From contig NC_060247.1 of NCBI RefSeq assembly GCF_921293095.1, positions 49,263,111 to 49,327,110 on the forward strand: a stretch of DNA of 64,000 bases. Direction: 5' to 3'. A program made the position numbers and the translations under genes. Source of the DNA: Ischnura elegans. Its lineage: Eukaryota; Arthropoda; Insecta; Odonata; Coenagrionidae. Shown here piece after piece: positions 1 through 64,000 of the stretch. The notes beneath the pieces were generated by a model. The model saw only the letters and a program-made list of their open reading frames with translations. It was not told the DNA's origin and made no database searches. Every line of letters begins with the position of its first letter. Position 1 is the first letter of the stretch.

Positions 1-413
1 GATTTAAAGGAGGAAATAAATTTCAGGGGGGTCATTTGGAGAAGGTACTTCAAGGCGGCATCTTAAAAACAATTTGGCATTCGATGTTTGAATCCCTAGA
101 CCACCCCTTGCTAGCATTGGAGAAATCAATACATACTTGTTTGAGAAGTTGGTGAAGAAGGAGTCGAGAGCAATTGAAAGAATCATGTGAAGCACAGGAC
201 TTTGCTTCTCTTTCCTCCCTCGAATTCTTTGACCTTGTCCCACTCCATTTGGTGACAACAGACAAAAAACGCACGGACCCTAAGTGCATTTCCGAACCTT
301 CCCCAACCCCATCCTCTCTCCACCTCCTCCACCTCTTTCTTTCGAAACCAGGGCTCCTCACCACCAAGTTCCACACCCTGGTCTCCACCCCCCTCCTCAC
401 CCAGGGTCCCACA

Positions 414-419
414 TATAAA
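414..419 (+). promoter_or_regulatory. TATA box of the first cluster gene
   Basis: TATAAA lies in the context acatataaacc, 102 bases upstream of the ATG at 521, in a C-rich stretch. This spacing leaves room for a 5' UTR of about 70-75 bases. It is the only TATA-like motif close to this start. Confidence 0.6.
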
Positions 420-520
420 CCCCCGCACCTTCTGGAGCCCTCAAACCGACCCGAGGGCTCGACGCAAAACACACTTCGATCCTGCCTGCAGTCGCTTCGC
501 ACTCCAAGTTTTCGATCACC

Positions 521-3500
521 ATGCAGTCCGCGTCGACCTTGGTCATCTTGCTGTTCCTGGCCCTCTCCCGGGTCGCGAGGGCCGCGGAGGACGACACGGA
601 CGTTGCGGCTCCCACTGACCGCCTCTCCATCTCGGCGGAGCAGCTGCCCTCCGTGGACATGTCGGCACTGTCCAGCATCGCGGTGTCTGCAGGGGCGGCG
701 GCCCTGGGAGTCGCCGGCCTCGCCCTCGTCGCCTACCTCATCCTCTACATGTTTGGCGTGAAGCGGTGCCACCTGCTCGGCACCTGCGACGCCCTCGCCG
801 CCGCCACCGCGCACTTCACCAACCCACCGCCACCACACGTGACTGCCGGTAAGCCAACAACCTTATTGCGAATTTTTTTCATAGTCTAAGTAAAAAAGTT
901 CTTCACATTACTATATTAGTACTCTTCCGGTTATGGTAGGCTTACGTGGAGCGTTATGCGTATCACCTCAGTATGTCTCCCCACCTAATTTCCACCGGTA
1001 AGGTAACAAACTAATTATGAGTTTAAAAAGTCTGCAATTAAACAGCTTTTCAACACATAATTGAAGTATTCTATCAGTTAAGGTAGGTTTACATAAAGCA
1101 TTGTGCGAGTCACTCCAGCCTATCTATCCACCCAATTTCCACTGGCAAGACAACAACCTAATTACGAGTTTAAAAAAATCTAATTAATACCTATTTCCAA
1201 ACAATATGAAAGTATTCTAGTGGTTAAGGTCAGTTTCCATGGAGTATTATGCGAATCACGCCGACCTCTCCCTCCACCCTATCACCGCCTGTAAGGGATC
1301 AATCACGTTATGAGATTTTTTTATAATCTTACGAAAATCTTTTTAGTACATAAATAGGGTTTTCTATCGGTTATGGTAGGTTTACATGGAGTATTACGTC
1401 AGTCACCTCGGCCAGTCTCAATTTTCCAATTTCGATTGCACTTTTCAATTCCCTCTGAGATCTAATAATGCATCCGTCATGTTTAGGTATTATAGAACTA
1501 TATTTAAAAGTTGAGAGACATTTTGGTGCTGTGCTGTAATAACTTTATAGACAGCCTTCAATACTGCATCCAGATGAATGTAATCACGGGCATTTAATAC
1601 GAAGAAGTTTCGTAAAATCGGAGAAACCCTAATCAATGCATAAAATAATTGATAATATATATTCAAATATAATGATAATAAAATATTCAAAGAAAACCTG
1701 TGCTAAGGGATATATATACTTTTCTCGGAATTCCGCGCGGGTAAGATTTTGTAAGAGAGCCGACGTTTCGGGTACCGACTCGTTACCCATTCTCGCGGCA
1801 ACCAATTATTAGTTATTCTAGTAGCCGTGAGAATGGATAACGGGTCGGTACCCGAAACGTCGGCGCTCTTACAAAATCTTACCCGCACGGAAACCCGAGA
1901 AACGTTGATATATTCTGTTCCCCAGGAAAGTGTTAAATCTTATTACATATTAGATTACATCAATATGCTTAGGGAGATGGTATCATGAATGCACGATACA
2001 AAAAATATTTTCTAATTGTTAATAAATTTCTGATACATAATCAGTAATTATTCGGGAACATGCTCTCGGGTTTCTGGCCGAGTGAATGTCTTCAAGGCTA
2101 AAAACACGAGAGCAGTTCCTAAATATCTTTCCCCCGAAAAACACCTCATCATATTTCAAATGGTAATTAGTAAATAAAGTCTGCCGTTCTTGCTAGCGGC
2201 GGGGATAGAAGCCTTGTCTCCAGGGCTACGGGTTCTAGTACCGCCATGAGTCTTTCTCGGAAGCCGTTTTTTTAGGATATTAGCATCCTCCTTGAGGTTT
2301 TACATCTCTTGAGACATCAGAATACGAGCTATCCGGTGTTACCAGATCTCGGGGGTACATGAATTACCACGGCTGTACAGGAATAAAAACAATAAAAAAT
2401 TAAGCAAGTTTAACTGATTAGTAGAATTTTCAAGATTCTAGAAAGTGCTCCAAGGTCCTTCGTATCTAGGTCGGCCTATCTATCTTAACCAATGAACAAA
2501 AATCTCCAATAAATAGCACCGTAGGCAGTCTCTTGAAATCTAAGGGTAGGTACGGCATGTACGTGCGTAACTAGGTGTTATCAACCTCTTCAGAAGGAAG
2601 CTTGAGGTGGGGTGGCAATGTTTACTTATTCTATAGCAAAAGGAGAATATTTATTATTACGTTTTATGATGAGTAAATTTCCTAAAACTTTCATCATGAG
2701 TCATCTGTTGCGTTCCGATTTGATGTATCGGTTGTGTGACGTACATTACGAATTAGGAGCTGAAATTAGGGCAGATTTTTTTCAAACTTTACTTGACGCC
2801 TAGGAGTGGGGACGATATGAGTGTCATATCTACACGGTCAGAAATACTAATTCCGTTGCAAAATAAGCACGTACTTTGAATTATTTGGTTACCTAGATAT
2901 TTAAATTTATTAAATCTTTCAAATGTGCTTACCAGCCATCAAAATGAAAAAAAAACAGGAGAATAGCAAAAAGAATCGTTCCCTAAAGCTGTCGTAAATT
3001 GGCACGGAGAAATAAAAAAGGCAATGCCTATGCAGATAATCTGAGCTTGTAAAGAAATATGGCAAAGCAACGTGATCTTGGAATGCATCCAGCGAAATAT
3101 GCACTGGTGTTTGCTGCCGACAAGGGATGAAAAAGAAAAAGATGACCGAAGTGTTGCATAACCTGCAGGATAAACGACACGTTTTATTCCAATCAAGATT
3201 TTAGATATTGCATTGAAGGCTCCAGTTTATTCACATTCCACGCGTATTATAATACTGAATAATGACATATTTTTATCCTATGAGGTTAAAAATCTAGTCA
3301 GAATTAGTAATGGAATTAAATTAGCATTCAGCAGAATTATCCAAACTCGATTAATGATATTATTTTACCATTCAAAGCAAATGACATTCACGCTTTTCAG
3401 CTTCAGAAAAGAATTATTAACTTAAATATAGGGGGAATATATACGATTAGGAATTAAAAATAGCAATTCATGGAAAATGTTATTGCTCTAGTTTAGCATT

Positions 3501-5223
3501 GTAAATTTACTACACTTCAGAGGAGCCTTCATTTTTTCCACCTTTTCTAAAAATGATTTTCAATGATTGATTAATGGCATTAAAAAGTAAAAGAACGCAG
3601 CATGTTGGCACATTGTTCAGTTAAAATATAATTTATCAGGGTTCATCTACTTTTCCACAAACTTCTGCGCTAAACAGACTACATACTTTATCTATGTTCA
3701 ATATGCTCTAACTTCCTGGCAGTCAAAATTTGCCTTTTCGATCAGATATGATTCTTTAAATTCAAGTAATGATACCCCCTCAACTGTTAATTTTAGAGAT
3801 TTTAATCCATAGATTTATGCTCGAAAGTGAAAATCGTTTTTTAAAGTTATACTTATTTGATAAATAATATATGTTTAACTGCAGAAGAACTTTGAAGATT
3901 TTCACAAGCCTTTAATGCTCAGTTTGATAAAGCGTAAAATGAAGAATATGAAAACCCCGATCTATACAATAGGTAATTACTTACCATTTGCAAGGCCACT
4001 ACATCACTTAAGCATATTTCCTTACATTTCTCTACAGTTATCCTCTATATATTTAATTTACATGGCGTTCAGAGCCTTCAAATGTAAGAACTATTTAAAA
4101 CATTTTATATGAAAATAATGAAAATTAAGCCCAAAACATTTCTTGCCGCTTATTTCCTCGTTCTCATGAATCAGTTGGTGTGTCTTCAGGGCATTACTCA
4201 TCCCAAATGGACACTTCTCCCTACGGAGCATACGCACCGCAGCAACCGCAGACCAATCCACCAGCCACCTACCAGCACGAAGGAAATTCATTCAACAAAA
4301 GGTAAGGAATCGGCCACGAAAAATAATTGATGAACACAAATCTACTTTCTCCCATCAACTACCATTCAAAGTAAAAATAAATAAATGGAGAAAGGTCATT
4401 CTTAATGTACTCTTACCACATTTAAATTATGAATCATTAATGGAATTTGATTTATACCTCATGAAGCCACAGAAAAAACTGTGATGAGCATAATTTCAGG
4501 GAAATAGATAATTTAATGACAAATAAATATACATTAGTTAAATTTTGATACCGTATTTCTGACACGTAACACGGAATAAACGCATTTTAGGATTTTAGAG
4601 GCCTTTGAATTTAATATTACCGTTATAAAATAAAATAGTAACAAAATTTTGTAAAGTCAACTTTCCTAAATGAGATACGATAGTTCGTTAAGAATTGAAA
4701 ATAAATTACTATCCCATATAATGAATTATAGTAACTTAATGACACATATTGACAGAATCAATCAAGAAAGAAATAAGACAGATGACTTATTAAATTAATT
4801 TTTTGTTTATTTATTTAAGTAAACAAAAAATTGTTCCTCATTATTAGCCCCAAAAATTGGTCCTAAATAATAAGCATAAGAGCACAGTAAAAGAGGTGTT
4901 CCAGCACCCATAATACTCACCAATTAAATTTTATCACAACGGATTTCTTCAATAATGAAATTGGTACTTATTTTCATTAATAATATTTAATATCTTACAT
5001 TTTTACATATTTCGTGTAGGTTCAATTCCTTAGTACCCGGAAAAGAGATACTGTTTGATACAAACAAAAATTCCCTCTCCGGCTGAAAAAAATTGTTCAG
5101 CTTTCCTTCAGCCTTCTTTCACGAGTTTTTTTCCACATTTTTTACAGGTCTCTGGAGTACGTTGGACCAGTCCTGAGGAGTCTCGCCTCGGCATATGACA
5201 AGTATGAGAAATGGGGCTCTTAG
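521..5223 (+). CDS. Small secretory-pathway membrane protein, three exons (cluster gene 1)
   Basis: Exons 521-848, 4190-4301 and 5148-5223 join in frame (phases 1 and 2) into 171 residues. Junctions are G|GTAAGC, TCTTCAG|G, AAAG|GTAAGG and TTTACAG|G. Seen: signal peptide at residues 1-21, a membrane segment at about 53-79 rich in Ala, Gly and Leu, a Pro/Gln/Tyr-rich tail, then NKRS at 145-148 followed by a terminal helix (YVGPVLRSL) to Gly-Ser. The K-R-S plus helix ending matches the - strand genes of this cluster, though the membrane segment is unlike theirs and the YYDF motif is absent. It is the only + strand member and converges on the next gene, with 195 bases between stop codons. Function unknown. 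The exon structure is inferred from frame and splice sites, with no transcript seen. Confidence 0.82.
849..1440 (+). repeat. 147-bp tandem array in intron 1, four units
   Basis: Four diverged units follow exon 1 directly. A donor-like core recurs at 849 (gtaagc, the donor used in the gene model), 998 (gtaagg), 1145 (gcaaga) and 1291 (gtaagg), steps of 149, 147 and 146. Each unit also carries a block of the form ggttatggtaggtttacatg and a Pyr-rich stretch before the GT. Only the first unit abuts exon sequence. Confidence 0.75.
1721..1891. mobile_element. Long palindrome, foldback MITE-like
   Basis: The left arm 1721-1799 and right arm 1822-1891 are near-perfect reverse complements around a 22-base AT-rich loop. 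Shared cores include gtaagattttgtaagag and gacgtttcgggtaccga. GC content is well above the surrounding intron. The right arm holds gggtcggtaccc followed by gaaacgtcgg, which resembles stem II plus GAAA of a hammerhead ribozyme, so it could derive from a Penelope-like terminal repeat. No coding capacity. It sits in intron 1 of the first gene. Confidence 0.7.
4800..4834. repeat. AT-rich hairpin in intron 2 of gene 1
   Basis: The arms ttttttgttta and taaacaaaaaa flank a short AT-rich loop. The rest of intron 2 (4302-5147) holds nothing else I can support. Confidence 0.5.
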
Positions 5224-5311
5224 AAGCCGAAGGCTACAAACGAACTCTTGAAATGGTAGCGAAAAGAAGTTACAAAAAATGTCTCTCATTATCACTGTAT
5301 GTATTAATTGC

Positions 5312-5317
5312 AATAAA
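5312..5317 (+). other. Poly(A) signal of gene 1
   Basis: AATAAA lies 89 bases after the stop at 5223 and before the convergent gene that ends at 5419. Confidence 0.55.
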
Positions 5318-5418
5318 TGTGTATAAAACACTTCACAAATTCACTGCCTGAGACTTTTTGTCATTAGTACCTGCATTAAGACGCAGCTGCCCAAAATTAA
5401 AATTTATAATATTTGCCA

Positions 5419-5877
5419 TTAGATGTAGTCGTCAAAATCCTGCAGATTTTCCAAAGAATCGACGATTCTGTCGGCTTCACTGGCAGAGAGAGGAGTCTTG
5501 GTCCAGAATGAGTAAAGACCCGGCTCTGCCATGGATCTCTTCTGAAGATAGTCGTAGCTGTAATCTGCCGGCACGGGAACGTAGTTGACTTTGGAGAAAT
5601 AGATGGCCTCACCGATGGAGAAGAACAGGATGATGATGGAGAGTATCATGAACGAGTTCCAAATCTTGTAGGAGAATTCGGTGACGACCACGTCATAGTA
5701 ACCGGTGAACACGCCGCTGGGCAGATTGGGGGCTGGGGGAGTCGTTGGAGGCGGTGGTGGAGGAGGCGTCTTGGCGGGAGGCATGTTCTCGTAATACACC
5801 CCATGGGTTATCGTGCCCAGTGATGCAACAATGATGAGGTGAACGAGAAGCGAACATGTCGCCGCTTTTCGATTCAT
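5419..5877 (-). CDS. Single-pass membrane protein, YYD..EFSYKIW family (cluster gene 2)
   Basis: An intact single-exon frame of 152 residues. Signal peptide at residues 1-26, Pro-rich linker at 33-53 with a run of seven prolines, family motif at 60-73 (GYYDVVVTEFSYKIW), membrane segment at about 74-95, then YFSKVNYVPVP, Y-D-Y-L at 108-111, KRS at 113-115 and a helix SASEADRIVDSLENL at the acidic C-terminus. A TATA box lies 59 bases upstream of the ATG. Other members have an intron after the equivalent of Ser-Lys at 95-96; this one does not. I do not recognise the family. With a cleaved signal, the tail carrying Y-D-Y-L and KRS should face the cytosol. Not ruled out: processing in a different topology. 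Confidence 0.88.
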   Translation of the reverse strand: MNRKAATCSLLVHLIIVASLGTITHGVYYENMPPAKTPPPPPPPTTPPAPNLPSGVFTGYYDVVVTEFSYKIWNSFMILSIIILFFSIGEAIYFSKVNYVPVPADYSYDYLQKRSMAEPGLYSFWTKTPLSASEADRIVDSLENLQDFDDYI

Positions 5878-5935
5878 TCGGAGATGACTTAAAGCCCCCT
5901 CCTATATCTTGCCTCCTATGTCCCTCTCCTTTTTT

Positions 5936-5943
5936 TTTATATA
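5936..5943 (-). promoter_or_regulatory. TATA box of gene 2
   Basis: The - strand reads TATATAAA followed by a run of A, 59 bases before the ATG at 5877. It implies a short 5' UTR of about 30 bases. Confidence 0.6.
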
Positions 5944-5944
5944 T

Positions 5945-8900
5945 TCGCCCGTCCCCTACCACAAAAAAATAGGCACAATTAATACGATTAAAGCCAATAA
6001 TGTGGTTCGATCCGATCCCAAAAGGTTTTCAGCGTTCGGCGAAGTTAATGCGAGCGCTCCTCCCGGGGAAGCATCGCGATGGAAACTGAGTGATTTCAAC
6101 AGGCGAGTGACCGGACGTCAAGCGGTGATGTCCACGAGTAACGGACGCCGTGCTAATTGGGGATTCGTGGAAGGAGGAGCTGACGGAAGGGGTAAATGCT
6201 CGGAGGCTTCAAACTGAAAACGAATATGTGCGACAGTGACGGAAAGAAATGGGGAGAAAGTCCGAAAAAAATGAAAGTAAATCAAGCACGCAGTGGCAGA
6301 TATTGGCATATTTTCATTTCTGAAAGAATTCATTCGAGAAGGAACGCTGCAAACTATCAATATCAGTTGCCAGGAATTGTTTAATTTTCTGCATCAATCA
6401 TTCACACGCTTAAAGCCCCGTCCGTAACAGTTTAAGTTAGCGTAACTTGATTTACCATGGCTCATACAGTAACTGAAATGTTTCATCAATCATAGGTCAA
6501 ATCATCAATAGCGAAGTCGACGGCAGTATGCATGTTAAGCGATAAACAATTATTTATTTTGGTACTGGTTAATTTCTGAAGAAATTTCAATTTTTCTTAA
6601 CTCTATGACAATGCTAAGTCGAATTACACCGTTTTAAGCTGTTGTTAACCAGCAGGATTTCCGAGTGAGTCCCTCCATAATTACGCCAATTTAAGTTGTT
6701 TGGACAAGAATTAATGCCTACAGAAACGCACGAAACTGATCGATATCAATAAAGATGAGCTTCTTGACTTACGCACGACACCACGGTTAGTGCAAGAACT
6801 TCATTACTTTCATAACCTTCAGATTACATGAAAAGATGCAAGTTAAATATAGTATCAAAGCTATCATTGATAAAGATAGTTTAATAATTCTGCTCTCTAA
6901 ATAGGGTACGGATGCAAGTTCCGGGAAAATTAAAATTCAGTCAAAAAAAAGACAGTTCTTACATCCATGCCTTCTTTAAATTGATTTGGAAATTGAGTTT
7001 CCAGGCACTCCCTAAGACATCGAATATGGATTACTACAGAGAGATATTTGTCCTACAGGAATTCGAAGCAAAAATTAAGTAAAGCATAAGCTATCTTCTC
7101 TATGGTAAAAATACCATTCGTGGATTTGTTTTAAATGTATGCATAGTAATAGGTTTCCTATGGCCTTCAAAAATAGTTTCACATTCGATCAAAATTCAGT
7201 GAAGGGACAATTAGATGCTTAAGCATGGTATGGGATCTGAAAGATTGAATAAATTATATTTAAAATAATATGTCCTCATTGAGAGAGAGCGGAGGAAAAT
7301 TTTAGAGAGTATCTATTGAACTCAACCGCAATCGCTTACCGGATCCGTTTTTCAAAGGATAGACGCGTGTAAAACGTAGGTTTTCAGTTCATTATGGAGA
7401 TCAGAGCTTTGTATTAACATCAATTTGTGTCCCTTGCCCTTATAATTCACTACTTTGAGTGACGTACCGTCTTGCACTTAATTTAATTAATCGATCGAAC
7501 CGATACCAATTACCACAGACTTCAGAGTGGAAAGATCATGACAGACGCCCGACGATGCGATATTGTCACGCGGCTCACACCTAGGTTGACTTTTTTTGTT
7601 TATATTTGATACCCTTTTCTCACCTAGACGATGATTGGTAGTCTCACGTTTCAAAGGCACCAAATTATGTAACAAATAAAAATTTCATGACCCACCTGAG
7701 AGATGTAGAAGAAGAGCCTTCAGAGCAGACACTAGAAAATATTTTTCCTGTGGCAGGGGGGGGAATTTCATCTTTGGATAGAGATAAAACCACGACTTGA
7801 TACGTTTTACAATACGACATACGTTTCACAATAAAAAATAATTTTCATATTGCTATATAAAGCCATTTTTCCTCTCCAACTTAAAAGTTAACTGACCATG
7901 AAAAAACTTACACACCAGGATACGAAAGCATCGAATAATTAAAAAATAAAAAAGTCATAAATTCACGTTCCTACCATGAGGCAGTGATTCTTATTCCAAG
8001 ATGGCAAGTAAAAACACCCCAATATAACCCCGTCCTTGAAATTGCATACTTAGAGCCTTTTTTAACATTCTTCCTCAACTTTTTTCAGGAATATATCCGT
8101 AAGTGGAATAAAGGAACGCAATATTTTACTCTAGGGCGTTCTGGTATGCTTGGGAGCGCTGCCCGGCGGCCCCACAAGATCCCTACTTTGGTGACTGTAG
8201 ATCATTAGAACGCATCAGGTCAAAATCTTCATACTTTACAAAAAATCAGGGAAATAAATGGAAAGGTTTTAGAAATTGATGTAATATTATAACAATGATT
8301 TCTGATTTAGTACAATGAGCGTGTAATCATCAAATGTATAAGCATCATGAAATCGAGTGGATACGCTCGTGCTTCATATTTTACGACTCAGCAATTATGA
8401 AAAGGAAATTAATTTATTCCATTTCGTACTTTTATACAGATAAAATTTTCCACAAGGAATTTTATAATGCCAAGATTATCGAAGTTTCTCAAATAAATTC
8501 GATTTCCAAGTATTTTCAATGTAATCCACTACATTTTTTTCAATGCAACGAGTCTCTACGTGGATTTTTATTAACTTACAATCAGAATTAAGTTCAAAAC
8601 CTTTTAGGAAATCTGTTATCATACATTTGTATCACTTGACTGTTCAGAAATAGTGTCTTTTGTGTGATGAACTCCAACAGTTAAGATCTTTTCATGATCT
8701 ACGTTACTGAGGGACTGAATCAATGCCAAAAAATTTAGTCGATTTGAAAAAATATCACCCTCACTTCGTCCCTGGTCCAATGCTCTCAGACCTCGATGAT
8801 TGAGCAGACATTGCTGCAGCGCTCTGCTCCGTTTCCAACCCAACTTATCATGATCCAATAGAATTAACGAAATTCAAGGGCCGGTTAACTTTACTAGTTG

Positions 8901-9700
8901 GATGAAACGACTTTTATTGATAATTGGACACAGTTTCATCATAGAAATTCCACACTTCATTCAGATTATAACTGATATAAGGCCAAATATCAGTTAAAAA
9001 TTTGATTTTAGAATAGAAAAAAAAATTGAAATAGTTTTTTGAACAAAATAATTTTTATTTCAAAATCACCAACAGATTTTTCACAAATCTCGCCAAATAT
9101 TCGCAACTTAGTAAATATTCAATAAGACATCTCAAACATTCGTGATAACATCGCTGTTTCCTAATATCACATTGAAATGCAGAGACTGGATTTGGAACAA
9201 GGGAATAATGCTTACCCAGACTTTTATCGTTATTCTTCATGAAGTTAAAACAATAACTCAAAAGAGCCGTAACAAATACACTATAAAACCACGCACTCAT
9301 ACAGAAATATTTATATCACAAACACATAATATCAATCAATAATAAAAATAGTTCTGACAAGACTGTTTCTCTTCATCTTATAAGCACAGCAACCGAAAGA
9401 TAACACTAATTATGATATGAAATTTCTTCTGCAGGAACACATGGTTTAATTGATTCTCAAGAAAATAAATATACTATACAAAATCTATAAGCTCCACGTT
9501 TCCTCAGACTACCACATTTCAACGAGCAGCGAAATCTCAAAAGAATAAATACCATTGGAAGTGCACCTTTTTTCGATTAAAACTGGACAAATTCTAAATA
9601 ATTTATAAAACACGCTAGGGTAGCTACACACTTCAGTAACTCACTTCAACAACCAGCACGAAAACGGAAACACGGCAAATCGAATAATGAAAAATAACAA
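5945..9700. other. Intergenic, 3.7 kb, no gene seen
   Basis: AT-rich sequence between genes 2 and 3. The short open frames here have no family motif, no signal peptide plus motif, and no splice-site support. I see no transposon remnant that I can name. Confidence 0.5.
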
Positions 9701-9710
9701 TAGACGTGGC

Positions 9711-10187
9711 TCATCTTTCGTCCGAAGTGTTGGGAAGGCCATCGATGACCTTCAGTATCATGTTAATAGTCCGCACATCGAGATACTTCCACGACGGGAA
9801 AACACTTTTGACAGTCCTCCGCCTCCTCTTCCTCCTCTTCCCGAAGTAATCGTATTCGTACTCCGGCGGAGGGACAACGTAGTTGGACCGCGAGAAGTAC
9901 GTGGACGCCACCCCAGCGTAAGCTATCAGACTGAGGCCGAAGAGCACGAAGTACTGCCAGAACTTGAACGAGTATTCCTGCAGGATGAAGTCGTAGTACT
10001 CGTGAGTGATGGGTACGCTCTGTCTCGCCACAAGGGCGGGGTCCTTGACCCCGGTACCCGGGAAAGCAGACAGAGCGCGCGAGGAATGCGCGAACTGCGG
10101 TGGGGACTCCGATGCCGCGACCATCAGCAGGAATCCCCGGGACAACGCAAAGGTGTAAACGGCGAAGATGGCGAATTTCCTCGACAT
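9711..10187 (-). CDS. Single-pass membrane protein, THEYYDF..EYSFKFW family (cluster gene 3)
   Basis: Single exon, 158 residues from the ATG at 10187. An in-frame ATG at 10223 would add 12 polar residues ahead of the signal peptide, so I prefer the downstream one. Signal peptide at about 1-26, linker ending ALVARQS at 51-57, family motif at 63-77, membrane segment at about 78-97, SNYVVPPPEYEYDYF at 101-115, then an unusually long basic run (KRRKRRRR, 117-124) where relatives have KRS, and a C-terminal helix VRTINMILKVIDGL at 138-151. The intron found in other members after the membrane segment is absent. Function unknown. The basic run could mimic a nuclear signal or bind membrane phospholipid. 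Confidence 0.86.
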   Translation of the reverse strand: MSRKFAIFAVYTFALSRGFLLMVAASESPPQFAHSSRALSAFPGTGVKDPALVARQSVPITHEYYDFILQEYSFKFWQYFVLFGLSLIAYAGVASTYFSRSNYVVPPPEYEYDYFGKRRKRRRRTVKSVFPSWKYLDVRTINMILKVIDGLPNTSDER

Positions 10188-10223
10188 GTTGTGGTAGTTG
10201 AAACAGCCTTCAAAATCTTTCAT

Positions 10224-13200
10224 AGTCCCCGGAAGACTTTTCGCAAAGTGAGCTCTGACATAACTTCCGCCTTTTCATGAACAATCTTAAATAATTTAAG
10301 AACATGCGCATGTGATTCGCGCACCTGACCGTCTTCTGTTCCGCCTCCGATGTGCGTCGTGTTCCCGGAGGATCGGCGTCGAAGAAATGGAAAATTTCCA
10401 CTTTGGCTACAGGTGGATGGACGGCAGTTCTCATCACTAAGAGGAGGGAGTGACGTGGGTATTTGGTCATTGGAGTAACGGGCGAGGTAGTGATGATGCT
10501 AATTGAAAGTGTCCAAGAGAAAATTCGAATTCTTCAGAACGGAAGACGGTGAAATGGTGGCGGCGCATTAGAAGATGGATAAAATAAGGCAAACAAAGTG
10601 ATAAAACAAAATCATTTCATACGGCCTTTACGGATTCAATGAGATCTACCTGTGCAAAATAAAGGAATTTTCCACAGATTTTTTTCGCGCGTATTGAATG
10701 ATGCCGTTTAAAGGGTAAAAAAATTTATGACGCAAGACATTCCGTAGGTGCTCTTATGAATCCTATGCAAGCTTATTTTTTCAAAAAATACCCCTTGAAA
10801 TATTTCTCGGTAAGAATCAATTAAGAGTTAATTCATGCTACGATTTATTACTGATTTTATGCATACCTATAAACAGGGTAAAATATCCCTAAAGCCACAT
10901 AATAGGTTTCCCTAACCTCACAAATGTTTTCTGGCACTTAAAACTTATCTACCACACTCCTTTACGTACTCATTCACAGGTAGAGGGTATGATCGAAGGA
11001 ACGATAATATAACGTAATGTAAAATTTCTGTCGGCAATACTTAACTGTAAAAAACAATATCCCAAAAGGTATCGATTTTTATAATAATACCATCAATGGT
11101 AGGATACGCAGTCATCGAGGGGAAAAATTACGAGTAGCTTCATCTCACAAAAACCAATTTGCAAGGTAGCTAGCACGAACGTTAATAGAATTGTCTTAGA
11201 TCGTTGATAAGTTGATGGAATGAAGAAAAATGGAAGTAATAAAACGTAAAGTTTAAAATAACGATTGAGTGGAATATAAAATAGGAATAAAATAGCAAGT
11301 ACATGAGAGAGAGAAGTGGAGAATTACAGGAAAACGATATTTTCATCAACGGCTTTTCATGATGGTGCTAGATTATCGTACTAAAAACAGAGACAGAAGT
11401 TAACTTTTTATTTCACTATAGATAGTAGCCACTCTTTTGACCATCTTATAACGGGTTAAAAATTTTAGTGACTAATAATTTGAATGATAACAAGAGAGAT
11501 TTTACCAGCAGTATTGCAACCAGTCACCATTTTTGAAAGCCTTAAGAAATTAATAACGCATATCCGTGATTATAGTAAAAATAATCGATTTTCATTCATA
11601 AATAATTTCCCTTGAAAAAATACTACTAGAATCAAAAGGGGCGATCTCGAAGGAGAAGCAGCAAGAACAATATCTCCGATTCCTCTAGTGTTGTGAATAA
11701 AATTAAAGTATTTTTCAAAAACGTTGAACTTTGAACGTCAATTACTCGACTCTTCTAATGTTGAGTATAATAGGTATAAGTCTCTGAATATGAAAGAATA
11801 AGTACGAAATTTCCCACAATTTATGACAAATGTCCGTAAGGAGACCCCGGAACTCTTTTAACATGACGGTATCAATACAATAAGAGTTTCGGAACACTTT
11901 GAGTATTCGATTTACGTGATTTGGTTCATGACAATGATTAGATTCTTAAAACTGTTCATCATAAACAAAATCATAAAAACTCAAGACATTTTGGATTTAA
12001 CAAAATCCACCAATCCATGTAACATTACCACGGATTTAATTGATTTTTGTTTTAAATATTTTTGCAGGATTACGGCGAATGTCCAAAAATTATCATAATT
12101 TCTCCTTGTATAACCATTAGGATTAAAAATCTCTTCTAATGTCCCTAACATTTATAATGCATAGCCAAATTGCAATTGCAGGCCAAAATCCGTGGATTGT
12201 GACGTCAAATTTATATGGCTATACATGAATGGAAATATTAAAATAGGAGGTGAAAAGGTCTCATAAGTGTACTAGTCTGCAGTCTTTTTTCGTCTAAATC
12301 CGGCCCTGCCTGGGACTGGCATTACTAACCATTGAAATGGAAGATATGATTATGTTTTGACCACGCATTGAAAGCGATTAATAACTCCCGTATTGCACTT
12401 ATAATTAACGTAGTTATATGCGCGATTTATAAACTAGAATAAATAGCTATTTTTTATTTAATATAACGACTTTAAACGCGCAATAACTGTTGGGAGGTTT
12501 ATTCTTAAAAGCAATATTATTTTCCTGAAACGGAGAGCGCTTGAGAACCAGGCAGAGCGATTCCGTAGCGTTTCTCTAAATTTTGGTGGAAGGATTTGTG
12601 ATGAAAGTAATACCATAGTCATTTATTTTACATATAAATGCAATTATAGCCACGAGATATTTCATAAAATAACTAACTCCTTCAAGGCGTAAAATTCCTT
12701 TTTCTGGCAGTGAATCGTAACAAAAAATTCAAAAATATTTGTATGATATATTTTGCATTCGTATCAGAATTCTAATAATAATAATATCTTTTCGTAATTT
12801 TTTGAAAGTAGACACTTGCAATGCATATAAAGTTCGCGCCAAGGGGCTACATGCGGCGAAAAGAAAATAACCGAACACAAATGGTGCGCATTTATTTGTC
12901 GATATTCCACTTCCACTCCGTGGCCTGGGGATATTCCTAACATTGCAATTAAATAATAATTCTTTGATAAGGAGTACAATACTTGTAAACACCTACCTTG
13001 GGTGATAAATTTGCAGTACCGTGACTAAGTGCAGACAAATATACCAGTACCGACCGATGAACACATGTGGAACTACAGGGATTAATGGAAAATTGCCCAA
13101 TGCCAACACATATACATATTGCCAAGACATATTGCCGAGACATAATGCCCAATGTCTGTCTCTAGAGTATCTTCGAGTAATAGAGAAGGTTTGAAGTACA

Positions 13201-13923
13201 GTAATACCATAGAAAACAGCAAAAGCAGAAAAATATCTGAGAACAATTACGAGGTACATAGAGAATGCGCCCATCAAAGTTAATTATTATTAATTTTTTG
13301 GCAAATAAAAATAGATCGTGATGGTCACCGTTTTACTGTTCCCAAGTACTACATTCTACAAACATTTTGGACCAGGCGCGAGGGCATGAGTATCATAGGC
13401 TACATCTTTACTTGAGAATAAGCTAACTTCACCAATTTATTTTTGTTCAGGTTTGGGTTCACTTAAAAAAATTTATGAGAACGCATTCAACCTAGGTGGC
13501 ATGCTGTTAAATGAACGAAGTCACTTTCCTCCAACGATGCTTAATGAGAAACTCTATCATTAATATACACGGACATAATAAAATACACAAATATAATTGA
13601 TTATTTGTATTCTAAATTTTTATTCAAAGAAATTCTGCCATTGAATCTCAAAATTTAACACACATCAACAAGACAAGGTGTACATTCAAATCTGCCAGGA
13701 AATAATTACTCAGTCATTTATATTTCCAGCAGAAGGTGATAACTAATAAAATAGTTTACATATACACTTGTAAGATAAATAACCTTAAATATGATGGCAT
13801 TATTTTCACTTCGACCCTCAGCATAGTAAAATGCAACCTGCAAACAGCGAATAAATGCGTGATCGACGCAGAATTCTGCTTGTAAAGAGTTCATTTCGTA
13901 GTATGAAGCAAAACAAATCGGGA
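10224..13923. other. Intergenic, 3.7 kb, no gene seen
   Basis: AT-rich sequence. At about 13095-13155 there is a small imperfect tandem of 13-14 bases (attgccaagacat, attgccgagacat, then aatgcccaatgt). No other structure that I can support. Confidence 0.45.
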
Positions 13924-15666
13924 TCAAGTGGGGTCAGCAGAGATTCGATTAAGCATCCGAATATTTGTTGCGACGTGTTTCTTTTTGCGTTCTACTCTAC
14001 CCGCGCCCCACCACGATTCGTCCGTGGAGAGAGGCTCTGGAGTCGAGGATATTGATCTGAGGATGTGGTCCACACCTTGCCGCGAAATCTTCAGTGGGGA
14101 ATCTAAGGTGTTCGTCGCTTCTTCGCCGTAGACAGACCTTTTGATCACGTAATCGTAATCGAAAGCCTGCGTCGGAGCGAGAGTATTCGTCTGAAAAAGA
14201 TAGTTTACAAATATGAGTTAAAAGGTACATTGAGTATGTAGATGTATATACATGTATATAGTCAACTTAAGAAAACAAAACCTAGGATTTAGACTTGCTT
14301 TGAAATAGCTTAAGATGAAGTTGAATAAGAATAGAATACAGGTGTTCCCTCAAAAATGCCAAAATAACTCCAGACTTTCACAGGAATTCAACCTTAAGAC
14401 TAATTTTAAGCTGTTATTCCATGGTAACACATTCAACCAACTGGGTTTGAAAAGAAAGTTTAAAATGAACAGGAGCAGAATTGTAGGATAAATATTATCT
14501 GTGTGTATGTCATACACTCCTGAGGAATGTAGGAACCACAAAATATACTATACAAAATCACAAATCCACAGGGCATTTTAGGATTGATAGTGAAGAGCTA
14601 AGTGGAAAGAGCGCGTTCGGAAAAAAATTAAAGAAGAGTATTAAATTTCATATCGGTGAATAGATTTCTAAGAATCCTCCGACTCATTTCAGCGTAGATA
14701 TGAATGAAAATGATAAAGTTTTTACTGATATATACAAATTAGATCGTTACTCCTCACGAGCTGGTTACATAGATGAAAAATAAACTTATTTCGGGTAAAA
14801 ATAATACTTAAACATTAATTTCATTCCAGTAGTGGAAAGCTTTTCCACTACGCCACTAGAATTTTCATTGAAAATTCCATAACCGGGCATAATAAACATA
14901 AAATGAGTGGACTTTGATTGTATTTCCAAGTCGTGCGTACCTAAAATTGAAGTTTTAAAACCTCATTCATACCATTTCAGCTTTGCATCCTTCTTTTTCT
15001 TTCCCAACGCTAATAATTCGAAAAAAATTTAACTATGGTTACAATGTCATACCCTACATTCACATCTCGTAAGAAACATAATGGATAGGAAAATCGAAAT
15101 AAAATACCTTCGAGAAAGACGGAGGAACAAGTACTCAGAGCAGGAAAGGAAGGATAAGGGAATTTTTCAACAGGAATTAAGGAAATTGGTAATGGATATA
15201 ATCGGAGGACTGCAGCAAACCAATTATATAGTACATGCTACGTGTATTATGCAGTAGGTATACAGTAACAGAATGCGAGTATGCTTACCTCGGCAAAATA
15301 AGCAGCCACAAGACACGCGTAGAATACATTGATCATAGCGTATATCATGAAGACGACCCATATCTTGTACGAATACTCTGTGATGATGAAGTCGTAGTAG
15401 GCGTTTGAGGACTGCCTCGTCTCTCGGTGGAGAACAACAGCCCTCGAAGCCTCCGTCACCGTTTCCTCCTCTTGCTCATCATCTTCGTCAGCCTCGTACG
15501 AATCATAGTAGTCATCTTCTTCTGGGAGCACATCAGCGGACGCGATTTGGCAGAGTAGTAGGAGGCAGACCAGGAGGGAGGCCAAGGATGGGCGGACTCC
15601 CCGGAAAGACGGTAGACTCGAGTTACAGAGGCTTTCTTGATTGCACCAAGATGGCGGCAGACGCAT
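13924..15666 (-). CDS. Single-pass membrane protein, two coding exons, acidic linker (cluster gene 4)
   Basis: Exon 15666-15289 and exon 14190-13924 join in phase 0 (CCGAG|GTAAGC and TTTTTCAG|ACG) into 214 residues. The frame stays open upstream to about 15732, but TTTTTCCAG lies just before 15715 and the first ATG is 15666, so 15715-15667 is probably 5' UTR of this exon and an upstream exon is expected. Signal peptide at 24-44, acidic linker at 46-72 (D/E/Y-rich), RETRQSSN at 81-88, motif NAYYDFIITEYSYKIW at 88-103, membrane segment at about 104-123, Y-D-Y-V at 138-141, KRS at 143-145, helix GVDHILRSI at 165-173, then a long basic C-terminal extension not seen in relatives. Family unrecognised. 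The pairing of exons rests on frame, motif order and splice sites. Confidence 0.83.
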
Positions 15667-15732
15667 CACCTCTTTTTCTCTTCCCAGATTTTTTTCAGCC
15701 TCAGATTTACAGTTCCTGGAAAAATTGACCAA

Positions 15733-16770
15733 AGGATGGATAATAATAGCAGTCTTATATTGTGAATAAATTATTTAAGGGACTTGGGAGTAACCTGACG
15801 GGTTAGCGGCTCTATATTAACCAACGCTTCAACTAGAGTGAGCTGTGTAATGAAGCCTACCTAGATAAAGGTGAAGCCATAAGGAGGCAAGAGCCCCCCA
15901 AGAAGAGGAACTTATTTTTAACGTTTAAGCTGACAACCATCCACCGCTCAGAGCTAACATAGTACTTCCAATATACCTACTAAAATTATCGTATATTCTT
16001 ATTTTTCTATTTCCTGTATATTTGAAATATAAATACGGTCTGGATCTACACTGACATGGCCCCGCTCCAAAGATGCACTCTATTTACGCTACCGGCTGTG
16101 AATGATTTGACGAGTTGGCACGATATGGAGCCAAAAATTCTCAGAAACCCAATGAGGACGAAAGAGTATGGAAGATATGGAGTCGTTAATCATGGTGATA
16201 CCCGATAATTCCTAAGTCAATGGAAGAAAAGTCATATGTTTCCCACTATACGAGGGAATTCAGCTAAGGGACCATTCAAATATAGCGCAAGACGATTTCA
16301 AACATTTTTGAAACAGACATTGTCGAATTTCGGCGACCCACTCTTTTCCACCCTCATAATTACGAGAGACGTCAGGAACGTGTGCCCGTTCTAGGTTAAG
16401 TTTCCTTTTCAGCACTTTTTGTTCCTTACAGTAAAAGATGCATTAGAAACCTGAATAGCGACTAGAAAAATAAGTTCGCTCAGCGATTCATAAGTCGTAT
16501 ATAAGGCTCCCAGGTAACTTTTTTTACTGACGAAACAGACATTGTATCCCAATATCGAACAAATTCCTTGTGTAAGTAGGTACCTCCTGCTCATCCCCCT
16601 ACATCGAAGGCCACAGTAAGAAATTCCCAACCCCTCTCCCCCAAACAGATTATGCGTCAGGAATATTTGAATGATCTCTGTCAAAACCCGTATTGCTGGG
16701 CTGAACGCAATTGCCGACCCGAAAATTTACCGATTTACAAGTACCAATAACCTCTAGGGCTAGTGTAATC
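15733..16770. other. Intergenic, 1 kb, no gene seen
   Basis: I looked on the - strand for a second exon for the frame at 16777-17100, with Y-D-Y and KRS codons, and found none. No repeat is recognised. Confidence 0.4.
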
Positions 16771-16776
16771 AGTTAC

Positions 16777-17100
16777 CTTAGCAACAAAACATACACTGGC
16801 GACAAAAAATGAACTCAACCACGCAGAAGTCAATGAAGGGACCATTTTGACATTAAAACTATAATCAAATGTACAAGCATTTATGATTTCTTTACCTTTT
16901 AGCTGCAACAAATTCTTGGGATTGGTCCTTGGGAGTTCGGATACCAAGAAGTTGAGCGACACCTCCCGACGGCGGCTGCCAGAGGACACTAAAAGACTCG
17001 CCGAGGAATCACTGGAGGGCGGTATATGCATAACGGGAGGACTAGCACGTTTCGGGAAGGAGAGGAGGAGGGAGCGCAAAATCTGTGAATTGGACCTCAT
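16777..17100 (-). CDS. Possible divergent or partial cluster member (first exon only)
   Basis: An open frame from the ATG at 17100 reaches a GTAACT donor after codon 108. The last 30 residues before it (DYSFNVKMVPSL through CFVAK) match the spacing of relatives exactly: aromatic-Ser-aromatic, then a hydrophobic segment, then a phase-0 donor. The YYDF part is missing, the N-terminus has no clear signal peptide, and no second exon was found down to the next gene. Reading on through the donor gives only 13 more residues before a stop. It could be a decayed copy, a gene whose tail I cannot see, or chance similarity. Confidence 0.35.
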
Positions 17101-17904
17101 AACAGAGCAAATGACATAGCGCGGCGACGGCCATTGACTCGGGGCCTATTATGACACGCACGAAACTCGCCTCGTTATTTTTATTTCCGGTCATGAAATT
17201 TACTGGCCTCTGGGGTCCATTGATTTTCGATGTAAGTCACGAAGAGAGTATCGGCCGAAGTACGTAGAATAAGTTCCTTTTGCTCATGACCTCTTGTCTT
17301 AATTTTTATGAACACGAAATCTTGACGCTTAGGTCCATCTATATAAAAAAAAACATATGCGCCGACATTTTGCATATTTATTTTGTATTTTCGAAGCTTT
17401 TTGTAGTTTTCTTGTTCGTTAAAGACGCTAGAGAAAGTTAGTTTCAGTTTGCTAAAACTAAAAAAAACTACATTCAAAACTTGTGTAAAGAAGAGACAAA
17501 ACTCCAAAATTATAAAATACAATATTACGAAAACCCCGAAATTACGAAAAGGCTACGAAAATTAAAAAATAAAGGCAAATGTATACAATATTGATGATGA
17601 AAACACATTTTATTTGCGGGTCAAGATTCATTAGCACCAATAGCAACAATACTTATTTTACAAGTTTCAATGAACAAAAATGTCAGAATTTAATCAACAA
17701 CAGCTCGAAGCTCCACCTTGATGCAAAATGAATTAAGAAATATAAAAATCAACGATGGATTGACTCGTCCCCAAATTAAGTCATATATTTCAGGATTAAT
17801 GCGGAGAACTTTTGTCAGATTCACGATTCCGCAAGTTAAAGAAAGTAAAACATGAAAATTAATGGTAGCTACCATAAAAAACTACGAAGAAATATCAGAA
17901 AACA

Positions 17905-18925
17905 AATAAAATGAATGCGCCACTGATTTATGCACAGCACACCCCCAATACTTGCCGAAATAAATGGCGATTTTTAAATGTAACTACACAAAGCCACTCG
18001 TACATTGTAAAATTATAGATTTTCTTCACAAGATTTATGGAATGAATCAATGGCTTTGAAACCAGCAGATTTTACAAGGCCATAATTTCCAAAGCTTCCC
18101 TATTACTTTCAGCATCGAATGAGTAGATGTTAAAGAATCGGGGAATACTATGAAAAGCAGGTTCCACTGCAAATGGTGATGGATAAGTCACAGCAATAGG
18201 AAATGAAGTACGATGAAAATTATAATTTTTAGAGGGTAGAGAGTATGAAACAGAAGTGATAAAAAGATTAGGATGACTAATCATGAAAGCATTCTACAAC
18301 CTAATTACTCAGCACTGCAAATAGCTCCGCATGAAAAACGAAGAATATTGTTGAACACAGTTATTACATTTGATATGAATGATAAAATAAATAACTATCC
18401 CAAATTAGGAGTATATAAGCATTTTTTTCAGCCTCGGAACGCTTTATGAGTTTATGTCGAACACCAACGGTGGACCCAGGACCAAGCCTCGAGGGGTTGA
18501 AAATATTATTTTCACAAAAATTCCACGATACCGAAGGGGTAAGATTTTATAGAACATTTTCCAGCTCGTATTACGGGGGAAGGGTGGCAAGTAGTTCCCC
18601 CTCCTTAGACCCGCCTCAGGTTTATATAATACGAAAGCATTTTTCATCAAGGAAAATACTATAGTTTAAATTAACAGTGAACGGCACTATTGCATCTCAT
18701 TTCTAAAATAGGCATCGATGACAAAACGTAGCACTAGTGAATGCGACATTGATTGAAACACCCTCAAGTATTTTCGTAATGAATGAAGAATTGAAAATAT
18801 AACTTCACAAAGCCACTCATAAATTTGAAAATTGTTGTTTTTTGCTTTACTAGGTTTATGAAACGAATCACTAATTTTACAACCAGTAGATTCTATAAGG
18901 TCATCATGGCCAATACTTCCACAGC
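17905..18925 (+). repeat. Old direct duplication, two copies
   Basis: About 200 bases at 17905-18105 recur, diverged, at 18739-18925. Shared anchors are cacaaagccactc, then a match around gatttatggaatgaatca / ggtttatgaaacgaatca, then ccagcagattttacaagg / ccagtagattctataagg. They may be two copies of an unnamed old repeat. Between them (about 18440-18625) is a GC-richer block, starting near ggtggacccagga and ending near agacccgcctcagg, that may be a decayed MITE. Confidence 0.45.
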
Positions 18926-19416
18926 AAAACTTTATTAGACAAAAAATATAAAAAAGCTTAATTAGAAAACAATACTGCGTTCTCATTGGAAAGCGATCAA
19001 ATATATATATGACTATTCATTTCCAATTGAACGAAAAATTCATATTTCTTTGTGAATTGGGAGACCCAGAGGCGTTGGCCAGAAACAACTACGGAGGGTG
19101 TGGGGAGTCATTTGGAGATTTGGGTACATTTCGTAGGGGTTCAGTGGAAGGGTTTGCGCAAAAGACCGTTTGCTCAAAACATTTCGGGGTGGGGGAATGG
19201 GGAATTTTGAACCCCCACGCCTCAACGCTCGGCCTTGGGTCCCATTTGGAGTCGACACGATTTTTTTCAATCCTGCGATTAAAAAAGATACAACCCCGAT
19301 ATCACCACTATGGCGATCACTCCTTAAAAGCGACGTATGGCGGTCGTCTCAAGGAACAATGTTTCAAGACAAAAACGTGCACATCACAAAACACTCTTTC
19401 GCGAGGAATCCGTTGG

Positions 19417-21901
19417 TCAGGAGGGCAGCGGCGGCTGTGAGATGGCCCTGAGGATTCTCCTGGCGGTGGAAGGCGAAGGCGGTGGGTTGGCGGGCCACCC
19501 TCCCGGCGAGGGGTCGATATGGTCCTCGTCTTCCTCCTCGGAGGCGGACCGCTTGGCCAGGTAATCGTACTCGTCGTACGAGATGGGAGGCGGCAAATAC
19601 ACCGTCTTCGAAAATAGGAGAAAGGCCTCATGATCAGCCAACTACACTAATCACTCCCATTAAGGCTACCATACCTGCAAGAACGGTAAGTTCCCAGGCA
19701 TGTCCTAAAATTTAATCATTCTCTCGCCGTCTGGAAGGCACTAATAAACAATTTAAATGCCTCCCTTTGAATAAATAAACTTTTTAAATTAATTTTTTTA
19801 CAAAAATAAAACTGAAGACAATTCATGTAACATATAGCAATACATTTTAAAATATAAAATGATATATCAAAATACCGAAGCAAATATAGTGGTTCACAAT
19901 GATCAACTAATTCGAAATCACGATTCAGTACGAGGTAAATGAGAAGTTTCAGCGTGCACACCAATCCATGGATATGGATTAAGACGTGTTCATTGCATAA
20001 ACATACAATTTCAATACGAAGTTTTAAAAAATATTGTTACAATTATGTCAATTAATGAACGCTATGGCGATTTTTTAGCAGCTGGATAAAAAGCATCAAC
20101 AAAAAGAAAGAAAGCGAAAATTCATCCATTAAATTTATCCCATATTTGTTCTCAAACGAGAATACCTCTAGCAATATCCTGCCACGGATCGTACCAGCCA
20201 TAAAATGTAATTTTTACAGAAAAGCTCTATCACAACACTAAAATTTGGAATGCACACACACCGAAGGCGAGCACACGGAATAAACGTAGCGCAGCGTGGG
20301 GACATTTTGCTACTTAGTAGCCCAAGAGATAAAGAAAATGTTATAATATTAAGGAAAATTTGTTAAAGTCACCAAGTTTCACGCCGTGAACACCAAATGT
20401 CATTAGTACTACTCCGTTATATAAGAATATCCTATAAAATCAACAATCGCCTCTTAGATTTCTGTGTTAAGAATATATCCCTCCTAATTTGGGAAATTTT
20501 TTTTCTGTAATTACGATGCAATAATAAACATTTCATCGTTAAAGGATTATATCCCTTGGCTTGAATCAATAACCAAGAACATTGGAGACGGTTTGATTGA
20601 GGTAGAACTTGTGCATCTCTACCTAAATATAAAAATTGCTGCATTATTGAACGGAGATTAAAAGGCTGATGAATTTATGCAGAGAAGGCACTGATGCATG
20701 TGAATATAGCACAGAATAATTATGGCTAGCAGTACGGACTCATTAATAATGAAAATAAGGAATATTATAAGGAGCTTGATATGATGTTAGTGGAGTCAAA
20801 ACTGTTAACTAAAACAAAGAAGAGACAGAGGGAGCGGATGAATAGGTCGCATAGAGAAAAGGGAATGATGAAAGCCTAAGAAAGGGGAAAATACACGGAT
20901 AAGGAAGGAAAAGAGTATAGTTGAAGTTGAGAGAGGTAAATCAATATGGGCTACTGAGCTGGACTGAAGAATAGAATGGTGGCAATAGCATAGAGGTTAG
21001 GTGATAAATAGGAGTCCGAGAGCAGTATATGTGAATCCCCCTAAAGGAGGTTGGCCCAAAAAACAGTACATGTCATTTTTATGAAAATATTTTAAAATTC
21101 TCTAAAAAAAATAGCTCGTGGACTGGCGGCCACAGAAAATAGGCCTTACGCGCTATATACTCTGGAAATTGAATTTAAAAATAAGCATATTTCTGAGCGT
21201 CCTTAAGGTAATACTTTTCTAAGCACAAGAGAAAGGATAGTTAATGCTAGAACACGTAAATTCGCTTGGACAAAAACTGATATTACGTTCGTGAAACGTT
21301 AAGAATCATGATAAAAACAGAATTTGGTCTAGTCACCGGACTAACTTTTGATGTAATAGCAAATAAACACAGTAATCGAAGTCAAATAACGTTATTTTCA
21401 AGGAAATTAGACTTATGTTGCCTCAAGTAAATGAAAAAATTGTCGAATAAAAATATAAATCTTTAACTATACATTTTCTTAGCACTCTTAATTGGAAATT
21501 CAAACCTCGATAAATATATCGTCTATAAGGGTTATGCATTTTAAAAATAGAATGTACAAGAAGTATTTGTTCGCACTATCGCAAAATAAAAACCCTTACT
21601 ACAAGGGTGAGACTAAAGACTCCAACCCTTTCTCACTCACGTGTGCCACCCAAACTGCGGCCAAGCATGAGTAGAGGAGCATGGCGAGGGTGGCTATCAT
21701 GAAGGCGGCCCAAAATTTGTACGAGTACTCGGTGATGATGAGGTTGTAGTATCCGAGGGCGATGGGATTCTGTCGGGACGTCTCCTTGGTGTCGTCGTTG
21801 GCGGAAGCTGCAGCGAAGGCGAGCAGCACGCTGGAAGTGGACGCGAGGAAGAGGAGGAGGGAGCGGGGAAGGGATGCTGGAAAGAGGCAAGGGTGAAACA
21901 T
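19417..21901 (-). CDS. Single-pass membrane protein, two coding exons (cluster gene 6)
   Basis: Exon 21901-21641 and exon 19605-19417 join in phase 0 (CAC|GTGAGT and TTTTCGAAG|ACG) into 149 residues. The ATG is preceded by CATTCTCTCAG|ATTTCCGGC, so this exon probably starts at about 21910 and a 5' UTR exon lies upstream; a good candidate ends at 24921. Signal peptide at 1-34, linker with TSRQNP at 41-46, motif GYYNLIITEYSYKFW at 50-64, membrane segment at about 65-85, then TVYLPPPISYDEYDYL, KRS at 105-107, an acidic and Pro-rich stretch at 109-133, and the terminal helix TARRILRAI at 134-142. The acceptor is weak (GAAG), but the join restores the family order exactly. Function unknown. Confidence 0.8.
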
Positions 21902-24900
21902 GCCGGAAATCTGAGAGAATGAAAGAAACCCATCTGAGTGAGAATGCCGAAACAGGTATACATTTTTTCTTTACTTCTAACAATATTTTGTGAGTACACA
22001 CTGAACATAGACAATGAAAGAATACCTACGCTTTGATAATTTCACTAATAAATTTTAAAATTCACCGACCGGATTACATAATATACTTAAATCGTCAGGT
22101 GGTAACGACATGACTATGTAAATGGTGGTAATTAACTGTCGATTTAATTATGTTATGAAACCTGGATCGTGCTTTTCCAAAATATTTTAGTGAACCTAAA
22201 AAATTAAATTCCTTTATTTTCCATATTGGAACGGTTTCACACAGTTAAGCATGAAGTCATCAGTTACACACTGTACAGTTTATGCTTTTTAAATAATGAT
22301 ACTAAATAAACTTCATTTTCATTAGAAAGAACTATGTGGACATGCTTCGGGGTGCAGAGTTGCACCAGAAATTCAAGACAATGCAGACGGAAAAAGATGT
22401 ACACAATTCTTTCTACTTTAAAAGGAATGTCAGCGGAATCCAAACGTGGGTGTTATAACCGCTTTTTTACTTCAACGCAAGCATTGTCTCAAATTACTAG
22501 CCATAGGCAGGGTGCATAACAAACAATGGGAATTATTTCATTTAAATAAATTTATTAGAGAAAAAACTCAAGTAGCCTCCAAAGTGTGCTCATTTAGCAT
22601 AAACCTTTCTGCCTACGAATTTTCCACGCTCCGTACTCTCCTTGGATATGAAAAACCGGCGCATCCTTCAGAGCATGCGTGAAAGCCGCTTTGATAGCAT
22701 CCAGGGTTCGTAGTTACGGAGCAACTGGCAAAAAATATTGAATCGGCATTATGACTATCCCCCAGCCTTCCTACAGCGCCAAACTTTCCCCAGCAGACTT
22801 TTTTCGCTAATCCAAAGTGAAAACCGCCCTTCAAGGAGGACAAGACGGACCCCAGTATGCTATTCATGAGGCTTGCATGCATCTCTAAAGGATGTTTTGA
22901 TGACTAATAATTACTTATTTTTTTTCCGAAGATAATATGGACGAGCCCCGCAGAGAAGAGGAGAGAAAAAAAGGCTCATGCAATATAGCTGAGCTTCTAA
23001 AAATAGGCACCAAGGCCATTATTTTCCCATTTCTCCATGTAAGAATAAATAGTGTCTACAATACCAAGAAAACAGCTAACCATATTATGTCAACTGCACA
23101 TAACTCTTCATAAAAGAATGTGACTAGAATCCAAAAATAGGCGCCTATTATTGAAGCATGTAAAAGTCTCGAATTACTATTTATGCACTCACAAAAATTA
23201 GTAATAACATAATATAATACCTCAAAGTAAATAAAATCTTAATGATTTTTTCTATTGAAAAGCAATGGCAATTTCCGTCAAATTTATCGTGGCCATTGCG
23301 GTGAACCTTCTGGAATACGAATGAATATAAATAGGTTCAATGACACGTGAACACAATTTAAAGGCCTAACTTGAAATCGAAACTGATTGCTGAGATATTT
23401 TGTATATTGTAACTTTAAAAAACAATAGATTTAAGTAATATTAGTCAACTATAAGCGTAAATGAAAAAAGTCCTCATCATAAGTTATTTTTTTTAATGGT
23501 TCGCACTAAAAAGAAAAAAAAATTGTCATTATCTTTGTATCAACATTGACAGAATATTTAAAAGGATTTCTATTTTCACATTGAAACAAAATAAGCATTG
23601 ATAAAGGCGCACAGAACAATAGATGCGCCAATCTAAGCAATTGCTTCAGAATTGCAATAAAGTGGATTCTGAAAGCTGAAACTACACTACACATTAAAAA
23701 TAAATTTAGCGATAATGGCCATCTTTATTTTTACTTTTTCTTTTAACATCATACACTCCAAGTAAAACCACTTAGCATGGTTCATATTTAAACATGCAAT
23801 ATCCTTCATTATACCCTAAAAGCTTATAAACCGTAGGTCACCCGTTTCGGAATGACTATTTTCTAATGGCTAATATGCAATATTTTTAGAGTAACACTGG
23901 ACCAGGGTATAATAAAATGCAAATCATTTCTTTTATTTTTCATAAATGAGCTAACCAACTTAGAAAGTAAACATTAGCAATTATTAGGAAAAATATGGGC
24001 GATGGTAAATAGGTACCACTAGGAAAATTAGCATAGAGGGGTGTTCAAAATATTTAGCGACGAATGAGCGTCGTGACAGCTAAATCGTCGTGTTGACTGC
24101 GGCCATGAAACACTGCGTCTGAACGATTTCCCGCACATACGAGAAAACACAAGTGAGAACGACGCAAAGTGAATCAAAATACCCATACCGTTAGGTAAAG
24201 CAAGCAATACATTCTCAACCGATAAGATGGGAGGATGAGGTTTTCCTCGAGTTCATCGGCAGTTAACTAATACGACCCTGAACAATAAAACACTTGCGCT
24301 TAAGGAAGTACCGGAAGTAAGGGTTGTCTTCCTGACCTAGGGAAACCTTCCCACCATTGGCATAGGACAGCCGAATCTTTCCCGCAAAAGATTTTTTTCA
24401 GGAAAAATAACTATCGCAGTTCGATGGATAATCAGATTTTTTAATGCAGTACTTCGATATTTACACTGATTTTAATACTAATAGTGAGAACCATTGCTAC
24501 TTTGAGACTTGAAACCTTCCATCAACCCCATGGTGCGCGTCGTCTGGAAAATTTCAAGTCTCGCGTAGGTCAATAGGCGAATGGATAGCGGAATATCGGA
24601 TTGGGATGAAAATTCTCTTAGTAACAATACCTATTTCTCGTTCCAGACTTTAGTTCGATCTAGTCAAGCCCTCACTATAAATGATTGAAATACTAAGTTA
24701 AGATGACGTTTGTTGAAAAATGATAACATTTTCGTGGAATTTCTGATTGTTTATTCAGTTGAATAGCTTGAAAAAGTAAATTTACCTCTTGAAGTATACA
24801 CCAGAATACGCTCTCAAGCCACACAAGGACTAATTAGTATGAAAAATTAATCGTCACATGCCCCAATTAATTTCATATTCTTTGATTAATTTTGTACCAT

Positions 24901-24920
24901 AATGGATGGGCAACTCTTAC

Positions 24921-25085
24921 CTTATTCGATGACCGCTTCCACCTTTTTCCTATCCGTGTGATCGAATCTTCGTGAGGAGTGATCCTGAGGAGGACTGAGA
25001 CGTGTTTTCTCCTACGGAAGCGGCGGCGTCGAGCAACGGGCCTAGGACGCTAATTACGCGGTCGTGGTCTCAGCAAAACCAGGAA
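24921..25085 (-). other. Candidate 5' UTR exon, possibly of gene 6
   Basis: A GC-richer patch in AT-rich sequence. On the - strand it ends in a strong donor (AATAAG|GTAAGA). It has no family motif. It is the nearest such patch upstream of the acceptor at about 21911. The upstream end is a guess. Confidence 0.35.
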
Positions 25086-25372
25086 GGAAGAAAAGGCTGA
25101 ATGGGGCGCGATGCTCTCTTTGCAAGGCTTCAAGGAGGCAATGCAACGCAGGGCATGTAAATGCCGTCTCATAAATTGTCAAGAATGCTGTATCTTGCTG
25201 CAATATATATGAGTAGTTTGAAAGCCAAGGGGTACAAGTGATTTCTTTTTTTCTACACTGCTAAGTACAGAAATTAGGTATTGAAAACAAACTATTTGAA
25301 TTAGGTATTTGATATGGCGTATTTTATTTTCCTCTCGATGTCAGCAATGAAGTGAGACTCACTCGTATTCCT

Positions 25373-27410
25373 TGACAACCAATTTTTGTGTATTTCTTTT
25401 AAAAATTAACTTGACCTGACTCTGTTGAGAAAAAAAATCAACTTGTGCCCCGTGGCTTCTACAAACGAGATGAATTAGATATTTTTTATAGCGCATTTGA
25501 TTTCCTTCTCAAAGTCAGCACATAACTGAGACTCACTCGTATCTTAACTCTCTATCTAACTCTAACTCGTAACTTAATAATTTAAATCTAACTCGTAACT
25601 TACGGAAGATAAGCGACAGCGAAGTTTTTCCTCCACAATATAAAATTTACAGATGCGATCGACGCAATAGAACAGGTGGCGAAGTTTTTATAACAGTTAA
25701 ATCACATTTACACAGCGCCGCCCACGAAATAATTGACAACGAAACAGAAAGCGTATGGTGTACAATTAAACAACGAAACAAAAGGAGTATTCATATTTGC
25801 TTTTTTTATAGACCTCCGAACTCCGAAGTCGATATTATCTACCGACTGGAAAATCAAATATCCGCATTTACTCAGAGAGACAGTAAAAGTCTTACAGTAA
25901 TCGGGGGAGATTTTAATCTTCCATCCATAAACTGGGATACTTACACTGTAAAATCGAATTCAAGGAATAGAGAAATCAGCGAGATTTTACTTGCAAAGCA
26001 CTCTCTCGCCCAAGTAGTTGACAAGCCTACGAGAAGAAATAAGGTATTAGACCTTTTGGCAGTAAGCCATCCTAATTTGATAAAACAAGTCGATATTATT
26101 GACGGTACAAGCGATCACAGAATAATCTTTGCAACGTTAAAAATTGATGTAGTGTCAGCCGTAAAACCGAAACGCAATATTTACTCATTTGATAAATGCA
26201 ACTTCACTGAATTTGGCGAGATGCTTAATGACTCCTACAAAAAATTCGTAGCTACATCATAGGACAAAAGCATAGATGTAACATGGAAACACTTCTAAGA
26301 AATTCTGCGCGAATGAATCAACGAACATATTCCGCAAAAACTGAAATGTGATAATAAGGAACCACGCTAGTACAACAACGATGTCCGAAGGAGCTTAGAA
26401 AACAGAGAAAACTATACAACGTGTACAGAAAGCCCGTTACGTTATGTAATAAATTGAAGGAACTTGAAGATAAAGAAAGTTACGCTGCACACGCTCAATA
26501 ACCAAGAAATCAATGCGAAATGCGGACTTAGACAACGTTCATTTGTGGAGCCAAGGGTGGGGACTCGAACTAAAACTGATTGTGAGCAAATTCATGACGG
26601 TACATTTCTTGCGGAATTCGTTCAACTACAACCATGTTTATGCAGTGAATGGTTTTAACATAAAGGCGGCAGACGAAGTGAAGTTCCTGGGAGTTAAGAT
26701 AACCTCGAACCACACGTGGGGAACACATAAGGAATATTTGCGGCACCGCCCTGAAGAAATTAGGATTCGTCAAGCGTATTCTGGGAAGATTTTCGGATGA
26801 GAAAGTAAAAGAAAGGTGCTATTACGCACTCGTCCGACCGCACCTTGAATATGCAGCGAGCATATGGGATCGGGTGCAGAAAGACTTAATCCGCGAACTG
26901 AATAAAATACAAAGGAAGGCTGCGCGTTTCGTCAAAAACGGCTACGGCCGTACAGACAGCGTTATCCAGGTGTTAAGCGAATTAGGCTGGTAGCCGCTGT
27001 GGGCTCGGAGGCTGCGCACTAGGCTTACATTGCTTGAACAATTGAGAATGAATATCTTTAAGAGCGACACAGAGAACATAATATTAGAGCCACACAATAT
27101 TTCCAGGTCCGATAGAAGCGACAAATTAAGAGAGATGTTTTACCGAACGGATAAATATGGGAATTAGTTTTTCCCCGGAACCATAAAGGACTTTAAGAAA
27201 CGCTAGTCCCAACTTCGTTAGAGCTCTTCATTTTTTTTATCTTTAAACGGCTGGTGTCCTAACACCCACTGCCACACGCCTGTTAGGCGGCTTGCGGGGT
27301 ATTATGTACATATATCCCTAGGCAACCAATTTTTGTGTATTTCTTCTTACAATTAACTTTACCTGAATCTGTTGAGAAAAAATCAAATTGTACCCCTTGG
27401 CTTCTTACGT
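25373..27410 (+). repeat. About 90-bp direct repeats on both sides of the LINE
   Basis: 25373-25462 and 27319-27410 share ggcaaccaatttttgtgtat / gacaaccaatttttgtgtat, ctgttgagaaaaaa and ccccttggcttct / ccccgtggcttct, about 85 percent alike by eye. A partial extra copy of the neighbouring sequence sits at about 25463-25545. They are too long and too diverged for a LINE target duplication. More likely a local tandem array into which the LINE inserted. Confidence 0.55.
25605..27312 (+). mobile_element. CR1-like LINE, internally deleted
   Basis: The first part (25605-26265) reads in one frame as the C-terminal half of an APE-type endonuclease: SDSEVFPPQYKIYRCD, CFFYRPPNSEV, GGDFNLPSINWD and SDHRIIFATL, including the catalytic SDH. 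Most of the reverse transcriptase is missing. From about 26513 the thumb/C-terminal region follows (ADLDNVHLWSQGWGLEL, VKFLGVKITSN, YYALVRPHLEYAASIW), with frame changes and stops. The 3' tail aacacccactgccacacgcc through ttgcggggtattatgta resembles the end of CR1/Jockey-group LINEs. Dead copy of moderate age. Confidence 0.82.
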
Positions 27411-29330
27411 CCTCAAATTATGGCTTTTACTATTATAGCTACATAAAATTTTAGTTTTCCCGGCGCATATTTTGATGGAAAATTTCCCGGGTTTCCCACC
27501 GGGTGTAGTATAGGGTAATTTCTTCCAAAGTTTCAACGACTGCCATCGACTCAGCCGTTGAAACGTTGTGACCAATTATTACCCATTACCACAAGAGAGT
27601 AATTTTCCTTCATAACTATTTCTATAAATTGAAAGACGTAGGAATTTTAGGAAGTGGTAACCAACGTTAGTAATAATAAGGATCATAAATTAATTATAGG
27701 CAGAGTGGCACTCAAATATCCAGACGATTTTCCCAGACTTTTCCACACATTGTAAAACTATATTAGAAATTTTCCACAGTTTCATAGAGCATATTATAGT
27801 AAATGTTCACTTTTATATGTAACAGTAAAATTGTGGTGTGCACTGAAATATATATCTTAAAAAATTAAGTAAAATCACGATAATGGAATGCGTTTTAACA
27901 TTTCTGACAGTACCTTTTGAATGATATGTTAGGAATAAAATGATCAAATATCGACGATACACCTAAACGGAAGACGAAGAGGAAAAATCTTAAGTTAAAT
28001 TTTATAGCAGAAATGGGTCACTGAGTTATCTAGAAATGCCATTTCCCCAGTTACTCCATCACATTCCCGACATAATCAACTTCCTTGATTTCCACTAGAA
28101 CAGACAGCTTTGCAAGACCTATGAATCATTGAGCAGTAGGAATATAAAATGATGCAGAGCTTTTCGTAATGGGAATTTTCCATTTTAAATCTCCGTCAGG
28201 AAAATATTAACCTTCTAACAGTTTATTTTCAATAAAACCCTCGTCTATCTTTCGATTTCTTACCACCGATGACGCTTGGATTGCACTCATCTACTTACTA
28301 CCTAAATTTTTAAGGATCCTCTCAAACGAAAATTTTTGAACCCATTCTACATCCATAACATTGTATTAAAATTTTCCTTTCTTTTCTCAACAAGTTAAAA
28401 TTTCTCAATCATTTTTCTCGCTATGTGGTTTATTCTGGTCATTCGCGTCAATTTCCTCACGTTTTACCCACTTCCAAGTTATTATAGTGAAGATCATTGT
28501 TCATGACAGCTGATCACAAACTTCCTTGGCCCGATAACAAAAAATGGCTAAGAAAGAGTTGACTTTCGCCCCCAATTTCATGTCGATTAGATATCGTCTT
28601 ATTTCTATTCGCCGAAAATGGTGGACTATATTTGAGTTCATTGAACTTAGGCCGGAAGAGGAAAATAAATACGGATACTTCAGCTAAGGACATCCAAGGT
28701 GAACATTCTGAGCAGATAGCAGCCTTTAAATGGGAGAGTTACGTCGATTTCAACAGGCCATTTAGACAGTAGATCTGAGAACACCTCATTTCTGATAAAG
28801 CCGACCTACCGGGGAAGTCATGACAGACACCTTAAAAAAAATCAGCGAAATAGAGTCACCTTTCCGTCGACTCGTAGCTCAAAGCCAAGCACTTAACTAC
28901 CCTTTCTCGGAAAGCGGCTTGGCGCCAGGGCGCCAAATGACACCTCAACTCCTCTGATCCACCGCTAGGCACGAGAGGAGGGTCGCTACAAGACCTGACC
29001 ATCCTCACCCCTTCACTCAGACCGCTCTCCCTCAACGCAAGGCCGCCCTCACCTCCCTCCCCCATCCCCAACCCATAAAACCCAGACCACTTTGCGAACG
29101 TCCTCAAATTGCCTCACGCAATTTCTCTCCCCCCGCTTGAACTCATGTGACATTTTAACCGCCACTACTTAAGCTCACCTTACCTGTCGCGTCCCGAGTC
29201 CCTTTCACAAAAAAATGTCCTTCCCTCTCCGGGAAATTCCTTTACCCCTCACACGGCCCATCGACACCTTAAGTTATCGTGCTGGGTAAAGTGACGGGCA
29301 TTCCGCAGACGCGGTTACGAGCTCGCATGA
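27411..29330. other. Intergenic, hairpin and a GC-rich patch
   Basis: At about 27519-27559 an inverted repeat gtttcaacg / cgttgaaac flanks 19 bases, next to cccgggtttcccaccgggt; both features are common in Penelope-like terminal repeats. At 28850-29110 there is a GC-rich, C-tract patch with ccataaaaccc, resembling the promoter region of gene 1, but no credible coding frame. Confidence 0.35.
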
Positions 29331-29379
29331 ATGGAGGAAGAATCGTCGGCGACCCAATGTCACGCTGGCCGAAAATATT

Positions 29380-29715
29380 TCAGTCGAAGTTTTTCAGTTT
29401 TTCTGATAAATTCTCTCCCGACAGATAATGAAGGTTTTTTTTCGTCTATGAAAACTTTTACTCATATGGCACCATCATATGGGACTGGAACGATCTACCA
29501 GCAAAACTATTTGAGTCCTTCCCGAAAAATTTACAGTTTTAAGAAGCGGTTGAAGAAGTAGGGACCAAGGGCTTTTTATAATGTTTTCTATTGTTTTTTC
29601 AAATGTTTTCTATTGGTTTTTCAATGTTTCCTATTGTTTTTCTTTCATCATATTTACATGTTACCACCAGGACAATGGCCTACTTGTAACAATTTTAATA
29701 ATAATAATAATAATA
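29380..29715 (+). mobile_element. Probable LINE 3' end
   Basis: One frame reads WNDLPAKLFESFPKNLQF, the usual W-N-x-L-P end of non-LTR reverse transcriptase ORFs. A 3' UTR with three diverged copies of ttctattgtttttc follows, then an (AAT)n run at about 29693-29714. Short and degraded; the clade cannot be called. Confidence 0.4.
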
Positions 29716-30465
29716 TTTACCGCATAATTTACAATATAACTGGATAAATACTGAGATTGTGGCCACTATAATCGGTTAATTGTGTCGTTTTTGTTTGATT
29801 TAAAATTGTAATTAATAATTCATTTATTTAAATTTTTAATTAATATAAGTGAACTATAAATTGGCAGTCTTTCTGCATGTGTACCAATGTAAAATAATAA
29901 AATAAAAAACAAAATGAATGACTCAGGAGTTCTATTATTTACGTTTAACTCCACTTGAACCAAGGGTCATTAGATTAGGGTGTACATTGAGCCTTCATCA
30001 TTTAAGTTAATTAAAAAAGCTATTCAAATCATAGCACACTCGGTAGAGCCTCAATGATTCTAATTAAATTTAAAAAATGGTTAATGGCCAATGGACTGTG
30101 GTCAATTAAAGCCATATTCGTGAGAGCTCACACAAATTATATTACAACCCTTGTTCCATTCAACTATCTTGTGGCCGATTTCAACTTTAAATTTACTTTT
30201 AGAATCACTTGAGTGGACACTTGTATAGGGGAAATTGTACCCGCTAAAAAAAGGCGAATTGTGTAAATGTCTGAATAATTATAATTAGATGGGAGTTAAA
30301 ATCTGATCTTAAGAATGAATCTTCTGAATCATAAAATGTACATTCATTCGTTTTTAATGAAAAAATTTCACAAAATAAAACGGCCATAGGTTAAATATCA
30401 AGATAAGAATTATCAATGAGTTTTGATATAAGGGCGGCATATGATTCGGCATCACTAACAATTAG

Positions 30466-31285
30466 ATACGGATGACGAATCAGCCATAAAAATGCCAACG
30501 TCTTCGCTAATGATTTTAATGAGTGTTTACTTTCAGGACTGCTTTACATTTAAAAAGTACAAAGTGAAATTGAACTTATTGTTGGAAGTAAAGTGGACAC
30601 CACGAGATGAAGTGAGGTGAAAGATACCAAACTACAGATTACTGCGAGAAACTTGAAAAAAAAGTAAATGAGCATATGTATGTTTAGGAAAAAAAATTGA
30701 GAAAAGAAAAATAAAATCTTGTAAAAACCGGAGTGGATATCATATTTTAGATTCATTTTCGCACAGTTAATGGTCACAAAAAACCGATTGTTTCAAAGTT
30801 TGCATTTGTTGAACTTATAGATTCGCGTGGTTGATATCCAAATAATGTCACCAGTATATCGCGAAAAGATAAATTTTATTTATCTTTTCGTTATTATTAC
30901 CCTGATTATTCACAGTATTTTTTATGCTCCTTGAAGCAAAACTGATACAACCAGGAAGTAGGAATAACCAAAAATTATTGCCATTCACGGGCATAAATAA
31001 CCTTATAAATTAAAGACAAGGAAATGCCACGCATTGTACGGCAGCACTTCAACGTATAACAAATGGTCATAACTTAGATATCTATAAGGGCGAATCAGCG
31101 ATAAATTGGCCAATTTCTTTATTAATGATGTATATGGAGGTTCCAATCTACAAACTGCTTTATATTTAAAATTCCACTGTACAAAATGCTTTATATTTAA
31201 AACATAATTGAGAAGTACCAAGCCCAATTCGATTTATTGTTAGAAGTAAAGTGGACAACACGTGTTGAGGTGAGGTGACAGCTAA
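30466..31285 (+). repeat. Old direct duplication, two copies
   Basis: 30466-30630 and 31078-31285 share gcgaatcagc / acgaatcagcc, actgctttacatttaaaa / actgctttatatttaaaa, and a block from ttattgttggaagtaaagtg to gaggtga. Between them, at about 30864-30892, lies a perfect hairpin with arms gaaaagataaat / atttatcttttc. No coding content. Confidence 0.5.
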
Positions 31286-31289
31286 ATGC

Positions 31290-34200
31290 ATACGCGAGGC
31301 AAATGCGATGTACTAATTTATTTTGAATAGGCCAAAGGAGAATTTGAGGATTTTTCCATAAGAATCAAATTGCTTCACTCGTAATTTGAACCATGACGCT
31401 TCATTTGATAGCCAACTGCTTCAACGAATAGGCCAACAAGCATTACAATCACGATTATTGACATTACAGAAGGAAAGAAAACCCCTTTTTAACATAAAAT
31501 TTTAGCATCGACTTTTCAAAGTATAACCTCAATTAAATTTTCTTCCATTTGAGATTCGTATAATAGTGACATTGGAAAGATTCATCCACCACGAATTTAT
31601 TGTACTCTTTTCAACAAGATTAAGAAAAATGAATACATCACTTATGATAACTGTAGACATTGAATATTGCACCAGTTATCGTGTCCGTAATTCGATTGTC
31701 TGAACGCCATCACATTGCACGCAAAAAAGGATAACATATTGTCAACAGACAATTAGGTCAGGAAGATATTTGGCTTACACATCAATGCGTCATCATCATT
31801 GGGGAGGTCGACTTTATGAGAGATTAGATAAGATTACCAAAAGATCCACACTTCCGAAATTCATGTCCAATGGCGTTAGCTTTCACTAATTTAACTCTAG
31901 GGAACATCATACTACTTCCTTCCAGCCTTCCTTCCTACGACATATCACACAAAATCCTTTTCCCACAAAAGTACATACCCTTTGACACATTAGTGTAGTC
32001 GAATATAATAACAGTGAAATATGCTATAAAATAACGAGTTAAATTCGAGAGATGATTCTACTTCGGTACGTATCTTTTAATCAATTAGTATTGATAGTGT
32101 TTGACTGATACCATTCCCCAGGTGCATCATCCAGAAACGATAGCAGCCATCATAAATGGAACATGAAACCCCATATCTCACCAGAGGCATTTACTGATCT
32201 TTTCACCGTAGGCCGAAGGAAACAAGATATGAAGCTAATTAAGCCATATTCTGTGCAACATAAACACATCAGAAATGGAACTACGTCTTCATTTCTAGTG
32301 CATGCTCCAGTTTCAAGATGAAAGTGCTATTGGTACTAATTTCACTTCATCATATGTATCCCAGAGGGGACTGACGTCCGCAGTGCGCGCAAATGAAGAC
32401 GAAGATATCAATAGCCAGCAACTTCATTAAGCTATCAGTTTTACTTTTTGCAATTTGAATTTTCATCGGTTTAAAGGTGAGCCCTGTTTGACCACTATTT
32501 TATTACTACTACTCTACTTACTATCTATTCCTAGAGATGCGAATAAAAACCGCAACTGAAATGTTTTTGCCAATGAATATAATATGAGATCAATTTGATG
32601 ATGGCGTTCAAAAAATTCTATTTTTTTTTTAATCCGATCAAATTCGCAGCATTATAAATGAGAAATTTTATATATAAATATAGCAAAAATATCCACAATG
32701 AGCCGTTATGCAATGCCGCAGTGTAAAGGTGACTGACTTTAATGTTGGGTGTAGTTTCATAGGGGTTTCTAAAAGAGCTTATGATGTAATTGTCAACATA
32801 AAAAGAAGCATAACATATCGCGTCAATATCACACGCGTAATTACGATATAGGTGCTAAATTTGTCAATGTTATGACCAGAATTGGACGCAATGCTCTGGA
32901 GAGTAATTTCAATGCAATGAAACGTGATTTTCAATTTTATTTCTGAGAAAAAAATACGAGGTAATTTCCATAATTTCGAAACTAAAGGGAATCCTTTTCC
33001 AAATGAAACAAACGGTTTTATCCAAACAAATATATCATAGCAGCATAAAATTCTCTTGTTTCCACATAAAAACAATAAATTTAATACGAGCTTAATTTCA
33101 AGGCCTAAACCCAGAAGGAACATACTCTCCTGGATGCTGATCCAAAATATTATTATCACGAAAAGTTATTGATCTCAGGTTATCCAGGAACTTTGCAGTA
33201 TCCCTCATCCCCCTTCAGAATTGGTATAATGGTACACGAGTTTTTCGAGGTATTTTTCTACCAAACCCCCTTTTATCCCATTTACGTTGCATGGTGACAA
33301 TAACGGAGCAGTGCCCTGATTAATACCTGTAAATCCACATATTTAAAAAATATTTCACATATTATTAGCAACTACCACGTTGATATATTATTTTTAAATT
33401 CATCCTACAAATTTAAAAATTATTGAGAAATATCGCTAATCCAGAGAATGCAAAAATAAACTAAAGAGCAAAATTTCACGACGGATAACACGAGCTATTT
33501 TAGGGTAGTGAGTGGCAAGATAACCAGATATTATCGAAACAAATTCAGGTTGATTGAATAAAAACTTAAGGAGATAAAGCAAGACGGACTTTCAACCAAG
33601 GAAAAGAAATTTTTCGCTTTGAAATGTACATCCATTTTTTCGATAGGTGATACAGTTAAAAGTGAAATAAGTCGGTCAGTTTGAATCTTATCGGACAAGG
33701 GCTCAGGATCCGATAGCGATATTTTATCACGGCGCTTCATTTGATAACGACGCGACCTGGGAAATGAACTGTTTTGTCCAACAGAAGAGGTCGACAGACG
33801 AAACTCACACATCACAAGTGATCAGGAGAAGCACGACGACTTTCCAAATTTCGGGTGAAATGAAGACTACGAAATATCATCGAAGTGGTCCGTCCGCAGA
33901 AGAAGACCAGAATATTCTTCACGAGATCCAACAACTTGGCACCTGAAACCGCCATGTTCACATGAATGGAATTGCAAAGGTAGGATTTAGATTTTACATA
34001 TGCATAATATGTATCTGAAAGGGTCTGAATTAGGGTCAATATATATACATGTATATCGGTCGTTATACGCTTGGGTGAGTATAACACACTCAGAATTTCA
34101 ACCCAAAGCGCGAAGGTTGGATTTGATAGGCGAGGGGAAGAATCACCAAGACTTGGCCAAAGGCGTCTTATTAAAAACACATTAAGGGTAGGTAGACCAG

Positions 34201-35810
34201 TTCATTTCCCTGGGTCACTTCACACTTTATTTGGATTTTATTGGGGTCTCCGGAGGCTTCAACCAAGAGTACATAAAAACTGTATTAATTATAACTGGAT
34301 AGGTCTGGAAATTAACCCTGTGACCACGCCGAGGGGGCAGCTTGAAAAAGTTCCCAGGGATTGGGGGTGTAAATAGGGAAGAATTGATTTCGTGAGGGGT
34401 TTCATTTGGAGGGGGAAACTCTCGAACCAGAAAATGATTACGGCTTTTAGCCTTGCATAACTGATTCTCAATCTCACAAGGTATTATTAGTATATCCTAA
34501 AGATAATTAGGAGATTTCAGTAGTTTTCACTACAAAAAGTATTGAAAAAACACACAATTAATTTTGTATCAAAGGTTTATTCATTAAGTTTCTTACACAT
34601 CATGACATGAGTGTATAATATTTTTCCTACTCGGTGGAGGGCATAAATCCATTATGTCATAAAATTTATTATACAAATTACCAAGAGTTTACACACTCAC
34701 TACGTCCACTGATACTCTATAGTTCAACCGCAGCTGCGCCGAGGGGACAACGTGAACATCGAGGAGTTCCTCTTTCCAACAATTCATTTCGAAATCACAT
34801 CGGATAAAACTATGAATGGCTGTGAAGATTTGTACCCGCATCATTTTTTTCTAAACGACTCATGCATTGAGACATTATCACCTCTTCGTAAATGAAGGAA
34901 TTGTTTATGGGACTCAAATGCATTAAAATTTACTACATGACTAATTCCGAAATTTGGAAAATTCCGAAAGCTGCTCTGAAATGCAGACGCCTAAAGTTTA
35001 TTGAATGGGGAATCTCGAGAAAACATCCCGCGTTGGCAGACGATTGTATTTACCATGGTACACACTGATAAATATATTAGATCTCAACCATTAATCCAAT
35101 ACTCATTATCATGAGTGCCAAGCACATATGGTTTTCGGCAAATTAGTCAGTTGTGGCAACAAGGTTTGTTGGTGTAAAGATCAATTTAGAGAGAAAAATT
35201 AAATCCATCCGTCAATTTTTATTTATTTTTTAACTGAAAACATACTAGAATAAAGATCGATATTTAATGCACGCATTTATGTAACCGAAAATACACACAA
35301 ATCCTCCGATTAAGACTTCCACGGAGTATTGTTGTGAACGAGACTGTTCTTCGATGAAAAACTGCGCGTCTACCCATGCCCTCGTAAAATATTTCGAGAA
35401 TGGATAGACGCGTTGAAAGACCCAGAAACAGTCTCCTTCACATACTAAGCCTCAATTACATATTTATTACTCCCATTGAAATGGTACATAAAATGAGACT
35501 TTGATCGCCACTTAACAAGGAATTAAGATCCATATCCCACGAGCCAAGCGAAAACAAAGCCGCTTCGATTCATTCAAAGTTCAACTTGATTATATTATCA
35601 ATAGGTCGTGACGTAGAGGTGGGCTAGGAACATCAAAATTTTATCTTCTTCCACGTATAAGACCAACAATCACCTTTGTTTAGGCGTTAAGTGGAATCAA
35701 GTTCGGTCGATGCACTTGAGTGTGTCCATATCACCATTGCCCGCTCATCACGTCGATCCATCAGCATCCCAGGTCCCTGGAGTTTGAGTCCGCAGCTCTT
35801 TGCTACCAAA
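31290..35810. other. Intergenic, 4.5 kb, no gene seen
   Basis: No family motif and no supported exon on either strand. At about 34200-34450 there is a GC-richer stretch with ggggggtttcatttggag-like wording also seen at 1-60 and about 19090-19250, suggesting a dispersed repeat I cannot name. Confidence 0.35.
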
Positions 35811-35816
35811 TCACAT

Positions 35817-37678
35817 TCAATCCGGCGGTCTTTCCAAGGCACGAAGTATTCTCCTTATTGTCCTCGGGGACGGCTGCGGGAATCCCCAGAGCAAAGGAGG
35901 GGGTTCCGGGGCCGACCTTTTGGCGAAATAATCATATTCGTAGTCTGGCTTTGGAGCGTAATTGACCTGCGAAAGGGGAAAGAGAACAGACATGAAACCT
36001 ATTCCGAGGTTCATAACGGCAATGAATTACGCATTTAAATAACTTTACTTGAGTTCTGAGTAAAAATATTATATATGAATAACCTTACTTGAATTATAAG
36101 TAAAAACAGATATAAACACCTTACACAAATAAAACAAATATCTACTTCAATACAATTCACAAAGAATAATTATGCTGATTACATCAATACATCGTTTTCG
36201 ATCGTGGACCACTCGGTGTACAGGTCTTTACCATACATAAGGTTTATACTTTACGCAATTTTGATGCAGCAATAGATGTTATTAAGATGTAAACATAAAA
36301 AGCTCTATCGGTCTATCACAGATGGAACAACAGCTACCTAAAAATTTTCTTATTTAGCTTAAGTTTTGGCCGTCAGATAGACTGCGCATTATTTCCTACC
36401 TGGAACATTAAGGCCGTTCTACACGTGGCACATGGTTGCGCAGGATTATCTCTGCATTCATTTCACAATCTTGCGCGCAATAATTATTGCGCCGACGAAT
36501 GCGTTACAGCTTTACGCGTTAATTGCATTCAAGCATTTATTCACGAAATTTCGTTGCCAGCTGAGAGCGAGCGAAGCGAGCTAATTGTTAAAACAAGGAA
36601 CAAACGAAATTCAGTGCGCAACTTTATAGGCATACTGGTCTGTTTCGGGTAAATGCGCCGACACAAATACGAGTATCCTGAAACTTAAGCAGACGATAAT
36701 ATGCGTACAATTAATAAGGTAAAACAGTGAAAAGGGAGACGAAGATACCACGCATAGTTAGGATTGCTTTTGCCACTGCCAAGAATTTACACTTTTCCGC
36801 GACGCAAATAAGACGGAAATCAAAATCGAAAATTATAAATTTTTCACGTCTCTCAAATTCATGAAATCCTCCAGAAAATTGTAACATATATGTACAATAT
36901 AAACATATATTCACTCATTAAACCGGTATGGTAGAACAAGAAAGTTTAAGCGTGATGCGCTATACACATATTGCTAATGTAAATGGTTTTGTAGTGCCCA
37001 TGCATAAAATAACTGTGGGACTTCAGATGCAAAGAGTACTTTCATGAGTGTCATCCTTCTGACTCGAGACACGGGATTTCGCTTCTTATCTGCTAGATAT
37101 GCTTATACTCTCCGAAGGAAACAAGCTAGCCATTCATTAAATAATTAGTTCCATATGGTACACATGTGATCAAAAATAAAGTCATAAAACGCCTGTATTG
37201 TAGATAAGTAAATGGCGTGAAAACAGAAAAACGTACATGTCACAGGCTTTTGAGCTATTCCTCGCAAGTAACATTCGCAATCAACAAAGTCCAAAAATAT
37301 TGTGACACATACCCTTTTAACAGCATAAATACTTATAATGATACGAGTCCACATAAACTAACACTCATCTCCAAAAAGGTATGAATTATCATAGAAAAAA
37401 TTACATGCATTAAAAAAACAAACTAACGACCCACCGACCACACTAATTGATGTACAAGATTTTATTCGAAAACCTTTTCTCACTGAAAATTACCAATGAT
37501 ATTTCAAATTAATTATTCTTACCTTGGACAAATAAAGCGCAGCTCCGCAGCCATAGAGCAGAATCCCCATAGTTATCACGCTGATGATGGACCAAAATTT
37601 ATAAGAGTACTCATTAACGAGGAGAGCAAAATATCCTTGGCCATTATTATTACTTTGCCTTTGTACTTCCACGTCCAT
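35817..37678 (-). CDS. Single-pass membrane protein without signal peptide, two coding exons (cluster gene 7)
   Basis: Exon 37678-37523 and exon 35966-35817 join in phase 0 (CCAAG|GTAAGA and TTTCGCAG|GTC) into 101 residues. VQRQSNN at 5-11, motif GQGYFALLVNEYSYKFW at 13-29, membrane segment at about 30-49, SKVNYAPKPDYEYDYF at 51-66, KRS at 68-70, Pro-rich 71-85, terminal helix RTIRRILRAL at 87-96. It lacks the signal peptide of its relatives. An in-frame stop lies ten codons before the ATG, and a three-codon upstream frame (ATG TTA TGA) precedes it. TCATTCTCTAG at about 37733 looks like an acceptor, so a non-coding 5' exon is expected. Either the N-terminus is truly short or a splice form supplies another start. 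Confidence 0.8.
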
Positions 37679-38360
37679 GGCGCCTACCGGCCTTTGTCAT
37701 AACATGAGGAGGGCACTGCCCTTTTTCACAACCTAGAGAATGAAAAGAAGATTTATTGGCTAGTATCACGTTACACAGCTATTAAAAAGATGTCTACAAC
37801 AGCCATTAGCAAACGATCAATTCTCTAATGTCTTTAACTAAGCACGATGAATAAGCACTAAATAAAGAGGCAATTTCTCAAAAATGCCATCTTTAAAAAT
37901 GTAACAAAATCGGCTAAAAAACAGGGAAGGTAAAAATTAATGTCAAAATGGGAAATATTTTTGTTGATTATATTTTATGATTATGTCATTAAGTCAGGAT
38001 GCAAAACGCGTCAGTCAAGATGGCACGCAGTGACTGCTGGAAATGCTAGTTTGAATTGTATTCATTATATAAGATATACAATTATGTAAGAAGCCTAACT
38101 TCATAAACCGTCTTCATTGAGCGTATAAGTTTAAAAATGAAGCTTGGTAATCCTCCAGCAATTGCTGACAGACGTAATTTTCATTATTAGAGATCTATTT
38201 TTATTGTAATGTTTATTGCTCTGTAATGCGGAATGCGGACACGTACTCCAAACATAACAAAAAAATGAAGTCACAAACTGGATATCGACGCGATGTAATA
38301 TTTGGTCTTTCCCGGCGAACGATTGCAGTAAATCTTCGTTAAAACTTTCGCGGGTGCTCG

Positions 38361-39175
38361 TCATTATGATTAAAAACTTTTGGGCTATGTCGCCGTGTCA
38401 ATTCTTTGGGTGGCCCCAACGTTTCCCGACCGATGCTGGTCGCTTTTTCAAGGGATTATGGAGATATGAGAATTTAAAATCTTTTATATAGGTATCTTGT
38501 CAGTTGGTGGGGGGGATGGGAGCGGGAGGCTGGAGGAGTGGGTTGCTGCTTGTTTTTTCCCACTACGGGTTGCCAAGTACGTTGCTAATTTTAATGCCGG
38601 TATCCCTATTAAAATTGTTCTTTTCTTCTTTGGATATTTCAATAGCTTCTCGGACGAGTCTCTGTTTAAAACCTTTAACTTTTGCAAGGATTTTGGCTTC
38701 CTTTAGGTCTATAGTGTGGCCCAGCGCTGCGTGTTCGGCTACCGCGGACTTGGCTGATTGTCCCAGTCGAATCGCTTTTGCGCGCTCTTCAAGGCGTGTT
38801 TTGACTGACCTGCCTGTTTCGCCGATATAGTTCTTCCCGCAGGTCTGGCAAGGAATTTGGTAGACCCCTTCCACTTGTAGTGGAGTTCTATCCTTGACGG
38901 TGTTTAGGAGATGTTTTATATGTATGTGAGGCGAGAAGATTGTCCTTATCTGGAATTCTCATCTCTTCATAATCCCTTGAAAAAGCGACCAGCATTGGTC
39001 GGGAAACGTTGAGGCCACCCAAAGAATTGACGCGGCGACTTAGTCCAAAAGTTTTTAATCATAATGAATTGCAGTAAAGTTTTCTCGGATTTCGCATCAG
39101 GTCAGGTCCTCCATATCTTATCCTTTCAACGTTTCGATGAACATCTCGCCCATCGTCATCAGGGATCCAGGAATC
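38361..39175 (-). mobile_element. Penelope-like element fragment with GIY-YIG domain
   Basis: Arms of about 110 bases at 38361-38471 and 38955-39067 are inverted repeats of each other, starting tcattatgattaaaaacttt. Between them the - strand carries the C-terminal GIY-YIG endonuclease domain typical of Penelope-like elements (38874-38563: GVYQIPCQTCGKNYIGETGR, then an alpha-helical tail). No reverse transcriptase is present, so the copy is 5'-truncated. The flank to 39175 contains a hammerhead-like motif, which this family is known to carry in its terminal repeats. Broken copy of moderate age. Confidence 0.75.
39132..39162 (-). ncRNA. Hammerhead-ribozyme-like core next to the Penelope-like fragment
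   Basis: The - strand reads CTGATGA, C, then GATG and CATC enclosing 11 bases (stem II), then GAAAC. These are the two conserved core boxes and stem II. I cannot draw convincing stems I and III, so it may be a decayed copy. Confidence 0.4.
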
Positions 39176-39765
39176 CAATGATGATATATCATATGATTAT
39201 AATTCACACCTGTGGCTTGACTTCGGGTGAGCTCTACCCACACTTATGTAATATTTGGATATCGACGTTTCGTGAACTAGTTCGACTATGGCAATCAGCA
39301 TGGTTACGGTCAGGAAGCTTATCTTTTTCGCATCCATTGGACAAAATTTGATAGCACACCATTCCCCACTCGGATTTCAACGGGTCCCTTCAGTAACTGA
39401 TAATTTGGAGCAGTAAATTAAATTCTTTTTCACTGAGGAAATAAGTAATGCCGATTCCAATAGTTAAATCTTTTAATCACGACCCAGATTTCGACATGGC
39501 TGTAATGAATATTCGGGTGTAATGGTCATGTTTACAATCGTTTTCACCTTTGGCAAATAGTATTACATTATAATTGCTGAAACTGAGCACAACTTCAAGT
39601 CTATTCATTTAATAAAAACTTTTAATCGATGAAACATGATAGAAGATTCGCAGCAGTCAGGGAATGGTTTAAAATAAATATTCGATGGGTGACCGCAAAC
39701 AAGTATTCAGGTGTATATGAATGAAATCGGGTTCAAATAAAATTTGGATTTCATTGCAAATTGCA

Positions 39766-40005
39766 TGGGAGCGTGGAAGTCTAATGGGTATGGCAGTTGG
39801 TTGCTAACCGAATGATCCCGGGTTCGTATCCCGAATGATATCTAGCATCCTCAAACCCGTGTACTTGGTGGCTCAGGGAAAGAAACTGGGCCTCCCTACC
39901 CTGAATGAGAAAATGCACACACCTGTGGCTTGACCTAGGGTGAGCTCTACCCACACCTACGTAATAACTACAATCTAACTACCTTCACCTACCTAAATCA
40001 ATATT
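39766..40005 (+). mobile_element. tRNA-derived SINE
   Basis: The head is tRNA-like: an A-box-like region at about 39774-39790 and a B box ggttcgtatcc at 39831-39841 within gatcccgggttcgtatcccg. The body and 3' part (cacctgtggcttgacctagg, gtgagctctacccacac) recur as a fragment at about 39205-39262, which shows it is repetitive. No usable target duplication seen. Confidence 0.65.
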
Positions 40006-41236
40006 CGGGTTGAACCACTGAATGAAAGATTGCAACCGTAATTTGATTCAAAGCAATCTAATTTCTGCACAGCTTCAAGTTTTTCTGTTTCAGTTTTGCG
40101 CCAAGTTTGCGCCAGGATACCGACATGTCCTGACAGATTGATGTCGTGATGTGTAAGACATTTCTTTTCGTAAGGACAGAAAATTCAAGGTTGTGTGCTA
40201 ATTGGATTGCATTGAATTAAATTACGGCTGCAATCTTTCACTCAAAAGATTTGATCCGAGTGTTGGTTTGGGCAGTTGAGGGTAGTAAAATTGTAATTAT
40301 GACATAGGTGAGGGTGAAACCTATCCCAGGTTAAGCCAAATGCGTGTGGAACCACACATTTAGGATAGCATATCAACCTGTTAGTTGAGACTGGGACCAA
40401 ACTAGGAAGTTCGCCATAAAAATCATGATCATGTCAAAATTTTCCCGCCTTAACTCCGCCTCTATGAAGGCTTTTATTGCGCTATTTTCAAGGCGATGAA
40501 GATAAATTTTAAAAATCTATACTAAGGCCGCTGATGGCACATTTAACTCATGCAGTAATACAGTTTCATATCTCTCACGTCGTCTTTGGCTGCTACTTTA
40601 ATCCGTGTGATCATGAATCATCACATTCATGCAATCCATTGGGATATATGTCCGCGATTACTTCATCGATAATTAGGGGAATTTGGGTCACAGAAATTCT
40701 AGGTCACTGGATTTGACGCTACAGCACTTAAGATAAAACGACAATCACACCGATTAAATGGGGCGTACTATCTCTTAACATTATATCAATGCCTCCATTT
40801 ACGATACAATAATGATAATAAAAATCTTACAATCGAAGTCTCATCAGTAAAAATGAACAAAATACACAAATATTTCATACTTTAAGATTTTATCCGATTG
40901 CACGAGGTGAAAATCCTTAATTATTTTCAATGTGCCGAAACAGGCAATTCTGAAAGCAAAATTGGATAAAGCTCAATTTTCCCGGGTACGAGAAGCGAAT
41001 GATGAAGTAACATAAGATCTAAAAACAAGATGAAAGATATAAACAGTTCTATCCTTTTTCATCGGTGAATTTCCCCATACTTCCTTCGATTAAACACTAA
41101 GAAACGCTTTTCAAATACGTCAATGGCCCTTGTCTCTTAAATTAGACGATTAATTTTCAATGAAATTCATTTTATCTGTTCAAATAACTCTCACTGTTAT
41201 TCAAATATACTGCACCATTAGGAATTACGTTATAAC

Positions 41237-41833
41237 CAGTGCTGGTAAGTAATCGTGCTAAAGTAATCGGTACCGATTACTTTACGATTACGCTAGTAAC
41301 TGTTACTTTTGCCGTAATTTTAACCTGTGACGATAACTTTTTACGAAATATAATTTTGATTTGTAATTTACTCCTTATGGTGAGAGACAAATCGTCAATT
41401 TCCTTGTAACCGTTACTTGCTAGTAATCGACGATCACAGTGCTGATTTCACTGATTTACCGGGGCCAATAGATAACTTTTAATTCCTGAATACCATAATT
41501 TGCTTCTTTAGGTTCATCTACTCTTACGTTGCAGCCTACTTGATGCGTTCAAAATATGACACCCCTTGTGTTGTTATACCAATTATATTTGCATGTATCG
41601 CAAGTAAAATTTCTATAAGCAATTTCTATGACTCAATTATTCCACATTTTTACTGCAATATTCGCCAGTTGCCAGTTGGCCTCCAGAGTGGATAATCTTA
41701 CAAGAAGTAATTGTAACTGTAATTTTTCCGATTACTTTTAAACATCAGCAATTTTTACTCGTAATTGTTTAATTTTGTACTAAGTAACTGTAATTGAGCC
41801 CGATTACTTTTCTCAGTACTTTTACCAACACTG
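41237..41833. mobile_element. Non-autonomous hAT transposon with perfect TSD
   Basis: Ends are CAGTGCTGGTAAGTA and TACTTTTACCAACACTG, inverted repeats of each other with small gaps. The flanks 41229-41236 and 41834-41841 are both GTTATAAC, an exact 8-bp target duplication matching the hAT preference nTnnnnAn. The interior is rich in gtaatcg/cgattac words near both ends and has no coding capacity. Recently inserted compared with most repeats here. Confidence 0.9.
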
Positions 41834-41934
41834 GTTATAACTGGCACAATGAAACATGAAACGCCGAATACATAGATACAAAAATACATGTACCCGTAAG
41901 TTACCAAGGAAACAATTATTGTACGTACACTTAC

Positions 41935-42080
41935 CGAGAGGGGCAGGCCGTAGTGAATCCACCCTCTCCTTCTCTTGTGAAATGGTCTCTCGGGAGTCTT
42001 TCACTCTCTGCTCTCTTCCGTTTTCACCGCGACACCCGTCTGTCACTGGAATCCGCGACTGCTCCACGCGCCCCTAAACG
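41935..42080 (-). other. Candidate 5' UTR exon, possibly of gene 7
   Basis: A GC-richer patch directly beside the hAT element. On the - strand it ends CCCTCTCG|GTAAGTGT, a strong donor. No family motif in any frame. The expected acceptor for gene 7 is at about 37733, 4.2 kb away. The upstream boundary is not determined. Confidence 0.3.
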
Positions 42081-42089
42081 ACTCACCGG

Positions 42090-45000
42090 GAAGTGAAGAG
42101 TCGACGCTCGGGGTAACGGACCGCAGCGACATCGCTAATTCGAGATTCGTGGACATGCGTGCCACGAAACGTCTGTAGGATTCCCAAAAGAGCGGGAGGT
42201 AGATGAACGCTTAATACGGATGTATTAATGACATCTACCTACTCCATTGCTGACGACTGGAAAAAAAGCCCACGTCACGATCCATAAACGATTCCTTCAC
42301 AACTCGTCACAGGCAATTCAAACAAACTTTCACGTGCCTTCGCGGAGTAATAGCCCAAAGTGGGATTTTTTGATGAAGAGTTTAGGATGAAACAGGCGGA
42401 TTTAGGAGGGCGGCACGTGTCCCTCCCAAGATGCTTAAAAATAGACGAGATTTTTAATACTGTTATCATTACGTCCGTTCTGTTTTGTTTATTGCGGGGT
42501 CTAAATCATTTAATTTCATATTAATAACTTTCATATTTAAATAAAGAGAATATTTCGCACATAAAAATTGTTGTATGTTGTTTTTAATCTCAAACATGAC
42601 AAGACCGTTTGCCTGTCAGGCCCTTGCCCACCCCCCTTTCCCAGAAAAATACTGGATCCGTCCTTGGGAAGAAATGTTGGACCCAATGCACGTGATCTTG
42701 GGAGATACGAAAGACCGAGTGAAAAATAAATATTAAATGATTTGGGAGGGAATAAAGGTTCTTGTGTTGCAGAAGGATAAACTTTGAGAAAAAAATATAA
42801 ATAACGAAAAATTTATAATATACCTAGTATATAATTATAACATGTCATAAAACATGGAATTGCTTGATAGTAAAAACGCCAAGAATTTTTTGCCCTGCCA
42901 TCGACGACGGCCGTCATTTATTTTAACGAAAAGCAATAAAAGAGAGCACATTCTTGTTCCCAGAAACTAAACTATTAAACTTGGCGTAAATATATAGAGT
43001 TGAAAACTCAAAAATAGCATCTCTATGTTCACAGCTACTAAAGGGAATTACTCGAATTAGGGAATTTGTTAGTGGCGAAAATCTTCCATATAAGGGAAGA
43101 TATGTTTCGTCTATTGAGAGACATGAATACTATTGTGCCTTCTAAAATCGATTTCGCCATTGATATGAGTTTTTTTTCGGACATTAAAAGAAATTGCTAT
43201 TAGTCGTCTGCTCCAGGGTCCATCAAACTATGCCGAACTAGGTTGTTGTAAACGGAGCTAATGGAAGTTGTGAAATACTAACAATCAAAAACCACATGCA
43301 GTCTAACCGAAGTAGCGTTATATGAGATCTCTTTCCTTACTTCCTTATTCGTAATTTTTAATTCATCGAAAATAACTCCGTCAGAATACAAAACCATCAG
43401 TAGAATTTCATATCAATTCTTCAAGAGTAACTGTACGAACAATTAAGCATTTAATCCCTTCCGATATGTTACTTCGAAAGTGATTAAATTAAGTTTTTTT
43501 CTAGATATTAACGTATTTAAATTGAGATAAGAGGTAAATTCTTCCTGATGCTCATACGTTTTTTTCTTTGGCTTTAAAAATTTAAGCTTGTTAAAGATAA
43601 TTTTCGACGTTTTCTACTTCCCTTTCTATTTTTTAATGGACGGGATTTACATTTCAATCAAACAAGAGAGCTTCCCTTCCCTTAAATAAATGTTATAAAC
43701 TCAAGCATGTGTCGTCTATAACCCGCAGCAATTACCTACCTTCAATACCTTTGAGTGGCGATTGAGGCAAGAAATGATGTGGTTGAATGTATACCAAATT
43801 TTTAACTTCCCAAAGGTCTTCGAAATGGAATTTCTCGTAAGTTGAAAAGATTTTAGTATGAAATAACGGCCATTTAGAAATGATGTATATTCCACCATAA
43901 ATAAAAATGTCTATTATTACCAACTAGACACGCAGGTTGATTTTTTTCTTTGAAGATGGGAGGAGGAGTTTAGCTCTCAACTATGGGTAAAATATATAAA
44001 GGTTACTCATTTAAGTATTTCCATTACTTATTCTTAGTATGTGGGAAGGGTGATGGGCATTCAACTCTATCACTATCTTCCCTCATGTTACTAACGCTAT
44101 CGATTAATAACACATCCGACGATATCGTGTAATAGAAAAATATCGAATAAACCTCAAGCAAATCTACCAACATAATTTACCTTCGAACTGAAGACGTATA
44201 AGCGGTGGCTTTCGGAACATCTATCAACGAACGCGGCCGGGGAAACCGGAATCACACTCATCGCGAGCACTCCCGCGGAAACCAACGCAAGAAATCAACA
44301 AAAATCTTAGATTAATCGATGTTTCCAAACTAACCCCTTGCTTAAAACACAAAATTTACCGTATTGTTCGAAGCATATCGAGTAAAGAAAATATAATAAA
44401 ATTAAACCCCCGATAACTCTTGAGTAACATAAAAAAACCTTAGCTGAATCGCATTACTTAAATTTATACACGAAGGAACCATTGGCATTTAAAGTGGCTC
44501 CTGCATTCTCCATTTATTGAAAAGAGTTTCATACGCAACTGCCGAGACAACATCCCAATTCTCCAAGGGTTTTTCCATCACGAAAAACGAGTTTTCAGCT
44601 AAAAATATATTTGGTTTTCGGTTTTTGGCAAATTACACGATAAACAATTTTTCATTTACAATATTTTCTACTTTATTACAGTGCTCAATTATTTTTTTCC
44701 GGCATCAATATCTAATACGGCTCAAATTACAACATAGATTTCTACTCGGAAATATAACAAAAACACATTACATTTCGCTCAAACTTTTAAAAGACTCAAA
44801 ACGCCAATGACTTATCCCACCTAGAACTCAAAATATCGTTTTTACCGTAAATTCTGTAATTTTTCGATGTCCAAACAATTCGCAGAGTAAGTTGGTACAA
44901 GCATTCACTGGCGATAAACTTTCCCGAAAATCGTTTCTCGGAGAGGAATGATTTCTGCAACTAACACGAACAAACATGGACGAATTGATACCCTGTAAAA

Positions 45001-46140
45001 ATGATCATATCCTTGTAGCAATTTAATATGAAGGAGCATATTTAAAAATATGAACAGATATTTTATTTTGATAGCATAAAACAACGAGCAAATATATTAC
45101 ATCTGACAGAAGAAATTCATCAAACTTAAAATTTAATAAAACTAGTCCATAACAATAAGAGAGACAACGAGGTAATTTTCCACGACATGTCTCTAAAAAA
45201 CTCAACCAGTTTCGACGTGCCTCACGTCATTCTTAACGTATTTTTAATAAAAGTAGTGAGGAAAATTACAACGCTGACTCCCTTATCATTATGAGATGGC
45301 TTTCCCCAAGTGAATACTTCGACCGTTGACCTGAAAACTAGTCCACTTAAAAAAGGAAAATTTCGGCTTTCTGCCAAGAATACCAATTAATATTTTAAAA
45401 ACTATCTTTGCAATCATAGGAGATCCTATAAGAAACCGTTTTTCACTGGTCGTTTGTCAACAAAAGTACATAAAAACATAGCACCCCGTCCCCATCACGG
45501 ATCCCCATGCTTATTTCACAACCTCGACAAGTAGAAAAACTGGAGCAGATTAAGCAAAATTTTATCAGCATTTCAAACTATTTCGAAAAATTAAATTTGG
45601 AATCATGGCTTCAATGTCATGAAGGTGGCTATTTTAAGACAGTTGTCAACATCCACATAACAATAAAAAGAACTGCTGGTATACGAAGTTTCGTTTAAAA
45701 TTTATTCAATTAAAATATACAAAATGTGTTATAATTAGGTCCACAATTGAAAAAAATCAGTGTTTCATTACAATGAGAATGTAAAATATATTGTGCAAGA
45801 ATTTTCACAATCCCTGACAGTCATGAGAGACAGTTCCTTCGGCAATACACCCAAAATGCATGAAAACATCCCTTCCGCGAATGTCCACAATACTCTCTTC
45901 TCTTCATTTCTAATTCAAATGCAAGATTTTCCCACTACCTCCGATGAAGGAGCATGGTTAAAACACAACGGCACACTCAGTACAATTTTTCACTATTACT
46001 CATTATATTTCCATACCGCCAACTTCAAATGTGAACCATGCCTTAAACTTTGAATACCAAATGCTTTAAATAATCAACATCAGAAAAAAAGGTATCGCCA
46101 GAATTTCGAATATTAGATGAAAAGTTCTTTCCGATCATTA
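42090..46140. other. Intergenic apart from the candidate exon at 44.2 kb
   Basis: AT-rich, with no supported gene. At about 42600-42660 a C-rich stretch (cacccccctttcccag through ggatccgtccttgg) looks like the end of a decayed MITE of the hAT type found at 48.4 kb. Confidence 0.35.
44181..44300 (-). other. Candidate exon with hydrophobic frame
   Basis: A GC-rich island in AT-rich sequence ends on the - strand in TCGAAG|GTAAAT. One frame reads FLALVSAGVLAMSVIPV and runs to FSSK at the donor in phase 0, the same residue type and phase as the cluster's intron. No upstream start fits (a stop precedes it), and no partner exon was identified. Confidence 0.3.
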
Positions 46141-46149
46141 CCAGCTGAG

Positions 46150-46587
46150 TCATCTTCGTCTTCTGCGTCTATCAGGACGCCAAGCATCTTCCGAAGCGAT
46201 ATTCGGCATAAACTGAATGGATCGCAGGACCGTATCAACGTTATCGGTCCCTGCAGACCTCTTCTTGAAATAATCTTCTTCTTCCTCCGGGTTTAGTCCT
46301 TTCAACTTCGCCATAATGGTGGAGAGAAACGCAGCATATATCAGAATGCTTATAGTTATCACCATGCATACGGCCCACACCTTTGCAGATATTTCAGTGA
46401 CGGTGAAGTCATAATAGCCAGAATAAACGTTGCCGATGAGCTGCTTCGACGAGGATTGGTCGCCCCTGGTGCCATTGGCCGGAGTCTCCGAGGTTAGGGA
46501 AGCGGCAGCCCCGCCAATCACTACCCAACGAAGAAAAAATGCGGTGGCTGACTGAAGTTCTTTCACAAAACTGTTCGCGAGCTCCAT
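46150..46587 (-). CDS. Single-pass membrane protein, GYYDFTVTEISAKVW family (cluster gene 8)
   Basis: An intact single exon of 145 residues. The N-terminal hydrophobic stretch at 16-31 is a weak signal peptide or anchor. The linker has a possible N-glycosylation site (NGT at 38-40). Motif YSGYYDFTVTEISAKVW at 55-71, membrane segment at about 72-92, KLKGLNPEEEEDYF at 94-107, KKRSAG at 108-113, helix NVDTVLRSI at 116-124, and an arginine run at the C-terminus (residues 140-145). It deviates from relatives in having Ile-Ser-Ala-Lys instead of Tyr-Ser-Tyr-Lys and an acidic run before the D-Y-F. No intron after the membrane segment. Function unknown. Confidence 0.87.
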   Translation of the reverse strand: MELANSFVKELQSATAFFLRWVVIGGAAASLTSETPANGTRGDQSSSKQLIGNVYSGYYDFTVTEISAKVWAVCMVITISILIYAAFLSTIMAKLKGLNPEEEEDYFKKRSAGTDNVDTVLRSIQFMPNIASEDAWRPDRRRRRR

Positions 46588-46599
46588 CTAGAAGATCTC

Positions 46600-47525
46600 A
46601 AAAACGGAATATCGTCACGGTCCCTCAACCATACGTCCTTCCCCTGACCAAAGCGCCGACACTACCACCTCCCAAGGCCTACAATCCTCCCGCTCCTATC
46701 ACACATCGGCCACAAACATCTTCGTAGACCACCACGCGTCAACCTACGCAGCACGAGGGGGAGGATAATGTCCGGGGAAATCTTTAAGTGGCCGGATACA
46801 GCTGGTCCCGTGGAATAACGGAGTCGAGACACGTCGATAATTGGAGGTTCATGCAAGAGGGAGCCACTGCAAGGCGGAGGGATATGCACGAGGAGGCTAG
46901 GATTGTGGGTGTATAGAGCGGGTGGAAGAGGTCCAAGTGTCACAGGTCTGTCAGGATGATACAATGTGGATGGAGGTAGGAGACACAATTGAAGGCTTGA
47001 TAATGAATACAAACAAATGGAAGATATACAAGGCGGTGCGGGTGAAACGAGGGATGAGAGGGTTCCGTGGTTCGAGGTGTGGGTAGGAGAAAGGGGTGAA
47101 GAGCGGTTTCATTCGGAGTGGTTATTTGCTTCCCACCACTTGTTTGCCGTTCCATTCACACCAAGCAGCTCACTCTCCCACCTCACGGCACGCTTCCGCG
47201 ACACTTCACACCCCGTCCTCTGATTAATACAGACGTGAGAACGACAATCACACAAGGTCCTGTCCTCGCTCAGTATCCTACGCCTTCCCACCCCTCCTCC
47301 ACCTCTTTCCCCTTACCCACCCCTTCTCATGCCTGGTAGACGAGAAGAACGTTTAATTTCAATACGACGAAACCCTTAAGAATTAGAAATATGAACGACC
47401 GAGTCCGGAAGAGAGGGTGAATCTTTGCCATTACTACGAATCACTTGGCGAACATACCGGAGCTTCACTTCCAGTCGTTTCGTAGATAATTAATTATTTT
47501 TTACAAATCGCACCTCCCCGATGGA
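46600..47525. other. Intergenic between genes 8 and 9
   Basis: GC content is higher than further left. Several open frames on both strands are Pro/Ser/Thr-rich and lack motifs; I treat them as by-products of base composition. No repeat is recognised. Confidence 0.4.
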
Positions 47526-47531
47526 ACCCTA

Positions 47532-48113
47532 TCACATGTACTTCTGCCCGAACTCGTGGATGGCCTTGCCGACCATGTCCGCCAGCCCCACGCTCCCAGA
47601 TTCTCTGCCGTACCCTGCCGGGAGATTGATCCTGTGCCTCGCTATAGCCTTGATGATCAGCGCCCCCACGTAGACGGTGTAGTAGATGGCGAAGTAGAGG
47701 GGGATGTACCATAGCTTCCGGCCCAGGAAGTAGTAGCTGTAAGGCTTTTTGCTCACCCTCTGCCCCATGTCTTTAGGCGGCGGGGCTTTGGTGGTGGTCG
47801 TCATTGGGTAGTGAGAGGGGTACCCGTAGTGTCCTCCCCCTTTCAGCGGCGGAGGGTTCGGACCCCAGTATATCTCCTCCCCACCGTACTTGGGATCGGG
47901 CGGGTCTCCGTAGGAAGACGGCGGTCCGGAATTCGAATCCGGGGGAGGCCAGGAGTCCTGCCTCCTGACCCCGTCCGGCGGCTCCTCCAACTTGTGGTTT
48001 GCCGCGTTCGCCTGACCCTCGTTGCCATAGTAGGAGGCGAAATAGTCGTGCTCCAGCGCCTCGAGGGACGACGCCAGGGCGTTCAAGAGAAGCAGCGAGA
48101 GTGCCGCGCGCAT
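47532..48113 (-). CDS. Secreted-linker membrane protein, GRKLWYIPLYF type (cluster gene 9)
   Basis: An intact single exon of 193 residues with GC-rich codons. Signal peptide at 1-19, then a long Gly/Pro/Tyr-rich linker at 21-117 with GVRRQDS at 48-54 and a Thr run at 105-108, then KKPYSYYFLGRKLWYIP at 122-138, a strongly aromatic membrane segment at about 136-158, ARHRINLPAGYG at 158-169, and a C-terminal helix LADMVGKAIHEFGQKYM. It lacks Y-D-Y and KRS but keeps the order signal, R-Q linker, aromatic-Lys-Trp motif, single membrane pass, and terminal amphipathic helix. It is probably an older, more constrained paralogue or a neighbour that converged. Function unknown. Confidence 0.85.
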   Translation of the reverse strand: MRAALSLLLLNALASSLEALEHDYFASYYGNEGQANAANHKLEEPPDGVRRQDSWPPPDSNSGPPSSYGDPPDPKYGGEEIYWGPNPPPLKGGGHYGYPSHYPMTTTTKAPPPKDMGQRVSKKPYSYYFLGRKLWYIPLYFAIYYTVYVGALIIKAIARHRINLPAGYGRESGSVGLADMVGKAIHEFGQKYM

Positions 48114-48420
48114 GGCGGTCGGAGACTGAATAACGCTAATGAGAGACCAGCAGAACGTCGCCGCGAGGGAAGGAGAGCCCCCACCGCCTCCTCTGGGGGC
48201 GGGTTGCTCGGGAGATGCGGCGGGGGCGTTGGCCCCCGTTTGGATGTAGGGGAGGCATACTAGAGGACACTTGTTACGCCGTGTCTACGACCTGATTAAT
48301 TATATTTAGACGAATTATTTCTTTGTTCACTCAAGGCCATCGCAAGGCGGTCGTGACATCGCGATCCGCTAGATGAGCATGTTTGTCGTTTCGAATTCGT
48401 TACTAGCGGGCGGCGGGAGG

Positions 48421-48617
48421 CAGGGGCGGATCCAGGATTTCTTTCTGGGAGGGGCACAAGCAAGGCCGTATCCAGGATTTTGTTCAGGGGGGGGCACAAG
48501 GATACCTCGCCATACAAAACGAACAAATGATAATGGTACCGTTTTAAAAATCTAGCATATTTTCATGGGTCTGGGGGGGGCACGTGCCCCCGTGCCCCCC
48601 CCCTGGATCCGCCTATG
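48421..48617. mobile_element. hAT MITE, family A copy 1, perfect TSD
   Basis: Ends are CAGGGGCGGATCCAGG and CCTGGATCCGCCTATG. The flanks 48413-48420 and 48618-48625 are both GCGGGAGG, an exact 8-bp target duplication. The interior has a G-run and C-run near the 3' side that fold back on each other around cacgtg. No coding capacity. The same family is found at 54451-54780. Confidence 0.88.
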
Positions 48618-49102
48618 GCGGGAGGGTGAAAGGGAGAGGGTGAGAGCCCTCCCTGCGTTGGAGAGAAAATTTATTTTTTAGCTCAGGCCAGGCACACGGC
48701 CGGTTGGGGGTTTTTTGAAGGCTTCAAACCCCTCTCCCCCGAAATTTTTCCCTTGTGGCGATTAACCACAATACTACTGAATAGAACAATAGCCCAAGGA
48801 AACCTATCCTTAGACACTCCTTTTTTCGATGTAGTCGTACTTGAAAATTCCTGCGAATAACCAACGTTGAATTTAACTTTCAGCATTATGCAAACTAAAA
48901 ATATAGCTGGCTTAATAAAATTTATGTTTTTCCAATGCGAGCGAATTTATAACAATATATCAGTATAGGCAACACCCGTACTACCTAAGTTCCCACGGAA
49001 TTAAATACCCGGCAATGGCTAGTGATTTTAAGCGTTGAAAACGAACTGCGTCCAGAAGAGACGCACCAGATTTCTTCCAGATCAATAAATTAAGGCCAGA
49101 AG

Positions 49103-49385
49103 CATGGGCATATCCAGCGAGGGGCAGCAGGGGGCGGCTGCCCCCCCCCCTAGAAGCAAAAGTAAATTTAGCTCAGAACGAAAGTATTTTTATATCCAAG
49201 AAAAGTGGTGTTAGTATAAAACATGTAATGTGATAAAAAATATTTTTTTCCAGCGAATAATTTTAAAAACTAATAAAGCACTGTTACATTTTTTTTTAAA
49301 TTTTGGTTTCCTCAACCTTTTCTGTGTTAAAACTTGAACGACCACGGCTTGCCCCCATTAAGTTTTGATCCTGGGTACGCCCTTG
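49103..49385. mobile_element. Probable hAT MITE, another family
   Basis: Left end CATGGGCATATCCAGCG and right end CCTGGGTACGCCCTTG are imperfect inverted repeats. The flanks gccagaag and gccaggat may be a decayed 8-bp target duplication. A G/C run pair lies just inside the left end. AT-rich core, no coding capacity. Confidence 0.5.
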
Positions 49386-49389
49386 GCCA

Positions 49390-50055
49390 GGATAAAATAT
49401 TACAGATAACCGTGACCAATTAATGCTAGCTGGAGAAGTTTCAAAGTACCTAAATGAATTCTAATGAAGCCATACGTACGAGAATGGATAACATCGGATA
49501 TAGTGTATATATAATGGATAGTACTCGTAGAATGGATAATATCATTCACATTTTGGCCAGACTTTTCAGAAACTATTATAATGCCGGGACATTCAGGGGC
49601 CATCGGCCACATGTGACTGGGGATCTGTATAAAATGATGGAATATGACGGCAAAATATATATCGGATATGATGGATGAAAAATTGCTAGTCATATGAAGT
49701 GATGAAAAAATTCTTTAGTGAACGAAGTATAATGCCAAAAGATGGTGCATAGAACAGTCAGCACGAAGAGAAAAAAAAGCCCAACGCAATAATACATACC
49801 TGATGATGCCCAAGTTATGCTGATAATCAAATGTTCTCTAGCAGCCATAGGGCTCAAACTGATAAGAAAATTTTGGAATGCTCCTATACAGGAAAAATGT
49901 AGCCTATACACCTAAGCAACAGTCACTCCAGCCTTCAGACTGGCAGAGTGGTCTGCGTTGAAGCATATATGAGACTGAAGCAGTAAAAAGGAGCTTGGAG
50001 GAGAAGTTGCGGGTCCATAGGATATTTCGTGGCATGTAAGCATGCGTTAAGACGT
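49390..50055. other. Intergenic, no gene seen
   Basis: AT-rich with a few atggata words repeated at 49480-49550. No supported gene or named repeat. Confidence 0.4.
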
Positions 50056-50059
50056 TTTC

Positions 50060-52480
50060 TCCTGCATTTTCTGCCCTGCTGAAATGTCATCTATTCCGGG
50101 GGCCTTATTCTTTCGCAGGTCTCTTATGGAAGCGTCAAATTCCGATCTTAAGATGCTCGCTCCCATGCCATCCTTTTCTACTTCACTTTCCTCTTCGATA
50201 ATTTTTCAGCTAAGTTTGCTTCCGTAGAGTAATTCATCCAGGTTTTCCTCCCCAACTAGCACATTATAAGTCATTGAGATGAAGCGAAAGGAAGAAATAA
50301 GGAAGCCGCTTATCAAGTAAGTTTGTTATGGGTTTCTTACGGCCAGGCCGATAAACATACAGAGTAATGACAAAATGGATGCCAAACTTTCAGCACTTCA
50401 GTAGATGTTGTTTTAATTCCGTCATTTTAGAGTATTCACTAAGGGATTTATGCATAAGAATATTTTTTCCATTCTTGGCACTTCTACAATATGAGTAGAA
50501 ATAACGTCATACGGCCATAATTTGAAAATCGTTCACATTTGTGAACTGATGGCGAAACGACGGTCGTAGGAAAAACACATAATTTCACAGGAATAGCGAC
50601 GTAAAATAATATAAAAATGCCGGAAGGAATCTCTAATATACATATTGTATTCATCGGGTTATCAGGCCATTACTTAAATTTCGTAAATGTTATATTTCGT
50701 GGACCTTGAATACCTAATTCCAGTTTTTCATGCACCGACCAGCCAAGTTTTTCTACATAATTGGATTTTAAACTGGTAACTACGCCTCCAACTCTCATCA
50801 GTTGCCGACTAATAGTAGTAATAATAATAGTGGTAGTAAGCGTACAGAGCTACGGATGCGTAGGTCATACGTTTGTTTCTCCCTGTTATTTTTTTTCTTT
50901 CCGCCGCAATGATAAAGTACTTGTGTTATGCTTTATATCTTCACCAGCCGGTCGCTTGCTGTGGTTAATTTTTTTCTATTTACGGGAAAATCTGTTATCA
51001 GTTGTTAAGCTCTTATAAAGACTCGCTGAATTTCACCGGTAGCCTTTTACTTCATGTCGGGATGAGCATGTGTAGTACGCTGTTCAGCCACCTTTGGCGC
51101 TCAAACAGAAGTGACTCACGTTGCCTGAGGATATTTGACGGCATTCCTTACCTATTCTTCCCTTAAATCTTACCCTTGCCTTATACATATAAGCCCCTTA
51201 GCTTACGATAAGCGTCTTATCAATTTTTTCCGCAAGAAAATCACAAGAAACGGATAACTCTCTTACTTTGTGCTATTTGGGTTCCATCTCTCGGCTTTTT
51301 CTTCGTTTTCAATTTAAAAAATTCCATACTTGTCACTTATGGCATTACATCTTGTGCTTAGTTCATTTAAATGGTTCCTCACTATTTTATAGGCCGCTTC
51401 CACTTTCCCTTGTACGAGGTTATTTTGCACGTCCTCGCATATGTTCCTCATCCACGCTTCTCTGGCTTTCCTCGCTTTGCGGCAAATCTCGTTCCTTTTT
51501 CCCTTGTAGCAAGCCTGTTCTACCTCGGTATTCGTCTTTCGCATTCTTATACTCTCTCCGTTCATCAATGCGGTCTAGGACTTCATCCGTGATCCATGGC
51601 TTTTTCTTAACACATTTCCTTCTCCGTAGAACTTCTCTAGCGGCCTCATGAAGCCCTCTTTTAATATTTGTCCAGCTATCCTCCACTGATTTCTCAGTCT
51701 GATCTAATCCTATCTTGCTCTCCACTACTTCTTGAAAGGCCTGTTGGTATTTTGGCTCCTATAGTTTCTCTAATTGCCATGCGTTCTTCGCAGATTTCTT
51801 TAATTTCTTGAATTTAAAATTGCATTTCATCATCACTAGATTATGATCACTCTCGATATCTGCCTCTGGGTAGCTTTTAAAGTCCTTTATCTGGTTCCTA
51901 AACCTCTGCCATGCTAGAATATAGTCTAGTTGAAATCTTCGCTTGTCTTCTGGCATTTTTCATGTATATCGTCTTCGCATGTGATTCTTAAACAGCGTGT
52001 TGGTAACCACTAATTTGTATTCTGTGCAGAATTCCAGGAGCCTTTCTCCTCTTTCATTTCGATTTCCTGATCCATATTTTCCGGTTATTCCTCCATCCTG
52101 ACCTTCGCCGACGACAGCGTTCCAATCACTTAAAACGATAAGGTTTTCTTCGCCCCTTACATGTTTGATTACTTCTCTGATATCATGGTAGACGTCTTCA
52201 ACTTCTCCATCCTCGCAGTCTGTCGTCGGCATGTAAACCTGTACCACTACGGTATCTACCGGCTTAGTCTCTACCTTTACCATAACTATCCTTTCATTGT
52301 ACTGTAGGAAGCTTTTCACACGCATTCCGGCGCTCTTTCTGAGCATTAACCCAACCCAAGCATTAACGTTTTGAGATCCTGAATGTATAATCCTATAGCT
52401 CTCACTACAAAAGTCTCCCTCCTCAGGCCACTTCATTTCGCTAATTCCAAGCACGTCGAGATTCAATCTTTGCAGTTTTC
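50060..52480 (-). mobile_element. RTE-like LINE, partial and interrupted
   Basis: Read on the - strand from 52480. The endonuclease comes first (LNLDVLGISEMKWPEEGDF, IVMVKVETKPVDTVVVQVYM, LSDWNAVVGEGQDG), followed by the end of the domain (FQLDYILAWQRFRNQIKDF, ESDHNLVMMK) in another frame. A charged linker follows (51725-51315), and then, after about 1 kb of unrelated AT-rich sequence (roughly 50280-51300), the N-terminal reverse transcriptase (FDASIRDLRKNKAPGIDDIS, 50190-50060). The rest of the reverse transcriptase is missing here. Frame changes mark it as dead. The class is called from remembered resemblance to insect RTE-type proteins. Confidence 0.78.
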
Positions 52481-52489
52481 TTGCTTACC

Positions 52490-53191
52490 GCAGGTCCTAA
52501 GTCTATCGTGATCTCAAGGTCTACGTACTTATCCTCATAACTTTATCACAGTTGACCGACGTACCGTCTCGGGTAGTCCCTGCCCGAATTAGTGGAGATC
52601 CGAATGAGGGACCAGTTCACCTCCACAATGTTTTACCTGAGAGAATTCCTTAAAATATGTCTAATTTTTTAACGTTGAGGCAGTTGCGACTCCTCGGTAA
52701 AATAATGTTCTGGTTTCCCCTTGCCTTCCTCATCGCAGTACTACAGCCGTTAAAGTAAATGTTACCACGCCTGCAGTGTAATGAGTGTCGCTCTACTGAC
52801 CACCGTGGTCTCCACCTTCACTTATACCTATGTAGAATAGCTGCTGCCCTCTCCCCGCGTGATATGAGGCATAATTGTCGGCGGCCTCCCATCGCCAAGT
52901 CACGACATCTACACAGGCTTAATGTATCATTTAGATGGCCTATAATACCCATTTTATTACCCAGGGATATGCCTATACCACCTCGGAATACCGCCGCATT
53001 TTGTCCACCACTGGTTATTCGACTCGCTTATCGCGACTAGTAAACTCGCTTTTATCGCAGCTAACCTCTAAAACTAGAGGTTGGCCCACCATCCGCAACC
53101 TGGTGGACGCACTCGGAGGCTTAAAGCTCAGCCGCGAGACAATTTCACAAAACACTGAAAGAGGTAGCCTGGGGCGTGTTAAGGGTGCCCG
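52490..53191. other. Unidentified, probably repetitive
   Basis: Even base composition, unlike the AT-rich flanks. No frame with a recognised motif. It may be the 5' part of the LINE copy to its left, or another repeat cut by the element that starts at 53192. Confidence 0.35.
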
Positions 53192-54450
53192 CTAGGGCGA
53201 ATCGGAAAAATCGATTTTTTTTTTCAAATCCAACTGGCCCAATGAAAAAAAGTTGTGGGACCGATCAAAAATAAGGCCTGAAAATTTTGAGACCTCTAGG
53301 TGAACCCCTGACCCTCGCTCAAATGCCATTTAGGGGGGGAGGGTCGAAATTTGTAAAATATAGTATTTTATGGTCCATCCCTATAGCTTTGCCGAGTTAC
53401 TTTCCTTAAGATCCAAAATTTCGTGAATTTTGACGTATCTGACACCGTTTAGCCACAAAATGCCTAATTTGAGTCCGCGTCCGCGAAGAAAATATTCCAA
53501 CGCCCACGCAGCGTCGCGGATACTAGAGCCGTAGGCCGATCCCTTCCCCTCCCCGTTCGCTTCTCCCCCTCCCACGCCTCCAATACAGCAAAATTCATCC
53601 CGCGTATGCTGATAGGAGGTCGTTTATCTTTTATAATATAAATCGGAAGATGATAGAAGGTAATAAAGGAAGCGTAGTGAGACGACTTGTCCCTTATTAG
53701 GCGCCTCGTCGGCGTTAAACAAATCGATGTTACCAACTTTTAGAAAAGTGATGAAATATTTTTAGATCCGAGAACGCAGGAAAAGAGCCTACGGTCTATG
53801 AAAAGTCCTCTCGAGTGGCTAGAAAGGTGTGCGAACTTTGGATATGCGCTCCCCTTTCATTATGTGTGACTAAACGGATTTAGCGGTACCACAGGAAGTA
53901 CTAAAACTTACGGAAAATACGAATTGGCCAAAAGAAGGGTTTTTGTTGAAGTACAAAACTCAAGCATTTTTGAAGGAACATTTGAAATCATGCGATACTT
54001 TTGCGTGTAAGTGCAAGAAGGAGCATAAGGTTCCCCCTGATGAATAAGTATATTGAGATATCAGCGGACGAAACTAAAGATGATGGCTGCTGGATTGAGT
54101 CCTAAAGAAACTCGACAATTGAGGAAAAAAAAGGGAATCGTCGGGGACCGTTGAGTCGACATCGTCAATTCTTGTATGGGAAAATAGTATCAAAATTTTC
54201 ATCATCAATTCATCCGAAGAAAATTAAACTGTAGAGAAATCATCCGATTTTTATCCCTACGTTCCTCTATATTCAGGACTAAACTCAAACTGGAACTTCT
54301 GCGGGGAAAATGCGTCTGCCAAATGTGATATAGGTATATGCAAGAACCAAGAAACGGCAATGATCGTCCCCGCAACTTTAGCTGACACAAAAATCAGAAC
54401 TTCGTAAGATACATCTAAGGTACTGTACCACAATTTCTTACGTAGACAGA

Positions 54451-54780
54451 CAGGGGCGGATCCAGGATTTCTTTCTGGGAGGGGCACAAGCAAGGCCGTA
54501 TCCAGGATTTTGTTCAGGGGGGGGCACAAGGATACCTCGTTATGCAAAACGAACGAAATGATAATGGGACCGTATTAAAAATCTAGCATATTTTTAAGGG
54601 TCTGGGGTGGGGGAACGTGCCCCCCCCCCCCTGGATCCGCCTATGCAAGGATACCTCGTAATACAAAACGAACGCAATGATAATAGGACCGTATTAGAAA
54701 TCTTGCATATTTTTAAGGGTCTGGGGGGGGGGGGGGGCACGTGCCCCCGTGCCCCCCCCCCCCCCCTGGATCCGCCTATG
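54451..54780. mobile_element. hAT MITE, family A copy 2, perfect TSD, internal duplication
   Basis: It has the same ends as the copy at 48421 (CAGGGGCGGATCCAGG and CTGGATCCGCCTATG). The flanks 54443-54450 and 54781-54788 are both TAGACAGA. The right half is present twice: 54521-54646 and 54647-54780 both run from caaggatacctcg to ggatccgcctatg, making this copy 133 bases longer. Confidence 0.88.
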
Positions 54781-55161
54781 TAGACAGATAAAGATGCTAA
54801 TTATTGTGAATACGAAAAGAGAGGTATCAAATGGTGTCATCAAAGGGGTAAATTTTGATGGAATGAAGGACTATACTTTTTTCATCTGAAAAAAGGCTAG
54901 AGGACTTATAAATCACAGTTTAGAGGGGAATGTGTGGTGTTAGTTGAAGAAACAGGGTCCCACTTTTGGGGAATTGCCTCCCCCGTCGGAGGATAAGCAA
55001 AAGTTATAAAATCTGCGATTCTCGATTCCTTTCCGAGTGAAAATTAGATACACTAAGTTAAAAAGGATTTGAATGCGATGGTACCAAGTGAATATCGCCC
55101 AAAAAGGAGGCATCATCCCTCTGCTACAAGCATAATGCCAATATCCCTTTCTGTGTGAGTT

Positions 55162-55272
55162 AACTCTTCTTGGGATTCCCACCGGGTTAATTTTTCCATT
55201 ATGGAAAAATTTCAAGCTCCGACTCGGGGCTCATCATCAGGGATAAATTTCGTTGAATCCCGAGAAGAGTTT
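55162..55272 (-). ncRNA. Hammerhead ribozyme-like fold (Penelope-type)
   Basis: On the - strand: a stem I strand AACTCTTCTCGGGATTC, later CTGATGA (55240-55234), stem II around GAGCCCCGAGTCGGAGCTT, GAAA (55213-55210), stem III TTTTTCC/GGAAAAA with loop ATAAT, then TTAACCC and the second stem I strand GAATCCCAAGAAGAGTT (16 of 17 pairs). Order and spacing are those of a type I hammerhead. The part of stem I next to the core pairs poorly, so activity is uncertain. Such ribozymes are known in Penelope-like terminal repeats. Confidence 0.6.
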
Positions 55273-56569
55273 ATCCATATCATTCGCCGGGAAAGCATCA
55301 AATCATATTTCATCCCTTACAGAGGTCTATTTGCTAATTGCACTAAGTTGACTTAGATTTGCGACATAAACATTGGGAGGGCAATTTAGGGACCGAATTT
55401 GCGTTGTTGCAAGGATGCGTTTGGCCAATCCGAGATTTTTTTAACTGCTGGATTTTAATATCGACTTTAAGGACTACCCGCTGATGACATATTGGAGAGA
55501 GACCACAGTACCTCCGGCTATATCTGACCTTAGTGCTGTGGATTTTCAAATATCTATTGATGAACGTTCAAACTTGATGATTAAATTTAATTTTTATTAC
55601 ACATACGGACGAGAGATTCGTGGAGAAATTCACCAAAACCTTGTTGACAACAACGAAAGACGAGGAATGACGCTGACATAAGAAATACAGATTGGAAAGC
55701 AGATAATTGAAGCAGATACAATTCTGTCGTGATTGTTCCTCCACAGATGGATACTGAAACATTAAATATTAGTTAGACTTACGAAGAAAGACGCACTTGG
55801 TATGAATTTTGGTGCATTTGGGGCGTGGGATAGGCATGCGGGGAGAGGACGCGAGCGGACTTCGCCCAAAATCCTTTTAGTCACATCTGTCCGACAATGC
55901 CGAAATTGAAGCGCATATCCAAAGTTCGCACACCTTTCTAGCCACTCGAGAGGACTTTTCATAGACCGTAGGCTCTTTTCCTGCGTTCTCGGATCTAAAA
56001 ATATTTCATCACTTTTCTAAAAGTTGGTAACATCGATTTGTTTAACGCCGACGAGGCGCCTAATAAGGGACAAGTCGTCTCACTACGCTTCCTTTATTAC
56101 CTTCTATCATCTTCCGATTTATATTATAAAAGATAAACGACCTCCTATCAGCATACGCGGGATGAATTTTGCTGTATTGGAGGCGTGGGAGGGGGAGAAG
56201 CGAACGGGGAGGGGAAGGGATCGGCCTACGGCTCTAGTATCCGCGACGCTGCGTGGGCGTTGGAATATTTTCTTCGCGGACGCGGACTCAAATTAGGCAT
56301 TTTGTGGCTAAACGGTGTCAGATACGTCAAAATGCACGAAATTTTGGATCTTAAGGAAAGTAACTCGGCAAAGCTATAGGGATGGACCATAAAATACTAT
56401 ATTTTACAAATTTCGACCCTCCCCCCCTAAATGGCATTTGAGCGAGGGTCAGGGGTTCACCTAGAGGTCTCAAAATTTTCAGGCCTTATTTTTGATCGGT
56501 CCCACAACTTTTTTTCATTGGGCCAGTTGGATTTGAAAAAAATCGATTTTTCCGATCCGCCCTAGTGTC

Positions 56570-57060
56570 CGCCACAAGTTTGATAGTTTCAAAATTTTCT
56601 GGGAGGCCACGAGGCTTCTGGGGGGGGACCCCCTAGTTACGCCCCATTACGGTGTGGATAAATGCTTCCAGTTGTTTAGAAAGAGGGCCGTAGGAGGGTA
56701 AAAATGACGAAAAACACGCTAAGCACGTCTGCGCGTAAAAACACGCAACTACTACGCACAGGGGCATAAGACAGTCGTGCGTCTTGCCCCAGGCCCCCCT
56801 CCCAAGGGACAACCGTTTATTTCTCCCTGTCCTGATTTAAAAAGAAATGTATCAGCAATATCCATCAGGATCCCCTGGATTGTTGATAATACACCACAAA
56901 GTTGAGGGAGAAGTGTAGAGAACTGCCATCGAGAGGACTCTGGTATCCATGTAGTTACTAAAGGGGGAGGAAGCCTCCACACCCGCTCTTGGAAAGGGTC
57001 ATACTTGAACAGGGCTATCAACTACCCATTTTATGAAGAAGCAACAATTACCAACAAAAT
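56570..57060. other. Unassigned transposon-rich sequence
   Basis: It contains gggggggaccccctagttacgcc, a MITE-end-like string at about 56621-56644, and no supported gene. Confidence 0.35.
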
Positions 57061-57061
57061 A

Positions 57062-57530
57062 AGAGGGTGAAGAGTTTGATTTGGAGTGTAGCTCTCTACG
57101 GTGCGGAAACGTGGACTCTGAGGAAAGAAGACGAGAGAAGATTGGAGGCGTTCGAGATGTGGGTATGGAGAAGAATGGAGAGGGTGAAATGGACGGAGAG
57201 GAAAAGGAACGACGAAGTGCTGGATATGGTTGGCGAGAAGAGGCAGCTTTTAGATGAGATACGCAGGAGACAGAAGGTTTGGATGGAGTTAGTGCTTAGC
57301 GGTGAAGGGATGTTGAAAATGGTGTTGGAGGGTAGAATGTTGGGGAAACGAGGGAGGGGAAGGAAAAGAATAGGATTTTTAGATAGATTGAAAGAGAGTA
57401 GGACTTACAGTGAATTAAAGAAGGCAGTGCTGGAAGGAAAGGAAGGCTCCCAGATCACCTCTTTAGTACTCCATGGAAACCTACCTTAATCGGTAGAATA
57501 CTATAATAATAATAATAATATCGGATGGGA
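57062..57530 (+). mobile_element. 3' end of an RTE-like LINE
   Basis: An open frame of 140 codons to the stop at 57487-57489 encodes the C-terminal region after the reverse transcriptase (SLIWSVALYGAETWTLRKED, FEMWVWRRMERVKW, LGKRGRGRKRIGFLDRLKE). The 3' UTR is only about 20 bases and ends in an (ATA)n run, usual for RTE. It is 5'-truncated and otherwise open. Opposite strand to the piece at 50-52 kb, so a separate insertion, apparently younger. Confidence 0.78.
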
Positions 57531-58120
57531 CCATACAGGACCACAGATAACCTCTATGGATGGGACGATAAGCCGTTCTCCCCTTAGCGTATTTCGATAA
57601 CAGCAGGCTAATGCCGACGCCGGGTTTCTCTCCACCCTTCCTTCCATACCCTTCCCTCATGGCGAAAATGACCTCAGCTGTCCTTCGCCTCCTTCAAGTA
57701 CCATACCGTACCGACCGAGCCCAACCCAGCGTATTCCAAAATAAACACACTAGATTTATTGAAGAAGCGAATAAATCCTCTTCAGGAAACAATCCATTGT
57801 CTTCCTCTTCCTCCCGCAAATGGAGTCCTCAAAAAAGCAATTTTCAGGCTTCAAGTTATAAGTTCTCAAGATTCAGGGTCACACTCCCTCGTCGTAGTGC
57901 GGTTTACGGTGAGATCAAGACAAAAAAGTACGGAATACTATAATTCAGAGGGGTTTAAGACCAGAGGTACATTTCTCCTAAAAATCAGTTAAAAGCATAA
58001 GTTTTTCCGAAATCTTATGGAAAGATGATTACGTAGAGGACAAATCTTTGGTACCTTGAGTTACTTTGTTTCATACACTTTTTTGGGGCTTGTTTTAATT
58101 GCAAAAATAAAATACCTGTA
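57531..58120. other. Unassigned, 590 bases
   Basis: The + strand has open frames rich in Ser and Pro, but none with a motif. No repeat named. Confidence 0.35.
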
Positions 58121-58489
58121 TACAGACTGTCCCAAGTGTCGTGTGTCATTTTTGACCTGTAACTTTAGTAACTTTCCGTTGAGCTATGTTCATGAAAATT
58201 GGCATACTTATGGGGAAAGGTCCTAAGTTTTGTTGAGTGCAAGCAAACTTTTACAATTTTGACCTTTTGACCTCACAATGTGGGCCCAAACCAAAATTTT
58301 GAATTAGCCTTATGGGGTTTCAATGTTAAAAAAATCGAGATAGAAAAAAGTCTGAATTTCATTGACCAAGATGTCATTTCTTAGGTTTTCAGACACGAGG
58401 AAACCGAAAATAACACTTTTGTTCACGAAAATTCAACCGTTGACCCAGTAAGGTCACATTCAAGGTCATAAGGGTGGCAAAAATAATAG

Positions 58490-58905
58490 CATACCATCAA
58501 AGGTGTCGGTCCATGGGTTTTAAAGGGTGCCCAAGTCACTGGTATTGTCCAAATACTCGTCTTATCCACTATTTGACCTCCAAGGGTAATACTGAGGTCA
58601 AAGGTCATAGGGGTAAGCGTTGGGCCATCGTGACAACCAACGTGTCGAACCATAGGTTTTAAAGGGTGCTTAAGTCAGTTTTGCAGTTCATTTATCAGTG
58701 TTGTTGATTTGTTGACCTTTGGAGGTCACAATGGGGGTCAAGGGTCATAGCTGTAGACGTAGGGTCATCGTGATAACCAACGTGTCGAACCATAGGTTTT
58801 AAAGGGTGATTACGTCATTTTTGCAGTTCATTTATCAGTATTGTTGATTTTTTGACCTCCGAAGGTCACAATGGGGGTCAAGGGTCATAAAGGCATGATT
58901 TGATA
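58490..58905 (+). repeat. About 140-bp sub-repeats within the left inverted repeat
   Basis: Three units share the string aggttttaaagggtg and tgacct..aaggtca blocks. Two of them begin catcgtgacaaccaacgtgt (58626) and catcgtgataaccaacgtgt (58766), 140 bases apart. The first unit, starting near 58496, is more diverged. Confidence 0.65.
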
Positions 58906-59205
58906 TATCAAGGAAACTAATGTCTCCAACCAAAGGGTTGCCAAGTGAGGTGTGTAGTGCACATATTATCCATTTTGTTTAGTCTTTAACCTCCTGAGGT
59001 CATAAGGTGGTCAACATTCACGGAGGTATGCGCAAAAATATCCAGGAAATCAACCCGATAACCGGAGCGTTTTCTACGATGCCCAAGAGAGTGGAGCGAT
59101 AAACATATCCCCCTAATTAGTTTTTGACCTCCGATGAATACATATGGGTTAAATGTCACAGAATCTTGCGCGGGAATATTAGGACAACTACCGTGACAGA
59201 CAAAA

Positions 59206-59395
59206 GGTTTTATTTATTTGTCACATCCCCCGTAAACAGCACATAACGGCCTTTTACAACGAGGGTTTCCAATATTAACAAAGTACAACACAAACATCCA
59301 TGCCCTGGATAGGGATCACCTACCCAGGCGGGATTCGAACCCACGACCTACGGTTTGGCAGGCGAGGACTTTACCCCACCGCCACCGAGGCCGGC
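59206..59395 (-). mobile_element. tRNA-derived SINE inserted in the mariner-like element
   Basis: On the - strand the head is tRNA-like: GCCGGCCTCGG, an A box TGGCGGTGGGGTA (59384-59372), and a perfect B box GGTTCGAATCC (59341-59331). A 130-base unrelated body follows, ending in AAATAAATAAAACC. Not the same family as the SINE at 39.8 kb. No clear target duplication. Confidence 0.75.
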
Positions 59396-59420
59396 AAATG
59401 TTGTTCTAAGGTATGGTGGT

Positions 59421-62072
59421 TAGGGTGGTGCGAAAAAAGTCAAGTTCCAAATTCAGTGTCGTAATAGTGCGGAAAAGTTGCGATACGTTAGTACAAGAAA
59501 AACAAAAAAAGAATTATTAAAATCGGACGTCATCTTCCGATCCCGCAAAGCACCTGAAAAAATGACAAAAATGAAAAAAATTGTTTTTTTTTGTTATAAA
59601 AAAATTAAATAAACTTCATACTTTTTAACGCTATGGCTAAAAATGATTACAAATAGTACATATACATGGCTTTAAACAGTTATATCCGATCGCGCAAGAT
59701 CATTAAAAATGTATAAAAATTGCAAATTAGCCGATTTTTCAGAGTTATTTAATAATTACTTATGACAAATTTTAGTGAAGTTTTAGTTAATCCAGTAGAT
59801 CAAAAAGAGACAATATAGCTGACCACTAGACTTGAAAGGCAAAATTGTGCTTTAAAAAGGCAGCATCTTAACCCTGTTGAAATCGAGAGTGAAGATGTTA
59901 AGGTTTTAAATGACGCCACGCAAAATTTAACAATTAAGGAGCAATTTGATGACTTTGAAGATTAAATATCTAGTACATCCAAGAAAAATTTGTCACCACG
60001 GCAAATGAGGGTAAAATTACAAACTACAGCTTTGCATTGTGATTGTGACCGTGCAGCTGCTGTTATAGAATCAAGTGCACTTGAAGACATTGGTGTTATA
60101 ACTGAAGGAGATACTTCAAGTTCATTGAATGATGTGATATTAGAAGGGAAAGGAGAAATACTAAAAGCGATTTACAGAAAATCCAGACGGGTAAAATTAC
60201 AAACTACAGCTTTGCATTGTGATTGCAAATTGATTTAGGTGAACTACACGGGTAATACTTGGAGGGAAGGATAGACGATACCCTAGTGATAGAAATTATT
60301 GATTCGAAGGAGTACCGCTGGACAGTTAAAGAGGAACACCATTCCCTAATAAAAAGAACCGTCCTCTGCGTATGTAAGTCATGTTTATCCAAGCTTCGGG
60401 TCTGCTAAAGACATTTGGCCTTCATATTATCTCATTTCTCTGATCAAGGAGTATCGTTGAAGTACTTAGATTTAGTTTGCTGTGATGGCACAACACCAAC
60501 ATTGGATATAAAGGTGGAGAGAGATCGAAGAACACATTGGACATCCGCTGCAGTGGGCGTTTGTTTGCTTCATTTCATTGAATTACTTTTCCGCCATCTT
60601 TTTCAGCATTTGGATGGTGAATTAACTGGCCAAAAATCTTTCAGTGGGAATTCTAAAACTGAATGATTATGGAAAGCTTCCAATACTGCATTTCCAAACA
60701 ATTGAATATGAAATTCTATAAGTGGATGGATAAATTTTGAGTAAGGGCCAAAGATACCTTATTAACATAAGTCAAGCAATTATTTGTGGTGACTTTCCAA
60801 ATGACTTAGCAAACCGTGATCCAGGACCATTTTCACATGCTAGATGGCTTACCTATCCAAATCGAGTTCTCCGACTTTATGTAAGTACCGAAAACCCCTC
60901 AGATGCTTTTGAAGACGTAGCTACTTTTATTTTAAATCTTACATGCCTGTTCGTGTGTACAGAGCAATAGAAACCTCTTGATTCTTGACTTAAGATTAAA
61001 ATAAAGTAGTTTTCCCGGTTATTGAACGGAACTCTTACTTTGCTCACCCAGAGAACGTATTGATGGCGATTTTTTATTATTATAGGAGGCACATTAGAGA
61101 GCAACGGCTAAAAAGAGTATTAAAAGCCACAGACTTAACCAAAAGGCAAACCCATCGGAAACTTAATTACTCCTACCATGGACTTCAAAGCAACTGAATA
61201 TATAGAATTGATTGACCGGAATATAGTAAAACTATCTACTCCACCTCTTCTTCGGAGAATGACCAATGTAGAAATCGCTTCCTTCATTGAATCAGGCGAT
61301 AAAACAGATTGGGATATTAAATCTTCCCATGTCACACGCAAGCAGTGGAGCCGTGAGTGAAATTGGTAACAGAGGCATCCCTTAAACTTTGTGGTTATCT
61401 ATCCAGAGATATTAGGGCTATATTCAAATCAAGGTCCATTATGTCAGACTTCACCACCAAATCGTAGTATTAAGTAGCGTTCAAAAACTAAAAGCTAAAA
61501 GTAGGACAAAAAATGTAAATATTGTACGTAGCAATAACCCTCATTGGTTGGATTGAGGGAAGGGAAAGGGCTGAACCCGAAGTAAGGCCACCTCCCCCCG
61601 GAGAGTTCTGGGATGTTTAAATATTATTAAATCATATCTTAATAAAGGAAGAGCTGCATAATCAAACATGTATATTAGACTAAAAGTTTGAGCATAAAAT
61701 ATTACCTCAAGTAATTATTACACAACTCTGAAAAATCGCCTAATTTGCAATTTTTATACATTTTTAATGATTTTTCGCGACCGGATATATTTGTTTAAAG
61801 CCATGAATATGTATATATTACTAAAAACCTATACTATTTGTAATCATTTTTAGCAATAGCGTTAAAAAATATAAAGTTTATTTAATTTTTTGAACAACAG
61901 GAAAAAAAACAATTTTTTTCATTTTTGTCATTTTTTCAGGTGCTTTGCGGGATCGGAAGATGACGTCCGATTTTAATAATTCTTTTTTTGTTTCTCTTGT
62001 ACTAACGCATCGCAGCTTTTCCGCGCTATTACGACACTGAATTTGGAACTTGCCTTTTTTCGCACCACCCTA
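59421..62072 (+). mobile_element. Complete but decayed hAT-like transposon with TSD
   Basis: Termini TAGGGTGGTGCGAAAAAA and TTTTTTCGCACCACCCTA are perfect inverted repeats and fit the hAT pattern YARNG. The inverted similarity extends about 345 bases inward on both sides. The flanks 59413-59420 and 62073-62080 are both ATGGTGGT, an exact 8-bp target duplication. Transposase remnants lie inside. It interrupts the mariner-like element, so it is the younger of the two insertions in that sense, although its own gene is degraded. Confidence 0.85.
59820..61470 (+). pseudogene. Degraded transposase of the hAT-like element
   Basis: Pieces in order, in different frames: RLERQNCALKRQHLNPVEIE, LSPRQMRVKLQTTALHCD (59985), LDLVCCDGTTPTLDI (60472) with a region ending RHLFQHLDGELTG, then ICGDFPNDLANRDPG, RVLRLYVSTENPS (60860), and MDFKATEYIELIDR (61178) with SHVTRKQW. 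Order and motifs match insect hAT-like proteins that I recall. Several stops and frameshifts break it, and a 35-base block (gtaaaattacaaactacagc...) is duplicated at 60009 and 60190. Confidence 0.7.
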
Positions 62073-62283
62073 ATGGTGGTGTCCACATATCAAGAGGTTA
62101 CCCTACATAATTTACAAAGTAACACATTGACCTATGGTGTGTCTCAAAAACAATTTGACTTACTTTCAAGCATTTTCATGCAAGCCACCTTACCTCAGCA
62201 ACAATGTTACACATTTGGGAAACTCTTCAGCTGCATTTCTCTTTGGCATTAGGTCGTTGTTAGTCTTAGTGGAAAGAACCACC

Positions 62284-63472
62284 ATGGAGAGCATTACTCC
62301 CACAATCAGGGCGGATATAATCGAAACTTACATATTAAATGGAAAGTCCGTTATCGAAACGATACGTAAAAATTTTTTTGAGCATGGTGTTCGCCTTAGA
62401 AGAACAGAGGTCCACAGGTTATACGACCAATTTAGGAAGGGAAATTGTTTCAACGTGGAACATCTTAAGAAGAGGAATTGTAAAGGGCGCCAAACAGTCT
62501 TATCAAAGCACAAAAACACAGTTGTGGCTTCGGTCTTGGCATCTCCATCAAGATCCATCCGCCGCCGCGCACTTTCATTGGACATTTCCAGATCTGTGTT
62601 ACAACGGGCTTTAAAAATTCTTAACTTGAAGCCTTATAAAGTGAGAATGGTACAGGAGCTTTGTGAAGGAGACCATGGCCATCGAACCCATTTCTGCAAC
62701 TGGATGATTGAAAAACTCAATGAAAACCCTATGTTCACATTTCAGGTTAGTATCTTATTCATTCTGTTGTTTTATGTTATTTTTCTTTGCTCTTCATGTC
62801 TTTTTATAAAGTTATATCAACTTTTCTGATGTATCTAAATTAAAAATGAAATTCATCCACTGCTTTTATGTTTCAGCTTATGTTTTCGGACGAAGCAAAA
62901 TTTTTTTTAAATGGTGCAGTGTCTTCAACCCACGCACGATATTGGGCGACAAGTAATCCCAAGGCACGGCGTGAGCGGTCGTTAAACAGAAATGGAGTAA
63001 TGGTGTTCATGGCCATAACAGCTACCCATGTTTTTGGGCAATACTTTTTCGAAAAGAACGTGAGGACAGACACTTATCAGGCTATGCTGGAGAACCTTTT
63101 CCGGGATATGGAGCGAGAAAATTTTGGAAATGCTGAGGAGGTGTGGTTCCAGCAGGATGGAGCCCCTGCTTACCGGTCCAAGGCGGTCCTCAATGTGCTA
63201 AAAGAGAAGTTTGGCAATCGGCTGGTGTCCATGGGGACAGAAGTTGAGTGGCCGCCAAGAACCTCGACCTCACTCCGTGTGATTTCTTTTTGTGGGGATT
63301 TTTGAAGCAGTTAGTGTATAAAAAAACATTTAATAATATTGAAGCGCTAAAAAGAGAGATAATGAGATGTGCCGAGTTTATTACCCCGTTTATGCTTGAG
63401 GACATTTTTACTCGTTCATTTGTCGAGCGAATTCAATTATGCCTGGCACGGGAGGGAGGGCACATTGAATAA
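62284..63472 (+). pseudogene. Mariner-type transposase with one intron and one frameshift
   Basis: Exon 62284-62745 (154 codons) and exon from 62877 join in phase 0 (TTTCAG|GTTAGT ... TATGTTTCAG|CTT); the 131-base intron has stops in frame. N-terminal helix-turn-helix part (residues 1-150), then the catalytic domain: first Asp in FSDEAKF (62889), second in QQDGAPAY (63156), third in LDLTPCDFFLWG (63266), about 36 residues after the second. A single missing base near 63262, in the WPPR-to-LDLTPC stretch, shifts the frame; downstream sequence is open to the stop at 63472. With one lesion, the copy died recently. An AATAAA lies shortly after the stop. It cuts and pastes its own element between inverted repeats. 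Confidence 0.82.
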
Positions 63473-63679
63473 TGGGTGCTTTATATTTATTTTTTATTTA
63501 TAATAAATATCACTTTGACTTTCTCATTAATATAAACCAAAACTTTACTTTCATTTTAATGCCCAATAAAGTTTGAAATTGACTAAAATCAGCCCATCAT
63601 CCCCTTCTTAATCACTAATTTAGTAACACTGATCTGGGAACGACACTAACCTTTACAACACCTTTAATTTAGCACGGTG

Positions 63680-64000
63680 TTTACCGCTCCATTGATTTGC
63701 GCATCCTTAAAAACGTTCCGGTTAGCGGGTTGATTTCCTGGATATTTTTGCGCACACCTCCGTGAATGTTGACCACCTTATGACCACAGGAGGTTAACGA
63801 CTAAACAAAATGGATAATATGTGCACTACACACCTCACTTGGCAACCCTTTGGTTGGAGACATTAGTTTCCTTGATATATCAAATCATGCCTTTATGACC
63901 CTTGACCCCCATTGTGACCTTCGGAGGTCAAAAAATCAACAATACTGATAAATGAACTGCAAAAATGACGTAATCACCCTTTAAAACCTATAGTTCGACA
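63680..64000 (-). repeat. Right inverted repeat of the mariner-like element (cut by window end)
   Basis: Reverse complement of 58785-59103, with about 90 percent identity by eye. Matching landmarks are ggttgatttcctggatattt, gtgaatgttgaccacctta and cctttggttggagacattag. The arm is still matching at the last base of the window. Confidence 0.85.

Follow-up and report, generated by a model that had tools for sequence, protein, structure and literature searches.

A 64-kb stretch of the Ischnura elegans genome (the window) contains a row of short genes for small membrane proteins with a common plan, which raises the question of whether they descend from one ancestral gene and what such a set of proteins might do. 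From its sequence, the cluster appears to be old and to consist of tandem duplicates that encode small type I membrane proteins. The window has a GC content of 36-44% across 4-kb steps, and a tRNA search over its 64 kb found none. It looks like gene-poor arthropod DNA with fragments of non-LTR retrotransposons and a mariner-like transposase.

Gene models were derived from the list of open reading frames, the frame translations and the inspection of splice sites. Six minus-strand family genes span 5.4-46.6 kb. Their products measure 152 (g5), 158 (g9), 214 (g14), 149 (g19), 101 (g35) and 145 (g46) residues, as the proposed range of 101-214 residues had it. Three of the genes consist of a single coding exon: g5 (5419..5877), which has a Pro-rich linker, g9 (9711..10187, counted from the second ATG; an alternative start at 10223 gives 170 residues) and g46 (46150..46587). 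Splicing of the other three had been concealed by a single-ORF reading. In g14, exon 1 (15289..15666) encodes the putative signal peptide, an acidic linker and the membrane core up to the donor GCCGAG/GTAAGC, and exon 2 (13924..14190) encodes the predicted cytosolic tail and the stop behind the acceptor tttttcag/ACG. Exon 1 of g19 (21641..21901) ends at the donor GCACAC/GTGAGT and exon 2 (19417..19605), with the tail and the stop, starts at the acceptor ttttcgaag/ACG. In g35, the ATG of exon 1 (37523..37678; donor TCCAAG/GTAAGA) lies shortly before the core, without a signal peptide, and exon 2 (35817..35966; acceptor cctttcgcag/GTC) again provides the tail and the stop. All three introns, of about 1.1 (g14), 2.0 (g19) and 1.6 kb (g35), are in phase 0, have GT..AG ends and are found at a homologous place just inside the membrane segment. 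At that site the reading frame of g5, g9 and g46 is uninterrupted, a clean absence of the intron.

Pyrimidine-AG stretches resembling acceptors were also seen by eye close upstream of the ATG in four of the six genes (g14, g19, g35 and g46), which suggests a 5' intron there. An extra upstream coding exon could exist in g35 and g46; no candidate was identified for g35.

The relationship among the six was assessed by leave-one-out searches, in which a core or tail profile of five genes was used to find the sixth, with 22,238 ORFs out of 10 triplet-shuffled windows as decoys. The core profile recovered all six at 38.4-60.2 bits (g5 48.4, g9 38.4, g14 50.0, g19 60.2, g35 49.9, g46 39.4; E 1.8e-16 to 1.1e-9), and the top decoy reached 12.0 bits. 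The tail profile recovered five, at 17.0-46.7 bits (g5 29.1, g9 19.4, g14 17.0, g19 37.3, g35 46.7; E 4.1e-12 to 0.0078), with the top decoy shown at 11.4 bits. The tail of g46, the most divergent among the six, is inseparable from noise when taken alone (12.2 bits, E 0.3, ranked below an ORF at 48.8 kb). Core and tail profiles of all six match all six in the window, by construction. Pairwise identity is 28-55% across 72-76 hand-picked core and tail columns, a set that omits the variable part linking K-R to the terminal helix. Leave-one-out recovery, identity and an intron at one homologous place together identify the six genes, at the sequence level, as true paralogs from one ancestral gene.

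Codon differences in the core amount to 0.59 at the third position, 0.46 at the first and 0.31 at the second. With M and W excluded, different codons are used in 108 of 194 same-residue pairs in the core and in 47 of 91 in the tail. Codons differ while residues are kept, and therefore the protein has been constrained and the DNA has drifted far. The proposal of repeated duplication, with a constrained membrane and tail module and free linkers, is thus borne out by the leave-one-out searches, the shared intron, the identity and the codon changes. Because the divergence among the six is deep, the duplications are likely old and relatives likely exist elsewhere. None of the three inner branches in a tree of the six is well supported, and the tree therefore gives no order for the loss and gain of the intron. 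That the intronless g5, g9 and g46 arose as retrocopies was considered and dropped: the longest A run within 600 bases past the stop is 5-7, as in the spliced genes, and this equality lends no support to retrocopies.

The genes might instead be decayed or non-expressed copies, as the transposon pieces within the window and the want of a common promoter motif could suggest (exact words of 8-10 bases shared by the upstream 600 bases are not above those of random stretches). Yet the frames are intact in 6/6, the splice sites are intact in all three spliced genes, and the protein has been conserved over diverged codons, which makes decay most improbable.

The first-pass annotation had counted seven to eight genes. 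The six at 5.4, 9.7, 13.9, 19.4, 35.8 and 46.1 kb are upheld by the leave-one-out searches, but two further candidates, 47532-48113 (-) and 521-889 (+), are not. Both encode a protein that is hydrophobic at its N-terminus and has a single membrane segment. Against the family profiles, however, local shuffles of their sequences do equally well in 72-178 cases out of 500, the first 90 of 122 residues having been taken for 521-889. They have the general plan in common with the family without a detectable common origin. The protein of 47532-48113 (193 residues) has a putative signal peptide, a Gly/Tyr/Pro-rich linker, the membrane segment YSYYFLGRKLWYIPLYF and a possible terminal helix. It has no match in Pfam, and no relative was confirmed among the viruses and prokaryotes of IMG/VR and GTDB. 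The 122-residue ORF at 521-889, on the opposite strand to the family, is possibly exon 1 of another small membrane protein. A short ORF at 48813-48872 (-) contains KYDYIEKRSV and scores 11.5-15.6 bits with tail profiles. It stops after KRSV, and a possible acceptor, seen by eye, does not match the family intron in phase. No convincing match to the core profile was found in the window above 46.6 kb, and this ORF may be a relic or a chance likeness to the family tail.

The six genes match no catalogued family across Pfam, PDB and the viral and prokaryotic contigs searched, and within that scope the view that they belong to no recognised family holds. Among Pfam matches up to E 10, in a search whose HMMER filters remove most matches above E ~0.1, none of the six members reached the cut-off; the best was PBP1_TM against g14 exon 1 (E 0.018). 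Three PDB matches by sequence (E 1.8-2.9) are taken as chance, and the fold of the g9 model found none in PDB to E 10. IMG/VR and GTDB were scanned with the six-protein alignment and one peptide pattern each, and none of the 29 (IMG/VR) and 30 (GTDB) pattern-matching stretches was confirmed as a relative; nor was one confirmed for g19 exon 1 in IMG/VR. These collections hold viruses and prokaryotes, and the nulls therefore say little about insects. Literature searches, at the level of titles and the opening lines of abstracts, gave no description of such a cluster or of its motif strings.

Besides the first M, nine residues are invariant in 6/6: Y, E, S, K, W, D, Y, K and R. The first five stand before or at the membrane, in the motif Y[YF]-x6-E-x-S-x-K-x-W (counted from the alignment), and D-Y-x-x-K-R stands behind it. 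A membrane segment is given by hydropathy in all six. A signal peptide had been assigned to every protein. Judged by hydropathy alone, it is retained in four of the six (g5, g9, g14 and g19), where an N-terminal 19-residue window exceeds 1.6, but in g46 the hydrophobic run is shorter, and no such window exists in the g35 model, where the ATG lies just before the core and the invariant W is residue 29.

The g9 and g5 proteins were modelled with AlphaFold2, the input being in each case an alignment of nine rows assembled from pieces of the window. Both models predict a single helix of 42 residues that runs from the YYD motif across the membrane (g9 60-101, g5 56-97) and a terminal helix (g9 138-149, g5 132-143). 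The mean pLDDT is ~72 and the pTM 0.37-0.38. Ten-residue blocks wholly within the long helix have a pLDDT of 75-93, and the terminal-helix blocks 62 and 88 in g9 and 85 and 72 in g5. Extra short helices in the linker and tail have a lower pLDDT and were not interpreted. Conservation in columns 1-16 has its best angle at 170, with E-S-K-W at every second residue. An extended strand therefore fits this part better than the modelled helix. A conserved helical face was rejected: over the 38 core columns conservation shows no periodicity at 100 degrees (4299 of 5000 column shuffles reach the observed value).

Within the membrane, all six proteins have a small residue (A, G or S) at each of three columns spaced by four, an arrangement (small-x3-small-x3-small) compatible with helix packing. 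When columns 16-36 were shuffled 20,000 times, a small-residue pair present in 6/6 never arose; this shuffle takes no account of common descent, and the third of the columns (37) is just beyond the shuffled stretch. A multi-subunit or co-expressed set, as put forward in the first-pass annotation, is a conjecture with which such packing would agree, but the upstream sequences share no exact word above background. The periodicity of small residues is modest across the 38 core columns (reached by 75/5000 shuffles) and weak in columns 16-38 (616/5000) or 1-16 (566/5000) alone.

These features bring to mind accessory subunits such as FXYD or KCNE: the core would bind one ion pump, channel or receptor, and the paralogs would tune it by tissue. 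Like FXYD proteins, the six are small and single-pass, with a tyrosine-containing conserved stretch just outside the membrane and a membrane helix that carries small residues. The predicted exoplasmic stretch holds five of the nine invariant residues, and the small-x3-small columns are kept in 6/6. The juxtamembrane motif of FXYD serves pump binding, as do two glycines on one helix face in FXYD7, according to PMC12860976. The six genes differ in having no PFxYD and in a conserved block that extends into the YDY[LFV]-x-K-R tail and the terminal helix. No profile of the 35-residue FXYD domain matched the six members in Pfam to E 10, and FxYD was found ahead of the membrane in none of them (one FDYD occurs in the tail of g14). 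The conservation of the tail, which a pure membrane binder would presumably not need, argues in the same direction. An accessory-subunit role is thus unlikely, though it is the main rival to the type I surface-protein mechanism proposed below.

The conserved block of the tail, D-Y-[LFV]-x-K-R, sits about 12 residues past the membrane segment, on its predicted inner side. The full Y-D-Y-[LFV] that had been listed for the family occurs in five proteins, 34-36 residues past the invariant W, but g46 has EDYF at 33. Five of the six thus have a Y-x-x-phi sequence in the tail by this loose pattern. Each protein contains two to six such matches, mostly away from the YDY site, and because of these other matches the pattern alone is weak. 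The K-R is invariant and followed by S in five proteins and by R in g9, just as the K-R-[S/R] of the first-pass annotation stated. Behind it, a short terminal helix is a kept feature. Its amphipathic character is supported in five genes, where the helix moment is reached by 13 (g5), 48 (g9), 26 (g14), 15 (g19) and 0 (g35) of 2000 shuffles, but not in g46, whose moment is ordinary (135/2000).

An invariant K-R followed by S or R, with an amphipathic stretch behind, would also be expected of membrane-bound peptide precursors, in which a convertase cuts at K-R and releases the C-terminal helix as a peptide. In a protein with an N-terminal signal peptide or anchor and one membrane segment, a downstream K-R is cytosolic and inaccessible to convertases. 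As this arrangement is read in four of the six genes, the K-R would lie beyond their reach, and release of a peptide seems very unlikely.

The nearest known parallel to the type I surface-protein plan is the Osiris family (Tpl locus; PF07898, DUF1676), which likewise forms a tandem cluster in insects and combines a signal peptide, one putative membrane segment and a Yxx-phi motif. In Osiris too, the stretches between conserved blocks vary among members. PMC3284338 defines the family by a signal peptide, a two-Cys region, DUF1676, a membrane segment and an AQxLAY region. The six genes have the first and fourth of these features to the extent that hydropathy gives an N-terminal window in 4/6 and a membrane segment in 6/6, but they lack the other three: DUF1676 (PF07898) was absent among their Pfam matches to E 10, AQxLAY was found in 0/6, and no cysteine occurs between the signal peptide (its end judged by eye) and the membrane segment in any of the six. 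They have instead their own E-x-S-x-K-x-W juxtamembrane motif and D-Y-[LFV]-x-K-R tail. With three of the five defining features missing, highly diverged Osiris members are scarcely credible, although the general plan of signal peptide, one membrane segment, tyrosine motif and tandem cluster is alike.

According to PMC9870157, Osi9, Osi15 and Osi19 are endosomal in the fly trachea and redundant in tracheal maturation, and they have a membrane segment and a Yxx-phi motif that is discussed as a targeting signal. Because of this localization and motif, we infer that the six genes may work like Osiris proteins, without Osiris membership.

It is tentatively proposed, as the best of the possible readings, that they encode type I surface proteins carrying variable outer linkers on one shared membrane and sorting module, with an Osiris-like way of working. 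The N-terminus would pass out through the membrane, and the short variable linker, probably disordered, would face the outside. The shared module would consist of the membrane helix together with the Y[YF]..E.S.K.W stretch, and its small-x3-small positions could pack with sister proteins or with one common partner. In the tail, Y-D-Y-[LFV] would serve as a Yxx-phi adaptor-binding signal that leads to the apical surface or to endosomes; it would be followed by K-R and by a short amphipathic helix docking on the membrane or on a partner. Each paralog would thereby place a different linker at the same site, and the setting, by analogy with Osiris proteins, might be cuticle-making epithelia. The g35 model without a signal peptide and the EDYF of g46, which is not Yxx-phi, run counter to this sorting view.

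A broader version appears distinctly doubtful: an old, undescribed insect-wide family whose shared helix would form mixed oligomers with varied disordered tails on the apical side, as a second Osiris-like complex. If general among insects, the cluster would be a deeply diverged gene block whose shared module is strict and which Pfam does not match, and any part that it plays in cuticle or in epithelial trafficking could have gone unnoticed. If confined to one lineage, it would be an ordinary lineage-specific expansion. Tandem paralogs that vary their outer linkers on a constant membrane module are also well suited for testing how such genes divide their labour.

Transposon ORFs of the window were read by eye, and Pfam was run on ten ORFs. 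A non-LTR retrotransposon piece at 25573-26990 (+) matches Exo_endo_phos_2 (E 1.7e-14 at 25.6 kb). Another, at 51423-52484 (-), gives the same match under the cut-off (E 0.0011 at 52 kb), and 57037-57486 (+) is presumably a third fragment of this kind. A mariner-like transposase lies in pieces at 62131-63302 (+); 62850-63302 matches DDE_3 under the cut-off (E 0.00027), 62131-62826 has no match in Pfam, and no relative of a transposase piece was confirmed in IMG/VR. The ORF at 38566-38958 (-), which contains YQIPCQTCGKNYIGETGRS and gave nothing in Pfam at E 0.01, we take to be the GIY-YIG end of a Penelope-like element. A near-identical inverted pair, 53384-53739 (-) and 56021-56376 (+), is spaced by about 2.3 kb, with translations identical or one residue different, and looks like a foldback element. 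Finally, a 140-base tandem duplication with 89% identity is found at 58596-58875.
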